A DNA stretch of 64,000 bases, taken from Streptomyces sp. TLI_105. GTDB taxonomy: Bacteria; Actinomycetota; Actinomycetes; Streptomycetales; Streptomycetaceae. Positions within the stretch are counted from its first letter, which is position 1. Each line of letters starts with the position of its first letter. Made by a program: the position numbers and the translations under genes. The notes below the pieces were generated by a model. The model was given only the letters and a program-made list of their open reading frames with translations, did not search any database and was not told the origin of the DNA. The DNA lies in the NCBI RefSeq assembly GCF_900105415.1, contig NZ_FNSM01000001.1, positions 372,001 to 436,000 of the forward strand, given 5' to 3'. Shown one piece after another: positions 1-64,000 of this stretch.

Positions 1-76
1 CGCCGGCAGACGAAGACATCTTGCGCAGCAAGAGGCGCGGAGGCCGTTTCCGGTGCACACTGGGCACCAAAGTGGC

Positions 77-134
77 GTCGAGTCCTGTTGGGGGCCGAAA
101 GAGTGGTCGAGTCCTGTTGGGGGCCGAAAGAGTG
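77..134. repeat. Perfect 29-bp tandem duplication
   Basis: Two identical 29-bp units lie head to tail at 77-105 and 106-134; each begins GTCGAGTCC and ends GAAAGAGTG. They lie in the leader upstream of the SpoIIE-type phosphatase. The unit is not a multiple of three, so it would shift any frame read through it. Together with the lack of a recognisable domain in bases 1-266, this argues that the stretch is non-coding leader. Confidence 0.9.
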
Positions 135-266
135 AACGGCGGCAGCGGCGGACGGCGCCTGTCCGGCCGCGGCTCGGCCGGGCGGGACCCGGCGGGAAGC
201 CGCGCTGCCTGGGAGAACGTCCGGTTCCGAAGGGGCAGGGGCGTTCTGCCGCCCGACCGGTTCACC

Positions 267-1931
267 ATGCGCAGTCGGCTCGCCTGGCTGAATTCCGCCA
301 CCTCCAGGATCGGTACGACCCTGGACCTGGAGCGCACCGCGCAGGAACTCGCCGAGTTCACCGTGCCCCGCTTCGCCGACGGGGCGGCCGTGGACATCCT
401 CGAGAGCGTCCTGCGCGGCGACGAGGGGTCCCGGTGGACGGAGCCGGGCATCCCGCCCATGCGGGCCACGGCGCTGTGCGCCATCGAGGAGCTCTCCTCG
501 CTGGAGCCGACCCCGTTGGGCGAGACCTTCGTCCACGCCGAGCAGCCCCACGAGACCCTGCTCCACCGGTACTGCCTCCGGCAGGGCAAGCCGGTCCTGC
601 TGAGCCGTATGCGCGACGACGACTTCATACGCGTCGCGCCCACCGCGAGCGCGGCCGCCAAGATGCGGGCCGCCGGGGTGCACAGCTATCTGGCCGTGCC
701 CCTCATCGCCCGCGGGCTGCTCCTCGGCAGCGCCGACTTCGTCCGTGCCCCCGGGACTCCCCCGTTCTCCACCACCGACCTGGCGCTGGCCGAGCAGCTG
801 GCCTCCAAGGCGGCCGTCTTCATCGACAACGCCCGGCTGTACGGGCGCGAGCGCGAGCACGTCGTCTCCTTGCAGCGCAGCCTGCTGCCCCGCGTGACTC
901 CGAGGACACCGGGCCTGCTGGTGCACGCCGAGTACGCGCCCGCGGCGGCCCACCACGGGGTGGGCGGGGACTGGTACGACGTGATGGCGCTGCCCGGCGG
1001 GCGGACGGCCCTCATGGTGGGCGACGTGATGGGGCACGGTCTGCCGGCCGCCGCCACCATGGGGCGGCTGCGGACCGTCGCCCGCACCCTCATGACCTTG
1101 GACACGGCCCCCGAGCGGATCCTGGCCCGGCTGGACCTGGCCACCCGCGATCTGGAGGACGAGCAGGTCGCCACCTGCCTCTGTGCCGTCTACGACCCCG
1201 CCGACTCCACGTACACGCTGGCGAGCGCCGGGCACCTGCCGCCGCTGCTCCTCGACGGGCAGGGCGCCGCCGAGTTCGTCCCGGTGCCGATCGGCGCGCC
1301 GCTGGGGGCGGGAGTGATCCCGTACGACCCGCTGCGGCTCCGCGTCCCGGACGGCTCCCACCTGGTCATGTACACGGACGGCCTGGTCAAGTCCCGTGAG
1401 GAGGACGTGGACGTCCAGCTGGACCGGCTCCGCTCGGCGGCGCTGGAGCTGACTCCCGAGGCGCTGGAGCAGGGCGGGCTGGTGGAGTGCGCTCCGGCCG
1501 CCGCCGCCCGCTTCGACGAGGCGGTGCTCCTCGTGACGGCGGACTCCCCGCTCCCGGCCGGGGATCTGCGGGTGTGGAAGCTGCCGCAGGACGGACGGGC
1601 CGCCTCGGTCGCCCGGGGCCTCGTCACCGAGCAGCTCGCCGCGTGGGGGCTTGCGGAGCTGGCGGACGTGTCCGAGCTCGTCGTCTCCGAGCTGGTCGGC
1701 AACGCGCTGCGGTACGGGAACGGCCCGGGTGAGCTGCGGTTGCTGCGGGGGGAGCGGCTCGTCGTGGAGGTCTCGGACACCGGCCCCGACCTGCCCCAGA
1801 TCCAGCACGCGGACCTCAGCGACGAGGGCGGCCGGGGGCTTCAGCTCATCAACATGCTGTGCCGCAGATGGGGTTCCTGTCGCACCGTCACCGGCAAGGT
1901 GGTCTGGGCGGAACAGAACATGCCGTCCTGA
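267..1931 (+). CDS. GAF-SpoIIE (PP2C) phosphatase with C-terminal HATPase domain
   Basis: A 554-aa cytoplasmic signalling protein. An N-terminal GAF-like sensor domain (about residues 1-190, opening MRSRLAWLNSATSRIGTTL) is followed by a SpoIIE/PP2C serine phosphatase domain with VGGDWYDV and VGDVMGHG, whose Asp/Gly residues bind metal. The C-terminal RsbW-like ATPase domain has SELVGNALRYG, SDTGPDLP and GGRGLQLI. Such proteins usually act in sigma-factor partner switching, by dephosphorylating anti-anti-sigma proteins or acting as an anti-sigma kinase; the partner is unknown here. Many Streptomyces relatives have an extra PAS domain before GAF, which is absent. The reading frame stays open upstream to base 21, but that part has no domain-like sequence, so the ATG at 267 was chosen. 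Confidence 0.85.
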   Translation: MRSRLAWLNSATSRIGTTLDLERTAQELAEFTVPRFADGAAVDILESVLRGDEGSRWTEPGIPPMRATALCAIEELSSLEPTPLGETFVHAEQPHETLLHRYCLRQGKPVLLSRMRDDDFIRVAPTASAAAKMRAAGVHSYLAVPLIARGLLLGSADFVRAPGTPPFSTTDLALAEQLASKAAVFIDNARLYGREREHVVSLQRSLLPRVTPRTPGLLVHAEYAPAAAHHGVGGDWYDVMALPGGRTALMVGDVMGHGLPAAATMGRLRTVARTLMTLDTAPERILARLDLATRDLEDEQVATCLCAVYDPADSTYTLASAGHLPPLLLDGQGAAEFVPVPIGAPLGAGVIPYDPLRLRVPDGSHLVMYTDGLVKSREEDVDVQLDRLRSAALELTPEALEQGGLVECAPAAAARFDEAVLLVTADSPLPAGDLRVWKLPQDGRAASVARGLVTEQLAAWGLAELADVSELVVSELVGNALRYGNGPGELRLLRGERLVVEVSDTGPDLPQIQHADLSDEGGRGLQLINMLCRRWGSCRTVTGKVVWAEQNMPS

Positions 1932-1992
1932 GGCGCTTCGGCGGAGCCGAGGGGCGTGGGCGGGAGCATCGGCGCGGGCGCGCCGGGAAACC

Positions 1993-2035
1993 GGTTTCGA
2001 ACGGTCCGGCGATCGAGCTCGGACCGTTCGAGACC
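1993..2035. terminator. Bidirectional terminator hairpin
   Basis: A 16-bp stem (1993-2008 with 2020-2035, one G-T type mismatch) with an 11-nt loop lies between the convergent phosphatase and esterase-like genes. A second 9-bp hairpin follows at 2044-2073. Position between convergent stops supports a shared terminator. Confidence 0.7.
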
Positions 2036-2087
2036 TGTCAGCCGTGACCGGCCCGCCGGGGCGTGCCGGTCACCGCTCGTGCCGGGG

Positions 2088-3257
2088 TCAGCGGACGGCG
2101 AGGGCGACGATCTGGGTGACCGCCTCCTCGGCGAAGTTGTCGTCGCTGACGAGGATCAGCGACCGCTCGCCGGACGGCAGGACCGGTCCCCAGGTCATGC
2201 CTTCGGTGTTGTCGACGGTGGAGAGGCCGAGGGTGTCGAAGTCCGCGACGAGCGTCTTGCGCATCGGCACCACGGGCCGTCCCGCGAGGGATTCCCTCGC
2301 CTTCACGTCGGTCGCACCGCGCGTGGTGGCGTCGAAGAGGCGGATCTTGTAACCGGCGCCGGCGACCCAGGTCCGTTCGAGCACGAGGTAGCGGTCGGGG
2401 TCGTCGGGAAAGGCGAGGATCGACGGGACGCCGGTGTCCGGGCCCCACGGGCTGTTCGGGTCGTTCACGGCGAAGATCTTCTCGAGGGGGTACGCGAACT
2501 GCCCGAGCACCCGGCCGCCGCGCGTCTGCTTCGTCACCCGGACGAGCGCGCCGTGCTCCACGTCGGGCTCCGGGCCGTCCTGGAGCAGCGGGCCCTCGAT
2601 CGCGCTGGTCAGCACCCGGCCCCGCTCGCCGAAGGTGATCGCCTCGATCGCCTGGTTCCGGCGCGGCCCGCGCTCCTCCATGGTGATCTCGTAGTTCGAC
2701 GGCAGCGGCAGCTGCCCCAGGTGGGCGCCGGTGGGGCCGGCGAACTGGATGGACGGCTGGATCACCGGTCCGGTGCCGACCGCCTTGGGCCGGTCGCCCT
2801 CCTGTGCCCACCAGTAGTGGCAGCTGCGCGGGTCGACCCGGATCTCCTCGGGGTCGACGGCCTTGCCGTCCCCGGCGGTCGGCGGCGAGTAGACCGTGCC
2901 GTCGGGCTGGAGGAACGGGTGGGTGCCGGTGAAGTCGACGGAGTGCACGCCGTCCGCGTCCACGTCCAGCTTGGCGGTGTAGAAGCGGGCGGGCTGGAGG
3001 TACGAGCGGTCGTCGCTGATGAACACGTACTCGCCGGTGCACCGGTTGCGGTCGACACCGGAGAAGCCGCCGACCGTGGTGCCCTGGAAGTCGAGCTTGT
3101 GCGGAACGATTTTCTCACCGAGCAGACGCGCTTGCGCGGCGCGCTCCGACTGGTGGCCACCGCCGCCGGGTTGGGCGGCCACGGCCACCGCGGGGGCCAG
3201 CGTCGACGTCAGGAGCAGGGCCGCGGCGAGCGCCCGGCGCGTCAGGGAAGATCTCAT
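2088..3257 (-). CDS. Secreted esterase-like (phytase-family fold) protein
   Basis: A 389-aa exported protein. The start at 3257 gives a clear signal peptide (MRSSLTRRALAAALLLTSTLAPAVA) ending near an Ala-rich cleavage site. The mature part matches the 'esterase-like activity of phytase' family, probably a beta-propeller: ITFGERGRVLTSAIEGPLL, the AFPDDPDRYLVLERTW block, and a C-terminal GMTWGPVLPSGERSLILVSDDNF. Members are secreted proteins of uncertain substrate, and true phytase activity is not implied. It is transcribed toward the phosphatase and has its own short upstream region after the M4 protease terminator. Substrate unknown. Confidence 0.8.
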   Translation of the reverse strand: MRSSLTRRALAAALLLTSTLAPAVAVAAQPGGGGHQSERAAQARLLGEKIVPHKLDFQGTTVGGFSGVDRNRCTGEYVFISDDRSYLQPARFYTAKLDVDADGVHSVDFTGTHPFLQPDGTVYSPPTAGDGKAVDPEEIRVDPRSCHYWWAQEGDRPKAVGTGPVIQPSIQFAGPTGAHLGQLPLPSNYEITMEERGPRRNQAIEAITFGERGRVLTSAIEGPLLQDGPEPDVEHGALVRVTKQTRGGRVLGQFAYPLEKIFAVNDPNSPWGPDTGVPSILAFPDDPDRYLVLERTWVAGAGYKIRLFDATTRGATDVKARESLAGRPVVPMRKTLVADFDTLGLSTVDNTEGMTWGPVLPSGERSLILVSDDNFAEEAVTQIVALAVR

Positions 3258-3327
3258 GTTGATGATCTTGCCGTCACCCTCCGTCGCGGCGCAGTCACCC
3301 AACCGGGTATTCCTGCCGGTACGAAGC

Positions 3328-3358
3328 CCCGGGCCCCGCCGTCACAGCGGGGCCCGGG
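3328..3358 (-). terminator. Terminator of the M4 protease gene
   Basis: A perfect 12-bp GC-rich stem (CCCGGGCCCCGC, 3328-3339, with 3347-3358) and a 7-nt loop sit 30 bp past the stop codon of the minus-strand protease gene. Confidence 0.75.
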
Positions 3359-3387
3359 ATGATCGGATCAGATGATGTGCCGTCGCG

Positions 3388-4989
3388 TCAGAGGACGTTG
3401 ACCCCGGTCCAGGCCGCGGCCACGGTGGCGTACTCGGGGCTGGTGGCGCCGTACAGGTCCTTCGCCGCGTTCAGGGTCGCCGTGCGGGCGCCCTTGTAGT
3501 CCGTGGTGGAGGTCATGTAGACGGTCAGCGCCCGGTACCAGATGGCGGAGGCCTTCTGGTTGCCGATGCCGGTGACGGTGGAGCCGTTGTACGTCGGGCT
3601 GTTGTAGGTGACGCCGTTGATCGTCTTGGTGCCGCTGCCCTCGCTGGCGAGGTAGAACCAGTGGTTGCCGACGCCCGAGGAGTTGTGCACGTCGAGCCGG
3701 CCGACGGACTTCGACCAGTAGTCGGCGGAGCGGCCGTCGAGGGAGGGCTTGTCCATGCGGCGCAGCCACGGCGGGGTGGACTGGTCGCTGAAGAGGTAGT
3801 CGGGGGTGTCGATGGTGTTGTTGGCGTACCACTCGACCATCGTGCCGAAGATGTCGCTGGTGGCCTCGTTCAGGCCGCCGGACTCACCGCTGTAGCGCAG
3901 GTTGGCGGTGGCGGAGGTGACGCCGTGCGTCATCTCGTGGCCCATGGTGTCGAGGTCGACCTGCTCGGGGTCGACCGTGCCGTTGCCGTCGCCGGTCATC
4001 ATGCAGAAGCAGGCGTCCGACCACTGGGCGTTGTCCCAGTTGGTGCCGACGTGGACGAAGACGGTGGCGCCGCGGCCGTCGTTCTTGATGCCGTTGCGGC
4101 CGAAGGTGCTCTTGTAGTAGTCGAAGGTCTTCGCGGTGTTGGCGTGCGCGTCGACGGCGGCGGTGGCGCGGTCGGTGGAGAACTTCCTGCCGTCGCCCCA
4201 GATGTTGTCGGCGTCGGTGAACAGGGTGCCGGAGGAGCTGCTCAGGGACGAGGACGAGACGTTGCGCGCGTCCTTGGTGATGTGGCCGCGGACCGGGTCG
4301 ATCAGCGCGAAGGTGCCGTTGGCCTGCTGGGTGGTGTCGAGGGTGATGTCACCGGTGTACTCGGAGTGGCCGGTGCCGGTCGACTCGTGCTCGGAGTCGT
4401 AGTTCTCGATCGCGGCGCCGGTGGTGGCGTCGGTGACGAAGACCTCGCCGTGCGGCTGGCCCTTGTCGCCCAGGCCCTGCACGGTGGTGCGCCAGGCCAG
4501 GCGGGGGGTGCCGTCGGCGGCCCACACGATCAGCTCGGGGGTGGACTTGGCGTCGCTGACGACGCCCTGCGCGCGCTTGAGGGCGCCGGCCGCGGTGCCC
4601 TTGGCGTCGGCGGCGGGGGTGACGGACGCGAGCGCCACCTTGCGGGCCTTGGCGTGGCTGGAGCCCTTGAGCGAGCCGTCGGCCTTCTGGTGGACGACGA
4701 AGTCGCCGCCGACGACGGGGAGGCCGCGGTAGGTCCGGTCGAAGCGGACGTGCTGGGTGCCGTCGGCGTCGATCACGACGTCCTTGACCTGGAGCGCCTG
4801 GCCCGCGCCGAAGCCGAAGCTGTCGGCGTGCCGGGTCACGTTCGCCTCGGCCCGGGATATCGCCGTGTCGCGGGCGGAGTTCCCGTGCTGCACCGCGTCG
4901 GGCTGCGAGTACGCCGGTACGGCCACCGCGCCCGTGGTGATGACGGCGGCGGCGACCATCGTGGAGAGGGCAAGGAGAGGACGGGACAT
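3388..4989 (-). CDS. M4 family neutral metalloprotease (thermolysin-like), secreted
   Basis: A 533-aa prepro-protease. A signal peptide (MSRPLLALSTMVAAAVITTG...) is followed by an FTP/PepSY-type propeptide (to about residue 200) and then the catalytic domain. The zinc motif HEMTH lies near residue 350. The third zinc ligand is in GGLNEATSD about 20 residues later, the normal M4 spacing. The C-terminal M4 helical domain contains the conserved VHNSSGVGNHWFYLA segment with the transition-state His. Length and layout are normal for Streptomyces neutral proteases. Only one gene (LysR) separates it from the carbonic anhydrase. It probably serves nutrient scavenging outside the cell. Confidence 0.95.
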   Translation of the reverse strand: MSRPLLALSTMVAAAVITTGAVAVPAYSQPDAVQHGNSARDTAISRAEANVTRHADSFGFGAGQALQVKDVVIDADGTQHVRFDRTYRGLPVVGGDFVVHQKADGSLKGSSHAKARKVALASVTPAADAKGTAAGALKRAQGVVSDAKSTPELIVWAADGTPRLAWRTTVQGLGDKGQPHGEVFVTDATTGAAIENYDSEHESTGTGHSEYTGDITLDTTQQANGTFALIDPVRGHITKDARNVSSSSLSSSSGTLFTDADNIWGDGRKFSTDRATAAVDAHANTAKTFDYYKSTFGRNGIKNDGRGATVFVHVGTNWDNAQWSDACFCMMTGDGNGTVDPEQVDLDTMGHEMTHGVTSATANLRYSGESGGLNEATSDIFGTMVEWYANNTIDTPDYLFSDQSTPPWLRRMDKPSLDGRSADYWSKSVGRLDVHNSSGVGNHWFYLASEGSGTKTINGVTYNSPTYNGSTVTGIGNQKASAIWYRALTVYMTSTTDYKGARTATLNAAKDLYGATSPEYATVAAAWTGVNVL

Positions 4990-5078
4990 GACGGGGTGTT
5001 CCTTCGCTCGTCGTGGGGGGTGACGACGTCCTTGGACGTTGACGCGAAGTGTTCACCAGGTGACATGTTCCTGACGTG

Positions 5079-5092
5079 ATCCCATGTGGGAT
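5079..5092. promoter_or_regulatory. Palindromic operator candidate upstream of the M4 protease
   Basis: ATCCCA-TG-TGGGAT is a perfect 6+6 palindrome, 90 bp upstream of the protease start codon and between it and the LysR gene. A dyad in this position is what a LysR activator of the protease would need. Streptomyces exoproteases of the snpA type are known to be controlled by an adjacent LysR gene. Binding here is inference. Confidence 0.4.
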
Positions 5093-5135
5093 ATAGCCCC
5101 GGAGTTATAGGGGGAGCGAAACGAGGTCCGGCCGG

Positions 5136-6116
5136 TCAGCCGTCCGCGCCGAGCGCGAACCCCTCCCCGCCGTCCTCCCACCAGGCCAGGTACCGCGGCC
5201 GCTGCCGCACCAGCGACAGGTACTCCGCGAGCAGGCGCTCGGCCACCGCGTCGGCGAGCTCCGACGGAACCGACTCCGGGTTCCAGGCCAGTTGCAGCCG
5301 TCGGTGGAACGGGACGTCCGCGAGCGGCCGCTGCACGGTGCCCTGGGCGGGCACCTCGGCACTCGGCCACACCCCGCAGACGGCACGCCGGCCGGCGACC
5401 AGGATCTGCGCCACGGACAGGTCCGGCGTCACGTGCGCGATGCGCGGGGTGAATCCCGCCGACTGGCAGGTGAGGTGGAGATAGGCGTGCACCCCGCTCT
5501 CGTCGGCCTCCGGCATGACCCACTCCTCGCCGCGGAGTTCGCTCAGGCCGACGCTCTCCCGGCGCGCCAGCGGATGGTCCTCGGCGAGCAGGACGAAGAC
5601 CGGCTCGCGCACCAGCGTGCGCGTCACGACCGACTCGCCGACCGGAAGCGGGAAGCCGGGGAACTCACCGAAGACCGCGATGTCGCATTTCGACTGACTC
5701 AGCGCTTTCACGAGGGTATGCACCGAACGGCGGGCGTCGATGGCCAGTCGGCTCTCCGGCACGAGCTCGAAAAGGGCGGATATGAGCAGCGACACCAACG
5801 GGCCGGCCGTACCGCCCGCCCGCAGCGGCGCGACGGTCCCGCTGTCCGTCCCGGCGGCCGATCGCGCGTGCTCGCGCAGCCGGTCGAAACCGACCACGAG
5901 GTCACGCGCGCAGCGCAGGACGTACTGGCCGTGCTCGTTCGGCTTCACGCCCTCGGCGCTGCGGATGAAGAGCGGGCCGCCGAGCTCCTGTTCGATCCGT
6001 TTCAGCTGGGCGCTCGTGGCGGGCTGGGAGAGCTGCAGCCGTGCGGCGGCCCTGCGGATGCTGCCGGCCTCGGCGACGGTGAGCAGGACACGGAGGTGCC
6101 GGAACTCGAGGTGCAT
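5136..6116 (-). CDS. LysR-family transcriptional regulator
   Basis: A 326-aa LTTR. The N-terminal winged HTH (residues about 1-60) reads LEFRHLRVLLTVAEAGSIRRAA followed by LQLSQPATSAQLKRIEQELG. The rest is the periplasmic-binding-protein-like effector domain (about 95-300). The start MHLEFRHL at 6116 was preferred because it places the HTH at the usual distance from the N terminus; an upstream in-frame codon would add 12 residues. It lies directly upstream of, and on the same strand as, the M4 protease, with a 146-bp gap containing a palindrome, which suggests local control of that gene. Effector unknown. Confidence 0.85.
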   Translation of the reverse strand: MHLEFRHLRVLLTVAEAGSIRRAAARLQLSQPATSAQLKRIEQELGGPLFIRSAEGVKPNEHGQYVLRCARDLVVGFDRLREHARSAAGTDSGTVAPLRAGGTAGPLVSLLISALFELVPESRLAIDARRSVHTLVKALSQSKCDIAVFGEFPGFPLPVGESVVTRTLVREPVFVLLAEDHPLARRESVGLSELRGEEWVMPEADESGVHAYLHLTCQSAGFTPRIAHVTPDLSVAQILVAGRRAVCGVWPSAEVPAQGTVQRPLADVPFHRRLQLAWNPESVPSELADAVAERLLAEYLSLVRQRPRYLAWWEDGGEGFALGADG

Positions 6117-6383
6117 GAACTTTCCCCGCTCAGGGCGGAGGGCCCTGAGCACCCCCCGTGACCAGCAGAACCAGCTGCCCGAGAGGCATGGTCACCAAGC
6201 CTCCGACGGAGCCGCCGGGGCGGCAACCACGGGAGGGCAAAATCTACGTGGGCATGCCACGGTTTCGCCTCGGCGTCCCCCTGCCGGACCGCACGCCCGG
6301 AGGCGCCGACCTCGCGGGCCGCCTCCCGCTCTCCGGGGGACCGGTCGGGAATCGGCCGGGAACGGCTCGTTACAGTGGGGGCC

Positions 6384-7004
6384 ATGCCTCGCACATCGCC
6401 TTCGGTCGCTCTCGACGCCATGCTCGCCGGCAACCGCCGCTTCGTCGCCGGGACCCCGGACCACCCCAATCAGGACGCCGCCCGCCGTGCGCAGCTCGCA
6501 CCCGGACAGGAGCCGTTCGCGGTCATCCTCGGGTGCTCCGACTCGCGGCTCGCGGCCGAGATCATCTTCGACCAGGGACTCGGCGACCTGTTCGTCGTGC
6601 GGACCGCCGGTCATGTGCTGGGAGCCGAGGTGCTGGGCAGCGTCGAGTACGCCACGAGCGTGCTCGGCTGCCGGCTGGTCGTCGTCCTGGGGCACGACTC
6701 GTGCGGCGCCGTCGCGGCGGCCCGCGCCGCGGTGGAGGACGGACTGCCGGCGGCCGGATTCGTACGGGACGTGGTGGAGCGGGTGACGCCGAGCGTCCTG
6801 GCGGCCCGCGCCGCCGGTCTGACCGAGGACAGCGACATCATCGACGAGCACATAAGGCACACGGTGCAGCTGCTCATGGACCGTTCCCGCGTCCTGTCGG
6901 AGCAGGTGAAGACGGGCGAGGTGGCGGTCGTGGGACTGGCCTACCAGCTCGCCGAGGGCAATGCCCGGCTGGTGACCTCGCACGGCGTGGAGAGCGCGGA
7001 GTGA
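6384..7004 (+). CDS. Beta-class carbonic anhydrase
   Basis: A 206-aa cytoplasmic enzyme interconverting CO2 and bicarbonate. The zinc ligands are visible in order: Cys and Asp/Arg of CSDSR, then His and Cys of GHDSCG. The helical start LDAMLAGNRRFVAG is typical of the short bacterial beta-CA subclass. ATG 6384 was chosen over an in-frame GTG at 6375. The stop overlaps a possible GTG start of the next gene (GTGA at 7001), so the two are probably co-transcribed. Bicarbonate is a substrate of threonylcarbamoyl-AMP synthesis, which would make the pairing with the downstream Sua5/YrdC gene sensible; that link is inference. Confidence 0.93.
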   Translation: MPRTSPSVALDAMLAGNRRFVAGTPDHPNQDAARRAQLAPGQEPFAVILGCSDSRLAAEIIFDQGLGDLFVVRTAGHVLGAEVLGSVEYATSVLGCRLVVVLGHDSCGAVAAARAAVEDGLPAAGFVRDVVERVTPSVLAARAAGLTEDSDIIDEHIRHTVQLLMDRSRVLSEQVKTGEVAVVGLAYQLAEGNARLVTSHGVESAE

Positions 7005-7012
7005 ACGACCCC

Positions 7013-7657
7013 ATGGCACAGCGATTCGACTGCTCGGATCCGTCGGCCCGGCCGGCCGGCATCGACGCGGCGGTGGCCGCCCTCGGGCAGGGGCGTCTCG
7101 TCGTCCTCCCGACGGACACCGTCTACGGCATCGGCGCCGACGCCTTCGACCCGAAGGCCGTCGCCGGTCTGCTGGCCGCGAAGGGGCGGGGCCGGCACAA
7201 GCCCTCCCCCGTCCTCGTCGGCTCCCGGGACGCGCTCGACGGCCTGGTCGAGGACCTGCCGGAGAAGGCGGAGAAACTGATCGAGGCCTTCTGGCCGGGC
7301 GGTCTGACCCTGGTGCTCCGCCACCGGCCCTCGCTCTCCTGGGACCTGGGCGAGACCGGCGGGACGGTGGCCGTACGGATGCCCGACCACCCCCTCGCGC
7401 TCGACCTGCTGGCCGCGGCCGGCCCGATGGCCGTCTCCAGCGCGAACCTCACCGACCGGCCCTCGCCGGAGGACTGCGACGCGGCCTTCGGGATGCTGGG
7501 CGATTCCGTGGCGGTGTACCTCGACGGGGGCCGGACCGCCGGGCCGGTGTCGTCGTCGATCGTCGACCTGACCGGCGACGCCCCGGTCCTCGTCCGGGAG
7601 GGCGTCCTGTCCGCCGCGGAGCTGGCGAAGGTCGTACCCGACCTGATCGTGCCCTGA
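7013..7657 (+). CDS. L-threonylcarbamoyladenylate synthase (Sua5/YciO/YrdC family)
   Basis: A 214-aa single-domain YrdC protein. The family makes threonylcarbamoyl-AMP from Thr, bicarbonate and ATP for the t6A modification of tRNAs reading ANN codons. Diagnostic segments are LVVLPTDTVYGIGADAF near the N terminus, the basic KGRGRHKPSPVLVG loop, FWPGGLTLVL, VAVRMPDHPLAL and SSANLTDRPSP. There is no C-terminal Sua5 domain. The start could also be GTG 7001, overlapping the upstream stop. Streptomyces usually has another copy near atp genes, so this may be a paralogue rather than the housekeeping enzyme. Confidence 0.88.
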   Translation: MAQRFDCSDPSARPAGIDAAVAALGQGRLVVLPTDTVYGIGADAFDPKAVAGLLAAKGRGRHKPSPVLVGSRDALDGLVEDLPEKAEKLIEAFWPGGLTLVLRHRPSLSWDLGETGGTVAVRMPDHPLALDLLAAAGPMAVSSANLTDRPSPEDCDAAFGMLGDSVAVYLDGGRTAGPVSSSIVDLTGDAPVLVREGVLSAAELAKVVPDLIVP

Positions 7658-7684
7658 CCCCGCCCCACCACCGGCACACCACCG

Positions 7685-7715
7685 CACCGCCGTCCCCGTT
7701 CCCGGGGCGGCGGTG
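7685..7715 (+). terminator. Terminator after the Sua5/YrdC gene
   Basis: CACCGCCG-T-CCCCG pairs with CGGGGCGGCGGTG (13 bp with one bulged T) around a 4-nt loop, 28 bp past the stop codon. Confidence 0.65.
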
Positions 7716-7765
7716 CCGTCGTTCCACGGGGCGGACGGCCGGAGCCGGAAGAAACCCCCCGCACC

Positions 7766-7782
7766 TTCCCGGTGAGCGGGAA
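7766..7782 (+). promoter_or_regulatory. Steroid-island operator, site 1 (fadD3 promoter)
   Basis: TTCCCGGTGAGCGGGAA is a palindrome with 6-bp arms TTCCCG/CGGGAA and a 5-bp spacer. The identical 17-mer occurs at 29021-29037 before hsaE, and a 14/17 version at 19788-19804 before hsaA. The best -10 candidate, CAGGCT at 7814-7819, starts 31 bp after the site, the same spacing as at the other two promoters. A centre near -50 fits an activator-type site. The fadD3 start codon is 106 bp downstream. The protein that binds is not known; the island's IclR regulator is the first candidate. Confidence 0.7.
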
Positions 7783-7888
7783 CCTCCCCCTGCGCCGGGG
7801 CGCCTCTCCCTGTCAGGCTCCGATCCGCCGTGGTTCCACCGCCCGCGCCCCGCCGGGGGGCGGGGCAGCAGGGAGGACGTGACAGATC

Positions 7889-9421
7889 ATGAGGGGCGCG
7901 CAGACCATCGCCGGGCTCGCGGACTGGGCCGCGGAGCGGTACGGGGACGAGGAGGCCCTCGTCTTCGGGGAGGAGCGCTGGACGTTCGCGGAGCTCCGCG
8001 AACGGGTGGACCGGGCGGCACGCGCGGTGATCGCACAAGGGGTGCGCCCCGGTGACTCGGTCGCCGTGTGGGCCCCCAACAGCGCGCGCTGGGTGGTGGC
8101 CGCGCTCGGCGCGGTGGCGGCCGGCGGGGTGCTCGTCCCGGTGAACACCCGCTACAAGGCGGCCGAGGCCGCCGACATCCTGCGCCGTTCCCGGACCCGG
8201 CTGCTCTTCACCGAGCACGACTTCCTGGGTACGGACTACCGGGCGCTGCTCGCGGCCTCCGGGGAGGAACTCCCGCTCCTGGAGCGGACGGTGACGCTGC
8301 ACTCGACGGACTGGCCGCAGTTCCTGTCGGCGGCGGACCGGGTGACCGGGGAGGAGCGGCTTGCCCGTACCGCCGCCGTGCGCCCGGCCGACACCGCCGA
8401 CGTCCTCTTCACCTCCGGCACCACCGGCCGGCCCAAGGGCGTGCCCACCACCCACGGGCAGAACCTGCGCGTGTACGACGCCTGGGCCCGTACGGTCACC
8501 CTCCGGCGCGGCGACCGCCACCTCCTCGTCAACCCGTTCTTCCACACCTTCGGCTACAAGGCGGGCGTCCTCGCCTGTCTGCTGCACGGGGCCACGATCG
8601 TCCCGGAGCGGGTCTTCGACGCCGGGACCGTGCTCGGCCGGATACGGGACGAGCGCATCTCCGTCCTGACCGGCGCCCCGACGGTCTTCACCTCGCTCAT
8701 CCACCATCCCGAGCGCGAGGCGTACGACCTGACCTCGATGCGGATGGCGGTCACGGGCGCGGCGAACATCCCCGTCACGCTCATCGAGGAGATCAGGACG
8801 TCCCTCGGCGCCCGGAGCGTCAACACCGCGTACGGCCTGACCGAGTCGACGGGCGTGGTCGCGATCTGCCCGCCGCACGAGTCGCCGGAGACCCTGGCCC
8901 GCACCTCCGGGACGGCCCTGGAGGGCACGGAGCTGCGCGTCGACGCCCCGCCCGGGGAGCCGGGCGAGATCCTCACCCGCGGCTACCACGTGATGCACGG
9001 CTACCTCGACGACCCCGAGGCCACCGCCCGGGCCGTCGACGCGGAGGGCTGGCTGCACACGGGGGACGTCGGGGTGCTCGACGAGCGCGGGTTCCTGAGG
9101 ATCACCGACCGGCTCAAGGACATGTTCGTCGTGGGCGGGTTCAACGTGTACCCGGCGGAGGTGGAGCAGGTGCTGCGCGGCCACCCGGCCGTCCGGGACG
9201 CGGCGGTCGTCGGCGCGCCGGACGCACGGCTCGGGGAGATCGGCGTCGCGTACTGCGTACCGGCGGGCGGGGCTCCGATCGACGCGGCCGAGCTGACCGC
9301 GTACACCCGTGAGCGGCTGGCCAACTTCAAGGTCCCGCGCGCCTTCCGCTCCGTGCCGGCGCTGCCGCACAACGCGGCGGGCAAGGTCGACAAGAAGGCG
9401 CTGCGAGAGATCCCCGTATGA
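7889..9421 (+). CDS. fadD3: Acyl-CoA ligase, FadD3-like (HIP-CoA synthetase)
   Basis: A 510-aa adenylate-forming ligase. The P-loop-like AMP motif FTSGTTGRPKG lies near residue 175, with YGLTEST near 310, LHTGDVG near 385, and the C-terminal hinge and lysine in DRLKDMFVVGGFNVYPAEVEQ and NAAGKVDKK. Length and the FNVYPAEVEQ hinge match FadD3, which activates the C/D-ring propionate left after HsaD cleavage (HIP) with CoA and ATP. Another acyl-CoA ligase role cannot be excluded from motifs alone, but this is the only acid:CoA ligase in the steroid island. RBS GGGAGG precedes the ATG. BVMO follows after 33 bp in the same direction. Confidence 0.8.
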   Translation: MRGAQTIAGLADWAAERYGDEEALVFGEERWTFAELRERVDRAARAVIAQGVRPGDSVAVWAPNSARWVVAALGAVAAGGVLVPVNTRYKAAEAADILRRSRTRLLFTEHDFLGTDYRALLAASGEELPLLERTVTLHSTDWPQFLSAADRVTGEERLARTAAVRPADTADVLFTSGTTGRPKGVPTTHGQNLRVYDAWARTVTLRRGDRHLLVNPFFHTFGYKAGVLACLLHGATIVPERVFDAGTVLGRIRDERISVLTGAPTVFTSLIHHPEREAYDLTSMRMAVTGAANIPVTLIEEIRTSLGARSVNTAYGLTESTGVVAICPPHESPETLARTSGTALEGTELRVDAPPGEPGEILTRGYHVMHGYLDDPEATARAVDAEGWLHTGDVGVLDERGFLRITDRLKDMFVVGGFNVYPAEVEQVLRGHPAVRDAAVVGAPDARLGEIGVAYCVPAGGAPIDAAELTAYTRERLANFKVPRAFRSVPALPHNAAGKVDKKALREIPV

Positions 9422-9454
9422 CGTCCCCTTCCACCGGATGAGGAGAGTACGAAC

Positions 9455-11077
9455 GTGAACGACAGCAACACCCAGTCCCCCGACGTCGTCGACGTGGTCG
9501 TCGTCGGAGCGGGCGTCACCGGTCTGTACGCCGTGCACAAGCTGCGCGGTCTCGGCCACAGCGTGCGCGGCTTCGAGCGCGGGGACGACGTGGGCGGCGT
9601 CTGGTACTGGAACCGCTACCCCGGCGCCCGCTGCGACGTGGAGTCCGTGGACTACTCGTACTCCTTCGACGAGGAGCTCCAGCAGGAGTGGGACTGGAGC
9701 GAGAAGTACGCCGCGCAGCCGGAGATCATCCGCTATCTGCGTCATGTCGCCGACCGCTTCGACCTGCGCCGCAGCTACACCTTCGCGACCTCGGTGACCT
9801 CCGCCGAGCTGGACGAGGAGACGCTGCGCTGGACGGTCCGCACGGACGGCGGCGAGGTGGTGTCGGCCCGGTACTGCGTGTTCGCCGTCGGCTGCCTCTC
9901 CAGCACACACATACCGGACATCCCGGGGGTCGGGGACTTCGCCGGCGCCACGTACCACACCGGTGCCTGGCCGCACGAGGGCGTGGACTTCGGCGGGCTG
10001 CGCGTCGGCGTGATCGGCACCGGCTCCTCCGGCATCCAGGCCGTCCCCCTGATCGCCGAGCAGGCGGCGCACCTCACCGTCTTCCAGCGCAGCGCCAACT
10101 TCAGCATCCCGGCGGGCAACGCGCCCCTGGACGAGGAGACGCGCCGCCTGCAGAAGGCCGGCTACGCCGAGCGGCGGCGGCTCTCGCGGCTCAGCGGCGG
10201 CGGCTCGCCCCACGCGGCGCACCCGTCGGCGACGTTCGCCGTCTCCCCCGACGAGCGGCGGGCCGCGTTCGAGGAGCGCTGGGAGCTCGGCGGCGTCCTG
10301 TACTCCAAGACGTTCCCCGACCAGCTCACCGACCGGGCGGCGAACGACGAGGCGCGCGCCTTCTGGGAGGAGAAGGTCCGCGCCCTCATCGAGGACCCGG
10401 CCGTCGCGGACCTGCTCGTGCCGACGGACCATCCGATCGGCACCAAGCGGATCGTCACCGACTCGCACTACTACGAGACGTTCAACCGCGACGACGTGCG
10501 CCTCGTCAGCCTGCGGGAGAACGCGATCGAACGGATCGACCGCACCGGGATCGTGCTGGCCGACGGCAGCCGGGTGGAGCTGGACGCGATCGTGTTCGCG
10601 ACCGGTTTCGACGCGATGACCGGGGCGATCGACCGGGTGGACGTCCGGGGGCGGGGCGGCCGGAGGCTGAAGGACGTGTGGAGCGGGGGTCCCCGCACCT
10701 ATCTGGGCCTGGGCGTCGACGGCTTCCCGAACCTGTTCAACCTCACCGGGGCCGGCAGCCCGTCCGTCATGGCCAACGTCGTGCTCTGCGCCGAGCAGCA
10801 CGTCGACTGGCTCGCCGACTGCCTGCGCCATCTGGACGAGCACGGCTACCGCGCGATCGAGGCGGGCGAGGAGGCCGTCGAACAGTGGGTGGCGCAGTGC
10901 CGCGACCGGGCGGCGGCCACGCTGTTCCCGGCGGCGAACTCCTGGTACCTGGGGGCCAACATCCCCGGGAAGCCCCGGGTGTTCATGCCGTTCATCGGAG
11001 GCTTCGGGGTGTACGGGGAGATCATCGCGGACGTCGCGGCCTCGGGGTACAAGGGGTTCACGCTGATCAGGGACTGA
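9455..11077 (+). CDS. Baeyer-Villiger monooxygenase, steroid-monooxygenase-like
   Basis: A 540-aa FAD/NADPH enzyme. The first Rossmann motif is VVVGAGVTGLYAVHKL, the second VGVIGTGSSGIQ, and between them is the type I BVMO fingerprint FAGATYHTGAWPHEG (FxGxxxHxxxWP). GGVWYWNRYPGARCDVES and the C-terminal ANSWYLGANIPGKPRVFMPF are very close to my memory of Rhodococcus steroid monooxygenase, which converts progesterone to testosterone acetate. It could alternatively attack the C17 ketone to a D-ring lactone. GTG start with RBS AGGAG at 9441. It is co-transcribed with fadD3. The esterase of the facing operon could cleave the ester it makes. Confidence 0.85.
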   Translation: MNDSNTQSPDVVDVVVVGAGVTGLYAVHKLRGLGHSVRGFERGDDVGGVWYWNRYPGARCDVESVDYSYSFDEELQQEWDWSEKYAAQPEIIRYLRHVADRFDLRRSYTFATSVTSAELDEETLRWTVRTDGGEVVSARYCVFAVGCLSSTHIPDIPGVGDFAGATYHTGAWPHEGVDFGGLRVGVIGTGSSGIQAVPLIAEQAAHLTVFQRSANFSIPAGNAPLDEETRRLQKAGYAERRRLSRLSGGGSPHAAHPSATFAVSPDERRAAFEERWELGGVLYSKTFPDQLTDRAANDEARAFWEEKVRALIEDPAVADLLVPTDHPIGTKRIVTDSHYYETFNRDDVRLVSLRENAIERIDRTGIVLADGSRVELDAIVFATGFDAMTGAIDRVDVRGRGGRRLKDVWSGGPRTYLGLGVDGFPNLFNLTGAGSPSVMANVVLCAEQHVDWLADCLRHLDEHGYRAIEAGEEAVEQWVAQCRDRAAATLFPAANSWYLGANIPGKPRVFMPFIGGFGVYGEIIADVAASGYKGFTLIRD

Positions 11078-11118
11078 CGGGGGGCCGGCACGGGCCGACC
11101 CGGCCCGTGAGAACGGCG

Positions 11119-11159
11119 GTGCGCCCCGCCCCCACCGGTCAGGTGGGGGCGGGGCGCAC
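11119..11159. terminator. Bidirectional terminator between BVMO and esterase
   Basis: A perfect 18-bp stem (GTGCGCCCCGCCCCCACC, 11119-11136, with 11142-11159) and a 5-nt loop lie between the two convergent genes. Confidence 0.85.
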
Positions 11160-11170
11160 GCGCGCGTACG

Positions 11171-11204
11171 TCCCGGTCAGCGCGGGGTCCCGGTCAGCGC
11201 GGGG
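11171..11204. repeat. 17-bp perfect tandem duplication over a stop codon
   Basis: TCCCGGTCAGCGCGGGG occurs at 11171-11187 and again at 11188-11204. The second copy encodes the last residues and the stop of the alpha/beta hydrolase; the first lies just beyond it, so it looks like a small slippage duplication of the gene end. Confidence 0.85.
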
Positions 11205-12108
11205 CGAGGGCCGCGCGCAGGGCGGCGAAGGCGGTCTCGCGGGCCTCGGCCGCCGCGGGCAGGGCGCCCGCCATGGAGAGGAAGCCGTGGAACATCCCGG
11301 CGTGGTGGCGGGCCTCCACGGGGACGCCCGCGGCGGTGAGGGCCTCCACGTACGCCAGGCCGTCGTCCCGGAGGGGGTCGAAGCCCGCGGTGACGACCTG
11401 GGCCGGCGGGAGCCCGGACAGGTCGGCGCCCGCCAGCGGGGCCGCGTAGGGACTGGTGCGGTGCGCCGGGGCCTGCAGATAGCCGTCCCAGTACCAGCGC
11501 AGGTGGTCGGCGGTGAGGAAGTACCCCTGGGCGTTCTCCCGGTGCGAGGGGCGGGAGCGGGTGGGGTCGAGCATCGGGTAGTAGAGCGCCTGACAGACGA
11601 TCTCGGGGCCGCCCCGGTCGCGGGAGAGCAGGGTGAGGACGGTGGCGAGGTTGGCGCCCGCGCTGTCCCCTGCGACGGCGATCCGCCGGCCCGGGTGGGC
11701 CTCCGCCGCCCACAGCAGGGCCGTGTAGGCGTCCTCGGGGGCGGCGGGGAAGGGGTGCTCGGGGGCGCGGCGGTAGTCGACGGAGACGACGATCGCCTCC
11801 GTGGCGCGGGCGAGGGAGCGACAGAAGTCGTCGTGGCTGTCGAGGTCGCAGAGGACGAAGCCGCCCCCGTGACAGAAGACGATCACGGGGGCGGTCCCGT
11901 GGACGGCCGGGTCGTAGACGCGTACGGGCACGCCGTCGGCGTCCTCGTCCGTGACGCGGGCGACGGACGGTGGCGGGACGGCGGGCTTGGGGCGGGCGGC
12001 GAAGAAGGCGCGCACCTCGGCGATGTCCGTCATCTCCGTCGCCAGCGGGGGGAAGCCGGCGGTGGCCAGGTCGATGACCGCCTGGACCTCGGGGTCGGGT
12101 CGGTTCAC
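11194..12108 (-). CDS. Alpha/beta hydrolase, HSL-family esterase
   Basis: A 304-aa cytoplasmic esterase of the hormone-sensitive-lipase type. The oxyanion-hole motif HGGGF, the nucleophile elbow GDSAG, the acid in DPLRDDG and the His in HAGMFHGF are all present in order. It is the last gene of the long hsaA-to-esterase operon. Its GTG start overlaps the stop of the upstream SDR (GTGA), and AGGAG lies upstream. HSL esterases hydrolyse small acyl esters. Next to a steroid BVMO the likely substrate is a steroid ester such as a 17-acetoxy product, or a ring lactone; this is inference. Confidence 0.85.
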   Translation of the reverse strand: MNRPDPEVQAVIDLATAGFPPLATEMTDIAEVRAFFAARPKPAVPPPSVARVTDEDADGVPVRVYDPAVHGTAPVIVFCHGGGFVLCDLDSHDDFCRSLARATEAIVVSVDYRRAPEHPFPAAPEDAYTALLWAAEAHPGRRIAVAGDSAGANLATVLTLLSRDRGGPEIVCQALYYPMLDPTRSRPSHRENAQGYFLTADHLRWYWDGYLQAPAHRTSPYAAPLAGADLSGLPPAQVVTAGFDPLRDDGLAYVEALTAAGVPVEARHHAGMFHGFLSMAGALPAAAEARETAFAALRAALAPR

Positions 12109-12868
12109 GTGTCGGCTCCTTTCGGGGTGAGGGCGGGCATGCGGCCCGCCGACGCGCCGCCGTCCACCGCGAGTTCGGCGCCGGACAGGTAGGAGGAGTC
12201 GTCGGAGGCGAGGAAGGCGACGAGGCGGGCGACCTCCTCGGGCTCCCCCACCCGTCCGAGCGGGGCGGCCGGATGTTCCCGGGTGCCCAGGTGCGCCGTC
12301 ATGGCGGTGGCGATGGCGCCGGGGTGGACGGAGTTGACCCGGATGCCGTCCGGGCCGAGCTCCAGGGCGGCCGTCCTGGTCAGGCCGCGCAGCCCCCATT
12401 TCGCGGCTCCGTACGCGCCGTGTCCCCAGATGCCCTGGAGGCCGGCCTGCGAGGAGATGTTGACGATGGACCCGCCGCCGCTCTCCTTCATCGCTCCGGC
12501 GACGGCGCGGACGCCGAGGAACGGGCCGATCAGGTTGACGCGGAGGATCGCCTCCAGGCGGGCCGGGTCCTCCTCGGTGATGGGCGAGGTGGAGTAGATC
12601 GCGGCGTTGTTGACGAGGACGTCGAGCCGGCCGAAGGCGTCCTGGGCGGCGGCCACGGCCGCCGCCCAGGACCGCTCGTCGGTCACGTCGTGGCGTACGA
12701 AGCGGGCGGCGGCTCCGAGGGAGGCGGCGGTCGCCTCTCCCTCCGGCTCCAGGACGTCGGTGAGGACGACCTTCGCGCCGAGGGCGGCGAACAGGCGGGC
12801 CTCTGCCTCGCCCATGCCGCGTGCCGCGCCGGTGACCAGCGCGACCTTTCCTGTCAGGTCGACGGGCA

Positions 12869-12869
<1 letters not shown>
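12105..12869 (-). CDS. SDR oxidoreductase (hydroxysteroid-dehydrogenase-like)
   Basis: A 254-aa classical SDR. The cofactor motif is TGAARGMG (TGxxxGxG), followed by the NNA segment, the catalytic Ser of NISSQAGL and YGAAKWG (YxxxK). An acidic residue after the second beta strand (VVLTDV) suggests NAD(H). The sequence resembles its upstream neighbour, so they are tandem paralogues that diverged. The start ATG shares one base with the neighbour's stop (ATGA) and its own stop overlaps the esterase start, so translation is coupled. Likely oxidises or reduces a steroid hydroxyl or keto group; position unknown. Confidence 0.85.
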
Positions 12870-15327
<2,458 letters not shown>

Positions 15328-15396
15328 GCGGTTCTCCCTGGTCATGTCGAGTGGGTCGGCGGCAGGGGCGGGCCGTCCCCCGCCCCTGCCGCCGGG

Positions 15397-16266
15397 TCAT
15401 CGCGCGGTGATCCGCGCGTCGGTGAGGACCGGCGCGTCTCCGCGGTCCGCGGCCGTGGCCGTCAGCCGGTAGCCGTCGGGGGTGTCCCAGACGCGCAGCC
15501 GCAGGGTCTCCCCGGGGAAGAAGACCCCGGCGAAGCGGGTGCGGCAGGCGGCGACCGCGCTCGCGTCGCCGCCGAGGAGGCGGTCGGTGACGGCCTTGAC
15601 CACCATCCCGAAGGTGCAGAGCCCGTGCAGGACGGGCCGGTCGCGGCCCGCGCGCCGGGCGGTGGCGGGATCGGCGTGCAGCGGGTTCCAGTCGCCGGTG
15701 AGCCGGTAGAGCAGGGCCTGCTGACGGAGCGTCGGGATCTCGGCCACCAGATCGGGCTCGCGGTCGGGGGCGGGGAGGCGCTCGGAGGGGCCGCGGTCAC
15801 CGCCGAAGCCGCCCTCCCCGTGGACGAAGATCTGGTTGCGCTGGGTGACCAGCGGCTCGCCGTCCACGCCGAGGAGGGTGGACTCCTGGACGATGACGGC
15901 GGCCCTGCCCTTGTCGTGCACGGCCGCGGCTCGGGTGACCGCGGTCGCCCGGGCCGCGGTGGGCAGCGGGCGGTGCACGGTGATCTCCTGGCCGCCGTGC
16001 AGCACCTTCGCCAGGTCGATGTCGACGCCCGGCAGGTCGAAGACCTGGAAGCCGACGCCGCCGGTGCCGCCCGCGACGACCCCGAAGGTGGGCAGGACCT
16101 GGAGGCCCCGCTCGTGTCCTTCGTACACGTAGCGCAGTTCGCGCGGGTCGGTCTCGGGGACGCCGGCGCCGAGGGCGAGGTGGTAGAGCCGTACGTCGCG
16201 CTCGTCCCACCTGACGTCGGTGCGGACCGGCGGCGCGGAGGTCGCCTTCTCGACGTCGAGGGGCAT
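15397..16266 (-). CDS. Double hot-dog MaoC-type enoyl-CoA hydratase
   Basis: A 289-aa protein with two hot-dog domains. The C-terminal one carries the R-hydratase motif: LTGDWNPLHADPATARRAG followed by PVLHGLCTFG, with the catalytic Asp and His. The N-terminal half lacks it, as in Hsd4B-type two-domain hydratases of steroid side-chain or ring beta-oxidation. It hydrates a 2-enoyl-CoA to the (R)-3-hydroxy form. Its presence in the ring A/B operon, away from the other beta-oxidation genes, suggests a role with a propionyl-side-chain CoA ester; the SDR genes at 29.5-31.2 kb could act next. Start ATG shares one base with the hsaB stop. Confidence 0.85.
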   Translation of the reverse strand: MPLDVEKATSAPPVRTDVRWDERDVRLYHLALGAGVPETDPRELRYVYEGHERGLQVLPTFGVVAGGTGGVGFQVFDLPGVDIDLAKVLHGGQEITVHRPLPTAARATAVTRAAAVHDKGRAAVIVQESTLLGVDGEPLVTQRNQIFVHGEGGFGGDRGPSERLPAPDREPDLVAEIPTLRQQALLYRLTGDWNPLHADPATARRAGRDRPVLHGLCTFGMVVKAVTDRLLGGDASAVAACRTRFAGVFFPGETLRLRVWDTPDGYRLTATAADRGDAPVLTDARITAR

Positions 16267-16754
16267 CAGAAGGCCCCCACGGCGTAGCGGCTGCGGAAGA
16301 ACAGCAGCGGCCGGCCGTCCTCGCCCGCGTGGAGCGCCACCACCTGCGCGGTGACCAGGTGGTGGTCCCCGGCCTCGTAGACCGCGTCGAGTGCGCACTC
16401 CACGTGGGCGAGGGCTCCCTCGATGCGTACGGTGCCGTGCTCCCCGGCGCCCCAGGGGACCCCGGCGAACTTGTCGGGGCCGCTGCGGCCGAGCGCGGCG
16501 CAGGTGGTCTGCTGGTCCTCGGCGAGGATGTTGACGCAGAAGCGGCCCGCGCGCTCGATCCTCGGCCAGCTGGTGGAGTTCTTGCCGACGGCCAGCATGA
16601 CCAGCGGGGGGTCGAGGGAGAGGGAGGCGAAGGACTGGCAGGCGAAGCCGACGGGCTCCGCGCTGTCGGCGTCGAGCGTCGCCACCACCGTGATGCCGCT
16701 GGCGAAGCGGCCGAGCACGTCCCGGAACTCGGAGGGCGGGATCAGCCGTTCCAC
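16266..16754 (-). CDS. hsaB: Flavin reductase component of 3-HSA hydroxylase
   Basis: A 162-aa flavin-reductase-domain protein that supplies reduced flavin to HsaA. Typical features are FRDVLGRFASGITVVAT, the FACQSFASLSLDPPLVML flavin loop, and GRFCVNILAEDQ. It follows hsaC with a 13-bp overlap if the GTG at 16754 is used; no better start exists before the conserved IPPSEFRDVLGRF region. The order hsaA-hsaD-hsaC-hsaB is the standard actinobacterial order. This is the only flavin reductase of this type seen in the window, so it must serve HsaA and possibly the second HsaA. Confidence 0.9.
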   Translation of the reverse strand: MERLIPPSEFRDVLGRFASGITVVATLDADSAEPVGFACQSFASLSLDPPLVMLAVGKNSTSWPRIERAGRFCVNILAEDQQTTCAALGRSGPDKFAGVPWGAGEHGTVRIEGALAHVECALDAVYEAGDHHLVTAQVVALHAGEDGRPLLFFRSRYAVGAF

Positions 16755-17635
16755 TGGTGGCCCCAGAAGCTGTCGGCGGTGATCTCCTTCGCGACCCAGG
16801 TGGCGGGGTCGACGACGAGGCCGTCCCAGCCGTACTCGACCTGGAAGCCGCCGGGGGCCTGGGCGTAGAAGGACACCATGCGGTCGTTGGTGTGGCGGCC
16901 GAGGCTGGACGCGATGGGGATGCCGGCGGCGTGCATGCGGTCGAGGCCGCGGCCCACGTCGTCGAGGGTCTCCAGCTCCACCATGAAGTGCACGATGCCG
17001 GGGGGCAGCGCGCCCGGGTAGAGACCGAGGCTGTGGTGGCGGCGGTTGGGGCTGAGGAAGTGCATCCAGTGGAAGTACCGCTGCTCGGTGGCGGTCGGGA
17101 CGGCCTGCGGCGGCAGCTTCATCGAGTCGCGCAGCTGGAAGCCGAGCAGGTTCTCGTAGAAGTCGAGCGCGGCCTCGATGTCCGGCACGGGGATCACGAC
17201 GTGGCCGAGGCCCAGGTCGCCGGTGACGAAGCGGTTGCCGTACGGGGAGCCGAGCGCGGTGTGGTCCTGCGCCTGGCCCCAGTAGATCTCCAGCGGGTTG
17301 CCGCCCGGGTCCGTCACGTGGATCAGACCCTGGACGCGGCGCTCGGCGAGTTCTGCGGGGTGGGCGGCCTTGACGGCGACACCGGCCGCCTCCAGCTCCT
17401 CGGCGGCGCGGGCGAGTGCGGCGGCGTTCGCCACCTCCCAGCCGGCCGCGAGGAGCCGATCGCTCTCGCCCGCCTGGATGACGATGCGGTGGGCGCGGTC
17501 GTCCAGGCGGAGGCAGAGGGTGTCCTCGGTGGTGCCGGATGCCTCCACCATGCCGAGGACGTCGAGCGCGTAACGGCGCCACTCGTCCAGGGTGGTGGTC
17601 TCCAGGCGCAGGTAGCCGAGAGCACGGATGTCCAT
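16742..17635 (-). CDS. hsaC: 3,4-DHSA extradiol dioxygenase (iron-dependent)
   Basis: A 297-aa type I extradiol dioxygenase with two VOC-fold modules. HsaC opens the aromatised ring A of 3,4-DHSA by meta cleavage to 4,9-DSHA. The C-terminal module holds the metal ligands: the His of LGHVVIPVPD, the His of IVHFMVELETLDD and the Glu of GGFQVEYGWDG. The conserved Tyr lies between. Start ATG 17635 has an AGAGGTG RBS 7 bp upstream and avoids a weaker GTG at 17644. Flanked by hsaD (25 bp) and hsaB (overlap). Confidence 0.95.
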   Translation of the reverse strand: MDIRALGYLRLETTTLDEWRRYALDVLGMVEASGTTEDTLCLRLDDRAHRIVIQAGESDRLLAAGWEVANAAALARAAEELEAAGVAVKAAHPAELAERRVQGLIHVTDPGGNPLEIYWGQAQDHTALGSPYGNRFVTGDLGLGHVVIPVPDIEAALDFYENLLGFQLRDSMKLPPQAVPTATEQRYFHWMHFLSPNRRHHSLGLYPGALPPGIVHFMVELETLDDVGRGLDRMHAAGIPIASSLGRHTNDRMVSFYAQAPGGFQVEYGWDGLVVDPATWVAKEITADSFWGHQWNG

Positions 17636-17660
17636 GGTGTGCACCTCTTCGGTGGAAGGT

Positions 17661-18533
17661 TCAGTGGGAGAAGAAGTCGACGGCGAGGCGGTTGAACTCG
17701 TCGGCCTGCTCGGTCTGGGCCCAGTGGCCGCAGTGCGGGAAGACGTGCAGGCGGGCGTCGGGGATGGTCTTGAGGGCGACCAGCGCGCCGTCGAGGGGGT
17801 TGACGCGGTCCTCGCGGCCCCAGGTGAGGAGCACCGGGTGGGTGATCCGGTGGGCCTCGCGCCAGAGCATCGTGTCCCCGACCCAGGCCGGGTTGCCGAA
17901 CGAGGCCGCCATCCGGGCGCTGCCGAGCCGGGTGTCGGGGTCGGTGGCCGAGGCCCAGCGCTCCTCGACGAGTTCGTCGGTGACGATCGACTGGTCGTAC
18001 GCCATGACGCCGAGGAAGGCGCGCAGTTGCTCCCGGGTGGGCTCGGGCGAGGCGTTGAACTCGAAGAGCCGCTTGATGCCCTCGGTCGGGTCGGGGGCGA
18101 AGAGGTTGACGGAGACCCCGCCGGGGCCCATCAGGAGGAGCTTGCCGACCTTGTCCGGGTGGTTCAGGGCCATGCGGACGGCGGTGCCGCCGCCGAGGGA
18201 GTTGCCGATGAAGTGCGCGCGCCGGATGCCCAGCTCGTCCATGAGGGCGGCGACGGCGTCCGCGCTGTAGCTGAAGTAGTCCTTGTCGAGCTCCGGCTTG
18301 TCCGAGCGGCCGAAGCAGGGCTGGTCGACGAGCAGGGTGCGGAAGTGCTCGGCGAAGACGGGGAGGTTGCGGCCGAAGTTGCTCCAGGCGGAGGCGCCGG
18401 GGCCGCCGCCGTGCAGCATGATCACGACGGGCGCCTCGGCGGCCCGGCCGGCGGGCGCGGCCTCGTGGTAGTGGAGGGTGAGCCCGGCCGCCTCGGCGGT
18501 GCGGGAGGTCGACTCGTGGGTGAGCTCTGCCAT
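17661..18533 (-). CDS. hsaD: 4,9-DSHA meta-cleavage product hydrolase
   Basis: A 290-aa alpha/beta hydrolase of the C-C bond (MCP) hydrolase family. The oxyanion segment HGGGPGASAWSNF, the nucleophile elbow GNSLGGGTA, and the C-terminal HCGHWAQTEQADEFN with the catalytic His define the family; the acid lies in WGREDRVNP. HsaD splits 4,9-DSHA into HIP and 2-hydroxyhexa-2,4-dienoate, the branch point feeding FadD3 and HsaE respectively. It lies 12 bp after hsaA and 25 bp before hsaC. Confidence 0.95.
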   Translation of the reverse strand: MAELTHESTSRTAEAAGLTLHYHEAAPAGRAAEAPVVIMLHGGGPGASAWSNFGRNLPVFAEHFRTLLVDQPCFGRSDKPELDKDYFSYSADAVAALMDELGIRRAHFIGNSLGGGTAVRMALNHPDKVGKLLLMGPGGVSVNLFAPDPTEGIKRLFEFNASPEPTREQLRAFLGVMAYDQSIVTDELVEERWASATDPDTRLGSARMAASFGNPAWVGDTMLWREAHRITHPVLLTWGREDRVNPLDGALVALKTIPDARLHVFPHCGHWAQTEQADEFNRLAVDFFSH

Positions 18534-18545
18534 CGTCGGCGCCTC

Positions 18546-19712
18546 TCAGGCCATGGTGTCTTGGATGTCGATGCCGAGCGCGCTCTGCCCGTACATGACG
18601 AGGGCCCGCTCGGGGTCGTTGGCGGCGTGGCCGCGGCCGGTGTGGGCGTCGCGCCAGGCGCGCTGGACGAGGCCGGGGCCGGTGCGCATGGCGCTGCCGC
18701 CGGAGTTCTCCATGAGCAGGTCGACCGCGGCGACGGAGCGTTCGGTGGCGAGCACCTGGTCGCGGCGGGTGCGCGTGCGCAGCTCCATCGGGATCTCCTC
18801 GCCGTGCTCGGCGAGGGCGTACATCTCGCCCATGTTGCGGGTCAGCTGCAGCCAGCTCGCGTCGATGTCGCTGGCGGCGCGGGCGATGCGGACCTGTGCG
18901 AAGGGGTCCTCGGCGACCTTCTGCCCGTACGAGACGCGGAACCGCTGCCGGGTGGCCTCGGCGTAGGAGTCGAAGGCGCCCTCGGCGATGCCGACGATCG
19001 GGGTGGAGATGGTGGTGGTGAACACCCCGGCGTACGGCAGCCGGTACAGCGGCTCGGGGTTGACCTCGTGGCCGGGCACCTTCAGGGCGGTGACCGGGCC
19101 GAAGCTCAGGGCGCGGTGGTCGGGGACGAAGACGTCCTCGACGACGACGTCGTTGCTGCCGGTGCCGCGCAGGCCGACGGTGTCCCAGACGTCGTCGACG
19201 CGGTAGTCGGACCGGGGGATCAGGAAGGTGCGCATGTCGACCGGGTTGCCCTCGCCGTCGGTGACGAGGCAGCCGAGGAGCGCCCAGCGGGCGTGGTCGC
19301 AGCCGGAGGAGAAGTGCCACCGGCCGGAGAGCCGGAAGCCGCCGTCGACGGCGGTGGCCTTGCCGGTGGGGGCGTACGAGGAGGCGATGCGGGTCTTGGG
19401 GTCCTGCCCCCACACCTCCTGCTGGGCGCGGGGGTCGAACAGGGCGACGTGCCAGGGGTGGACGCCGACCACGGAGGCGACCCAGCCGGTCGAGCCGCAC
19501 GCCTTGGCGATCTCCTTGACCGCCGTGTAGAAGACCACCGGGTCGGCCGCGCGGCCGCCGAAGGCCTTGGGCTGGAGCAGCTGGAAGAAGCCGGTGTCCT
19601 CCAACTCCTTGACGGAGGTGTCGGGCACGCGCCGCAGCGTCTCGGCCTCGGCCGCGCGGTCGCGCAGGGCGGGAGCGAGGTCACGGATCGCTGCCAGGAC
19701 GTCATCGGCCAT
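18546..19712 (-). CDS. hsaA: 3-HSA hydroxylase, oxygenase component
   Basis: A 388-aa flavin-dependent monooxygenase with the acyl-CoA dehydrogenase fold. It hydroxylates 3-HSA to the catechol 3,4-DHSA using reduced flavin from HsaB. FAD/FMN-fold landmarks are KACGSTGWVASVVGVHPW, GRWHFSSGCDHARWALLG, WDTVGLRGTGSNDV and RAWRDAHTGRGHAAND. It is the first gene of the nine-gene minus-strand operon running to the esterase at 11194. The operator at 19788-19804 and a TACGGT -10 box (19752-19757) lie upstream. A divergent-in-sequence paralogue lies immediately upstream at 20018. Confidence 0.93.
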   Translation of the reverse strand: MADDVLAAIRDLAPALRDRAAEAETLRRVPDTSVKELEDTGFFQLLQPKAFGGRAADPVVFYTAVKEIAKACGSTGWVASVVGVHPWHVALFDPRAQQEVWGQDPKTRIASSYAPTGKATAVDGGFRLSGRWHFSSGCDHARWALLGCLVTDGEGNPVDMRTFLIPRSDYRVDDVWDTVGLRGTGSNDVVVEDVFVPDHRALSFGPVTALKVPGHEVNPEPLYRLPYAGVFTTTISTPIVGIAEGAFDSYAEATRQRFRVSYGQKVAEDPFAQVRIARAASDIDASWLQLTRNMGEMYALAEHGEEIPMELRTRTRRDQVLATERSVAAVDLLMENSGGSAMRTGPGLVQRAWRDAHTGRGHAANDPERALVMYGQSALGIDIQDTMA

Positions 19713-19787
19713 GGGGCATCCCCTTTCGGGTCGTGGTGGGGGAATGCCAGGACCGTACGGCGTGCCGTACGGCGGCGAAATGCGCTG

Positions 19788-19804
19788 CTCCCACTGAGCG
19801 GGAA
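19788..19804 (-). promoter_or_regulatory. Steroid-island operator, site 2 (hsaA promoter)
   Basis: CTCCCACTGAGCGGGAA matches the fadD3/hsaE operator at 14 of 17 positions, with the asymmetric TGAGCGGGAA half fully kept. A -10 candidate TACGGT (19752-19757, read on the minus strand) begins 30 bp from the site. The hsaA start codon is 75 bp away, against 76 bp for hsaE. Imperfect arms suggest weaker binding. Confidence 0.6.
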
Positions 19805-19902
19805 CCCCGCGGGGAGGCTCCGCCGGGACGGGACGGAGCGGGTTCACCGGGACGGGCCGAGGGCGGGACGACGGGCCGCGACGGCGGAGTCGGGAGGACG
19901 GG

Positions 19903-19954
19903 GCGGGACGACGGAGTCGGGACGACAGGTCGGGACGACGGGTCAGAGCGACGG
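19903..19954. repeat. Degenerate 13-bp tandem repeat between the two hsaA genes
   Basis: Four units of 13 bp (core GTCGGGACGACGG) lie at 19903-19915, 19916-19928, 19929-19941 and 19942-19954, with looser copies on either side from about 19820. The whole 305-bp gap 19713-20017 holds this repeat plus the hsaA operator and -10 box. No gene was seen in it and no clear terminator for the upstream hsaA paralogue. Confidence 0.7.
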
Positions 19955-20017
19955 GGCGGGCCGTCGTGTCGGAGCGGGTTCCGTCCGCCGTCGTGTCGGA
20001 AGGGGTGTGTCCGCTCG

Positions 20018-21187
20018 TCAGAGCATCGGGTCGTGGACGTCCATGCCGAGGGCGTCCTGGGCGTAGAGGACCAGGGCCCGCTCCACGTCGTTGGCCGCCT
20101 GGCCGCGGCCGGTGTGCAGGTCGCGCCAGGCCCTCTGCAGGACGTCGTCGCCCACGCGCAGCGGCCCTCGGCCGGCGTTCTCCATGAGCAGGTCCACGGC
20201 GGTGATGGCGCGTTCGGTGGCGAGCGCCTGGTCGCGGCGGGTGCGGGCGCGCAGTTCCCTCGGGATCTCCGCGCCGCCGCGCGCGACCGCGTACAGCTCC
20301 GCCATGTTGCGGGCGAGCTGCAGCCGGGCGGCGTCGATCTCGCCGGCGGCGCGGGCGATGCGCACCTGGGCGAAGGGGTCCTCGGCGGCCCCCCGGCCGG
20401 GCTCGGCCCGGAGGCGCTCGCGGGCGGCGGTGATCTGGTCCTCGTGGGCGCCTTCGGCGATGCCGACCATCGCGGTGGAGATGGCGGTGGTGAAGACGGC
20501 CGCGTACGGCAGCCGGTACAGCGGTTCGGGGTGGACGTCGTGCCCGGGGCAGCGCAGCACGGTCACCGGGCCGTAGCCGAGCGCCCGGTGGGCGGGGACG
20601 AAGGCGTCCTCGACGAGGATGTCGTTGCTGCCGCTGCCGCGCAGCCCGACCGTGTCCCACACGTCGTCGACGCGGTAGTCGGCGCTCGGCACCAGGAAGG
20701 TCAGCATGTCGACCGGGCGGCCCTCGCCGTCGGTGACGAGACCGCCGAGGAGCGCCCAGCGGGCGTGGTCGCAGCCGGCGGAGAAGTGCCACCGGCCGGA
20801 GAGCCGGAAGCCGCCGTCGACGGGGGTGACCTTCCCGGTGGGGGCGTGGGAGGAGCAGATCCGGGTGGATTCGTCCGCGCCCCAGACCTCCTCCTGTGCC
20901 CGGGGGTCGAACTGGGCCACGTACCAGGGGTGGACGCCGAGGACCGACGCCGCCCAGCCGGTCGATCCGCAGGCCTTGGCGATCTCGTGCACGGCGGCGT
21001 AGAAGACGGCGGGGTCGGCGGCGAGTCCGCCGTACGCCCCGGGCCGGAGCAGCCGGAAGAAGCCGGCGGCCTCCAGTTCCCCGACGGAGGCGTCGGGCAC
21101 CCGGCGCAGGGCCTCCGCCTCGGCCGCGCGCTCGCGCAGGGCGGGGGCGAGGGCGCGGACCGCCGCGAGGACGTCGTCGTCGCACAT
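20018..21187 (-). CDS. Second HsaA-like flavin-dependent oxygenase
   Basis: A 389-aa paralogue of the neighbouring HsaA, similar along its whole length (by eye about two thirds identical). Shared blocks include EIAKACGSTGW, GGFRLSGRWHFS, YRVDDVWDTVGLRG and RAWRD. Differences cluster near the C terminus: the NSGGSAMRTG segment of HsaA is NAGRGPLRVG here, and GRGHAAND is GRGQAAND. It has no reductase partner of its own and is separated from hsaA by 305 bp, so it is probably a separate transcription unit facing the iclR gene. It may hydroxylate a variant phenolic intermediate, or be under relaxed selection. Confidence 0.85.
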   Translation of the reverse strand: MCDDDVLAAVRALAPALRERAAEAEALRRVPDASVGELEAAGFFRLLRPGAYGGLAADPAVFYAAVHEIAKACGSTGWAASVLGVHPWYVAQFDPRAQEEVWGADESTRICSSHAPTGKVTPVDGGFRLSGRWHFSAGCDHARWALLGGLVTDGEGRPVDMLTFLVPSADYRVDDVWDTVGLRGSGSNDILVEDAFVPAHRALGYGPVTVLRCPGHDVHPEPLYRLPYAAVFTTAISTAMVGIAEGAHEDQITAARERLRAEPGRGAAEDPFAQVRIARAAGEIDAARLQLARNMAELYAVARGGAEIPRELRARTRRDQALATERAITAVDLLMENAGRGPLRVGDDVLQRAWRDLHTGRGQAANDVERALVLYAQDALGMDVHDPML

Positions 21188-21247
21188 GGGCGCCCCTCTC
21201 GGATCCGGTCCGGTCGTGCCGTGACGAGAAGGAACCTACGCGTTACT

Positions 21248-21262
21248 GTTCCGAGACGGAAC
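21248..21262. promoter_or_regulatory. 15-bp palindrome between hsaA2 and iclR
   Basis: GTTCCG-AGA-CGGAAC has perfect 6-bp arms and a 3-bp spacer, 60 bp upstream of the second hsaA. IclR-family operators are commonly palindromes of about this size, so an autoregulatory site is likely. It is related to, but shorter than, the TTCCCG-N5-CGGGAA motif of the other island promoters. Confidence 0.5.
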
Positions 21263-21293
21263 TCCCCCTTCCCAGCGCCCGTCATCCTCTGGC

Positions 21294-21317
21294 AATCTCC
21301 ACGCAATACCGGAGATT
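21294..21317. promoter_or_regulatory. Inverted repeat near the iclR start
   Basis: AATCTCC (21294-21300) and GGAGATT (21311-21317) form a perfect 7-bp inverted repeat around a 10-bp spacer, 51 bp before the iclR start codon. It may be a second operator or a leader hairpin. It is AT-richer than the surroundings. Confidence 0.35.
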
Positions 21318-21368
21318 ACGGACCCAGCCACGGGCCATTCGGCTGTGCTGTCCGTGTGGGAGGTGCCG

Positions 21369-22247
21369 ATGACGACCAGTGCTGTCGAGCCTGTCGAGGC
21401 CGGGATGCCGCCTCTGTCCCTGCTGGAGAAGGCGGCGAAGGTGCTGAGCGCCTTCGAGAGCGCGGGGCCCCGGCTCACCCTCACCGAGGTCGTGCAGCGC
21501 TCGGGCATCCGCCGCTCCTCCGCGCACCGCATCCTCGACCAGCTGGTGCAGCTGCGCTGGCTGGAGCGCGAGGGCCGCGACTACCGTCTCGGCATGGGCA
21601 TGCTGGAGCTCGGCGCCATGGCCTCGCACCACAACCGGCTCCGCCGGGCGGCACTGCCCCATCTGCACGCGCTGCACGAGTCCACCGGCCACCTGGTGCA
21701 CCTGACGGTGCTCGACGGCTCCGAGGTGGTCTATCTGGAGCGCATCGGCGGTTCGGACGACTCCGTCGTGCCCTCGCGCATGGGCGGGCGGCAGCCGGCG
21801 TACTGCACGGCCTCGGGCAAGGCGATCCTGGCCTTCGGCGACGGAACGCCGGTGGAGCAGGTGATCCGGGACGGGCTGCGGGCACGTACCCCGCGCACCA
21901 TCACCCGCCCCGAGTCCTTCCGCCGTGAGCTGGCGATGACGCGGGAGCGCGGCGTGGCCTTCGACCACGAGGAGGGGTACCGGGGGGTCTTCTGCGTGGC
22001 CGCCCCGCTGCGCGGCGCCGGCCGGGCCATCGCCGCGATCTCGGTGAGCGGCCACGGCGTCCACCGGGAGATGGAGCGGCTGGCCCCGGCCGTGCGCGGC
22101 TGCGCGCGGTCGGTGTGGCAGTCGATGTTCGGGCCGGGGCGGCAGCCGGAGAAGCGGGCCCAGCCGGTCGGCGCGGGGCCCGTGGGGCTTCCGCAGCCCT
22201 CGATGGACAACATGATGGCCTGGCTGCGCTTCAGCGACTGGATGTGA
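21369..22247 (+). CDS. IclR-family transcriptional regulator
   Basis: A 292-aa regulator. The N-terminal winged HTH (SLLEKAAKVLSAFESAG, then RLTLTEVVQRSGIRRSSAHR) is followed by the IclR effector domain with LHESTGHLVHLTVLDGSEVVYLERI and AYCTASGKAILAF. The last 35 residues, ending LPQPSMDNMMAWLRFSDWM, extend past the domain. ATG 21369 has GGGAGG 6 bp upstream. It is divergent from the second hsaA and sits between the two halves of the ring A/B gene set, so it is the prime candidate regulator of that set. Mycobacteria and rhodococci use the TetR protein KstR here. Its 3' end overlaps the convergent SRPBCC gene by 17 bp. Confidence 0.9.
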   Translation: MTTSAVEPVEAGMPPLSLLEKAAKVLSAFESAGPRLTLTEVVQRSGIRRSSAHRILDQLVQLRWLEREGRDYRLGMGMLELGAMASHHNRLRRAALPHLHALHESTGHLVHLTVLDGSEVVYLERIGGSDDSVVPSRMGGRQPAYCTASGKAILAFGDGTPVEQVIRDGLRARTPRTITRPESFRRELAMTRERGVAFDHEEGYRGVFCVAAPLRGAGRAIAAISVSGHGVHREMERLAPAVRGCARSVWQSMFGPGRQPEKRAQPVGAGPVGLPQPSMDNMMAWLRFSDWM

Positions 22248-22677
22248 AGCGCGCCCGCAGGGCGGCGAGGCCGGTGCCGTACGTGCCGTCCCCGAAGACC
22301 GACTCCACCCGGGGCACGACGTCGTCCGTGCTCCGGTAGGCGGCGGACCACCGGACCTCGGCGCCGTCGGGGTGCGGACGCACGGCGAGCGTCGCCACGT
22401 AGTCGTGGACCGGGAGCATGACGGGGTCGAGGAGGGTGTAGCGGTACGAGCGGGCGGCCGCGTCACGGTCGAGCAGGCGCTCCCGGGCGACGGCCTCGCC
22501 GTCGACGGCGAAGACCCTGACGGTGCCGGGGACGGCGGGGTCGCCGCCGCCCTCCAGGGTGGACGGCGGCACGTGGGGATGCCAGTCGGCGAGGGCGCCG
22601 AAGTGGCCGATGACGGCCCACACGGCGTCGGGGGTGGCCGGGACGACGGCGGAGCGTTCGAGCGTACGGGGGTTCAC
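22231..22677 (-). CDS. SRPBCC-fold (polyketide cyclase/dehydrase-like) protein
   Basis: About 148 aa from the innermost start. Features of the START/SRPBCC ligand-binding fold are visible: AVWAVIGHFGALADWHP near the N terminus and a C-terminal helix with VFGDGTYGTGLAALRARF. Function unknown; in this position it may bind or tautomerise a steroid intermediate. The start is ambiguous: four in-frame GTG codons (22677, 22704, 22731, 22758) lie in a 27-bp tandem repeat, three with AGGAG at good spacing. The innermost was chosen because the fold begins just after it. Last gene of the hsaE-led operon. Confidence 0.75.
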   Translation of the reverse strand: MNPRTLERSAVVPATPDAVWAVIGHFGALADWHPHVPPSTLEGGGDPAVPGTVRVFAVDGEAVARERLLDRDAAARSYRYTLLDPVMLPVHDYVATLAVRPHPDGAEVRWSAAYRSTDDVVPRVESVFGDGTYGTGLAALRARFTSSR

Positions 22678-22775
22678 GGGCGTCTCCTCGTTGCGGGGGT
22701 TCACGGGCGTCTCCTGGTGACGGGGGTTCACGGGCATCGCCTGGTGACGGGGGCTCACGGGCGTCTCCTCGTGAC
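22668..22775 (-). repeat. Four 27-bp tandem units, each an RBS plus GTG start
   Basis: Units at 22668-22694, 22695-22721, 22722-22748 and 22749-22775 are near-identical. On the coding strand each reads AGGAG-N6-GTG-AAC/AGC-CCC, although the third unit's AGGAG is degraded. Because 27 is a multiple of three, all four GTGs are in frame with the SRPBCC gene and would add PVNPRxxET-type repeats to its N terminus. Confidence 0.9.
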
Positions 22776-22798
22776 GCGTACGGGTACGGGTGTGCGGC

Positions 22799-22824
22799 GA
22801 GGGGCACCCGCACGGGTGCCCCTC
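22799..22824 (-). terminator. Hairpin after the 3alpha-HSD-like gene
   Basis: GAGGGGCACCCG-CA-CGGGTGCCCCTC is a perfect 12-bp dyad 35 bp past the stop of the SDR gene. It may end or attenuate the hsaE operon before the SRPBCC gene. Confidence 0.7.
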
Positions 22825-22858
22825 CAGGTCCTGTCGTCAGGTGTCCTCGTACGGATCG

Positions 22859-23635
22859 TCACCAGGTGCGGTCGCCGCGCAGGACCGCGTCGGCGCCCCC
22901 GTCGGCGAAGACGACCTGCCCGGTCACGAGGGCGTTCTCGGGCGAGGCCAACCACGCGATGAGCGGGGCGATCTGCTCGGGGCGGGCGTGGCCGTGCAGC
23001 GGCATCGGCACACTCCGCTCGACGAGCCCCCGCATCTCGGGGTCGTCGAGCAGCGGCCGGGTCAGGGGCGTGACGACCACACCGGGGGCCACGGCGTTGA
23101 GCGGGACGCCGTCGCCGGCCCACGCCTCGGTGGGGGCGGCGCGCCGGACCCAGCGGGAGATCGCCGCCTTGGACGAGGAGTAGACGAGGTGGCCCTCGCC
23201 GCGGTCGACGGCCGCCCGTGAGGCGCCCACCGCCGCCTCCTCGTCCCCGGCGAGCGCGGCGTCCACGATCGCGGGGTCGACCGGGTGGACGGAGTCGATG
23301 GATCCGACGACCACGGCCCGGGGATCGGTGCCGGCCACGAGCAGCGGACGCAGTCCGTCGAGCGTGGCCACGGCACCGAAGTGGTTCACCCTGACGGTGA
23401 GGGGGTCGAAGTGGGCGACGCCCGCGCAGGAGACGACGGCGTCGAGACGGCCGCCGGTCAGCTCGCGGGCGCGGGCGACGAGTTCGGCCCGACCCTCGGC
23501 GGTGGACAGGTCGGCGCGGATGTCTCCGTCGGCGAGGTCGGCGCCGATGACGGTGTGGCCGCGCTGCCGCAGGAGGTCGGCGGTGGCCTTGCCGATGCCG
23601 GAGGCGGCTCCGGTGACCAGGCAGGTTCGGGACAT
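22859..23635 (-). CDS. SDR, 3alpha-hydroxysteroid dehydrogenase/carbonyl reductase-like
   Basis: A 258-aa SDR. The N-terminal TGAASGIG motif, the unusual ADLSTAEGR segment, VNHFGAVATLDGLRP and C-terminal VTGQVVFADGGADAVLR follow my memory of Comamonas testosteroni 3alpha-HSD/CR (HsdA), a 257-aa enzyme. The catalytic YSSSKAA motif is present, with SIDSVHP as the serine segment. The insert between Ser and Tyr (AIVDAALAGDEEAAVGA...) is also typical of that group. It oxidises 3alpha-hydroxysteroids to 3-ketosteroids, which would feed 5beta/5alpha reduced steroids or bile acids to KstD. 13 bp downstream of kshB. Confidence 0.85.
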   Translation of the reverse strand: MSRTCLVTGAASGIGKATADLLRQRGHTVIGADLADGDIRADLSTAEGRAELVARARELTGGRLDAVVSCAGVAHFDPLTVRVNHFGAVATLDGLRPLLVAGTDPRAVVVGSIDSVHPVDPAIVDAALAGDEEAAVGASRAAVDRGEGHLVYSSSKAAISRWVRRAAPTEAWAGDGVPLNAVAPGVVVTPLTRPLLDDPEMRGLVERSVPMPLHGHARPEQIAPLIAWLASPENALVTGQVVFADGGADAVLRGDRTW

Positions 23636-23648
23636 GACGGTCTCCTCG

Positions 23649-24695
23649 TCAGGAGTAGGTGATCTCGACCCGGTCGGTGAGGGGGAGGGCCTGGCAGGCC
23701 AGGACGTACCCCTCGGCGATGTCCTGGTCGTCCAGGACGTCGTTGCGGAGCATCTTGACCTCGCCGGCCACGACACGGCAGGTGCAGGCGCTGCAGGCGC
23801 CCTCCCGGCAGGAGTACGGGGCGTCCACACCCGCGGCGATGAGCACGTCGAGCAGGGGCGCCGTCGGCGGCCAGGCGACCGTGCGGGTCTCGCCGTCGAG
23901 CTCGACCTCGGCGGTCGCACCGCCCTCGGTCGCCGTGTCCTGCGGCACCTCGGGGGCGTCGAAGACGTCCGCGCCGAGGGAGAAGAACCGCTCCCGGTGG
24001 ATGCGGTCGCCGGGCGCGCCGAGCGTGCGCAGGGCCTGCTCGACGGCGTCCATGAGCGGCTGCGGGCCGCATACGAAGGCCTCGCGGTCGGCGTACGGCG
24101 CGAGCGCGGCGGCCAGCCGGTCCACGGAGGGCAGGCCCTGGAGCGACTCCAGCCAGTGGAGCACGAGCAGCCGGTCCGGGTGGTCCTGGGTCAGTGTCCG
24201 CAGTTCGTCGCGGAAGACGACCGAGGACTCGTCGCGGTTGGCGTACAACAGCACCACCCTGCCCCGGCCGTCGGCCAGGGCCGACTTGGCGATCGACAGG
24301 ACCGGGGTGATGCCGCTGCCTCCGGCGACGAGCAGCAGGTCGTCGTCGAGGGAGTCCGGGGTGAAGGTGCCGGCCGGGGGCAGCACCTCCAGCTCGTCCC
24401 CGGCCGCCAGCCGGTCGCAGACCCAGTTGGAGCCGTACCCGCCGGCGACCCGCTTGACGGTGATCTTCAGGGGCTCGCCGGTGTGGGGCGAGCTGGCGAG
24501 GGAATAGCAGCGGGCGGCCGGCCTCCCGTCGGCACCGGGCAGCTTCAGGGTGAGGAACTGCCCGGGGCGGTACGTGAAGCGGTCCGCGCTCTCCGCCGGT
24601 GCCTGGAGCACCAGGGAGTGCGCGTCGGCCGTCTCGGCGATGACCTCGACGACGCGCAGCCGGTGGGTGCGAGAGCTGGTCGTGGGCTCAGGCAT
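23649..24695 (-). CDS. kshB: 3-ketosteroid 9alpha-hydroxylase, reductase component
   Basis: A 348-aa iron-sulfur flavoprotein reductase. Domains in order: FAD-binding barrel (ARCYSLASSPHTG), NAD-binding domain (LLLVAGGSGITPVLS and YANRDESSV), and a C-terminal plant-type [2Fe-2S] ferredoxin domain with CREGACSACTCRVVAGEV and a distant fourth Cys in VLACQALP. It passes electrons from NADH to KshA. Its start overlaps the small upstream gene by 8 bp, and kshA lies just before that. Confidence 0.93.
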   Translation of the reverse strand: MPEPTTSSRTHRLRVVEVIAETADAHSLVLQAPAESADRFTYRPGQFLTLKLPGADGRPAARCYSLASSPHTGEPLKITVKRVAGGYGSNWVCDRLAAGDELEVLPPAGTFTPDSLDDDLLLVAGGSGITPVLSIAKSALADGRGRVVLLYANRDESSVVFRDELRTLTQDHPDRLLVLHWLESLQGLPSVDRLAAALAPYADREAFVCGPQPLMDAVEQALRTLGAPGDRIHRERFFSLGADVFDAPEVPQDTATEGGATAEVELDGETRTVAWPPTAPLLDVLIAAGVDAPYSCREGACSACTCRVVAGEVKMLRNDVLDDQDIAEGYVLACQALPLTDRVEITYS

Positions 24696-25020
24696 CGTCA
24701 GCCTCCGTGGTTGCGGTACCTGCCCTGCCGGGCTCCGGGGAGCCGGGCAGGGAGGTTCCGGACTCCAGGGAGCCGGACTCCGAAGTGCCCGACTCCAGGG
24801 TGCCGACCGTCAGGGTTCCGTCCTCCACCGCGCGGTCGATGCTCGCCCGCAGGGCCCGGCAGGTCCGCATCCGGGCGGTGGTCACGCCCGGGCGCACCCG
24901 GTCGCGGAACTCCGCGCAGGCGACGGCCGCGTCGGCCGTCCACTGCACGGAGGTGTGGGCGACGCTGAACTTCTCGCACAGGACCTGGTTGCCGCAGGCC
25001 GCGCACTCCACCGCTCGCAT
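24688..25020 (-). CDS. Small Cys-rich protein between kshA and kshB, unknown
   Basis: A 110-aa protein I do not recognise. The first 57 residues hold C6-x2-C9-x5-C15, His22, C35 and C54, a spacing that could bind zinc or an iron-sulfur cluster; the start is MRAVECAACGNQVLCEKFS. The last 40 residues are a low-complexity Glu/Ser/Gly/Thr tail with repeats of the form LESGTSES. ATG 25020 follows the kshA stop by one base and the 3' end overlaps kshB by 8 bp, so it is translated between the two subunits of the Rieske hydroxylase. It could be an extra electron-transfer or assembly factor; no evidence beyond position. Confidence 0.75.
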   Translation of the reverse strand: MRAVECAACGNQVLCEKFSVAHTSVQWTADAAVACAEFRDRVRPGVTTARMRTCRALRASIDRAVEDGTLTVGTLESGTSESGSLESGTSLPGSPEPGRAGTATTEADDA

Positions 25021-25021
25021 G

Positions 25022-26176
25022 TCAGGCTCCGCTTTCCGTCTCCGCCGCGCGGCGCGCGAGGTTCTCCTCGACCTCGGCGCGCCATGCCGTGTTGGCGCGC
25101 TGGGTGTCGATCTCGAACTCGAAGCGACGGGTCATCTCGTCCTTGACGTCGGCGGCGTCGACGTAGAACTGCTCGTACCAGCGGCGCAGTTGGTAGACGG
25201 GTCCGTCCTCCTCGGTGAGCAGGGGATTGTCGATCCGGGTCTTGTTCCGCCAGATCTCCACGTCCTGCTCGAAGCCGACGGTGGCCCCCTCGGCGGTGAG
25301 CCGCGCGGCCTCCGCGGCCTGCGCGTCCGTCATCCCGGGCAGCCGCTTCACGATCGCCCCGTACTGGAGCAGGAAGCTGTTCGCGTCGATCGGGTAGTGG
25401 CAGTTGATCAGGACGATCTCCATCTCCGCGCCGCCGCCGACGTCGCTGTAGAGGTGGTCGATCATGTAGGAGGGGCCGTAGTAGGAGGCGTCGGAGCGCA
25501 GACGGCCGGAGCTGAGGGTGCCCAGTTCCATGTCCCCGCGGGGGCTGCTCTCCATGTACTGCGTGGCGACGTGGCCGTCGAAGACGTTCTTGAAGTACTC
25601 GGGGAAGGCGTAGTGGACGTAGTAGAAGTGCGCCATGTCCACGACGTTGTCCACGATCTCGCGGCAGTTGGCGCCCTCGACCCGGAGGGTCTTCCAGGTC
25701 CAGTCGCTCCACTGGTCGGCGTCCGGGCCGTGGATGCCCGCGATCTCGGGGACGGTCACCTCGGGGGGCGGGGGGTTGCCCTCCGGGTCGTTCCAGACGA
25801 AGAGCTGCCTGTTCCGCTCCAGGGAGGTCCAGGCGCGGGTCCTGGCGCGCGGGGGGACCCGGCGGGCGTACGGGATCCCGGCGCAGCGACCGTCGCCCGA
25901 CCAGCGCCAGTCGTGGAAGGGGCAGGCGACGGCGTCGCCCTTCACGCTGCCCTGGGCGAGGTTGCCGCCCATGTGCGGGCAGTAGGCGTTCAGGACGTGC
26001 AGCAGGCCGTCGTCCTGTCCCTGGAAGACCACCAGCTTGGTGCCGAAGGCCTCGATCTCGTGCGGCTTTCCGTCCTTGAAGGCTTCGGCGAGGCCGAGGC
26101 AGTGCCAGCCGCGGGCGAACCGCGTCGGCGGCCTGCCCGCGTCGATGACCCGGACCTCGTCGTTGAGAGCAGTCAT
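25022..26176 (-). CDS. kshA: 3-ketosteroid 9alpha-hydroxylase, Rieske oxygenase component
   Basis: A 384-aa Rieske non-haem iron oxygenase. The N-terminal Rieske motif CPHMG...CPFHDW (Cys-x-His and Cys-x2-His) is intact. The mononuclear iron site follows in EIVDNVVDMAHFYYVHYAFP (the two His, with the conserved Asn/Asp bridge), with the remaining acid ligand further on. KshA hydroxylates C9 of 3-ketosteroids; together with KstD this triggers ring B opening and ring A aromatisation. It lies 31 bp after hsaF in the hsaE-led operon. Confidence 0.95.
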   Translation of the reverse strand: MTALNDEVRVIDAGRPPTRFARGWHCLGLAEAFKDGKPHEIEAFGTKLVVFQGQDDGLLHVLNAYCPHMGGNLAQGSVKGDAVACPFHDWRWSGDGRCAGIPYARRVPPRARTRAWTSLERNRQLFVWNDPEGNPPPPEVTVPEIAGIHGPDADQWSDWTWKTLRVEGANCREIVDNVVDMAHFYYVHYAFPEYFKNVFDGHVATQYMESSPRGDMELGTLSSGRLRSDASYYGPSYMIDHLYSDVGGGAEMEIVLINCHYPIDANSFLLQYGAIVKRLPGMTDAQAAEAARLTAEGATVGFEQDVEIWRNKTRIDNPLLTEEDGPVYQLRRWYEQFYVDAADVKDEMTRRFEFEIDTQRANTAWRAEVEENLARRAAETESGA

Positions 26177-26207
26177 CTCGTCCCTCCGGTTGCTGTCTCT
26201 GTTCGGT

Positions 26208-27230
26208 TCAGTGCTGTGCGGCGAGTTCGACGGCGATGTCGATGAGCTGGTCCTCCTGGCCGCCGACCAGGCGGCGCTCGCCGGCGCGCAGGAGGATCTC
26301 GGCGCCGGAGACGCCGTAGCGCTCGGCCTGCCGGTAGGCGTGCTTGAGGAAGCTGGAGTAGACGCCGGCGTGGCCCATCAGGAGGGCGAGCCGGTCGAGC
26401 CGGCACTCGTCGTCCATGACGGGGCGGACCACGTCCTCGGCCGCGTCGATGATCTTCAGTACGTCGACGTCGGTACGGATGCCCATCTTGGCGCAGACGG
26501 CGACCAGGGCCTCGACGGCGGTGTTGCCCGCCCCGGCGCCGAGCCGGCGGGTGGAGCCGTCGATCTGCAGGGCTCCGGCCTTGATGGCGGCGATGGAGTT
26601 GCCGGTGCCGAGGGCCAGGTTCTCGTGACCGTGGAAGCCGACCTGGGCGTCGTCGCCGAGCTCGGAGACCAGGGCCTCGACCCGGGCGGTGACGTCGTCC
26701 ATGACCATGGCGCCGGCCGAGTCGACGACGTACACGCACTGGCAGCCCGCGTCGGCCATGATCCTGCCCTGCCGGGCCAGCTTCTCGGGGGTCGTGGAGT
26801 GGGCCATCATCAGGAAGCCGACGGTCTCCAGGCCCATCTCCCGGGCGAGGCCGAAGTGTTGGTCCGCGATGTCGGCCTCGGTGCAGTGGGTGGCGATGCG
26901 GCAGATGCCCGCGCCGTTGCCGTGGGCGGCCCGGATGTCGTCCTTGACGCCGAGTCCGGGCAGCATCAGGAAGGCGATCCGGGCCCTCCGCGCGGTCTCC
27001 ACCGCGACCTTGATCAGCTCCTGCTCGGGGGTCTTGGAGAAGCCGTAGTTGAAGGAGGATCCGCCGAGTCCGTCGCCGTGCGTCACCTCGATCACGGGGA
27101 CGCCGGCGTCGTCGAGGGCGGCGACGACGGACCGTACGTCGTCGGTGGTGAACTGGTGCCGCTTGGCGTGCGAGCCGTCGCGCAGCGAGGAGTCGGTGAT
27201 CCGGATGTCGAGGGTGTCCGAGTAGGGCAT
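26208..27230 (-). CDS. hsaF: 4-hydroxy-2-oxohexanoate/valerate aldolase
   Basis: A 340-aa HMGL-like/DmpG-type aldolase. The metal-binding [11 protein letters not shown] motif is near residue 15, HGDGLGGSS near 53, [10 protein letters not shown] and [12 protein letters not shown] in the middle, and the DmpG communication domain at the C terminus. HsaF cleaves the hydroxy-oxo acid from HsaE into pyruvate and an aldehyde. The aldehyde is passed to HsaG in a stable complex. 12 bp after hsaG. Confidence 0.95.
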
Positions 27231-27242
27231 GCGATGTGCTCC

Positions 27243-28154
27243 TTACGCGCCCGGGGCGAGGAGCGCCTTGGCGAACTCCTCGCCGACCTTGGTGGCGGCG
27301 GCGGTCATGATGTCGAGGTTTCCGGCGTAGGGCGGCAGGTAGTCGCCCGCGCCCTCCACCTCCAGGAAGATCGCGACGCGTGCCGTCCCGCCGTTCTCGG
27401 GGCTCGGGTCGTCGAACTGCGGTTCGGCGCGCAGCCGGTAGCCGGGGACGTACGTGGCGACCTGCTCGGCGATCTCCTTGACGGAGAGGGTGATGGCGTC
27501 CCGGTCGGCGTCCTCGGGGATGGCGCAGAAGACGGTGTCGCGCATGATGACGGGCGGCTCGGCCGGGTTGAGGATGATGATGGCCTTGCCGCGCCCGGCG
27601 CCGCCGATGGTCTCGATGCCGCGTGAGGTGGTGCGGGTGAACTCGTCGATGTTCGCCCGGGTTCCGGGGCCGGCCGAGACGGAGGCCACCGAGGCGACGA
27701 TCTCCGCGTACGGCACGGGGACGACGCGCGAGACCGCGTACACCATGGGGATGGTGGCCTGTCCGCCGCAGGTGATCATGTTGACGTTGGGCCGGTCGAG
27801 GTGCTCGTGGAGATTGGCGGGCGGTACGACGGCGGGGCCGACGGCGGCCGGGGTCAGGTCGACCGCCTTGATGCCGAGCTCCGCGTAGCGCGGGGCGTTG
27901 GCCCGGTGGACGTAGGCGCTGGTGGCCTCGAAGACGATGTCGGGCCTCTCGTCCTGGGCGAGCAGCCGGTCGACGCCTTCGTGGCTGGCCTCCAGGCCGG
28001 CGCGGGCGGCGCGGGCGAGGCCCTCGCTGTCGGGGTCGACGCCGATCATCCAGCGGGGTTCGACGTGCTCGGAGCGCAGCAGCTTGTACAGCAGGTCGGT
28101 GCCGATGTTGCCGGAACCGACGATGGCGGCGGTCGCCTTTGTCTTGATGGTCAT
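27243..28154 (-). CDS. hsaG: Acylating acetaldehyde/propionaldehyde dehydrogenase
   Basis: A 303-aa CoA-acylating aldehyde dehydrogenase of the DmpF/BphJ type. The NAD motif [13 protein letters not shown] lies at the N terminus, and the catalytic Cys is in [12 protein letters not shown] near residue 130. It converts propionaldehyde (or acetaldehyde) from HsaF to the acyl-CoA. Start ATG 28154 gives the expected [14 protein letters not shown] terminus. It lies between hsaE (7 bp) and hsaF (12 bp), the standard order. Confidence 0.95.
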
Positions 28155-28161
28155 GATCACC

Positions 28162-28944
28162 TCAGATGAACGAGAGGGAGACGGAGCCAAGGCCGGTGAA
28201 CTCGGCGGTGAAGGTCGCCCCGGCCGCCACGTCGACGGCCCGGGTGCACGAGCCGGGCAGCACCACGTGCCCCTTCTTCAGGGGGACGCCGAAGCGGGCG
28301 ACGGTACGGGCGAGCCAGGCGACGGAGCGGGCCGGGTCACCGAGCACGGCGTCGCTGCGGCCCTCGGCGAGGAGCTCCCCGCCGGCGGTCAGCCGGGCGT
28401 CGATCGCCCTGAGGTCGAGCTCGCGGGGATCCCGGCCCTCCCCGATGACGTACCCGGCGGAGGAGGCGTTGTCCGCGATGGTGTCGGCGATGGTGATCCG
28501 CCAGTCCCGGATCCTGCTGTCGATCAGCTCCAGGGCGGGCACGACGCGCTCGGTCGCGGCGAGGACGTCCGCCGGGGTGCAGGTCTCGCCCGGCAGGTCG
28601 TCGCCGAGGACGAAGCCGACCTCGACCTCGACGCGGGGGTGGCAGTAACGGGCGACGGGGACGGGGTCGTGGGGCCGCAGCTCCATGTCGTGGAGCAGAT
28701 GGCCGTAGTCCGGTTCGTCGACGCCCATCATCCGCTGCATGACCGGCGAGGACAGGCCGACCTTGTGACCGCGCACCTCCGCGCCGGCCGCGAGGCGGTG
28801 GCGGATGTTGACGAGCTGGATCTCGTACGCGTCCTCGGTGCCGATGCCGGGGAACGCGTCGGTCAGCGGGGCGATCGGCGTGACGTGCTGTTCGGCGGAG
28901 CGGAGCAGCTCGGCCGCCTCGTGTCTCTGGCGGTCCGTGAGCAT
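28162..28944 (-). CDS. hsaE: 2-hydroxyhexa-2,4-dienoate hydratase
   Basis: A 260-aa hydratase of the MhpD/BphH/XylJ family. Metal-ligand region [15 protein letters not shown], the [17 protein letters not shown] segment and the C-terminal [19 protein letters not shown] are typical. It hydrates the dienoate from HsaD, giving HsaF its substrate. First gene of the operon hsaE-hsaG-hsaF-kshA-small gene-kshB-SDR-SRPBCC. RBS GGAGGG precedes the ATG. The upstream promoter has the TTCCCG operator and a TAGCCT -10 box (28984-28989). Confidence 0.94.
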
Positions 28945-29020
28945 GGCGGGTCCCTCCTGCGGGGCGGTTGGGGCTGTCCGGGGAGGCTAGGACGGGGCCG
29001 CCGCCTGCCGGGAGCGCCAG

Positions 29021-29037
29021 TTCCCGGTGAGCGGGAA
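29021..29037 (-). promoter_or_regulatory. Steroid-island operator, site 3 (hsaE promoter)
   Basis: TTCCCGGTGAGCGGGAA is base-for-base identical to site 1 at 7766-7782. On the minus strand the -10 candidate TAGCCT (28984-28989) begins 31 bp downstream, and hsaE starts 76 bp downstream. No TTGACA-like -35 is visible at the right place, which fits a promoter that depends on an activator bound at about -45 to -60. Confidence 0.72.
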
Positions 29038-29219
29038 AGGCCCACCACCACCCGTGCGGGCACGCACCGCCGGGCGGTTCCCACCCGCCGTGTGGGCGGC
29101 GCCCTGTGGTGCGGGACGCGCCTCCGCCCGTGCGGGCTATACGCCCGGCTGGGCGGTGCCCCCGCCCCGTGCGGGCGCGCCCGCGGGGGCGCGGCTCCTC
29201 CCTCCCTCCCCCCCGCCCG

Positions 29220-29259
29220 TGTGGGCAATCGTCCCGCTGGGGCGGGACGGGTGGGCACA
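29220..29259 (+). repeat. 40-bp Streptomyces-type intergenic palindromic repeat, copy A
   Basis: Ends TGTGGGCA and TGGGCACA, with an internal dyad CGTCCCGC-TGGG-GCGGGACG. The element matches, from memory, a repeat found between many Streptomyces genes. The inverted copy lies at 29382-29421 with only a few differences. Confidence 0.75.
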
Positions 29260-29381
29260 CGGGACGGCGCGCTCAGCGGCGCCTCCGCGTTCCGCGCCTG
29301 GACCCGCACCACGCGTGCGGCGCACGTTCCGGTGCGGGTTGAGGCGCGGGAGCCTAGGCCCGGCAAGGGGCGCCGTTCCGT

Positions 29382-29421
29382 TGTGCCCACCCGTTCCGCC
29401 CCAGCGGAACGCATGCCCACA
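29382..29421 (-). repeat. 40-bp Streptomyces-type intergenic palindromic repeat, copy B
   Basis: The reverse complement reads TGTGGGCATGCGTTCCGCTG and ends GGTGGGCACA. The internal dyad is CGTTCCGC-TGGG-GCGGAACG, so the two base changes relative to copy A are compensatory and keep the stem. This suggests the folded form matters. Confidence 0.75.
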
Positions 29422-29511
29422 ACGAGGGCGCGGGGGTGGGCACCGCCCCGGCGGGCGCGCTCGCAACGGGGCGGAGTCGCCCGGCGGAACGGCGTCCATC
29501 GACAGGGGCGC

Positions 29512-30423
29512 TCAGCGGGTGCCGTAGACCGGGTGCGGTGGTGCCGAGTCCGCGAGGAGTTTCAGGGTCGTTTCGCCCGCCTCCGCCGGGGTCCAGCGGG
29601 CGCCCTTGTCGGCCGTCGGGCCGGGACGCCAGCCTTCCATGACCGTGATCCGCCCCGCCTCCGCCTCGAAGACCCGCCCCGTCACCCCGGCCGAGGCGGC
29701 GGAGCCGAGCCAGACGACGAGCGGGGAGACGTTCTCCGGGGCCATCGCGTCGAAGCCGGCTCCCGAAGGCGCGGCCATGGTCTCGGCGAAGGTCTGCTCG
29801 GTCATCCGGGTGCGGGCGGCGGGGGCGATCGCGTTGGCCTGGACCCCGTACCGGCCCATCTCGGCGGCGGCGACGAGGGTGAGGCCGACGATCCCGGCCT
29901 TGGCGGCGGCGTAGTTGCCCTGGCCGACGCTGCCGAGCAGGCCCGCGCCGGAGCTGGTGTTGATCACGCGGGCGACGGGCTCGCGTCCGGCCTTGGCCTC
30001 GGCCCGCCAGTGCGCGGCGGCGTGCTTGAGCGGCAGGAAGTGGCCCTTGAGGTGGACGCGCATGACGGCGTCCCAGTCGTCCTCGTCGAGGTTGACCAGC
30101 ATGCGGTCGCGCAGGAAGCCGGCGTTGTTGACGAGGGTGTCGAGGCGGCCGAACGCGTCCAGGGCGGTGGCGACGAGCGAGGCCGCGCCGTCGGCGGTGG
30201 CGACGTCGCCGCCGTGGGCGACCGCCTCCCCGCCGCAGGCCGTGATCTCGTCGACGACCTGCTGGGCGGGCCCCGCGCCGCCTCCGGTGCCGTCGAGGCC
30301 GACGCCGAGGTCGTTGACGACGACCTTGGCGCCTTCGGCGGCGAAGGCGAGCGCGTGCGCGCGGCCGAGGCCGCGGCCGGCGCCGGTGACGATGACGACG
30401 CGTCCGTTGCACAGTCCTGTCAT
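29512..30423 (-). CDS. SDR, MFE-2-like hydroxyacyl-CoA dehydrogenase (Rv3548c type)
   Basis: A 303-aa SDR. TGAGRGLGRAHALAFAAEGA and VVVNDLGVGLDGTG resemble the 3-hydroxyacyl-CoA dehydrogenase domain of peroxisomal-type MFE-2 proteins. NNAGFLRDR, NTSSGAGLLG and YAAAKAG supply the catalytic set. Length, position and the next SDR match the Mycobacterium pair Rv3548c-Rv3549c. It likely oxidises a (R)-3-hydroxyacyl-CoA of HIP breakdown, or the product of the MaoC hydratase. Second gene of a two-gene operon divergent from echA20. Confidence 0.83.
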   Translation of the reverse strand: MTGLCNGRVVIVTGAGRGLGRAHALAFAAEGAKVVVNDLGVGLDGTGGGAGPAQQVVDEITACGGEAVAHGGDVATADGAASLVATALDAFGRLDTLVNNAGFLRDRMLVNLDEDDWDAVMRVHLKGHFLPLKHAAAHWRAEAKAGREPVARVINTSSGAGLLGSVGQGNYAAAKAGIVGLTLVAAAEMGRYGVQANAIAPAARTRMTEQTFAETMAAPSGAGFDAMAPENVSPLVVWLGSAASAGVTGRVFEAEAGRITVMEGWRPGPTADKGARWTPAEAGETTLKLLADSAPPHPVYGTR

Positions 30424-30455
30424 GGCGGGTGCCTTTCGATGAGGGCTGAGGGGGT

Positions 30456-31232
30456 TCAGTGGTTGACCGTCGCCGCGTCCAGGAAGGCGGGGCGTTCCCC
30501 GCCTCCGTGGACGAGGAGGCTGGCGCCGGTGATGTAGGCGGCCTTGTCGGAGGCGAGGAAGACGCAGGCGTCGCCGATGTCGGCGGGTTCGGCGAGCCGG
30601 CCGAGCGGTACGGTGCGGCCGACGGAGGCGATGCCGTCCTCGTCCCCGTAGTGCAGGTGGGACAGTTCGGTGCGCACCATGCCGGGGACGAGCGTGTTGA
30701 CCCGGACCAGCGGCGCCCATTCCACAGCCATGGACCGGGCGAGGTTGTCGAGTCCTGCCTTGGCGGCGCCGTAGGCCGCGCTGCCCGGTGAGGGGCGGGT
30801 GCCGCTGACGCTGCCGATCATGACGACGGCCCCTCCCCCGGGCTGGTGGCGCATCACCTCGTACGCGGCGAGGGAGGCGGTCAGGGGGGCGACGAGGTTC
30901 AGCTCGACGACCCGGGCCTGTTGTTCGGCTCCCCCGTCGCCGAGCATCCGGAAGGGTGTTCCTCCGGCGTTGTTGACCAGGACGTCCAGCCTTCCGTGAT
31001 CGTCCCGCACCCGGGCGAAGAAGGCCGTGACGGCGGCCGGGTCGCGCAGGTCGAGGGGGATGAAGCGGGCCGTGCGTCCGGCCGCTTCGACGGGCTTGTC
31101 GGGGGCCCGTCGCGCGCAGGTCACGACCTCCGCGCCGGCTTCGAGCAGGGCTCGGGCGATTCCGGCGCCGACGCCCCGTGTGCCGCCGGTGACGACGGCG
31201 ACGGTTCCCGACAGATCGATGGTGACTGGCAA
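30456..31232 (-). CDS. SDR oxidoreductase (Rv3549c type)
   Basis: A 258-aa classical SDR with TGGTRGVGAGIA, NNAGGTP, the MIGSVSGTRPSPGS serine region and YGAAKAG. C-terminal ITGASLLVHGGGERPAFL differs from the usual DGG ending. It starts 40 bp from the KstR2 operator at 31273-31292 and is divergent from echA20. In mycobacteria the equivalent gene belongs to the KstR2 regulon for HIP catabolism, but its substrate is not established. Confidence 0.82.
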   Translation of the reverse strand: MPVTIDLSGTVAVVTGGTRGVGAGIARALLEAGAEVVTCARRAPDKPVEAAGRTARFIPLDLRDPAAVTAFFARVRDDHGRLDVLVNNAGGTPFRMLGDGGAEQQARVVELNLVAPLTASLAAYEVMRHQPGGGAVVMIGSVSGTRPSPGSAAYGAAKAGLDNLARSMAVEWAPLVRVNTLVPGMVRTELSHLHYGDEDGIASVGRTVPLGRLAEPADIGDACVFLASDKAAYITGASLLVHGGGERPAFLDAATVNH

Positions 31233-31272
31233 GGGACACCTCCCGCAGCGTGCGAACCGCTGCTATCTTCCA

Positions 31273-31292
31273 CCTAACAAACGTTTGGTGGA
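31273..31292. promoter_or_regulatory. KstR2 operator, site 1
   Basis: CCTAACAAACGTTTGGTGGA is centred on the palindrome CAAACGTTTG. It aligns, without gaps, to the site at 39349-39368, giving the consensus CCTAACAARYGTTTGGTRGG. It also fits the published-type KstR2 motif AnCAAGnnCTTGnT with symmetric G-to-A and C-to-T changes. It sits between the divergent SDR pair and echA20-ipdABC. Confidence 0.75.
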
Positions 31293-31310
31293 AAGGTAGC
31301 TGATCTGCTC

Positions 31311-32108
31311 ATGGGTGTCTCCACCTCCGCCCCCGACAAGGGCATCGCCGTCGTCACCGTCGACTTCCCCCCGGTCAACGCCCTCCCCGTACAGGGCTGG
31401 TACGACCTCGCCGCAGCGGTACGCGCCGCCGGTGCCGATCCCGAGGTGCGCTGCGTCGTGCTCACCGCGGAGGGCCGGGGCTTCAACGCCGGCGTCGACA
31501 TCAAGGAGATCCAGCGCACGGCCGGACACGACGCCCTCCTGGGCGCCAACCGCGGCTGTTACGAGGCCTTCGCCGCCGTCTACGACTGCGAGGTGCCGGT
31601 GGTCGCCGCCGTGCACGGCTTCTGCCTCGGCGGCGGCATCGGCCTGGTCGGCAACGCCGACGCGATCGTCGCCTCCGAGGACGCGACCTTCGGCCTGCCC
31701 GAGCTGGACCGGGGCGCGCTCGGCGCGGCCACGCACCTGGCCCGGCTCGTACCGCAGCAGCTGATGCGGGCCCTGTACTACACCTCGCGCACGGTCACCG
31801 CCGAGGAGCTGCACCGGCACGGCTCGGTCTGGCGGGTCGTCCCGCGCGAGCGGCTGCTCGACGCGGCACTCGAACTCGCGCGGGAGATCGCCGCCAAGGA
31901 CGGACAGCTGATCCGGCTCGCCAAGGCCGCGATCAACGGCATCGACCCGGTGGACGTCCACCGCAGCTACCGCTTCGAACAGGGCTTCACCTTCGAGGCC
32001 AATCTCAGCGGCGTCGCCGACCGGGTCCGCGACGCCTTCGGCAAGGAAGACACCTTCGGCAAGGCCGACGAGGACACGGCCATCGACACGGACGAGGAGC
32101 AGTCGTGA
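31311..32108 (+). CDS. echA20: EchA20-like crotonase (ring D hydrolase of HIP catabolism)
   Basis: A 265-aa crotonase-fold enzyme. FNAGVDIKEIQ and HGFCLGGGIGLVGNADA form the oxyanion pocket; GLPELDRGALGA carries the catalytic acid region. EchA20 hydrolyses the last bicyclic ring of the HIP-CoA intermediate before IpdAB. It is followed by ipdA with a 4-bp overlap, as in Mycobacterium. The C terminus ends with a doubled acidic motif, FGKEDTFGKADEDT, probably a local duplication. KstR2 operator 19 bp upstream of the start. Confidence 0.88.
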   Translation: MGVSTSAPDKGIAVVTVDFPPVNALPVQGWYDLAAAVRAAGADPEVRCVVLTAEGRGFNAGVDIKEIQRTAGHDALLGANRGCYEAFAAVYDCEVPVVAAVHGFCLGGGIGLVGNADAIVASEDATFGLPELDRGALGAATHLARLVPQQLMRALYYTSRTVTAEELHRHGSVWRVVPRERLLDAALELAREIAAKDGQLIRLAKAAINGIDPVDVHRSYRFEQGFTFEANLSGVADRVRDAFGKEDTFGKADEDTAIDTDEEQS

Positions 32109-32971
32109 GCAGGGACAAGACGATGACCGCCGAGGAGGTCGTGGGCCGGCTCCGGAGCGGGATGACGATCGGCATCGGCGGCTGGGGCTCGCGCCGCAAG
32201 CCGATGGCGCTGATACGGGCGCTGCTGCGGTCCGACGTCACCGACCTGACCGTGGTGTCGTACGGCGGCCCGGACGTCGGGCTGCTCGCCGCGGCCGGGA
32301 AGATCCGCAAGCTGGTCGCGGCCTTCGCCACGCTCGACTCCGTGCCCCTGGAGCCGCACTTCGGCGCGGCCCGTCAGCGCGGCGCCTTCGAGCTGGTGGA
32401 GCTGGACGAGGCCATGCTCATGTGGGGACTGACCGCCGCCGTGCACCGGCTGCCCTTCATGCCCATCCGGGCCGGACTCGCCTCGGACGTGATGACCGTC
32501 AACCCCTCGCTGCGGACCGTCACGTCCCCGTACGGCGACCGCGAGGAGCTCGTCGCCGTCCCCGCGCTGCGGCTGGACGCCGCGCTTGTCCACCTCAACC
32601 GTGCCGACGCGCACGGCAACGGCCAGTACCTGGGCCCCGACCCGTACTTCGACGACCTGTTCTGCGAGGCCGCCGACGCCGCGTACGTCTCCTGCGAGCG
32701 GATCGTGGAGACCTCGGAGCTGCTCAAGGACGCGGGACCCCAGTCGCTGCTGCTCAAGCGGGCGTTCGTCGACGGCGTCGTCGAGACGCCGAACGGCGCG
32801 CACTTCACCTCCTGCGCCCCCGACCACGACCGCGACGAGGCCTTCCAGCGCGCCTACGTGAAGGCGGCCCGGGACCCGGAGGCCTGGCGGGCCTTCACCG
32901 CCCGGTTCCTGTCCGGCGACGAGGACGCCTACCAGGCCGCGGTCGCGGCGTTCCACGAGGAGGAAGCATGA
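32105..32971 (+). CDS. ipdA: COCHEA-CoA hydrolase subunit alpha (CoA-transferase fold)
   Basis: A 288-aa class I CoA-transferase alpha-like subunit. GMTIGIGGWGSRRKPMALIRAL is the N-terminal motif; PFMPIRAGLASD lies in the middle and ALVHLNRADAHGNGQYLGPD near 170. IpdAB opens the last carbocycle of COCHEA-CoA by a retro-Claisen hydrolysis in HIP catabolism. Its start overlaps echA20 by 4 bp (GTGA) and its stop overlaps ipdB (ATGA), so the subunits are coupled. Confidence 0.93.
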   Translation: MSRDKTMTAEEVVGRLRSGMTIGIGGWGSRRKPMALIRALLRSDVTDLTVVSYGGPDVGLLAAAGKIRKLVAAFATLDSVPLEPHFGAARQRGAFELVELDEAMLMWGLTAAVHRLPFMPIRAGLASDVMTVNPSLRTVTSPYGDREELVAVPALRLDAALVHLNRADAHGNGQYLGPDPYFDDLFCEAADAAYVSCERIVETSELLKDAGPQSLLLKRAFVDGVVETPNGAHFTSCAPDHDRDEAFQRAYVKAARDPEAWRAFTARFLSGDEDAYQAAVAAFHEEEA

Positions 32972-33750
32972 GCGGCACCGACACCCCCGCGACGGCCACG
33001 ACGGCGACCCGGGCCGAGTACTGCGTCGTCGCCTGCGCCGAGGCCTGGCGGGACGCGGGCGAGGTCCTGGCCAGTCCCATGGGCACCGTCCCGATGATCG
33101 GCGCCCGCCTCGCGAAGCTCACCTTCGCCCCCGACCTGCTGCTGACCGACGGGGAGGCGCTGCTCATCGCCGACGTGCCGGCGGTGGGCGCCGCGCCCCG
33201 GGTGGTGGAGGGCTGGCTGCCGTACCGCCAGCACCTGGCCATGGTCGCCACCGGGCGCCGGCACGTGATGATGGGCGCGAGTCAGCTCGACCGGTACGGC
33301 AACCAGAACATCAGCTGCATCGGCGACTGGGCGCGGCCGAAGCGCCAGCTCCTCGGCGTGCGCGGAGCACCGGTCAACACCCTGAACAACCCGACCAGTT
33401 ACTGGGTTCCCAAGCACTCGACACGCGTCTTCGTCGAGCGGGTCGACATGGTCTGCGGCGTCGGCTACGACCGGGCCGCCGCGGCCGGCCCCTCCGCGAC
33501 CCGCTACCACCGCCTCCCGGACGTCATCAGCGACCTGGGCGTCTTCGACTTCGAGACCCCGGACCGCACCATGCGGCTGCGCTCGCTGCACCCCGGCGTG
33601 ACGGTCGAGGAGGTCGGGGAGGCCACCGGCTTCGCGCTGACCGTCCCCGACGAGGTGCCGTACACCCGTGAGCCCACCGCCGAGGAACTGCGGCTGATCC
33701 GCGAGGAGATCGACCCGAAGGGGCTGCGGGACCGGGAGGTCCCCTCATGA
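32968..33750 (+). CDS. ipdB: COCHEA-CoA hydrolase subunit beta
   Basis: A 260-aa CoA-transferase beta-like subunit. Features include CAEAWRDAGEVLASPMGTVP, LLTDGEALLI, VMMGASQLDRYGNQNISCIG and VERVDMVCGVGYDR. It pairs with the IpdA encoded directly upstream (ATGA overlap) and is followed by ipdC with another ATGA overlap. The gene order echA20-ipdA-ipdB-ipdC is identical to Rv3550-Rv3553. Confidence 0.93.
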   Translation: MSGTDTPATATTATRAEYCVVACAEAWRDAGEVLASPMGTVPMIGARLAKLTFAPDLLLTDGEALLIADVPAVGAAPRVVEGWLPYRQHLAMVATGRRHVMMGASQLDRYGNQNISCIGDWARPKRQLLGVRGAPVNTLNNPTSYWVPKHSTRVFVERVDMVCGVGYDRAAAAGPSATRYHRLPDVISDLGVFDFETPDRTMRLRSLHPGVTVEEVGEATGFALTVPDEVPYTREPTAEELRLIREEIDPKGLRDREVPS

Positions 33751-34811
33751 GCGACGTCACGATCGCCACCCGTCTCACCGAGCTCGTCGGGGTGCGGCAC
33801 CCCGTCGTGCAGACCGGCATGGGGTGGGTGGCCGGTCCCCGCCTGGTCTCGGCCACCGCGAACGCCGGCGCGCTCGGGATCCTGGCCTCGGCGACGATGA
33901 GCGTCGACCGGCTCCGCTCCGCGGTGCGCGAGGTCAAGTCCCGCACGGACGCGCCCTTCGGCGTGAATCTGCGGGCGGACGCCGGGGACGCGGGCGAGCG
34001 CGTGCGGGTCATCATCGACGAGGGCGTGAAGGTCGCCTCGTTCGCGCTCGCCCCGTCCCGCGAGCTGATCGCACGGCTCAAGGACGCGGGCGTCGTCGTC
34101 ATCCCGTCCATCGGGGCCAGGCGGCACGCCGAGAAGGTCGCGGCCTGGGGCGCCGACGCGGTGATCGTGCAGGGCGGGGAGGGCGGCGGCCACACCGGCA
34201 GCGTCGCCACCACCGTCCTGCTCCCGCAGGTCGTGGACGCCGTGGACATCCCGGTCGTCGCGGCCGGCGGCTTCCACGACGGGCGCGGCCTGGTCGCCGC
34301 CCTGGCGTACGGCGCGGCCGGGATCGCCATGGGCACGCGCTTCCTGCTCACCTCCGACAGCACGGTCCCCGACGCGGTGAAGGCCCGCTACCTCGCCGCG
34401 GCGGTCACGGACGTCACGGTCACCACGAAGGTGGACGGGCTGCCGCACCGGATGCTGCGCACGGAGCTGGTCGACGCGCTCGAACGCTCGGGCCGGGCCG
34501 CCTCGCTGCTGCGGGCGGTCCGGCACGCCGCGGCCTTCCGGCGCGATTCCGGCATGAGCTGGGCGCAGATGGTCCGGGACGGCCTGGCGATGAAGCACGG
34601 CAAGGACCTGACGTGGAGCCAGATCCTGCTGGCCGCCAACACCCCGATGCTGCTCAAGGCGTCCATGGTCGAGGGCCGTACCGATCTGGGCGTGATGGCC
34701 TCCGGTCAGGTCGCGGGGCTGATCGACGATCTGCCGTCCTGCGCCGAACTCGTCGACCGGCTCATGGCGGAGGCGCGGGCCGCGCTCCGCGCCCTGCCCG
34801 CCACGGACTGA
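33747..34811 (+). CDS. ipdC: IpdC, NMO-like flavin-dependent HIP-CoA reductase
   Basis: A 354-aa TIM-barrel flavoprotein of the 2-nitropropane dioxygenase/NMO family. PVVQTGMGWVAGPRLVSATA is the N-terminal FMN region, QGGEGGGHTGSVATTVLLPQ the phosphate loop, and VVAAGGFHDGRGLVAALAYG followed by AAGIAMGTRFL the second phosphate-binding part. IpdC acts in saturation/desaturation of the 5-hydroxy-HIP-CoA ring, not in nitroalkane oxidation. The gene ends before a strong hairpin. Confidence 0.92.
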   Translation: MSDVTIATRLTELVGVRHPVVQTGMGWVAGPRLVSATANAGALGILASATMSVDRLRSAVREVKSRTDAPFGVNLRADAGDAGERVRVIIDEGVKVASFALAPSRELIARLKDAGVVVIPSIGARRHAEKVAAWGADAVIVQGGEGGGHTGSVATTVLLPQVVDAVDIPVVAAGGFHDGRGLVAALAYGAAGIAMGTRFLLTSDSTVPDAVKARYLAAAVTDVTVTTKVDGLPHRMLRTELVDALERSGRAASLLRAVRHAAAFRRDSGMSWAQMVRDGLAMKHGKDLTWSQILLAANTPMLLKASMVEGRTDLGVMASGQVAGLIDDLPSCAELVDRLMAEARAALRALPATD

Positions 34812-34824
34812 GCGAACCCGAACG

Positions 34825-34864
34825 CGCGTGTCCGCCGGGGTACCTTCACCCCGGCGGACACGCG
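34825..34864 (+). terminator. Strong terminator after ipdC
   Basis: A perfect 17-bp stem (CGCGTGTCCGCCGGGGT, 34825-34841, with 34848-34864) and a 6-nt loop lie 14 bp past the ipdC stop. It separates the downstream VOC gene from the echA20-ipdABC unit. Confidence 0.9.
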
Positions 34865-34907
34865 TCTCCACCCGATCTCTTCCGCACCTATCCCGAACGG
34901 AACCGCC

Positions 34908-35453
34908 ATGCCGATCCAGCGGCTGAACCACGCCGTCCTCTTCGTCTCCGACCTGGAGCGCAGCCTCGCCTTCTACCGTGACGTCCTCGGGTTCCGGCCA
35001 CTGCCGCAGGCGTTCCCGGGGGCGGCCTTCCTCCAGGCGGCGGGCTCCGCCAACGACCACGACCTCGGCCTGTTCCAGTCCCCCGAGCCGGGCTCCGGGC
35101 CGCGCACCGGGCGGGTCGGCCTGTACCACCTGGCCTGGGAGGTGGACACCCTGGCCGAGCTGCGGCGCATGCGGACGAGGCTGGCGGAGGCGGGTGCCCT
35201 GACGGGGGCGAGCAACCACGCCTCCACCAAGGCCCTCTACGCCCGGGACCCGGACGGCATCGAGTTCGAGGTCTGCTGGCTGGTCCCGGACGCGGCCGTC
35301 GCCGGAGAGCTCTCCGCGATGACCTCGCCCACCCGCCCGCTCGACATCGACGCCGAGATCGCCGTGTACGGTGCGGAGACCCCCGGCGGTCCCCGCACCG
35401 ATCACGCCGTGTGGCGTGAGGTCTTCGCCGGTGGCGTCACAGACGCCCGATGA
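34908..35453 (+). CDS. VOC-family protein (extradiol-dioxygenase-like half module)
   Basis: A 181-aa vicinal-oxygen-chelate protein. One VOC unit is visible: NHAVLFVSDLERSLAFYRDV with a likely metal His near residue 8, VGLYHLAWEVDTL with a His near 71, and ARDPDGIEFEVCWL with the Glu near 123, the usual ligand set. Family members include single-domain ring-cleavage dioxygenases, epimerases and isomerases, and the exact reaction is unknown. It lies between ipdC and fadA6 but behind a strong terminator, so it may have its own promoter. Its last codons and stop lie inside a duplicated fragment of the fadA6 3' end. Confidence 0.75.
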   Translation: MPIQRLNHAVLFVSDLERSLAFYRDVLGFRPLPQAFPGAAFLQAAGSANDHDLGLFQSPEPGSGPRTGRVGLYHLAWEVDTLAELRRMRTRLAEAGALTGASNHASTKALYARDPDGIEFEVCWLVPDAAVAGELSAMTSPTRPLDIDAEIAVYGAETPGGPRTDHAVWREVFAGGVTDAR

Positions 35454-35489
35454 TCGTCACGTTCGCCTGGCCACCGCCCTCGCACATCG
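35437..35489 (-). pseudogene. Duplicated remnant of the fadA6 3' end
   Basis: Bases 35437-35489 match the end of fadA6 (35604-35656) with three mismatches in 53 and a run of 42 identical bases (35448-35489 and 35615-35656). On the minus strand it encodes MCEGGGQANVTIIGRL and a stop, the thiolase C terminus. Beyond 35489 the similarity stops. It is either a partial duplication of fadA6 or the last trace of a second thiolase gene. Confidence 0.85.
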
Positions 35490-35533
35490 CCCCCTCCCGA
35501 CCGGCCCCCTCGCACCGCTCGGCCCCAGGGGGC

Positions 35534-35571
35534 CTCCCGGGCTTCGGGAGCCTGCACCGGCCTCCGGCCGG
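35534..35571. terminator. Hairpins between the VOC gene and fadA6
   Basis: Two short dyads, CTCCCG-N5-CGGGAG (35534-35550) and CCGGCC-TCC-GGCCGG (35557-35571), lie between the two convergent genes. Stems are only 6 bp, so this is tentative. Confidence 0.4.
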
Positions 35572-35603
35572 ACGGTCCGGGGCCGGCGCCGGGGCCTCCT
35601 TCG

Positions 35604-36761
35604 TCAGAGGCGCTCGATGATCGTCACGTTCGCCTGGCCACCGCCCTCGCACATCGTCTGCAGGCCGTAGCGGCCGCCGGTGCGCTCCAGTTCGTGCAGC
35701 AGGGTGGTGGCCAGCTTCGTGCCGGTCGCGCCGAGCGGGTGGCCGAGGGCGATGGCGCCGCCGTTGACGTTGACCTTCTCCGGGTCGGCGCCGGTCTCCT
35801 TCAGCCAGGCCAGGACGACCGGGGCGAAGGCCTCGTTGATCTCCACCAGGTCGATGGCGTCGAGCGTCATCCCGGCCTTCTTCAGGGCGTACGCCGTCGC
35901 CGGGATCGGGGCCGACAGCATGCGGATCGGGTCCTCGCCCCGGACGGAGAGGTGGTGGACGCGGGCGCGCGGCGTCAGTCCGTGTTCCCGTACGGCGCGC
36001 TCCGAGGCGATCAGCATCGCCGAGGCCCCGTCGGAGACCTGCGAGGAGACCGCGGCGGTCAGCCGGCCGCCGTCGACCAGTGGCTTCAGTCCGGCCATCT
36101 TCTCCAGGGTGGTGTCGCGGCGCGGGCCCTCGTCGGTGGTGACGTCCCCGTAGGGGACGATCTCGCGGTCGAAGCGGCCCTCGTCGATGGCGCGGGCGGC
36201 CCGCTGGTGCGAGCGGAGGGCGAACTCCTCCATGTCCCGGCGGGAGATGTCCCACTTGGCGGCGATGAGCTCGGCGCCGTGGAACTGGTTGACGGGCTGG
36301 TCGCCGTAGCGGGCGCGCCAGCCCTCGGAGCCGGCGTACGGGCCCTCGGTGAGCCCGAGCGGGTCGGCGGCCTGACGGCTGGCGAAGGCGATGGGGATCT
36401 GCGACATGTTCTGCACGCCGCCCGCGACCACCAGGTCCTGGGTGCCGGACAGGACGCCCTGGGCGGCGAAGTGCAGGGCCTGCTGGGAGGAGCCGCACTG
36501 GCGGTCCACGGTCGTGCCGGGCACCTCCTCGGGCAGTCCGGCGGCCAGCCAGCAGGTGCGGGCTATGTCGCCGGCCTGCGGGCCGACGGTGTCCAGGCAG
36601 CCGAAGACGACGTCCTCGACGGCGGCCGGGTCGGCGCCCGAACGCTCCATCAGCGCCTTGAGCACGTGGGCTCCGAGGTCGGCCGGGTGGACGGCGGACA
36701 GTCCGCCGCCCCGTCGGCCGACCGGGGTGCGTACCGCTTCGACGATGTAGGCCTCGGCCAT
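35604..36761 (-). CDS. fadA6: Acetyl-CoA acyltransferase (thiolase) FadA6
   Basis: A 385-aa thiolase. The nucleophilic Cys is in VDRQCGSSQQALHFAAQG near residue 90, the His in NGGAIALGHPLGATG, and the second Cys in MCEGGGQANVTI at the C terminus, all intact. FadA6 releases acetyl-CoA in HIP catabolism. ATG 36761 has AAGGAG 6 bp upstream. It is the last gene of the fadE30-ipdF-kstR2-fadA6 operon (20 bp after kstR2), matching the Rv3556c-Rv3560c order. Confidence 0.93.
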   Translation of the reverse strand: MAEAYIVEAVRTPVGRRGGGLSAVHPADLGAHVLKALMERSGADPAAVEDVVFGCLDTVGPQAGDIARTCWLAAGLPEEVPGTTVDRQCGSSQQALHFAAQGVLSGTQDLVVAGGVQNMSQIPIAFASRQAADPLGLTEGPYAGSEGWRARYGDQPVNQFHGAELIAAKWDISRRDMEEFALRSHQRAARAIDEGRFDREIVPYGDVTTDEGPRRDTTLEKMAGLKPLVDGGRLTAAVSSQVSDGASAMLIASERAVREHGLTPRARVHHLSVRGEDPIRMLSAPIPATAYALKKAGMTLDAIDLVEINEAFAPVVLAWLKETGADPEKVNVNGGAIALGHPLGATGTKLATTLLHELERTGGRYGLQTMCEGGGQANVTIIERL

Positions 36762-36781
36762 GGTCACTCCTTGTGCGTGCG

Positions 36782-37387
36782 TCATTCGTGTGTCCGGTGT
36801 CCGTCACGGAGGGCGACGCCCTCCAGCACCATGGACAGGTACTGGCGGGCGATCTCCTCCGGGCTGTGCTGTCCGCCCGGCCGGTACCAGGACGCGGCGA
36901 CCCAGACGGTGTCGCGCACGAAGCGGTAGGTGAGCCGGACGTCGAGGTCGGTGCGGAAGACCCCGGCGGCCACGCCGCGCTCCAGGGTCCTGAGCCAGGC
37001 CTCCTCGAACCTCCGCTGGGAGCCGGCGAGATAGCCGAAGCGCGGCTGCTCCCGCAGGTGCCTGGACTCCTTCTGGTAGATGGCGACGGCGGCGCGGTGC
37101 CGGTCGATCTCCCGGAACGACTCGGTGACGAGGGCCTCCAGGGTCTCGCGGGGGCCGAGCACCGCGGCGAGCACGGCGTCGTACCGGGCCCACAGCTCGT
37201 CCAGGAAGGCGCGGAGGATCTCGTCGAGCATCGACTCCTTGGAGTCGAAGTGGTAGTAGAGGCTGCCCGCGAGCAGGCCGGCCGCGTCGGCGATGCGGCG
37301 GACGGTGGTGGCGTCGTACCCCTGGGCGGCGAACACCTCGGCCGCCGTGTCCAGGATCTCGCGGCGCCGTTCCGGCGCCGGTCTCAC
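36782..37387 (-). CDS. kstR2: TetR-family repressor KstR2
   Basis: A 201-aa TetR repressor; mycobacterial KstR2 is about 200 aa. The HTH reads REILDTAAEVFAAQGYDATT then VRRIADAAGLLAGSLYYHF. The ligand domain has SKESMLDEILRAFLDELWAR, IYQKESRHLREQPRFGY and YRFVRDTVWVAASWYRPGG, all close to my memory of Rv3557c. KstR2 is released from DNA by HIP-CoA. GTG start overlapping the ipdF stop by 4 bp. Because it is in the operon controlled by the 39349-39368 site, it is probably autoregulated. Confidence 0.92.
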   Translation of the reverse strand: MRPAPERRREILDTAAEVFAAQGYDATTVRRIADAAGLLAGSLYYHFDSKESMLDEILRAFLDELWARYDAVLAAVLGPRETLEALVTESFREIDRHRAAVAIYQKESRHLREQPRFGYLAGSQRRFEEAWLRTLERGVAAGVFRTDLDVRLTYRFVRDTVWVAASWYRPGGQHSPEEIARQYLSMVLEGVALRDGHRTHE

Positions 37388-38172
37388 GGGTGCTGGCTGC
37401 TGACGGAGAGGACCTCCCCCGTCAGGTACGAGGAGTAGCCGCTGGCCAGGAAGACGATCACGTTGGCCACCTCCCACGGTTCGGCGTAGCGCCCGAAGGC
37501 CTCGCGGGAGGTCAGTTCCTCCAGGAGTTCGGGGGTGGTGACCTTCACGAGGTGCGGGTGCATGGCCAGGCTCGGGGAGACGGCGTTGACGCGCACGCCG
37601 TACTCGGCGGCCTCCAGGGCGGCGCAGCGGGTGAGCGCCATCACTCCGGCCTTGGCGGCGGCGTAGTGGGCCTGTCCCTTCTGGGCCCGCCAGCCGATCA
37701 CCGAGGCGTTGTTGACGACGACGCCTCCGGCGCCTTCGGCCTTCATCCGGCGCAGCGCGGCGCGGGTGCAGCGGAAGGTGCCGTTGAGGGTGACGTCGAG
37801 GACCTTGTCCCACTGCTCGTCGGTCATGTCGACCAGGTCGGCGGTGCCGCCGAGGCCGGCGTTGTTGACGACGACGTCGAGGCGTCCGTGGCGCTCGACG
37901 GCGAGGTCGAACAGGGCGGCGACCTGGGTCTCGTCGGTGACGTCGCAGGGCAGGGCGGCGACGCGGTCGGCGCCGAACTCCGCGGCCAGTTCGGCCTCTG
38001 TCTCCTTCAGCCGGCGGGCGTGGGCGTCCGAGACGACGACCCGCGCGCCCTCTTCCAGGAGCCGTCTGGCGGTCGCGCCGCCGATGCCGGCGCCGGCCGC
38101 GGCGGTGACGACGGCGCCGCGGCCGGTCAGCAGGCCGTGGCCCGGCACGTAGGGGGGTGGCGTGCCGGTCAT
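37384..38172 (-). CDS. ipdF: SDR IpdF-like
   Basis: A 262-aa SDR, the same length as Rv3559c. The cofactor loop is AVVTAAAGAGIGGATARRL, longer than TGxxxGxG, as in this subgroup. CDVTDETQV, NNAGLGGT, NNASVIGWRA and YAAAKAG complete the SDR set. It acts in HIP-CoA breakdown, probably reducing or oxidising the former C17 or C9 oxygen. ATGA overlap with fadE30 upstream and GTGA overlap with kstR2 downstream. Confidence 0.87.
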   Translation of the reverse strand: MTGTPPPYVPGHGLLTGRGAVVTAAAGAGIGGATARRLLEEGARVVVSDAHARRLKETEAELAAEFGADRVAALPCDVTDETQVAALFDLAVERHGRLDVVVNNAGLGGTADLVDMTDEQWDKVLDVTLNGTFRCTRAALRRMKAEGAGGVVVNNASVIGWRAQKGQAHYAAAKAGVMALTRCAALEAAEYGVRVNAVSPSLAMHPHLVKVTTPELLEELTSREAFGRYAEPWEVANVIVFLASGYSSYLTGEVLSVSSQHP

Positions 38173-39335
38173 GGGCGGGCCTCCTTGGGCAGGCCGAGGA
38201 CGCGCTCGGCGATGATGTTCCGCTGGATCTCGTTGGAGCCGGCGTAGATGGTGTCGGAGCGGGAGAAGAGGTAGAGCCGCTGCCAGTCGGTGAGGTCGTA
38301 CGGCTCGCCGTCGGCCAGCATCCCCGCGGCTCCGCAGACGTCCATGGCGAGCTCTCCGAGCTCCCGGTGCCAGGTGGCCCAGAAGATCTTCCCGATGGAG
38401 GCCTCGGGGCCGGGGGCTCCGGCGGCGGCCCCGTCGAGCATGCGCAGGGCGTTGAACCGTATGGTCTCCAGGCCGATCCAGGCGCGGGCGATGCGGTCGC
38501 GGATCAGCGGGTCGGCCGCGGCGCCGTTGCGCTTGGCCAGTTCGACGAGGGCCTCCAGCTCGCGTCGGAAGCCGACCTGCTGACCGAGGGTGGACACGCC
38601 CCGCTCGAAGCCGAGGGTGGCCATGGCCACCCGCCAGCCGTCGCCGGGGGCGCCGACGACGTGGGAGGCGTGGGTGCGGGCCCCGTCGAAGAAGACCTCG
38701 TTGAACTCCGAGGTGCCGGTCAGCTGGACGATCGGTCTGATCTCGACTCCGGGCTGGTCCAGGGGGACGAGCAGGTAGGACAGGCCGTGGTGGCGGGTGG
38801 AGCCGGGTTCGGTGCGGGCGAGGACGAAGCACCAGTCGGCCTCGTGCGCGAGTGAGGTCCAGACCTTCTGTCCGGTGACCACCCAGTCCTCGCCGTCGAG
38901 TTCGGCGCGGGTGCGCACGTTGGCCAGGTCCGAACCGGCGTCCGGCTCGGAGTAGCCCTGGCACCACTGCTCCGTGACGGCGACGATCGGCGGGAGGAAC
39001 CTCTCGCGCTGTTCGGGGGTGCCGAAGGCGATGAGGGTGGGTCCCAGGAGCTGCTCGCCGATGTGGCTGACGCGGGCGGGGGCGTCGGCGAGGGCGTACT
39101 CCTCGTGGAAGACGACCTGTTGTTCCAGGGTCGCGCCCCGTCCGCCGTATTCCTTGGGCCAGCCGACGCAGGTCCATCCCGCCGCGGCCATGTGCCGTTC
39201 CCAGGCGAGGCGTTCGGCGTGCGCCTCGTGTTCCCGTCCGGGGCCGCCGCGCCCGCGCAGGGCGGCGAACTCGCCCGTGAGGTTGGCGCTCAGCCAGCCG
39301 CGGACCTCTCTGCGGAACTCCTCGACGTTGCTCAT
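38169..39335 (-). CDS. fadE30: Acyl-CoA dehydrogenase FadE30
   Basis: A 388-aa acyl-CoA dehydrogenase. N-terminal helical domain (VEEFRREVRGWLSANL), WCQGYSEPDAGSDLANVRT and VTGQKVWTSLAHEADW in the middle domain, and the C-terminal DTIYAGSNEIQRNIIAERVL end are classical. FadE30 removes hydrogens from 5-OH-HIP-CoA. First gene of its operon, with the KstR2 operator beginning 13 bp upstream of its start and divergent from the echA gene. Confidence 0.9.
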   Translation of the reverse strand: MSNVEEFRREVRGWLSANLTGEFAALRGRGGPGREHEAHAERLAWERHMAAAGWTCVGWPKEYGGRGATLEQQVVFHEEYALADAPARVSHIGEQLLGPTLIAFGTPEQRERFLPPIVAVTEQWCQGYSEPDAGSDLANVRTRAELDGEDWVVTGQKVWTSLAHEADWCFVLARTEPGSTRHHGLSYLLVPLDQPGVEIRPIVQLTGTSEFNEVFFDGARTHASHVVGAPGDGWRVAMATLGFERGVSTLGQQVGFRRELEALVELAKRNGAAADPLIRDRIARAWIGLETIRFNALRMLDGAAAGAPGPEASIGKIFWATWHRELGELAMDVCGAAGMLADGEPYDLTDWQRLYLFSRSDTIYAGSNEIQRNIIAERVLGLPKEARP

Positions 39336-39348
39336 GGCCGTACGTTAA

Positions 39349-39368
39349 CCTACCAAACACTTGTTAGG
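39349..39368. promoter_or_regulatory. KstR2 operator, site 2
   Basis: CCTACCAAACACTTGTTAGG matches AnCAAGnnCTTGnT with one change and aligns gap-free to the inverted site at 31273-31292. It fills most of the 45-bp gap between the fadE30 and echA start codons, so one bound repressor would block both directions. Confidence 0.8.
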
Positions 39369-39380
39369 GAAGGAGGGCGG

Positions 39381-40238
39381 ATGTCCGCTGCCCGCACCGC
39401 ATCCACGGACCCGGTCCGCTACGAACGCCTCGGCCCGGTGGCCGTGGTCACGATGGACCGGCCCGATTACCGCAACGCCCAGAACTCCGCGATGACGTAC
39501 GCCCTCGACCGCGCCTTCTACCGCGCGGCCGACGACGACGAGGTCAAGGTCGTCGTGCTCGCCGGAGCGGGGAGGCACTTCTCCGCCGGCCACGACATCG
39601 GCACCCCCGAGCGGGACGCCCACCTGCCGTTCGACCGGCGCGCCGGACTCTGGTGGGACCACTCGGACAAGCAGGGGGCGGAGAGCCGCTTCGCCCGCGA
39701 GTCCGAGGTCTACCTCGGCATGTGCCGCCGCTGGCGCGAACTGCCCAAGCCCATGATCGCCTCGGTGCAGGGCGCCTGCGTCGCGGGCGGCCTGATGCTC
39801 GCCTGGGTGTGCGACCTCATCGTCGCCGCCGAGGACGCGTTCTTCGCCGACCCCGTGGTCCGCATGGGCATCCCCGGCGTCGAGTACTTCGCCCACCCCT
39901 GGGTGATGCCACCGCGCATCGCCAAGGAGTTCCTCTACACCGGGGACCGGATGGACGCCCGGCGCGCCTACGAGGTCGGCATGGTCAACCGGGTCGTCCC
40001 GCCCGGGGAGTTGACGGAGCGGACCATGGAACTGGCCTCCCGGATCGCCGAGATGCCCCGCATGGGCCTGGCGCTGACCAAGCGTGCCGTCAACCAGGCC
40101 GAGGACCTCCAGGGCCTGCACACCGGCATGGACTCGGTCTTCGGACTGCACCACCTCGCGCACGCGCACAACGCCGAGACCGCCCCCGACGCGCTGGGCG
40201 GCATGGACATACGCGCCATGAAGGAGGCGGGAGCCTGA
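39381..40238 (+). CDS. Enoyl-CoA hydratase (crotonase family)
   Basis: A 285-aa crotonase. RHFSAGHDIGTPERDAHLPF is the first oxyanion loop, VQGACVAGGLMLAWVCDLI the second, and GIPGVEYFAHPWVMPP the catalytic-loop region. The insert RRAGLWWDHSDKQGAESRFA is a subgroup feature. ATG 39381 has AAGGAGG 3-10 bp upstream. It leads the echA-fadE31-fadE32-MFS-fadE33 group and starts 12 bp from the KstR2 site. Probable role: hydration of a ring-opened HIP intermediate. No direct counterpart sits at this place in Mycobacterium. Confidence 0.85.
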   Translation: MSAARTASTDPVRYERLGPVAVVTMDRPDYRNAQNSAMTYALDRAFYRAADDDEVKVVVLAGAGRHFSAGHDIGTPERDAHLPFDRRAGLWWDHSDKQGAESRFARESEVYLGMCRRWRELPKPMIASVQGACVAGGLMLAWVCDLIVAAEDAFFADPVVRMGIPGVEYFAHPWVMPPRIAKEFLYTGDRMDARRAYEVGMVNRVVPPGELTERTMELASRIAEMPRMGLALTKRAVNQAEDLQGLHTGMDSVFGLHHLAHAHNAETAPDALGGMDIRAMKEAGA

Positions 40239-41416
40239 TGGACCTCGACTTCTCCCGGGCGGAGGAAGCCTTCCGGGCCGAGGCCCGCGCCTGGCTCACC
40301 GCCCACGTGCCCGACGTCCCGCTGCCCTCCCTGGAGACGGCGGAGGGTTTCGCCGCCCACCGGGAGTGGGAGCGGACCCTCTTCGCCGACCGCTGGTCGG
40401 TGGTCTCCTGGCCCGAGGAGTACGGCGGCCGGGGCGCCTCGCTCCTCCGGTGGCTGATCTTCGAGGAGGAGTACTACGCGGCCGGCGCCCCCGGCCGGGT
40501 CAGCCAGAACGGCATCAACCTCCTCGCCCCCACCCTCTTCGAGCACGGCACCGACGAGCAGCGCGCCCGCGTCCTGCCCTCCATGGCGAGCGGCGAGGTC
40601 ATCTGGGCCCAGGCCTGGTCCGAGCCGGAGTCCGGCTCCGACCTCGCCTCGCTGCGCTCCACGGCCCAACGGACCGACGGCGGCTGGCTCCTGCGCGGCC
40701 AGAAGACCTGGTCGTCCCGGGCGGCCTTCGCCGACCGCGCCTTCGGCCTCTTCCGCAGCGGCCTGGACGGTACAAACGCAGCGAAGCCGCACCAGGGCCT
40801 GACGTACCTGATGTTCCCGCTGGACGCCGACGGGGTGACCGTACGGCCCATCGGGCGTCTCGACGGCAAGCCCGCCTTCGCCGAGCTCTTCCTCGACGAC
40901 GTGTTCGTGTCCGACGAGGACGTCATCGGCGCGCCGGGACAGGGCTGGCGGGTCGCGATGAGCACGGCGGGCAACGAGCGGGGGCTGACCCTGCGCAGCC
41001 CCGGCCGGTTCACGGCCGCCGCCGAACGGCTCACGGCACTGTGGCGGGAGACCGCCGACCCCTCCGACACCGCGCTGCGCGACCGGGTCGCCGACGCGGT
41101 CATCGGCGCCCGCGCCTACCGGCTGTCCGCCTACGCGGGCATCTCGCGGATCGCCGCCGGAGGCTCGATCGGCGCCGAGTCCAGTCTCAACAAGGTCTTC
41201 TGGTCCGAGCTCGACATCGCGCTCCACGAGACCGCGCTCGACCTGCTCGGCCCGTACGGCGAACTGGCCGACGCCGCCGACGACGCGCCCGTGCACGGCG
41301 GCTGGGCCGAGGGCCACACCTTCTCCCTCGCCGGCCCCATCTACGCCGGCACCAACGAGATCCAGCGCGACATCATCGCCGAGCGGCTGCTCGGCCTCCC
41401 GAAGGGACGCCGGTGA
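40238..41416 (+). CDS. fadE31: Acyl-CoA dehydrogenase, FadE31-like
   Basis: A 392-aa acyl-CoA dehydrogenase. MDLDFSRAEEAFRAEARAWL, WAQAWSEPESGSDLASLRST, GQKTWSSRAAFADRAFGLF and C-terminal GPIYAGTNEIQRDIIAERLL are intact. Size and order (large, then two short paralogues) match FadE31-FadE32-FadE33, whose products form mixed tetramers in HIP catabolism. Start shares a base with the echA stop (TGATG); stop likewise overlaps the next start. Confidence 0.85.
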   Translation: MDLDFSRAEEAFRAEARAWLTAHVPDVPLPSLETAEGFAAHREWERTLFADRWSVVSWPEEYGGRGASLLRWLIFEEEYYAAGAPGRVSQNGINLLAPTLFEHGTDEQRARVLPSMASGEVIWAQAWSEPESGSDLASLRSTAQRTDGGWLLRGQKTWSSRAAFADRAFGLFRSGLDGTNAAKPHQGLTYLMFPLDADGVTVRPIGRLDGKPAFAELFLDDVFVSDEDVIGAPGQGWRVAMSTAGNERGLTLRSPGRFTAAAERLTALWRETADPSDTALRDRVADAVIGARAYRLSAYAGISRIAAGGSIGAESSLNKVFWSELDIALHETALDLLGPYGELADAADDAPVHGGWAEGHTFSLAGPIYAGTNEIQRDIIAERLLGLPKGRR

Positions 41417-42402
41417 TGCGGTTCCTCCTCGACGACGAGCAGCGGGAGTTCGCCCGCTCCCTCGACGGCATGCTCACGGCGGCCGACACCCCCGCGGCCG
41501 TACGGGCCTGGGCGGCCGGCGACACCACGCCCGGCCGGGCGCTCTGGTCACGGCTCGCGGAGGCCGGCGTCCTCGCCCTCGCCGTCCCGGAGCGACACGA
41601 CGGGCTCGGCCCGCTTCCCCTCGAACTGGCGTTGGCGTTCACCGAGTTGGGCCGCCACGCCGTGCCCGGCCCCCTGGTGGAGACGGTCGCCGCGGCGACG
41701 CTCCTGGACACGCTCGGCGACGACGCGGCCCCCGCCCTGCTCCCCCAGATCGCCTCGGGAAAGGCGGTCGTCTCCCTGTGCCTCCCGGCGGTCGGCGGCC
41801 CCTACGCCCTGGACGCGGACGCCGCCGACGCCGTGCTCGTCGTCGAGGGCGACACCGTGCGTCTGGCGGAGACGGCCGGGCCCGTCCAGCCCTCGGCCGA
41901 CCCCGCGCGCCGGCTGGCCCGTCCGCTCGGCGGAACCGTCCTGGCGCGGGGCCCGGCCGTGGCCGCCGCCGCCGCGCACGCCGCCGAGGTCGCCGCCCTG
42001 GCCACCGCCGCCCAGTCCCTCGGCCTCGGACGCGCCCTGCTCGACCGGACCGTGGAGTACGTGAAGCAGCGCACCCAGTTCGGGGTCGCCATCGGCTCCT
42101 TCCAGGCGGTGAAGCACCGCCTCGCCGACACGCTCATCGCGCTGGAGTTCGCCCAGCCGCTGCTCCACTCGGCCGCCCTGGCCCTGGCCGAGGGGGCGGG
42201 CCACGCCTCCGCCGAGATCGCCGCGGCGAAGGTCACGGCGGGCGAGGCCGCGTACGCCGCCGCCCGCACCGCCCTCCAGCTCCACGGGGCCGTCGGCTAC
42301 ACGGAGGAACTGGACCTCGCCCTGTGGATCCGCAAGGCCCGTCCCCTCCGTGACGCCTGGGGCACCCCCGCCGCCTGCCGCGCCCGCGTCCTCGCGCCCT
42401 GA
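41416..42402 (+). CDS. fadE32: Acyl-CoA dehydrogenase, FadE32-like (short subunit)
   Basis: A 328-aa short acyl-CoA dehydrogenase. The FAD contact motif RTQFGVAIGSFQAVKHRLAD and the C-terminal LQLHGAVGYTEELDLALWIR are present, while the middle beta domain is reduced and the usual substrate loop of full-length enzymes is missing. This is typical of the partner subunits of heteromeric steroid-type acyl-CoA dehydrogenases. ATG 41416 used; GTG 41413 is also possible. A 26-bp tandem repeat covers its last codons and a strong hairpin follows. Confidence 0.83.
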   Translation: MRFLLDDEQREFARSLDGMLTAADTPAAVRAWAAGDTTPGRALWSRLAEAGVLALAVPERHDGLGPLPLELALAFTELGRHAVPGPLVETVAAATLLDTLGDDAAPALLPQIASGKAVVSLCLPAVGGPYALDADAADAVLVVEGDTVRLAETAGPVQPSADPARRLARPLGGTVLARGPAVAAAAAHAAEVAALATAAQSLGLGRALLDRTVEYVKQRTQFGVAIGSFQAVKHRLADTLIALEFAQPLLHSAALALAEGAGHASAEIAAAKVTAGEAAYAAARTALQLHGAVGYTEELDLALWIRKARPLRDAWGTPAACRARVLAP

Positions 42403-42463
42403 ACGGAGCCGGCGTCCTCGCGCTCCGAACGGCGCCCGCGTCCTCGCGTCCTGACCGGAGCCC
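42386..42463. repeat. Three 26-bp imperfect tandem repeats over the fadE32 stop
   Basis: Units begin GCGTCCTCGCG at 42386, 42412 and 42438. The first contains the fadE32 stop codon; the other two lie in the spacer and run into the terminator hairpin. The unit length is not a multiple of three. Confidence 0.8.
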
Positions 42464-42492
42464 GCTGCCCGGGCCGGGCAGCGGGCTCCGGT
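42454..42492 (+). terminator. Strong hairpin between fadE32 and the MFS gene
   Basis: A perfect 18-bp stem (ACCGGAGCCCGCTGCCCG, 42454-42471, with 42475-42492) and a 3-nt loop. It should end or reduce transcription before the transporter, so MFS-fadE33 may have its own promoter or be expressed by read-through. Confidence 0.85.
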
Positions 42493-42542
42493 TCCCCCTC
42501 CGCTCATCGGTCCCCACTTCCCTACCGCACCCGGGAGTCAGC

Positions 42543-43919
42543 GTGTCCCCCGCACCGCCCCCGCACACCCCCGAGAGATCCTCCGACCCCGCCACGCTGC
42601 GCAGGGTGGCGCTGTCGAGTCTGCTCGGCACCGTCATCGAGTACTACGACTTCCTGCTCTACGGCACGATGGCCGCGCTCGTCTTCGGCGAGCTGTTCTT
42701 CCCCGAGTCCGATCCCGCCGTCGGCACGATCGCCGCCTTCGGGACGCTCGCCGCCGGCTATGTGGCGCGCCCGCTCGGCGGCGCCGTCTTCGGCCACTTC
42801 GGCGACCGGCTCGGCCGCAAGTCCATGCTCGTCCTCACCATGGCCCTCATGGGCGTGGCGAGCTTCCTGATCGGTGTCCTCCCCGCGTACGGGACGATCG
42901 GCGTCGCCGCCCCCGTGCTGCTCGTGCTGTTCCGCGTCGTCCAGGGCCTCGCCATCGGCGGGGAGTGGGCCGGCGCGACGCTCATGGTCGTCGAGCACGC
43001 CGACCCCCGGCGCCGCGGCCTGTGGAGCGGCGTGATGCAGATGGGGTCCCCGATCGGCTTCCTGCTCTCCACGGTCGCCGTCACCCTCACCTCGCTGCTC
43101 CCCCGCGCCTCCTTCCTGGCCTGGGGCTGGCGCGTCCCGTTCCTGTTCAGCGCGGTGCTCCTCGGCATCGGCCTCTACGTGCGCGTCAGCGTCACGGAGA
43201 GCCCGCTCTTCCAGCGGGCGGCACGGGAGCGCGAGGCCGGGGCGGCTTCCGGCGTCCCGCTGGCACAGGTGCTGCGCAGGCCCCGCACCCTCGTCCGAGC
43301 GTGCGCGGTGGGCATCGGCCCCTTCGCGCTGACGGCGCTGATCAGCACGTTCATGCTCACCTACGCCACGGCCATCGGGTACGCCACCTCCGAGGTGATG
43401 ACCGGGCTCCTCTTCACCTCGGTCACGGGCCTGGTGTCCATCCCGCTCTTCTCCGCGCTCTCCGACCGCGTCGGCCGCCGGGCCGTCGTCCTCGGCGGTG
43501 CGGCGGGCGTCGTCCTGCTCGCCTTCCCGGTCTACGCCCTGGTCGACACGCGCTCCCCCGCGCTGCTGATCCTCGGCATGGTCCTCGGCCAGGTGGTGCA
43601 GTCCGCGATGTACGCCCCGCTCGGCCCCCTGCTCTCGGAGATGTTCGGCACCCGCGTCCGCTACACCGGCGCCTCGCTCGGCTACCAGCTGGCCGCGCTG
43701 ATCGGGGGCGGATTCACCCCGATGTTCGCCGGCGGCCTGCTCTCCTCCGGCGACGCCCGGAGCGCTCCCCTCGCGGTCCTCGCCGTCGTCTGCGGGCTCG
43801 TGACCGCGCTCGCCGTCTGGCGGACGGCCGAGACGCGAGGCCGGGACCTCTCGGCGGAGGACCCGGCGGCGGCCGAGCAGCCCCGTACCCGACCGGCATC
43901 GAGAGGAGCAGAGGCATGA
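42543..43919 (+). CDS. MFS transporter, metabolite:H+ symporter (MHS) type
   Basis: A 458-aa inner-membrane carrier with about 12 hydrophobic segments. The MHS signature is visible in GTVIEYYDFLLYGTMAALVF near residue 35 and in the loop GHFGDRLGRKSMLV between TM2 and TM3. RVVQGLAIGGEWAGA (TM4 region) and LSDRVGRRAVVLGG (loop 8-9) are also typical. Known MHS carriers move organic acids, betaines or aromatic acids. Its stop overlaps the fadE33 start (ATGA), which ties it to the steroid genes; uptake of a steroid acid or export of an intermediate is inference. Confidence 0.88.
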   Translation: MSPAPPPHTPERSSDPATLRRVALSSLLGTVIEYYDFLLYGTMAALVFGELFFPESDPAVGTIAAFGTLAAGYVARPLGGAVFGHFGDRLGRKSMLVLTMALMGVASFLIGVLPAYGTIGVAAPVLLVLFRVVQGLAIGGEWAGATLMVVEHADPRRRGLWSGVMQMGSPIGFLLSTVAVTLTSLLPRASFLAWGWRVPFLFSAVLLGIGLYVRVSVTESPLFQRAAREREAGAASGVPLAQVLRRPRTLVRACAVGIGPFALTALISTFMLTYATAIGYATSEVMTGLLFTSVTGLVSIPLFSALSDRVGRRAVVLGGAAGVVLLAFPVYALVDTRSPALLILGMVLGQVVQSAMYAPLGPLLSEMFGTRVRYTGASLGYQLAALIGGGFTPMFAGGLLSSGDARSAPLAVLAVVCGLVTALAVWRTAETRGRDLSAEDPAAAEQPRTRPASRGAEA

Positions 43920-44989
43920 GGCTGACGGAGGAACAGGAAGAACTGCGGTCCGCCGTGCGGGCCGTGCTCGGACGCCACACGGGCGAGGCGGCCTGGCGGC
44001 CGCTGACCGGGCAGATCGGCGTCGCGGGGCTCGCCGTCCCCGAGGAGTACGGCGGCGCCGGGTACGGGGCCCGGGAGGTCCACGTGGTGCTGGAGGAGCT
44101 GGGACGGGAGCTGAGCCCCGTGCCGTACCTCGGCTCCGCGGTGCTCGTGGTGCAGGCGCTGCTCGCCTCCGGTGACGCGGCGGCGTGCGCGCGGCTGCTG
44201 CCGGACCTGGCCTCGGGGACCGTGGTGGGGGCCCTGGCGTGGGCCGAGCGCGGTTCCTGGGACCCGTCGGCCGTACGGGCCGAGGCCACCCCCGGGCCCG
44301 GCGGGAGCTGGCGGATCACCGGGGTCAAGGAGCACGTGCTCGACGGCGCGGGGGCCGGGCTCCTGCTGGTGGCGGCGCGGTCGGGGGCGGGGGTCTCGCT
44401 CTTCGAAGTGCCCGTGGACGGCGCGGGCGTGGGCCGTGAGGCGGCCGTGACGATGGACTCCACCAGGACGCAGGCGCGGGTGGTGCTCACGGCGGCGGAG
44501 GGACGGCTCGTGGGCGCGGAGGGTGAGGGCGAGCGGGTGCTCGCGCACGTCCTCGACCTGGCGTGCGCGGCGCTCGCCGCCGAACAGGTCGGCGCCGCCG
44601 CGCGCTGCCTCGAACTCACGCTCGCCTACGCCGGGGAGCGGGTCCAGTTCGACCGCCCCATCGGCTCCTTCCAGGCGGTCAAGCACCGCCTCGCGGACGC
44701 CTATGTCCTGGTCGAATCGGCGCGCTCGGCCGCGCTCGGCGCCTCCTTCGCCGCCGCCACGGACGACCCGGACCTCACCCGCCGTGCGGCCGCCGCCAAG
44801 TCCGCCTGCTCGGAGGCGTTCTCGGCGGTGGCGGGCGAGATGATCCAGCTGCACGGCGGCATCGGCATCACCTGGGAGCACGACGCCCATCGCTACTTCA
44901 AGCGGGCGCACGGCGCGACTCAGCTCTTCGGCCCCCCGGCCTGGCACCGCGCCCGCCTGGCGGCCGACCTGGGGCTGCCGGTGACGTGA
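43916..44989 (+). CDS. fadE33: Acyl-CoA dehydrogenase, FadE33-like (short subunit)
   Basis: A 357-aa acyl-CoA dehydrogenase-like subunit. MRLTEEQEELRSAVRAVLGR, RVQFDRPIGSFQAVKHRLAD and C-terminal IQLHGGIGITWEHDAHRYFK are conserved. The middle domain is divergent. It shares the SFQAVKHRLAD motif with the FadE32-like protein, consistent with paralogous partner subunits. It is separated from fadE32 by a transporter gene, unlike the Mycobacterium arrangement. It ends at a terminator facing the glycosyltransferase. Confidence 0.83.
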   Translation: MRLTEEQEELRSAVRAVLGRHTGEAAWRPLTGQIGVAGLAVPEEYGGAGYGAREVHVVLEELGRELSPVPYLGSAVLVVQALLASGDAAACARLLPDLASGTVVGALAWAERGSWDPSAVRAEATPGPGGSWRITGVKEHVLDGAGAGLLLVAARSGAGVSLFEVPVDGAGVGREAAVTMDSTRTQARVVLTAAEGRLVGAEGEGERVLAHVLDLACAALAAEQVGAAARCLELTLAYAGERVQFDRPIGSFQAVKHRLADAYVLVESARSAALGASFAAATDDPDLTRRAAAAKSACSEAFSAVAGEMIQLHGGIGITWEHDAHRYFKRAHGATQLFGPPAWHRARLAADLGLPVT

Positions 44990-45033
44990 GGCCCGTCGCC
45001 GCGTCGACCGCCGTCCGGCCGTCCACGCCACCG

Positions 45034-45071
45034 CCCGGCCGTGCCCGTGACGCCTCGCGGGCACGGCCGGG
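45034..45071. terminator. Bidirectional terminator closing the steroid island
   Basis: A perfect 14-bp stem (CCCGGCCGTGCCCG, 45034-45047, with 45058-45071) and a 10-nt loop lie between convergent fadE33 and the glycosyltransferase. Confidence 0.85.
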
Positions 45072-45080
45072 GGCTCGGGT

Positions 45081-46292
45081 TCATCCCCCTTCCGAGCCGA
45101 TGTGGGCGAGCAGGGCGGCGGCGCCGTCCTCCGCGGCGATCCCGTGGGCGAGTTCGGCCGCGCGGCGACGGTGGGACGGCTCCGACAGACAGGCCGTGAT
45201 CGCGTCGCCGAGGGCCTCGGCGGTCAGGGCGTCGAACGGCACGGGCCGCGGGGTGACCCCCAGCGCGTGCAGCCGGGCCGACCAGAACGGCTGGTCGTAC
45301 ATGACCGGTACGGCCACGGCGGGTACGCCGGCCCGCAGCCCGGCCGCCGTGGTGCCCGCGCCCGCGTGGTGGACCACGGCGGCGGTGCGCGGGAACAGCC
45401 AGTCGTGCGGGACGTCGCCGATGGCGAGGACGTCGTCGCCGCGGCCGCTCAGCCCGGCCCATCCCGCCTGCACCACCGCCCGCACTCCGGCACGCCGTAC
45501 CGCCGCGGCCACCAGCTCGCCGAGCCGCTCCCCCTGGCCCGCCGCCATGCTGCCGAACCCGATGAACACCGGGGGCGGACCGGCCTGGAGGAAGTCGGTC
45601 AGCTCGGCCGGGGGCCGCCAGTGGTCCGGCCGGGCGGGCCACCAGTAGCCCGTGACGTCGACCCCGGACGGCCAGTCCTCGGGGCGGGGCACCACCAGCG
45701 GGCTGTAGCCGTGGAAGACCGGCCGGATGTCGCCCGGCGCCGAGGGCGTGCCGGCGGGCAGCCCGAGGCGGTCGCGCAGCCGGGTGACGGCTCCCGCGAA
45801 GACCCCGTCGGCGCGCTTGAGCACGTCCCGGCCCGCGGCGAGGTTGCCCTCCGGGCCCAGGTCGTCGGTGCTCCGCGCGTGGGGCAGGGGGAACTCCCGG
45901 GTGGCGAACGCCGGTACGAGGTAGGTGCCGACCACGGGGACGCCGAACGCCTCGCCCGCCGTGCGGGCCAGGGGCGCCGGGCCGAAGGGAGTGAGCAGCA
46001 GGTCGGCGCCGGCCTCCACGGCCTCCGCCACCCCGTCGGCGAGTCCGTCCGCGTACGCCCTGGTCAAGGCCCGCGCCTCCTCGGGGGAGGCCGCCCGGGC
46101 CCAGTCCCGGATCAGCGCCCGCGGGTCTCCCGGCACGATCCGGTGCTCCAGGCCGCATCCGCCGAGGAGCGCGGCGAAGGACGGGTGGGCGGCGACGGCG
46201 ACCTGATGGCCGGCGTCGAGCAGGCGCCGCCCCAGGCCGGTGAAGGGTGCGACGTCGCCACGGGATCCGGCGGTGATGAACAGAATGCGCAT
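45081..46292 (-). CDS. GT1-family glycosyltransferase, sterol 3-beta-glucosyltransferase-like
   Basis: A 403-aa GT-B fold enzyme. The N-terminal MRILFITAGSRGDVAPFTGL is typical of the UGT80/sterol and macrolide MGT groups. FIGFGSMAAG and VVHHAGAGTTAAGLRAGVPA followed by PVMYDQPFWSARLHALGV form the nucleotide-sugar binding C-terminal half. The DQPFW end is typical of sterol-type UGTs and also of some antibiotic-inactivating or polyketide GTs. It lies at the island's edge, facing it. Acceptor is unknown; a steroid is possible because of motif and place. Confidence 0.82.
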   Translation of the reverse strand: MRILFITAGSRGDVAPFTGLGRRLLDAGHQVAVAAHPSFAALLGGCGLEHRIVPGDPRALIRDWARAASPEEARALTRAYADGLADGVAEAVEAGADLLLTPFGPAPLARTAGEAFGVPVVGTYLVPAFATREFPLPHARSTDDLGPEGNLAAGRDVLKRADGVFAGAVTRLRDRLGLPAGTPSAPGDIRPVFHGYSPLVVPRPEDWPSGVDVTGYWWPARPDHWRPPAELTDFLQAGPPPVFIGFGSMAAGQGERLGELVAAAVRRAGVRAVVQAGWAGLSGRGDDVLAIGDVPHDWLFPRTAAVVHHAGAGTTAAGLRAGVPAVAVPVMYDQPFWSARLHALGVTPRPVPFDALTAEALGDAITACLSEPSHRRRAAELAHGIAAEDGAAALLAHIGSEGG

Positions 46293-46347
46293 GGTGCGAT
46301 CTTCCTCCCGGCCGGCGTCGGCGACGATCGCTTCTCAGCTCTTCTTC

Positions 46348-47283
46348 TCAGCCCTGATCGAAGGTCAGGACCGCCTTGCCGTGGAGGTCTCCGGCGAGCA
46401 GGGCGGCGACCGCGTCGGCCGCGTCGGCCCAGTCGCCCCGCCAGGTGATGCCGGGGTCGAGGGTGCCGTCGGCGACGCGGTGGGCGAGCCGGGCGAGGTC
46501 GCGGTCGAGGCCGGTGCAGGAGAGCAGGAAGAAGGTCACGACGGACCGGTCGTGCCGCCCCTGGTCGCCGAACAGCGCCCCGAACGGGAAGTCCTCGCCC
46601 GTGCCGGCGGAGTGTCCGAGGGCGACCAGCGTGCCGCCCTCGCCGAGGGTGTCGTACGCCTCCACGAGCAGCGGGCCGCCGACCAGGTCGATCACGCCGT
46701 CCACCGGCCGGGAGACCTCCTTCGGCGCTCCGACCACCTCGTGCGCCCCGAGGCCGCGCAGGAGTTCGCCGTTCGCGGCCGGGGAACTCGTCGACGCCAC
46801 GACGTGGGCACCGCCGGCGCGGGCGAGCTGGACGGCGTACCGCCCGACGCCTCCGGTCGCCCCGGTGATCAGGACGTCGCGGCCGAGGAGCGGGCCGAGG
46901 CGGTGCAGGGCGCGCAGGGCGCTCGTGCCGGCGACGGGGACGGTGGCGAGGGCGGCCGGGTCGGCTCCGGCGGGGGCGACGCCGATCAGGGCGGTGTCGA
47001 CGGCACGGAGTTCGGCCCAGGCGCCGTCGGGCATCAGGGTCACCACGGGGGTGCCGGGGGCGGGGCCCGAGCCGTCCGCGGCGGCGCGTTCGACGACTCC
47101 GGCGGCGTCCCAGCCGAGGACCGCGCCCTTCGGGGCGGCGCCGAGGCCGAAGGCGATCTCGCCGGGATTGAGCGAGGTCGCGGTCACCCGGACCAGGGCC
47201 TGGTGGGGCGCGGGTTCGGGGTCGGGGGCGGTGCCGAGCCGGAGGCCGCCGGGGGCGGAGGGGTCGACGAGAAGCGCGCGCAT
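46348..47283 (-). CDS. Zinc-free MDR (quinone oxidoreductase-like) dehydrogenase
   Basis: A 311-aa medium-chain dehydrogenase/reductase. [20 protein letters not shown] opens the GroES-like domain; the NADPH motif is [20 protein letters not shown] near residue 150. No structural zinc Cys cluster is present. It probably reduces quinones, enones or aldehydes with NADPH. Divergent from a TetR gene with a palindrome between them, a common layout for stress-inducible reductases. Confidence 0.85.
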
Positions 47284-47301
47284 GCAAGACCTCCAAGATT
47301 C

Positions 47302-47316
47302 TGCCACTGAGTGGCA
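47302..47316. promoter_or_regulatory. TetR operator candidate between MDR gene and tetR
   Basis: TGCCACT-G-AGTGGCA is a perfect 7+7 palindrome, 18 bp upstream of the MDR start and 43 bp upstream of the divergent TetR gene. The position fits a repressor controlling both genes. Confidence 0.6.
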
Positions 47317-47359
47317 TAAGCCTATAGGTAGCGTTCGCCGCTCCGATACAGTGGTGCCG

Positions 47360-48007
47360 ATGACCGCCGAGACCTCCCCCGCGCTCCCGCTGCGCGAACG
47401 CAAGAAGCTGCGCACCCGGCAGACGCTGATCGACACCGCCCTGGAACTGTTCGGTGCCCACGGCTTCGACGGCGTGACGCTGGACGGTCTCTGCGAGGCC
47501 GCCGAAGTGTCGAAGCGGACCTTCTTCCGCTACTTCGACAGCAAGGAAGACGTCGCCATGGCTCCCACCCAGGACCTGTGGGCGGCCTTCCTCGACGTCC
47601 TGGAGAGCTGCCCGGCCGACGGCCGACGGCTTCTCGCGCTGTTCGAGGACGCCCTCGCCGAGGCCGTCGGCCGGATGCCGGCCGACGGATGGGCCGGGCG
47701 CGTCCTGGCCGCGCGCCGACTCGCCGCCCTCACCCCCTCGATGGACGCGCACGGCCTCGCGTTCTGCGACCGCACCACGCGGTCCGCGCTCGCCGTGGTC
47801 GAGCGCCGCTTCGCGCTCCCCGGACCCGCCGGGCAGCTGCACGCCCGGCTGGCGCTCGACCTGCTCGTCATCCTGTTCCACCGCGCTCTGGACGCGTGGG
47901 CGGCACAGCCGACCGGGCACACGCCCGAGGACCTCGTGCGCCGGCTCCACGCCACCGCCACGGAGCTGCCTCCGGCGCTCGCCGCGACGGCCGGGCCGAG
48001 CGCCTGA
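47360..48007 (+). CDS. TetR-family regulator
   Basis: A 215-aa TetR protein. [20 protein letters not shown] then [20 protein letters not shown] and [16 protein letters not shown] form the HTH. The ligand domain (about 75-200) is of the MftR-like C-terminal type. ATG 47360 chosen; it is divergent from the MDR gene by 76 bp, so local control is likely. Ligand unknown. Confidence 0.87.
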
Positions 48008-48154
48008 GCCCCGCCGCCCGTCCGGTCACGACGTGCGCGCGCACGGGGCGTGGTCGACGAGGGCGCTCGCCGCGTTCTCCTGGGCCAGGATGTGTTCCGG
48101 GGTGTCGCCGCGCGCCCCGGACATGGAGACCACCGCGCTCGTCCCGCCGTCGGT

Positions 48155-48386
48155 GACGCCGACGCGCAGGTCGCCGCCGGCCGGGCCCACGGCGCCGACC
48201 TGGCCCTGCTGAACCCCGGCGGCATGCGCGCCGATCTCGTCTTCCACGACGGGGGCGCCGTCACGTACGCGGACGCCCACCGGGTCCAGCCCTTCGAGAC
48301 CTCGCTGTGGGTGCTGCCGGCGACCGGCGCGCAGCTCGTCACCGCGCTTCAGCGGCAGTTCACCGGCGTGAACGCGGACAGCCCGG
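48155..48386 (+). pseudogene. 5'-nucleotidase C-terminal domain fragment
   Basis: The plus strand encodes GADLALLNPGGMRADLVFHD, then VTYADAHRVQPFETSLWVLP and ALQRQFTG, clearly the C-terminal domain of a UshA-type 5'-nucleotidase/phosphoesterase. The catalytic metallophosphatase domain and signal peptide are absent, and the frame runs on into unrelated sequence. It is a gene remnant. The opposite strand of 48026-48150 encodes GTSAVVSMSGARGDTPEHIL, which looks protein-like but is unrecognised. Confidence 0.7.
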
Positions 48387-48489
48387 TGAGGGCACGGAAC
48401 GCCTCGATGGCGCCCCACGCGTCCCCGTCCTCGCCGCCGAGGGAGTACCAGGTCCGGTGGTCGGGGAGCGGCTCCCGCTGCCAGGCCGA

Positions 48490-49033
48490 CCAGCGCCGTC
48501 CGGCATCCGGGTGGGCGCGGTTCCGTAGGCCTCGGTGCGCAGTACGTCCTCGTCGCCGACGTGCGTGGCGGCGAGGAGGTGGCCGCCCGGCTTCAGGGCC
48601 CGCGCGAACATGGCGAGGACCTGGGGAAGGACGTCACGCGGGAGGTTGAACGGCGACCACCACCCGAGCACGCCGCCCAGGGACTCGTCCTCGAGGTCGA
48701 GTTCGGTGGCGGAGGCCACGTCGAAGCGGCAGTCCGGGTGCAGACGGCGCGCGTTCTCGATCGTGCGCGGGAGAGGTCGACCCCGGACGCGTCGAGTCCG
48801 CGCTCGGTGAGGCAGGCCGTCACCGTGCCGGGTCCGCAGCCGACGTCGAGGACGGGTCCGAGCCCGCCCACGGTGTCGGCCAAGGCGTCGATCGGCGCCT
48901 TGAGCCACGGGTGGCGGCGGATGTCGCCCATTCCCGTCGTCGTCACCATGTGGGCGTAGCTGTCGGCCACTCGGTCGTAGGACTCACGGACCACGTCGAG
49001 ATCCGCCGGCCGGTCGATACGGTGCGTACTCAT
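48490..49033 (-). pseudogene. Class I SAM methyltransferase, frameshifted and truncated
   Basis: From ATG 49033 the frame encodes VRESYDRVADSYAHMVTTTG and the SAM motif VLDVGCGPGTVTACL, up to ASGVDLS. The rest continues in another frame as TIENARRLHPDCRFDVASAT and VLGWWSPFNLPRDVLPQVLA, then LKPGGHLLAATHVGDEDVLR. A one-base deletion in a C run near 48763-48770 explains the shift. The C terminus after TEAYG (about 48525) is also abnormal. Either a true pseudogene or, for the first lesion, a sequencing error. Confidence 0.75.
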
Positions 49034-49304
49034 CGACCCATGCCAAGGCCCGCCGCCCAGCGTGCGGATCTTGTGGGGATCGGCGGCAGGTCTTGCACCG
49101 ACCGGGCGTCGGGCCGTCACATTCCGGCCGTCCGGGCATCCGGACCCGCGTCCCCGCGATCGGCGCCATTCGCCCATTCCTTCATCAATCACCGGTGATT
49201 CACGCCGCATTGGCGACAAATCAATCATGGTTGCCTTTCGCTCGGGCGTTCTGGAACCCTCCGTTCAACTTGTCTGACGCATCAACAGACGGAGGTAACC
49301 ACCC

Positions 49305-50900
49305 ATGCCCTCAAGGCGAATACGTCGCGCCTGGCTCACGACAGCCGTCGCGGCCTCGCTCGCGTTCACCGGCCTCGTGGCTCCGGCCCAGGCCGAGGAC
49401 GTCCCGGGCGGCTCGGACTCCACGGTTCAGGAGCCCCTCGCCGCCGAGGCCGCTCCCTCTCCGCTCGCGGCCACCGGCTGGACCTCGCCCGGTGGCGCGG
49501 CCTCGCCCGGGGACTTCACGATGTCGCCCGGCGCGCTGAACTCCGAGACCGCCTCGCGGGTCGCCCGCCTGGACTCGGTGCTCCCCAAGTCGGGCGTGCA
49601 GAACCTCCTGGCCGGGGCCAACCGCACCGTGACTCCGTGGTGTTCCCGCGACCCGTTCGGCACCGCTCCCGATCCCGACATCAAGTACTGCCTGCAGAGC
49701 GACGACTCCACCTCGCCCGAGTGGGTCCCGCAGGGATTCACCGGCGTCTCCGACGCCAAGGACGACGAGCTGTGGGGCGAGGCCGGGAACATCCAGCTGT
49801 TCGCCTCGTACGACGGCTCGGACCCCGGCCGGGAGACCGACCCGGACCCGGCGACCGGCGACTGCACCGCGGCCGAGCTGGAGGCCGACGACGCCTGCAA
49901 CCAGAAGGGCGTCCGGATCACCTTCGTGCAGAGCCGGACCAACCCGGCCACCGGCAGCCCCGAGATCAAGTACCGGCACGTCCTGCTGGGCTGGACGTAC
50001 GTCAACTCGGCCGACCACGTCTCCTTCGACGGACTGCACGCCTCCGAGTACCCGATCCAGAAGGGCGTCCACGCCGGCGGGATCGTCTGGTACGGCAACT
50101 ACCTGTACGTCGCCGACACCCGGAACGGCCTGCGCGTCTTCGACATGCGCTCCATCATGGACCTGGACCCGGACGGCGACCCGAGCACGCACGACGCGAT
50201 GGGCGCCGACACCGACGGGGTGAAGACCACCGCCGACGTCCAGGACAAGACGAAGGTCGGCCGGCACGACAACGTCTGGTACAGCTTCGGCTACCGCTAC
50301 GTGATGCCGCAGGTCGCCGCCTGGAAGTTCAAGGCGACGCAGAGCAACCCCGCGGGTTCCTACGCCTGCGTCTCGACCGGCGCGCCGAAGGCCTCGTACA
50401 TCTCGCTCGACCGCAGCACCACCCCGGACCGGCTGATCATGGGTGAGTACTGCCGTCCGGAGACCGGCTACCCGTCCACCGGCCGCATCGCCTCGTTCCA
50501 GATCGCGGCCCTGGAAGGCCGCACCGCCGACGTGACCTCCGAAGGCTGGGCCAACTACCTGCCGTTGACCAACGGCGGCGCCCAGGGCGCGGCGGTGAAC
50601 GACGGCACGCTGTACGTGAACGAGTCGAAGGGCACGGACGAGCCGGGCAACCTCTGGCGCTACCACTGGAACGTCGACAAGCAGCTGGTCGCGAACGGCC
50701 AGCCCGTCAAGACCGCCCGGGGCGCCGAGGACCTCTACGTCGAGCGCGGCACGGGCCGGTTGTGGTCCCTCTCCGAGCACCGCCCGGGGTCGGCGTCCGA
50801 CTGCACCGCGAACCGGGACGCCGCCGACCCGGCGGGCACGGACTACTGCCAGCGGGTGCTGTACGGGCACAAGTTGAGCTGGATCGACGGCCGGCCGTAG
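49305..50900 (+). CDS. Secreted protein of unknown function
   Basis: A 531-aa exported protein. A signal peptide (MPSRRIRRAWLTTAVAASLA...) ends near APAQAED. The mature part begins with a Pro/Ala/Ser linker and then has repeated Trp/Tyr-Gly-Asp strands such as GGIVWYGNYLYVADTRNGLR, QGAAVNDGTLYVNESKG and GRLWSLSEHRP, which suggest a beta-propeller. Several Cys pairs (CSRDPF...KYC; CTANRD...YC) could form disulfides. I recognise it only as a type common in Streptomyces secretomes; no catalytic motif was found. Confidence 0.8.
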   Translation: MPSRRIRRAWLTTAVAASLAFTGLVAPAQAEDVPGGSDSTVQEPLAAEAAPSPLAATGWTSPGGAASPGDFTMSPGALNSETASRVARLDSVLPKSGVQNLLAGANRTVTPWCSRDPFGTAPDPDIKYCLQSDDSTSPEWVPQGFTGVSDAKDDELWGEAGNIQLFASYDGSDPGRETDPDPATGDCTAAELEADDACNQKGVRITFVQSRTNPATGSPEIKYRHVLLGWTYVNSADHVSFDGLHASEYPIQKGVHAGGIVWYGNYLYVADTRNGLRVFDMRSIMDLDPDGDPSTHDAMGADTDGVKTTADVQDKTKVGRHDNVWYSFGYRYVMPQVAAWKFKATQSNPAGSYACVSTGAPKASYISLDRSTTPDRLIMGEYCRPETGYPSTGRIASFQIAALEGRTADVTSEGWANYLPLTNGGAQGAAVNDGTLYVNESKGTDEPGNLWRYHWNVDKQLVANGQPVKTARGAEDLYVERGTGRLWSLSEHRPGSASDCTANRDAADPAGTDYCQRVLYGHKLSWIDGRP

Positions 50901-50918
50901 CCGCGGGAGTCACCCCTG

Positions 50919-50955
50919 CCGTACCCGGACGGAGAGCCGTTCCTTCCGGGTACGG
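50919..50955 (+). terminator. Terminator after the secreted protein gene
   Basis: An 11-bp stem CCGTACCCGGA/TCCGGGTACGG (50919-50929 with 50945-50955) with a 15-nt loop lies 19 bp past the stop. Confidence 0.65.
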
Positions 50956-51121
50956 ATACGGCCAAGAGGAGGGACGCGCTCCGAGCTCTCGGGGCCCGGC
51001 CTCCGAAAAGGCGGTGGGGACTGCGTTCGCTCGGGGCCGGCGCGTGCCGCTGTCGCGGAAGGATCGTCCCGCCGTCACGCTCTCGTCACACCGTCATCGT
51101 CGCCCCATCGCACTCACGGAC

Positions 51122-51137
51122 TTCAGGATGGCCTGAA
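51122..51137. promoter_or_regulatory. Inverted repeat in the protease leader region
   Basis: TTCAGG-ATGG-CCTGAA is a perfect 6+6 dyad about 145 bp upstream of the subtilisin start. The whole gap 50901-51280 holds only the terminator, this dyad and promoter-like, lower-GC sequence; no gene was seen. Confidence 0.3.
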
Positions 51138-51280
51138 TCCATACGGCTCGACCCTCCTTCCCCGAACCGTCGTTGATCACGTCCGTCCCGCTTCACATAC
51201 TGCGCTGACCGACGGCGGGCGCCTTGGCACCCCTGGCCGGAACCGACCATCCGACCTCATCCCGAGCTCCTGGGGGAGAC

Positions 51281-54200
51281 TTGCGCGCACATGTGCACAG
51301 AGCACGCGCCTTCACCATCGCGACGGCCACATCGGTGGCCCTCGTGGCAGGCATGACCGGCCCCGCGACGGCGACCGTCGCGAACGCGGCGGCCGCACCC
51401 GACACCGCCCCGCACCTCGGCGGCACCCAGCGGATCCCGCTCGTCACGGGCGACCGCGTGGTGGTGGACGCCGAGGGCCGGATGGTGGGCTTCGAGTCCG
51501 CCGAGGGCCGTGAGCACATACCCGTAGAGGTGCGGCGCACCGGGGACCACACCCTCGTGGTGCCCGCCGACGCGCGGCGCCTGATCGCCACGGGCCGCCT
51601 CGACCAGCGGCTCTTCGACCTCGACGTCCTCACCGACCCGCGGCTGCGCGAGAGCCACGGCACCGGGCTCAAGCTGATCGTGCGGTACGCGGGGAGCGCC
51701 GGCACCGCCCGCGCCGAGGTGCGCGCGGCCGGCGACACCCAGGTACGGCGCACGTTCCCGACGATCAACGCCGACGCGGTCCGTACGTCCCCGGAGGACG
51801 TGGCCCGGGTGTGGGAGGCGCTGACCGACCGTCAGGCCACGGGCGCACGCGTCGCCTCCTCCGGCGTCGCCACGGTGTGGCTGGACGGGGTGCGCGGCGC
51901 GAGCCTGGACCGCAGCGTCCGGCAGATCGGCGCCGACAAGGCCTGGGAGTCCGGGTTCGACGGCACGGGCGTGAAGATCGCCGTCCTCGACACCGGCGTC
52001 GACAAGACCCACGACGACCTCAGGACGCAGGTCGTCGGCGAGAAGAACTTCTCCGCCTCCGCCGACGCCGTGGACCGCGTCGGACACGGCACGCACGTCG
52101 CGTCGATCGCCGTCGGCACCGGCGCCACGTCGGGCGGCCGGTACAAGGGCGTCGCCCCCGGCGCCAAGGTGATCAGCGGAAAGGTCCTCGACGACGAGGG
52201 GTACGGGGACGACTCCGCCGTCATCGCGGGCATGGAGTGGGCCGCCGCCGAAGGCGCGGACGTCGTCAACCTCAGCCTCGGCGGGCCCGACAGCCCCGGC
52301 GTCGACCCGCTGGAGGCGACGGTCGACCGGCTGTCCGCCGAGAAGGGCATCCTGTTCGCGATCGCCGCGGGCAACGAGGGCGAGTCCGGTGCGTCGTCCG
52401 TGGGTTCACCGGGCACCGCGGACGCCGCGCTGACCGTCGGCGCCGTCGACAAGGACGACCGCCTGGCGCCCTTCTCCAGCACCGGGCCGCGCGTCGGTGA
52501 CGGCGCCGTCAAGCCGGACGTGACCGCCCCCGGCGTCGCCATCACCGCGGCCGCCGCGGCCGGCAGCGCCATCGACACGCGCCCCGGCACGCCGCATCCC
52601 GCCCCGGGCTACCTCCAGATCGACGGCACCTCCATGGCAACCCCGCACGTCGCCGGCGCGGCCGCGATCCTGAAGCAGCGGCACCCCGACTGGAAGTCCA
52701 CCGAGCTCAAGGGCGCGCTGACCGGCTCCGCCGAGGGCGGCGGCTACACGCCCTTCCAGCAGGGCACGGGCCGGATCCGGGTCGACAAGGCGCTCGCCCA
52801 GAGCGTCGTCGCCGAACCGGTGGCGCTGAACTTCGGCACCGCGCTCTGGCCGCACGCCGACGACAAGCCCGTCACCCGGAAGGTCGTCTACCGCAACCTC
52901 GGGACCGCCGACGTCACCCTCGATCTGTCGGTGTCCGCCCTGGATCCCTCGGGCAAGCCGGCCCCGGCCGGGTTCTTCGCGCTCGACGCCTCGAAGGTGA
53001 CCGTGCCCGCGGGCGGCACGGCCGAGGTCGGTCTCGTCGCCGACACCAGGATCGGCGACGCCGACGGAAGCTACTCGGCCTATGTCACCGCCACCGGCGC
53101 CGGCCAGTCCGTCCGCACGGCCGCCGTGGCCGTCCGGGAGGCCGAGTCGTACGACCTGACGATCCGCACCCTCGGACGCGACGGGGCCGACGCCTCGTAC
53201 TTCGCCAACACCCTGACGGGTGTCGGCGGGCCGGCCGCGGGCTTCCAGGTCCGCGTCGACAACGAGCCGGGCGCCCACACGATCCGCGTGCCCAAGGGCG
53301 CGTACACGCTCAACACGGCCGTCTACCAGGACCCGTCGGACTACACCGCGGGCACCGACTGGATCGCCCAGCCCAAGCTGGACGTCTCCGCCGACACCAC
53401 GGTCACCGCCGACGCGCGCACCACCAGGCCGGTGGACCTCACCGTGCCCGGCATCGCCACGGCGGACTACGCGGGGACGTACTACGAGCTCGCCACCACC
53501 GACGTCGGACGGGTCGGCAACGGCTGGGTCCTGAGGGGCTTCACCGGCTTCCGTACCGCCCACGCGGGTCCGGCCGTCACCGACGGCTCCCTCCTGCAGA
53601 CCTGGGACGCGCACTTCCTCAAGGACGCCACCAGCCAGTACTCGGTGGCCTTCGGCGGCAGGGCGAGCACGGTCGCGACCGGCTACACCAGGCACGTGAA
53701 GGCGAGCGAGCTGGCCACCCTCAAGGTCGGTCTCGGCGCCTCCGCCCCCGGGAAGACCGCGCTCGCCTCCCCGTACGCCCATCTGCCGGGCGCGCCGGAG
53801 GGCAACGGCTTCTCCGCGCCGCAGGCGGCGCCGGGCACCCGTACCTTCTACGTCTCCACCGCCGACGGCGCCACGTGGCTCACCCGGTTCAACCAGCTCG
53901 GCGAGCCCGACCAGTGGGGCTACCCGGCCTTCGAGGGCGCCTACGAAATGGCCCGGCCGAAGCGCTACGAGGCCGGCCGGACGTACCGGGAGAACTTCAA
54001 CACCGGCGTCTTCGGCCCGCTCCTGGGCGAGGGAACGGGCGTCTTCCGTACCGCTCCCGACCCGGCCACGGGCGAGGAGCAGCTGGTCGGCGCCGTGCCC
54101 CTGTTCTCCGACGGCAAGGGCCACCCGGGGTCGGTCCCGTACGCCTCGGCGAAGTCGACGCTGTACCGCGACGGCGTCAAGGTCGCCGAGAACGACGACC

Positions 54201-54658
54201 CGCTGAGCGGCTCGCAGCCCTTCACGGTCGACGCCGCGGACGCCGAGTACCGGCTGACGACCTCCGTGGAACGCCCGGCGAAGGCCGCCGCGGCCTCCCC
54301 GCGGATCGAGGCCGGCTTCACGTTCCGTTCGAAGCGGGTCGCGGCCACCACGGCGCTGCCGGTGTCCACGGTCCGCTTCGCGGCCCCCGTCGACCTCGCC
54401 TCGCGCCTCCCGGCCCGCACGACGGTCCTGGTCCCCGTGACCGTGCAGGGCGCGGCCGCCGGGACGAACCTCAAGTCGCTCACCGTGTCCGTGAGCTACG
54501 ACGACGGGAAGACCTGGCAGCCCGTGAAGGTCGTGGGCGGCGTGATCTCCGTGAAGAGCCCGGCGAAGGACAGCGGCGTCTCGCTCTCCGCCGAGGTCAC
54601 GGACAAGCAGGGCAACACGTCGACGCTGACCGTCCACCACGCGTGGTTCGGCAAGTGA
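51281..54658 (+). CDS. Large secreted S8 subtilisin-family protease
   Basis: About 1125 aa. Signal peptide (FTIATATSVALVAGMTGPATA), propeptide to about residue 200, then the S8 domain with the triad: Asp in AVLDTGVDKTHDDL, His in HGTHVASIAVG, Ser in DGTSMATPHVAGAAA; the oxyanion Asn is in IAAGNEG. The remaining 550 residues are beta-rich C-terminal domains, partly Fn3/PPC-like. The start is uncertain: TTG 51281 follows GGGGGAG closely, and GTG 51293 is an alternative; both keep the signal peptide. Streptomyces carries several such giant subtilisins for extracellular protein breakdown. Confidence 0.92.
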   Translation: MRAHVHRARAFTIATATSVALVAGMTGPATATVANAAAAPDTAPHLGGTQRIPLVTGDRVVVDAEGRMVGFESAEGREHIPVEVRRTGDHTLVVPADARRLIATGRLDQRLFDLDVLTDPRLRESHGTGLKLIVRYAGSAGTARAEVRAAGDTQVRRTFPTINADAVRTSPEDVARVWEALTDRQATGARVASSGVATVWLDGVRGASLDRSVRQIGADKAWESGFDGTGVKIAVLDTGVDKTHDDLRTQVVGEKNFSASADAVDRVGHGTHVASIAVGTGATSGGRYKGVAPGAKVISGKVLDDEGYGDDSAVIAGMEWAAAEGADVVNLSLGGPDSPGVDPLEATVDRLSAEKGILFAIAAGNEGESGASSVGSPGTADAALTVGAVDKDDRLAPFSSTGPRVGDGAVKPDVTAPGVAITAAAAAGSAIDTRPGTPHPAPGYLQIDGTSMATPHVAGAAAILKQRHPDWKSTELKGALTGSAEGGGYTPFQQGTGRIRVDKALAQSVVAEPVALNFGTALWPHADDKPVTRKVVYRNLGTADVTLDLSVSALDPSGKPAPAGFFALDASKVTVPAGGTAEVGLVADTRIGDADGSYSAYVTATGAGQSVRTAAVAVREAESYDLTIRTLGRDGADASYFANTLTGVGGPAAGFQVRVDNEPGAHTIRVPKGAYTLNTAVYQDPSDYTAGTDWIAQPKLDVSADTTVTADARTTRPVDLTVPGIATADYAGTYYELATTDVGRVGNGWVLRGFTGFRTAHAGPAVTDGSLLQTWDAHFLKDATSQYSVAFGGRASTVATGYTRHVKASELATLKVGLGASAPGKTALASPYAHLPGAPEGNGFSAPQAAPGTRTFYVSTADGATWLTRFNQLGEPDQWGYPAFEGAYEMARPKRYEAGRTYRENFNTGVFGPLLGEGTGVFRTAPDPATGEEQLVGAVPLFSDGKGHPGSVPYASAKSTLYRDGVKVAENDDPLSGSQPFTVDAADAEYRLTTSVERPAKAAAASPRIEAGFTFRSKRVAATTALPVSTVRFAAPVDLASRLPARTTVLVPVTVQGAAAGTNLKSLTVSVSYDDGKTWQPVKVVGGVISVKSPAKDSGVSLSAEVTDKQGNTSTLTVHHAWFGK

Positions 54659-54670
54659 CCCGGTTCGTCT

Positions 54671-54707
54671 GATGTGGCGGCACCACCTCCGGTGGTGCCG
54701 CCACATC
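54671..54707. terminator. Bidirectional terminator, protease/nucleoside hydrolase
   Basis: A perfect 17-bp stem (GATGTGGCGGCACCACC, 54671-54687, with 54691-54707) and a 3-nt loop lie between the two convergent stops. Confidence 0.92.
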
Positions 54708-54708
54708 G

Positions 54709-55656
54709 TCATGAGGGCCGGCCGAGGACGCGCACGGCCTCCACGATCAGGTCCCAGAACGCGTCCGTGTCGACCTCCATGCCGACCTCGGTGTCGGCGG
54801 GCCGGTCCGTCACCCCGTGCAGGTCCACCACCGTCGCGCCCCGGGTGTGCGTGCCGTTCAGCTCGACCGTCACCGCTGCCCGCACCAGGCTGACCAGCGA
54901 CGGGTTGATGAGGTGGGCGACGGTGAGCGGATCGTGCAGCGGGGGCGCGTCGAAGCCGTACACCTCGCGGTACGTGGACGCGAAGTAGGTGAGCAGGTCG
55001 ACGCAGAGCCCGCTCAGCGGGGTCCCGAGCGCGGCGATCCGGGCGACGACCTCGGCGGTGGCCCGCACCTGGTGGGTCGCGTTGAGGCCGAACATCGTCA
55101 CCGGCAGACCGCTGCGGAAGACGATGTCCGCGGCTTCCGGATCACACAGGACGTTGAACTCGGCGGCGGGCGTGGTGTTGCCGCGTCCCGTCGAGCCGCC
55201 CATGAGCACGATCCGCTCGACGCGCGCGGCCAGTTCGGGGTGGGCGAGCAGGAAGACCGCGATGTTGGTGAGCGGCCCGGTCGGTACGAGCGTCACCGGC
55301 GCCGGGTGCGCCAGCAGGGTGTCCCGGATGAGGGTGAGGGCGTCGCGCGGGTCCTGGGGCACCTCCGGTTCGCCCTCGCCGAAGCCGGGTCCGTCCAGGC
55401 CGGAGTCGCCGTGGATGTTCTCGGCGATCCGGGGCGGTCCGTGCAGCGGGCGGTCGCGGCCCGCCGCGATCGGTACGCCCCTGATCCCGGCCACGGAGCA
55501 GATCCGGCGGGCGTTGAGCGTGGTCTTCTCCAGTGTCTGGTTGCCCGCGACGGTGGTGATCGCGAGCAGTTCGATCGCGGGGTGGGCGGCGGCCAGCAGG
55601 ATGTTGAAGGCGTCGTCGTGACCGGGATCGCAGTCGAGAATCACGGGAACCGGCAT
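54709..55656 (-). CDS. Inosine-uridine preferring nucleoside hydrolase
   Basis: A 315-aa nucleoside N-ribohydrolase. The Asp-rich calcium site ILDCDPGHDDAFNILLAA is at the N terminus; TTVAGNQTLEKTTLNA, VPTGPLTNIAVFL, GGSTGRGNTTPAAEFNVLCD and the C-terminal HDPLTVAHLI with the catalytic His region follow. It splits purine/pyrimidine ribonucleosides to base and ribose for salvage. Monocistronic; upstream is a tandem repeat and a hairpin ending the permease gene. Confidence 0.92.
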   Translation of the reverse strand: MPVPVILDCDPGHDDAFNILLAAAHPAIELLAITTVAGNQTLEKTTLNARRICSVAGIRGVPIAAGRDRPLHGPPRIAENIHGDSGLDGPGFGEGEPEVPQDPRDALTLIRDTLLAHPAPVTLVPTGPLTNIAVFLLAHPELAARVERIVLMGGSTGRGNTTPAAEFNVLCDPEAADIVFRSGLPVTMFGLNATHQVRATAEVVARIAALGTPLSGLCVDLLTYFASTYREVYGFDAPPLHDPLTVAHLINPSLVSLVRAAVTVELNGTHTRGATVVDLHGVTDRPADTEVGMEVDTDAFWDLIVEAVRVLGRPS

Positions 55657-55728
55657 GTCCTCACCGTCCCACACGCGGCCGGTGAGGCGAAGGACCTCGG
55701 CCCGTTCCGGACGGAGCACGGGATCTTC

Positions 55729-55776
55729 CGACGCCGGGCGCGACGCCGGGCGCGACGCCGGGCGCGACGCCGGGCG
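55729..55776. repeat. Four perfect 12-bp tandem repeats
   Basis: CGACGCCGGGCG is repeated four times without change (55729-55740, 55741-55752, 55753-55764, 55765-55776), directly next to a 20-bp hairpin. It lies between nucleoside hydrolase and permease genes and looks like a variable-number repeat. Confidence 0.95.
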
Positions 55777-55818
55777 CGGGTGCGGCCGACGGGACGGTCG
55801 TCCCGTCGGCCGCACCCG
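55777..55818 (-). terminator. Terminator of the APC permease gene
   Basis: A perfect 20-bp stem (CGGGTGCGGCCGACGGGACG, 55777-55796, with 55799-55818) lies 9 bp past the permease stop codon. Confidence 0.88.
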
Positions 55819-55826
55819 GACGCGCC

Positions 55827-57329
55827 CTAGGCTTCCGCCTCGGCCACGGCGGCCGGTTCCGGGGCCTCCCGTCGGGCGATCAGCAGGCCGAGGGCTCCGA
55901 CCAGGAGCAGGACGGCGACCGTGCCGAGGGTGAACGCCTCGAACGCCCCTCGGGACATGCCCCAGACGTCGTCGAAGGCGTACTCGACGCCGAAGAGCGC
56001 TTCCAGGGTCCCGGGGAAGAGGGCGCACCAGGAGCCGACGAGGATCCAGGCGTAGACCAGCGCCGCGCAGCCCATGAAACCGCGGTGGCCGAAGGGGACG
56101 CGGTAGGGCCGTACGACGTCGGGTCGGCGCAGGCGGAGCAGGACGAGGGCGGGGACGATGACGAGGTAGGACAGCAGCAGGGTGGTGACGGCCACGGTGA
56201 GGACCACGGCGAACACGGCGCCCGCGTCGCCCTCGGCGACCCGCATCGCCACGATCATGAACACGGTCGCCACCGCTCCGGAGAGCAGGTTGGTCCGCAC
56301 GGGCGTGCCGAGCCGGGGGTGGAAGGCGCCGAGCGCGCGGCTGAAGGAGCCGCCGTCGGCGGCGGCCATCGCCTGCATGCGGTCGCTGACGATCATCCAC
56401 GCGCTGCCCTGGGTGAGGAGGGCGAAGACGAACATGACGGCGGTGAGCGTCAGGAGCGGGCCGGCCGCGTCGCCGTAGATGCCGAAGACGAGGCGGGCGC
56501 CTTCCATGAAACCGCCGATGCCGGTGACCTGGTGGGCGGGGACGACGGCGAGCAGCGCGAGGACCGGCAGCAGGTAGCAGCAGGCGGCGACGGTCGCGGA
56601 GCGGCCGAGTGCGGCGGGCACGTCGCGCTGCGGATCGTGCATCTCCTCGCCGGCGGCGTTGGGGGCCTCGAAGCCGACGTAGGCGAAGAGCAGGATCGGC
56701 ACGAGGGCGAGGAATCCGGCCGTGGTCGGGGTGAAGTGGGCGTCGGTGAGGCCGTGGAAGCCGTGTTCGAGGCCGTAGAGCAGCGCGGTGAGGGTGAACA
56801 CCGCGAGGGTGAGGACCTTCACCGCCGCGCCGAGGGTGGTGATCCACTTGCCGCGGCGCAGGGAGACGACGGCGGTGAGGATCGCGGTCCAGACGAACAG
56901 CAGCTTGAACACGTAGTCGGCGACGGTCCCCGAGCCCAGGTGGAAGACGAAGCCGTCCCAGGTCTCGGCGGCGAGGAAGACCAGGGAGCCGCCCAGCCAG
57001 ATCGGGTTGGTCACCCAGTAGAACAGGACGGTGAGCGCGGCCGCGGCTCGGCCCAGGGTGAGCTTGACCCAGACGTACGGGCCGCCCTCCTGCGGGAACG
57101 CGGCGCCGGTCTCGGCGAACAGCAGGGCGTACGGGACGAGGAAGAAGAGCGCGAGGGCCGCCGTCCAGGTGGCGGCCTCGCCGCCGCCGGTGGCGATCTG
57201 CCCGACGGTGTCGAAGGAGATGACGGCGGCGATGGCCAGGGCGGTGATGTCGAGGCGCTTCAGGCTGCGCCGCAGGCCGGTCGTGGTGTGGGGAGGGCGC
57301 GGGTCGGCGGAGGAGAGTGGGGAGGACAC
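55827..57329 (-). CDS. APC-superfamily amino acid/polyamine permease
   Basis: A 500-aa membrane transporter with about 12 hydrophobic helices. LDITALAIAAVISFDTVGQI is the unwound first helix of the APC fold; AETGAAFPQEGGPYVWVKLT, LLFAYVGFEAPNAAGEEMHD (helix 6, with the conserved GFE region) and RRPDVVRPYRVPFG follow. It lies downstream of the aminotransferase and aldehyde dehydrogenase of an amine catabolic set, so putrescine or a related amine is a likely substrate. A hairpin separates it from the aminotransferase gene. Confidence 0.87.
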   Translation of the reverse strand: MSSPLSSADPRPPHTTTGLRRSLKRLDITALAIAAVISFDTVGQIATGGGEAATWTAALALFFLVPYALLFAETGAAFPQEGGPYVWVKLTLGRAAAALTVLFYWVTNPIWLGGSLVFLAAETWDGFVFHLGSGTVADYVFKLLFVWTAILTAVVSLRRGKWITTLGAAVKVLTLAVFTLTALLYGLEHGFHGLTDAHFTPTTAGFLALVPILLFAYVGFEAPNAAGEEMHDPQRDVPAALGRSATVAACCYLLPVLALLAVVPAHQVTGIGGFMEGARLVFGIYGDAAGPLLTLTAVMFVFALLTQGSAWMIVSDRMQAMAAADGGSFSRALGAFHPRLGTPVRTNLLSGAVATVFMIVAMRVAEGDAGAVFAVVLTVAVTTLLLSYLVIVPALVLLRLRRPDVVRPYRVPFGHRGFMGCAALVYAWILVGSWCALFPGTLEALFGVEYAFDDVWGMSRGAFEAFTLGTVAVLLLVGALGLLIARREAPEPAAVAEAEA

Positions 57330-57404
57330 GGGCAGTTCCTAGCGGGGAGAGGGGTACTGCGAGCAGGCGCGCGCGGGCGCGGTGACGGCGTGGCGTCCGT
57401 GTCG

Positions 57405-57433
57405 GGGAGGCCCGGCGGGGCACCGGGCCTCCC
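57405..57433 (-). terminator. Hairpin between aminotransferase and permease genes
   Basis: An 11-bp stem GGGAGGCCCGG/CCGGGCCTCCC (57405-57415 with 57423-57433) and a 7-nt loop, 80 bp past the aminotransferase stop. Confidence 0.7.
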
Positions 57434-57512
57434 TGGAGGGGCAGGGCCTGTCGGACCGTTCGCGTCGGACCAGGCCGGGCGGCCGGACCCGACGGGAAGG
57501 GGCTGACACGCC

Positions 57513-58865
57513 CTAGGCGGGGCGGATCTCGCCGGTGGGTTCGGTGCGCTCCAGGACGCCGCGCAGCGCGGTGGCCACTTCCTTAGCCTCGGTCTCGGTC
57601 ATGACGAGCGGCGGGGAGAGGACCAGGCTGTGGGCGGAGTCGCGGACGATCACGCCGGCTTCGCGGCGGATGACGTCGTGGGGCATGCGGTCCGGGTCGA
57701 GGGGCAGGGGGGCGCGGGTGGCGCGGTCCTGGACCAGCTCGACGGCCAGCATCATGCCGACGGAGCGGATCTCGCCGACGATCGGCAGGTCGCCCAGCTG
57801 TGCCTTGAGTTCGTCGTGGAGGAAGGAGCCCAGGCCGGTGGCGCGGGCGAGCAGTCCTTCCCTCTCGATGATGTCGAGGTTGGCGGTGGCGACGGCGGTG
57901 GCGACGGGGTGGCCGTTGTAGGTGTAGCCCATGGGGAATCCGTGGTCGCGCAGGAGCACCTCGGCGAGGTGGTCGCCGACCAGGAGGGCGCCGAGGGGGA
58001 CGTAGCCGGAGGTGATGCCCTTGGCGGTGACGATGATGTCGGGGGTGACGTCGAAGTACTGGGCGGCGAACCACTCGCCGACGCGGCCGTACGCGGTGAC
58101 GACCTCGTCGAAGATCAGCAGGATGCCGTGCCGGTCGAGGACCTCCCGCACCCGGGGCCAGTAGTCGGCCGGCGGGACGAGCATGCCGCCGACGCCCATG
58201 ATGGGCTCGCCGATCATGGCGGCGATGTTCTTCGGGCCGATCTCGGCGATGCGCTCCTCGAGTTCACGGATGAGGAAGTCGGTCGGGTCCTGGCCGTCGT
58301 AGAGGTCGCTGCGGTACGGCCACGGGGGCGTGAGGTGGGAGACGTGCGGCATCATCGGCGCGAAGCCCTCGTGGTACAGGGGGAATCCGGTCGCCGAGCC
58401 GCCGCCGTACCCGATGCCGTGGTAGGCCTTGCTGCGCGCCAGGATCCACGTCCGGCTGGCCTCGCCGCGCCGGTGGTGGTAGTAGCGGGCCATCTTGATG
58501 GCCGCCTCGTTGCCCTCGGAGCCGCCGGAGGTGAAGTAGACGTGGTTGAGCGGCTCGGGGGCGATGTCGGCGAGGCGGGCGGCGAGTTCGATGGCCCGCT
58601 CGTTGGAGAACTCCCAGAAGCTGGTGAAGTACTCCAGCTTCTTCATCTGCTCGTGGGCGACGTCGGCGACCTCCGTGCGGCCGTGGCCGATCTGGGCGAG
58701 CCAGAGGCCTCCGGTGGCGTCGAGGTAGTCGCGGCCCTCGGTGTCGGTGAGGCGGCAGCCGGAGCCGGAGGCCATGACGACGCGCTCGGTGGCGCTGCCC
58801 GGCAGGTAGGGGTGGATGATGTGCGCCCGGTCGAGGCGGACGAGTTCTGCGGTGTCGGTGGTCAT
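57513..58865 (-). CDS. Class III PLP aminotransferase (putrescine/omega-amino type)
   Basis: A 450-aa fold-type I aminotransferase. VYFTSGGSEGNEAAIKMARY binds the PLP phosphate, KAYHGIGYGG stacks on PLP, ILLIFDEVVTAYGR carries the Asp, and IIVTAKGITSGYVPLGA the Schiff-base Lys. YNGHPVATAVATANL completes the set. Close types are putrescine-pyruvate (SpuC) and beta-alanine/omega-amine-pyruvate aminotransferases. It follows the aldehyde dehydrogenase gene by 86 bp; the two would turn a diamine into an amino acid such as GABA. Confidence 0.9.
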   Translation of the reverse strand: MTTDTAELVRLDRAHIIHPYLPGSATERVVMASGSGCRLTDTEGRDYLDATGGLWLAQIGHGRTEVADVAHEQMKKLEYFTSFWEFSNERAIELAARLADIAPEPLNHVYFTSGGSEGNEAAIKMARYYHHRRGEASRTWILARSKAYHGIGYGGGSATGFPLYHEGFAPMMPHVSHLTPPWPYRSDLYDGQDPTDFLIRELEERIAEIGPKNIAAMIGEPIMGVGGMLVPPADYWPRVREVLDRHGILLIFDEVVTAYGRVGEWFAAQYFDVTPDIIVTAKGITSGYVPLGALLVGDHLAEVLLRDHGFPMGYTYNGHPVATAVATANLDIIEREGLLARATGLGSFLHDELKAQLGDLPIVGEIRSVGMMLAVELVQDRATRAPLPLDPDRMPHDVIRREAGVIVRDSAHSLVLSPPLVMTETEAKEVATALRGVLERTEPTGEIRPA

Positions 58866-58951
58866 GGTGGTGAGTCCCTTGCTCGGGTGACGGTGACGGT
58901 GTCGGTATCGGTTCAGGTGCTGTGCCTGCGGCTTCTCGGTCGCCGGCGCGG

Positions 58952-60424
58952 TCAGCCGTGAGCGATCCAGGTCGTCTTCAGGCCGGTGTACTTGTCGAGG
59001 GAGTGCAGGGAGAGGTCGCGCCCGTGTCCGGACTGCTTGAACCCGCCGAAGGGCGTGTACGGGCTGAGGGCGTCGACGGTGTTGACGGAGACGGTGCCGA
59101 CGCGCAGGGCGTCCGCCACGCGATGGGCGCGGCCGAGGTCCCGGGTCCACACGGAGGCGGCAAGGCCGTAGGCGGAGTCGTCGGCGAGGCGGATCGCCTC
59201 GGTCTCGTCCCGGAAGGGGAGCACCGTCAGGACGGGGCCGAACAGTTCCTCCCGTACGAGCGGGGCGTCGGGGCCGAGGCCGGTGACGACGGTGGGGTCG
59301 AGGTAGGCGCCGTCGCGGTCGGGGCGCGTGCCGCCGCACACGAGGGTGCCGCCCGATGACCGCACGGCGTCGAGGACGCGTTCCGCCTGGGCCTCGTCGA
59401 CGAGCGGTCCGAGCCGGGTGGCGGGGTCGAGCGGGTCGCCCGGCTGCCAGGTGCGGGCGTGCTCGGCGACGCGGGCCGTGAACTCCTCGGCGACGGAGGC
59501 CTCGACGAGGAGGCGGGTGTTGGCGGAGCAGACCTGTCCGGCGTTGTAGACGAAGCCCCATGCGGCGCGTTCCGCGGCGGCGTCCAGGTCGGCGTCGGCG
59601 AAGACGACGTTGGGGCTCTTGCCGCCGGCCTCTGGCCAGACCTGCTTCATGTTCGACTCGGCGGAGTAGGCGAGGAAGCGCTTGGCCACGGCGGTGGAGC
59701 CGGTGAAGACCAGGGTGTCCACGTCCGGGTGGAGGCCGAGCGCCCGTCCGGTCGTCTCCCCCGGGCCGGGCACGACGTTCAGCACGCCGTCGGGCAGTCC
59801 GGCCTCCGCGGCGAGTTCCGCGAGGAGCAGCGCCGAGAGCGGGGACTGCTCGGCCGGCTTCAGCACGACGCTGTTTCCCGCGGCCAGCGCGGGGGCCAGC
59901 TTCCAGCTCGCCAGGTCGAGGGGGAAGTTCCAGGGGACCACCGCGCCGACGACCCCCAGCGGGGCGCGGCGCACGAGGGCGAGGTTGCCCGGCGGGGCCG
60001 GGGCGACCTCGTCGTAGAGCTTGTCGACGGCCTCGGCGTACCAGGTGAAGACGCCTGCGGCGCCGGGGACGTCGGTGCCGTGGGACTCCGCGATGGGCTT
60101 GCCCATGTCGAGGGTGTCGCAGAGGGCGAGCTCCTCGCCGTGCTCCTCGATGAGGCGGGCGAGGGCGAGCAGGACCCGCCTGCGCTCCGCGGGGGCGGTG
60201 CGCGACCAGCGGCCGCCCTCGAAGGAGGTGCGGGCGGCGGCCACGGCCCGGTCGACGTCCGCCGCGGAGCCGGCCGCCACGTGGGCGGTGGTCTTGCCGG
60301 TCGCGGGGTTCACGGTCGGGATCCACCGGTCCTCGGCGGGATCGGTCCACGCTCCGTCGATGAACAGGCGCGTGCGGGGTGTGAGGTCGGCGGCGCGCTG
60401 CCGCCAGTGGGCGTACGTCTGCAT
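58952..60424 (-). CDS. NAD(P)-dependent aldehyde dehydrogenase (PuuC-like)
   Basis: A 490-aa aldehyde dehydrogenase. VVPWNFPLDLASWKLAPALA and LVFTGSTAVAKRFLAYSAES bind NAD(P); the general base Glu is in WPEAGGKSPN, the nucleophile Cys in NAGQVCSANTR, and EELFGPVLTVLPF follows. The base motif is WPEAGGK rather than WLELGGK. Likely substrates are 4-aminobutyraldehyde or gamma-glutamyl-aminobutyraldehyde. ATG 60424 chosen, as upstream in-frame codons give Pro/Arg-rich sequence. Divergent from a TetR gene. Confidence 0.9.
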   Translation of the reverse strand: MQTYAHWRQRAADLTPRTRLFIDGAWTDPAEDRWIPTVNPATGKTTAHVAAGSAADVDRAVAAARTSFEGGRWSRTAPAERRRVLLALARLIEEHGEELALCDTLDMGKPIAESHGTDVPGAAGVFTWYAEAVDKLYDEVAPAPPGNLALVRRAPLGVVGAVVPWNFPLDLASWKLAPALAAGNSVVLKPAEQSPLSALLLAELAAEAGLPDGVLNVVPGPGETTGRALGLHPDVDTLVFTGSTAVAKRFLAYSAESNMKQVWPEAGGKSPNVVFADADLDAAAERAAWGFVYNAGQVCSANTRLLVEASVAEEFTARVAEHARTWQPGDPLDPATRLGPLVDEAQAERVLDAVRSSGGTLVCGGTRPDRDGAYLDPTVVTGLGPDAPLVREELFGPVLTVLPFRDETEAIRLADDSAYGLAASVWTRDLGRAHRVADALRVGTVSVNTVDALSPYTPFGGFKQSGHGRDLSLHSLDKYTGLKTTWIAHG

Positions 60425-60572
60425 TGCTGTGGCCTTCGCTTGCGTCGTGGGACGTGGGGTGAGCCGGTGCCCCTGGGTGGGAGGCGGGCGGGGCCGTTTC
60501 GGCGGGGTGCCGCTCGGAGACAGCGGGGCGGCGAGGGAGAAGGGGCTCGGCGGCGGCGTCCGCACCGAGTTC

Positions 60573-60590
60573 TTTGAGTTGGGATTCAAA
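60573..60590. promoter_or_regulatory. Possible TetR operator in the ALDH-tetR gap
   Basis: TTTGA-N8-TCAAA is an inverted repeat in a locally AT-rich patch of the 243-bp divergent region. Arms are only 5 bp, so the call is weak. Confidence 0.3.
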
Positions 60591-60667
60591 CAATAGGTGA
60601 ACCAGCCGTCAATGCTCTGGACGGGAACTTCTTGCACCATCTGATACGGGCGTCAGAGAATGAGCCC

Positions 60668-61285
60668 ATGAGGAAAGTCGGCAGACCACGCGACCAGACG
60701 GCACGCAGAGAGGCCCTCGTCTCCGCCGCGGGGCGGGCCATCGCGGAGCGCGGGCTCGAAGCCCTGCGCATCAAGGACATCGCGGAGGCCGCGGGCGTCT
60801 CCCAGGGCTCGGTCCTGTACTACTACCCCGAGCTCGACGACCTCCTCCTGGAGGTGCACCGGGGCGCGGTGGAGGGCTATCTCGCGTCCCGGCAGCAGGC
60901 CTACGACGAGGCGGCCGCCGGCGATCCCGCCGCGCGGCTGCGGGCCCTCATGGACAGCGGTCTGCCGAGCATGACGGACGACCCGGTCCACGGGCTGCTG
61001 TACGAGCTGCACCGGCGCGCCGGCCGCAGCCCGGGCCACGCCGAGCTGATGGCCTCGCTCTTCGCGCGGGAGGTCGCGCTCTACACGACCGCCCTCGCGG
61101 TGGGCGCCGCGACCGGCGGGTTCACGCTCGCCGCGCCCGCGCCCGACCTGGCACACGGCCTGGTGGCCCTGGAGGACGGCTACGGCCTGCACATCGTCAG
61201 CCGCAACGCGGCCCTGCGCCCCGACAGGGCCCGTGAGCTGCTCCTGGCCCACGCCCGGACGGTGACCGGCCGGGCCGACCTGTAG
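60668..61285 (+). CDS. TetR-family regulator of the amine catabolic set
   Basis: A 205-aa TetR protein. KVGRPRDQTARREALVSAAG then ERGLEALRIKDIAEAAGVSQ and GSVLYYYPELDDLLLEV form the HTH; the C-terminal domain has DDPVHGLLYELHRRAGRSPG. ATG 60668 chosen. BetI-like proteins of this kind often repress adjacent amine or aldehyde dehydrogenase genes. It is divergent from the aldehyde dehydrogenase and convergent with the LysR gene (17 bp gap). Confidence 0.87.
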   Translation: MRKVGRPRDQTARREALVSAAGRAIAERGLEALRIKDIAEAAGVSQGSVLYYYPELDDLLLEVHRGAVEGYLASRQQAYDEAAAGDPAARLRALMDSGLPSMTDDPVHGLLYELHRRAGRSPGHAELMASLFAREVALYTTALAVGAATGGFTLAAPAPDLAHGLVALEDGYGLHIVSRNAALRPDRARELLLAHARTVTGRADL

Positions 61286-61302
61286 TGACGGGAGGTCGCC
61301 GC

Positions 61303-62229
61303 TCAGCCCTCGGCGGGTCGGGTGGCGACCTCCCGCAGTACGTCCATGACCGCTCGGGCGCGGGCCGTCGGGGTCACGCTCGCCACCGAGGCGATCTTGA
61401 CTTCGAGCGGCGGTCCGCCGTCCCGGAGCCGGAGCTCCGCGATCTCGCCGCCACCGTAGGTCTGACTGGTCGCCGGGCGCTGGTTGAGGACGGAGTAGCC
61501 GAGTCCGCGCGCCACCAGGGAGCGCACCGTCTCGTAGCTCCGCGTGTGGTAGCGCACGTCGGGCGCGGTGCCGGTGGCGGCGAGCAGGGAGCGGAAGTAG
61601 TCACGGCTGTGGGGGAGGTCGAGGAGGACGAGCGGCTCCGCCGACAGTTCGGCCAGTTCGACACTGTCCCGGCCGGCCAGGGGGTGATCGGCCGGGACGA
61701 TGACGTACGCCGGGGCGCGGGCGACGGTCTCGGCGCGCAGGTCCGGCTCGGCCGACAGACCGAGGTCGTAGGTGAGCGCGAAGTCGACGCGTCCCCCCGT
61801 CAGGGCCTGGACGAGCTGGTCCGACTCCCCCTCCATGACGTCGAGTTCGATGCCCGGATGGCGTCGGGTGCATTCGCTGAACAGCGCCGGCAGGTAGTAC
61901 GGGGCCAGGGTCACGAAGCAGCCGACGGCCACCGGCCCGGAGAGGGACTCGCCCCCGCCCCTGGCCTCCCGTTCGACCTCGCGGGCGCGGGCGAGGAGGT
62001 CCTGGGCCTGCTGCCGGAGCCGCTCCCCGGCGGGTGTCAGCGTCAGCCCCCGGCCGCGCCGGCGGATGAACAGCTGCACCCGCAGGTCCTGCTCCAGGTT
62101 GTGGACGGCCGTGGACACGGCGGACTGCGCGATGTGCAGCTCCGCCGCCGCCTCCGTCATCGAGCCGCGTTCGGCGGCGACGAGGAAGTAGCGGAGCTGG
62201 ACGAGTGTGAAACCGACTGGTGACGTCAT
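61303..62229 (-). CDS. LysR-family transcriptional regulator
   Basis: A 308-aa LTTR. HTH: TLVQLRYFLVAAERGSMTEA and LHIAQSAVSTAVHNLEQDLR. The effector domain opens GPVAVGCFVTLAPYYLPALF and carries GRVDFALTYDLGL. It lies 78 bp downstream of, and on the same strand as, the aspartase. A role in regulating the aspartase-M20 operon is plausible but it could act elsewhere. Confidence 0.88.
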   Translation of the reverse strand: MTSPVGFTLVQLRYFLVAAERGSMTEAAAELHIAQSAVSTAVHNLEQDLRVQLFIRRRGRGLTLTPAGERLRQQAQDLLARAREVEREARGGGESLSGPVAVGCFVTLAPYYLPALFSECTRRHPGIELDVMEGESDQLVQALTGGRVDFALTYDLGLSAEPDLRAETVARAPAYVIVPADHPLAGRDSVELAELSAEPLVLLDLPHSRDYFRSLLAATGTAPDVRYHTRSYETVRSLVARGLGYSVLNQRPATSQTYGGGEIAELRLRDGGPPLEVKIASVASVTPTARARAVMDVLREVATRPAEG

Positions 62230-62307
62230 GCGTGGCCCTCGCGCCTGGTGGTCCGGTCGGCTCCGACCCTATGCGGCCCCGGCGACGGACACGACGCCGT
62301 GGGGTGC

Positions 62308-63746
<1,439 letters not shown>

Positions 63747-63750
<4 letters not shown>

Positions 63751-64000
63751 CGGGTTCCTTCGGTCGTCGGGATGCCTCCGGCGGGCCCGGCTCGGTCCAC
63801 TCCGGTCCAGGCCAGGGCGATCGCCCCGTCGAGCAGGGCCCGTTCGGCCGTCCCGCCCACGCAGTGCGCGGCGAACTCGTGCTGGTGGTTGGTCGCGGGC
63901 AGGGAGCCGATGCCGATGTACGGGTGGATGGCCGGCACCACCTGGGAGACGTTGCCCATGTCGGTGGAGGCGCGGTTCATCCGTGCGGCCTGCCCCGGCG
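63747..64000 (-). CDS. M20-family amidohydrolase, C-terminal part (cut by window edge)
   Basis: Only the last 84 residues are in the window; the 5' end lies beyond base 64000. NRASTDMGNVSQVVPAIHPY and NHQHEFAAHCVGGTAERALL are typical of the C terminus of M20D metallo-amidohydrolases (AbgB-like). These split N-acyl or aminobenzoyl amino acids. It is upstream of aspA in the same operon. Confidence 0.75.

Follow-up and report, generated by a model that had tools for sequence, protein, structure and literature searches.

A 17-bp palindrome at a fixed distance from the -10 box of Streptomyces steroid catabolic promoters, a probable operator of an IclR-family activator

The hsaA, hsaE and fadD3 promoters of a steroid catabolic cluster in Streptomyces sp. 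TLI_105 each carry a 17-bp palindrome 30-31 bp from a candidate -10 box, and both the palindrome and its spacing recur in related clusters together with the gene for an IclR-family regulator. Judging from these sequence comparisons, it is probable that hsaA, hsaE and fadD3 are activated by the IclR protein of the cluster, bound near -52. The stretch analyzed comprises 64,000 nucleotides of contig NZ_FNSM01000001.1 (hereafter the window), and its relevant features are as follows.

7766..7782, + strand: operator 1, TTCCCGGTGAGCGGGAA, upstream of fadD3; exact 17-mer
7814..7819, + strand: -10 candidate CAGGCT for fadD3-BVMO; operator 31 bp before it
7889-9421, + strand: fadD3-type acyl-CoA ligase gene; NF005801 (FadD3 family) above cut-off
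9455-11077, + strand: Baeyer-Villiger-type monooxygenase gene; similarity to NF045818 only, far below cut-off
16266..19712, - strand: hsaA, hsaD, hsaC, hsaB operon (ring cleavage)
19752..19757, - strand: -10 candidate TACGGT for hsaA; spacing to the operator 30 bp
19776..19781, - strand: ATTTCG, left part of another palindrome that adjoins the hsaA operator and is more complete in many relatives
19788..19804, - strand: operator 2, TTCCCGCTCAGTGGGAG read in the hsaA direction; 14/17 of the 17-mer
20018..21187, - strand: hsaA2, second HsaA-type oxygenase gene; NF045629 above cut-off
21233..21238, - strand: -10 candidate TAGGTT for hsaA2; spacing to the eroded operator 30 bp
21248..21262, - strand: second palindrome of the hsaA2 promoter, GTTCCGTCTCGGAAC
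21269..21285, - strand: eroded operator before hsaA2; GGGAA half kept, other half gone
21369..22247, + strand: IclR-family regulator gene, proposed operator binder; IclR_C and HTH_IclR domains
23649..28944, - strand: hsaE, hsaG, hsaF, kshA-like, small ORF, kshB-like; one operon, from spacing
28984..28989, - strand: -10 candidate TAGCCT for hsaE; spacing to the operator 31 bp
29021..29037, - strand: operator 3, TTCCCGCTCACCGGGAA read in the hsaE direction; exact 17-mer

Within the ring-cleavage operon, the HsaA (NF045629) and HsaD (NF045632) profiles scored above cut-off, and HsaB (202.9, cut-off 230) and HsaC (379.8, cut-off 450) were best matches below theirs. HsaF- and HsaG-type families were above cut-off in the 23649..28944 operon, where the names hsaE, kshA and kshB, with scores below the cut-offs, are based on similarity and place. 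The neighboring echA20-ipdAB genes have a separate palindrome at 31272-31293, TetR-like by look only.

Scanning the window located the 17-mer with zero mismatches at 7766-7782 and 29021-29037 and its 14/17 version, CTCCCACTGAGCGGGAA, at 19788-19804, confirming all three positions given in a preliminary description of this DNA. With up to 3 mismatches, the scan returned 6 rows (four places, two of them counted on both strands) compared to 0.29 expected, a number reached by 0/100 shuffles; a match at 63599-63615 was rejected as a site, being coding sequence inside an aspartate ammonia-lyase-type gene. The tight form TTCCCGNTNANCGGGAA occurs exactly twice without mismatch across the 8.88 Mb genome, both times within the window, so that the check for genome-wide scatter found none outside it. 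The hsaA site differs from this form by 2 mismatches and recurs in relatives. The looser TTCCC-N7-GGGAA was only weakly enriched, with 4 places in the window at up to 1 mismatch (reached by 5/100 shuffles) and 14 places genome-wide vs 9 for a reversed control, and was rejected as too weak to define a regulon. The asymmetric center TGAGC, previously described as kept, is so in + strand letters only; taken in the direction of transcription, the fadD3 and hsaE centers have opposite orientations. Relatives show the center variants GGTGAGC, GCTCAGC, GGTCAGC, GCTGACC and GGTCACC, and A/T changes in Actinomadura-type loci, with T at position 8 and A at position 10 of the operator near-constant (60/61 each).

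Conservation was followed in 246 genomes of the genus (G records) and in loci of named genomes retrieved through IclR (L records), Streptomyces hydrogenans and S. filamentosus being among the carriers of the cluster. Orthologs of IclR were found in 16/246 genomes (E <= 1e-88, against 1e-57 for the following match), all 16 of which have hsaA preceded by the motif (<=2 mismatches). Exact TTCCCGSTSASCGGGAA lies at the cluster in 15 of these 16; in the other, G175, the exact match is off-cluster (contig 22) and the cluster sites carry 1 and 2 mismatches. Among the 230 genomes without the ortholog, 8 have an exact motif, giving a Fisher value of 1e-19 (16/16 vs 8/230) when genomes are treated as unrelated by descent. 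Seven exact sites fall outside steroid clusters (G197, G130, G071, G175 contig 22, G108, G239 and G244), and the 3 kb around them held no homologs of the window proteins used, save a 27% identical ligase in G108. We rejected these sites as regulon members and take them as chance matches, in line with the 8/246 genomes matched by the reversed control. No site precedes hsaA in five genomes whose hsaA is 56-58% identical and which are without the IclR ortholog. The split cluster of G012 has its own site in each part, and G146 and G157, which lack the IclR ortholog, still have the site next to remnants of the cluster.

Across 63 loci found by IclR, the motif (<=2 mismatches) was present in 80/86 readable hsaA/hsaE upstream regions (hsaA 50/54, hsaE 30/32; 250 bp scanned), compared to 2/308 for eight other genes and 0/86 for each of 19 shuffled palindromes. 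Two of the six regions exceeding 2 mismatches belong to hsaE of L189 and L193, which have 2-mismatch sites close to hsaE (16431 and 16414), that of L193 lying 269 bp upstream and thus outside the 250 bp scanned. The 17 letters of operator 2 are identical before hsaA in L163-L166, L168-L174, L176 and L177, and one letter off in L167. fadD3 is less regular (3/10 within 2 mismatches), with the operator also upstream of fadD3 in G076, G103, G162 and G224. The motif thus recurs at hsaA, hsaE and fadD3 in related clusters. Sites before hsaA extend to Microtetraspora, Actinomadura and Actinocorallia loci, in which IclR is 49-59% identical (L210, L212, L213, L215, L216 and L217) or 39% identical (L219). 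None was found in the L214 locus (IclR 53%). The strict form was not seen before the hsaA-like gene of L211 (IclR 51%), a locus with looser-form places within 2 mismatches, and G179-type clusters, whose IclR gene is 39-41% identical, have variant palindromes only.

The operator-to--10 distances of 31 (fadD3), 30 (hsaA) and 31 bp (hsaE) proved exact, and a fourth promoter of similar plan, overlooked previously, lies at 21233-21285 (hsaA2). TANNNT begins at offsets 30/31/32 (3/17/35) in 55/70 non-redundant promoters, counts that come from promoters sharing ancestry, and at no other offset within 60 nt of the operator. On the opposite operator side it occurs in 6 cases, two of which, at 32, are hsaE genes sharing their operator with fadD3 (G103, L208), and none was seen at these offsets on 56 sides of 28 unrelated sites. 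For hsaE, TANNNT is at offset 31-32 in 22/22 non-redundant promoters. The 15/70 promoters outside this rule include fadD3 and SDR ones with other hexamers (TANNNT in 0/6 of each); by eye, the hexamers of the 6 non-redundant fadD3 promoters begin with CA or GA and lie at offset 31 or 32. A single operator also serves divergent gene pairs at offsets 31-32, namely SDR1/SDR2 (G152, L202) and fadD3/hsaE (G103, L208). The statement that no -35 is visible stands as to a TTGACA-like box, which is absent, but a T at the -35 position (offset 8) is kept in 52/61. These results bear out the suggested geometry of an activator site upstream of -35, the distance to the -10 being fixed across different promoters. 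Orthologous promoters do have ancestry in common, and TTCCC-N7-GGGAA is hardly enriched, as would be expected if the repeats were chance or an inherited, non-functional similarity; yet motif and spacing persist in promoters whose flanks have diverged and whose distance to the start codon ranges from 42 to 168 bp, and the shuffled palindromes gave nothing, so we give this explanation practically no weight.

The hsaA promoters have a further element. A match to TTYCGNNNCGRAA (at least 8/10) was present in 28/52 distinct hsaA promoters with its first T falling on offset 8 (24 promoters) or offset 9 (4 promoters), for center distances of 22 and 23, compared to 8/61 scattered matches on the opposite operator side, and at that place it was absent from 38 hsaE, 8 fadD3 and 7 kshA promoters. 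IclR tandem operators are defined by a second palindrome 18-22 nt away, center to center, and in hsaA promoters it is found about 22 bp away. In hsaA2 promoters (22 including the window, three of the loci duplicating genomes of the G set), GTTCCGTCTCGGAAC is identical in 15 and has 1-3 changes in 7, GCGTA-GTT being preserved in most. All 18 of 18 hsaA2 upstream regions differ from the 17-bp motif by more than 3 mismatches, with TCCC still present in the other half of the operator in L176 and L177. hsaA2 adjoins iclR yet retains just half of the 17-bp site, which counts against the proposed mechanism.

It is conceivable, if unlikely, that IclR binds as a repressor released by a steroid intermediate, in the manner of KstR. 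KstR is a repressor, and the second palindrome of hsaA promoters extends into the -35/-10 spacer. However, the 17-bp site itself is clear of both the -10 and -35 positions, a good -35 was not seen, and a strict 30-31 bp to the -10, held at several genes and also bidirectionally, is needed by an activator but not by a repressor.

Turning to the protein proposed to act at these sites, IclR matches PF09339 (HTH_IclR, 53.7 bits) and PF01614 (IclR_C, 139.7 bits), both above the gathering score, and its PDB relatives are mostly named IclR-family regulators. Its best NCBIfam match is TIGR02431 (PcaR/PcaU/PobR), at 147.1 bits below the cut-off of 284.75; the protein may therefore be likened to that subfamily in how it works, and not by membership. 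Compared by eye with the group 1 consensus GKTYCRYW3-4RYGRAMC, the operator agrees in the 17-bp frame, the CCG/CGG core and the central T/A, and differs in the outer bases (TTC...GAA vs GKT...AMC). Among the four window regulator genes searched, only IclR tracks the motif, since relatives at least 50% identical in the 15 other IclR-ortholog genomes were found in 1/15 for LysR, 2/15 for one TetR and 7/15 for the other. The IclR gene is transcribed divergently from hsaA or hsaA2 in 15/16 G records and 52/58 L records (IclR at least 50%). Linked genes are inseparable by co-occurrence inside one cluster, and the regulator comparison was confined to window genes, so that a regulator encoded elsewhere might bind the motif while the IclR gene merely travels with the cluster. 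We consider this quite improbable, given that close relatives of LysR and the two TetRs are missing in 14, 13 and 8 of 15 genomes, that the IclR gene keeps its divergent position in nearly all records, that additional clusters encoding a paralog of IclR (L203, L205) bear sites at 0-1 mismatch, and that the motif frame is, by eye, IclR-type.

From these data we infer a model in which the 17-bp palindromes would be operators of a cluster-specific regulon and the IclR protein (21369-22247) would bind TTCCCG-NTNAN-CGGGAA, probably with one dimer on each palindrome, so that promoters with the second palindrome would carry two dimers. Assuming a transcription start some 7 bp beyond the -10, IclR would occupy about -61 to -44, with its center near -52, and so lie immediately ahead of a poor -35 region. 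Upon a steroid-derived signal, it would bring RNA polymerase to the -10 box at a distance of 30-31 bp, switching on the fadD3-BVMO, hsaADCB and hsaEGF-ksh transcripts. PcaU and PobR show autorepression, and iclR itself may be controlled from the region common with the divergent hsaA gene.

These results suggest that many Streptomyces and some relatives switch steroid breakdown by a regulator other than the one known from mycobacteria. We lean slightly toward the view that an IclR-family activator, acting through a new type of operator, has replaced the TetR repressor KstR in controlling steroid-ring degradation in Streptomyces and some Actinomadura-type genera, the genes being kept and the logic reversed to activation. 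For a genus without KstR-type sites before hsaA, a likely regulator of steroid catabolism and its operator can now be named, and the comparison offers a case of one pathway governed by two unrelated regulators. Where steroid-responsive expression or sensing is wanted in Streptomyces, the operator may also serve as a promoter part that is short and defined, and the predicted IclR-operator pairing is cheap to test.

For comparison with KstR, we take Rv3570c to be hsaA. KstR is a TetR-family repressor with the site TnnAACnnGTTnnA; it bound a palindrome upstream of Rv3570c in gel shift, and its site at its own promoter partly overlaps the -10 and represses (PMC1995591). The two systems have ring-degradation genes and an upstream palindrome in common, but protein family and motif are unlike, and the window site lies upstream of -35. 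TnnAACnnGTTnnA differs from the operator, as noted before, and its full consensus was absent from the window. KstR-type AACNNGTT lies within 320 bp of hsaA in 25/28 loci of other genera vs 2/66 distinct hsaA upstream regions of the studied set, there about 290 bp away. No chain named KstR was among the 57 PDB matches of the TetR gene at 47351. Mycobacterial fadD3 belongs to the KstR2 regulon, whereas fadD3 in the window bears the 17-bp motif. KstR2 controls the lower pathway (PMC4810484), and the echA20-ipdAB palindrome is unlike the 17-bp motif.

In Rhodococcus ruber Chol-4, a figure legend likewise places iclR among kshA, hsaC and hsaA genes, giving no operator, regulon or function (PMC6498646). 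In the literature searched, we found no description of such an operator for steroid genes, and the word steroid is absent from the main text of a survey of IclR regulators (PMC8222616). The group 1 motif of that survey is a 17-18 bp palindrome, and there is a likeness to PcaU/PobR/PcaR, in that an IclR-family protein lies beside ring-cleavage genes, the 17-bp frame is, by eye, group 1-like, tandem palindromes are about two turns apart and the family includes activators (PMC8222616). The window differs from these systems in its steroid genes, in the outer TTC/GAA in place of GKT/AMC, and in the constant 30-31 bp that separate site and -10 across several operons.

The cluster in the window begins with fadD3 and genes for a Baeyer-Villiger-type monooxygenase, a lipase and dehydrogenases, followed by a kstD-like gene, hsaB, hsaC, hsaD and hsaA; it continues with hsaA2, a divergent IclR gene, kshB-like and kshA-like genes, hsaF, hsaG and hsaE, and ends with echA20-like and ipdAB-like genes after hsaE. 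Gene models came from a composition-based script and names from profile searches, several being best matches below curated cut-offs. A scan of the window sequence confirmed the palindromic 17-mer of the preliminary description, two exact copies and one 14/17 version, listed here together with hsaA2 and the IclR gene:

7766-7782, exact 17-mer before fadD3
19788-19804, 14/17 form before hsaA
20018-21187, hsaA2, another gene of HsaA type, flanked by hsaA and iclR, that only part of the clusters have
21369-22247, plus strand, the IclR gene, proposed binder of the operators
29021-29037, exact 17-mer before hsaE

The three genes preceded by sites are likely the first genes of three transcripts, and the distances from operator to -10 candidate were again 31 bp (fadD3), 30 bp (hsaA) and 31 bp (hsaE). 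Allowing at most 3 mismatches, the window gives 6 match rows, above each of 100 shuffles. We also looked for genome-wide scatter of the 17-mer, and the tight form TTCCCGNTNANCGGGAA occurs exactly at two places in the 8.88 Mb genome, both of them the exact operators of the window; the loose form TTCCC-N7-GGGAA occurs at 14 places versus 9 for a reversed control, which is near background.

Other repeats are present in the cluster. The stretch 29038-29511, between hsaE and SDR4, holds by eye many short GC-rich inverted repeats, e.g., CCCGTGCGGGC, and 21294-21317, between hsaA2 and iclR, is an inverted repeat (AATCTCC-N10-GGAGATT) found exactly in 12/22 hsaA2 upstream regions. Between the SDR5 and echA20 genes, the palindrome ACCTAACAAACGTTTGGTGGAA (31272-31293) looks like a separate operator for the lower pathway; a loose match to its core is found in 36/42 echA20 upstream regions, including that of G179, a genome without the IclR ortholog.

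To follow conservation into related clusters, 15 aligned IclR proteins were used to scan genome contigs, yielding 63 loci (L-numbers; several repeat genomes of the genus sample), mainly from Streptomyces, with some from Actinomadura, Actinocorallia and Microtetraspora and weak ones from Sciscionella, Rhodococcus and Mycobacterium. Within 200-250 bp upstream, at no more than 2 mismatches, the motif precedes hsaA in 50/54 and hsaE in 30/32 regions, while each of 19 shuffled palindromes scored 0/86 in the hsaA/hsaE regions. It was found upstream of fadD3 in 3/10, kshA in 7/53 (kshA being the transcript opener in some loci), iclR in 21/49 and hsaA2 in 0/18, and in 2/308 regions of hsaF, hsaG, hsaD, hsaC, kstD, SDR4, echA20 and kshB combined. 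In Actinomadura-type loci the arms persist and the centre carries A/T changes; L214 has no site in its locus, and L222, L223 and L225 each show one or two 2-mismatch places. L176, L177 and L202 have one more 17-bp site, ~50-60 bp farther upstream than the regular one of hsaA. Another type of steroid cluster occurs in the genus, in L236, L237 and L238 (genomes G179, G155 and G195); it includes a separate IclR gene (39-41%) and carries variant palindromes, e.g., CTCCCGGTCAGCGGGAC.

Because IclR itself was the bait for the L loci, they cannot test co-occurrence, for which the 246-genome genus sample was employed. There, hsaA is present at E <= 1e-100 in 22 genomes, and a clear IclR ortholog (E <= 1e-88; next match 1e-57) in 16, all among those 22. 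A site with at most 2 mismatches precedes hsaA in 16/16 IclR-ortholog genomes; five genomes have a 56-58% hsaA but lack the IclR ortholog, and none of these has a site before hsaA. Since ortholog promoters share ancestry, the counts given here and for the other promoter sets are not independent trials, and draft genomes and homology-placed gene starts add noise. Exact TTCCCGSTSASCGGGAA occurs in 24/246 genomes, namely the 16 and 8 others, versus 8/246 for its reversed control. It stands at the cluster in 15 of the 16, the exact copy of G175 lying elsewhere. Among the 8 others, the copies in G146 and G157 adjoin cluster remains (hsaE; SDR4), and the remaining 6 have no steroid-cluster neighbour, that of G108 lying beside a 27% identical ligase. 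The motif is also kept in clusters with broken frames, L095/L096 (G224), where the breaks may be assembly errors, and L093 (G157), whose cluster looks decayed.

Promoter geometry was compared over 70 non-redundant operator-promoter pairs (<80% identity over 45 nt within gene type) drawn from 182, leaving out the IclR, BVMO, lip, hsaC and u40238 entries. The -10 pattern TANNNT starts at offset 30 (3), 31 (17) or 32 (35) from the operator in 55/70 promoters, and no other offset within 60 nt has one; by gene, the counts are hsaA 27/29, hsaE 22/22, kshA 5/6, hsaD 1/1, fadD3 0/6 and SDR1/SDR2 0/6. The fadD3 and SDR promoters have by eye CA- or GA-led hexamers at offsets 31-32, and the two hsaA entries lacking TANNNT (L176, L202) are additional sites, lying upstream in promoters that also own a regular one. 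On the opposite side of the operators TANNNT was found 6 times, at offsets 32 (three), 11, 46 and 51; two of those at 32 belong to hsaE promoters sharing their operator with fadD3 (G103, L208), and the third is in L176. None was found at the 56 sides of 28 unrelated sites. The start-codon distance varies between 42 and 168 bp. With a transcription start ~7 bp past the -10, the operator would be centred near -52. At offset 8, the expected beginning of a -35 element, a T is kept in 52/61, which may be a weak -35 or a piece of a further half-site.

A second palindrome, TTYCGNNNCGRAA (at least 8 of 10), is present in 28/52 distinct hsaA promoters, beginning with its first T at offset 8 in 24 and at offset 9 in 4, and its centre is 22 or 23 bp from that of the first; on the other side of the operator it is scattered (8/61), and it is absent from this place in hsaE, fadD3 and kshA promoters. 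At the same place hsaA2 promoters carry GTTCCGTCTCGGAAC, identical in 15/22 and with 1-3 changes in 7/22, behind an eroded first site.

As to the regulator, relatives with at least 50% identity were found in 1/15 other IclR genomes for the LysR gene (5136-6152), 2/15 for one TetR gene (47351-48007) and 7/15 for another (60668-61285), IclR being present in all 15 by selection; judged by this distribution, none of the three can be the common binder. The IclR gene and hsaA or hsaA2 point away from each other, no more than 1.5 kb apart, in 15/16 G records and in 52/58 of the L records whose IclR has at least 50% identity; the exceptions, of which some are short contigs, are G152c, L188, L200, L203, L205, L211 and L214. 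From sequence, the operator is best explained as the site of an activator touching RNA polymerase, because its distance to the -10 is constant, it does not overlap the -10 and one symmetric operator is usable by two divergent promoters. Binding by IclR, the sign of control and the ligand are putative. None of five versions of the 17-mer occurs in the searched literature of 5.39 million papers, the 10 papers containing the 11-mer GTGAGCGGGAA concern, by title, unrelated subjects, and no title on an IclR-type regulator of steroid genes appeared among those listed from that literature, which mostly excludes subscription papers. A steroid cluster drawn in a genome paper on Rhodococcus ruber includes an iclR gene (PMC6498646), and PMC8281962 mentions IclR once, in a reference.

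According to a survey of IclR motifs, family members are activators or repressors of adjacent aromatic catabolism genes, with tandem sites spaced by 18-22 nt and binding as tetramers (PMC8222616), an arrangement that the second palindrome of the hsaA promoters fits. The control of steroid genes in other genera was compared using the 28 best-scoring hsaA loci of 55 out-of-genus genomes with a match. The KstR site has been published as TnnAACnnGTTnnA, and copies of it lie upstream of Rv3570c (PMC1995591). The 17-bp motif at up to 2 mismatches is in none of these 28 loci, L137 having one at 3 mismatches. In L245 and L137 (G327, another genus), hsaA has a KstR-type site at -108 and the 3-mismatch GTCCCACTGAGCGGGAC at -84, and the cluster also holds an IclR gene (47%), perhaps an intermediate state, or else chance. 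Since the KstR-type AACNNGTT, often as GAGAACGTGTTCTA, lies within 320 bp upstream of hsaA in 25/28 of the best other-genus loci versus 2 of the 66 distinct regions before hsaA in the present set (both ~290 bp away), the enzymes are common to this set and those other genera, but the control element is not.
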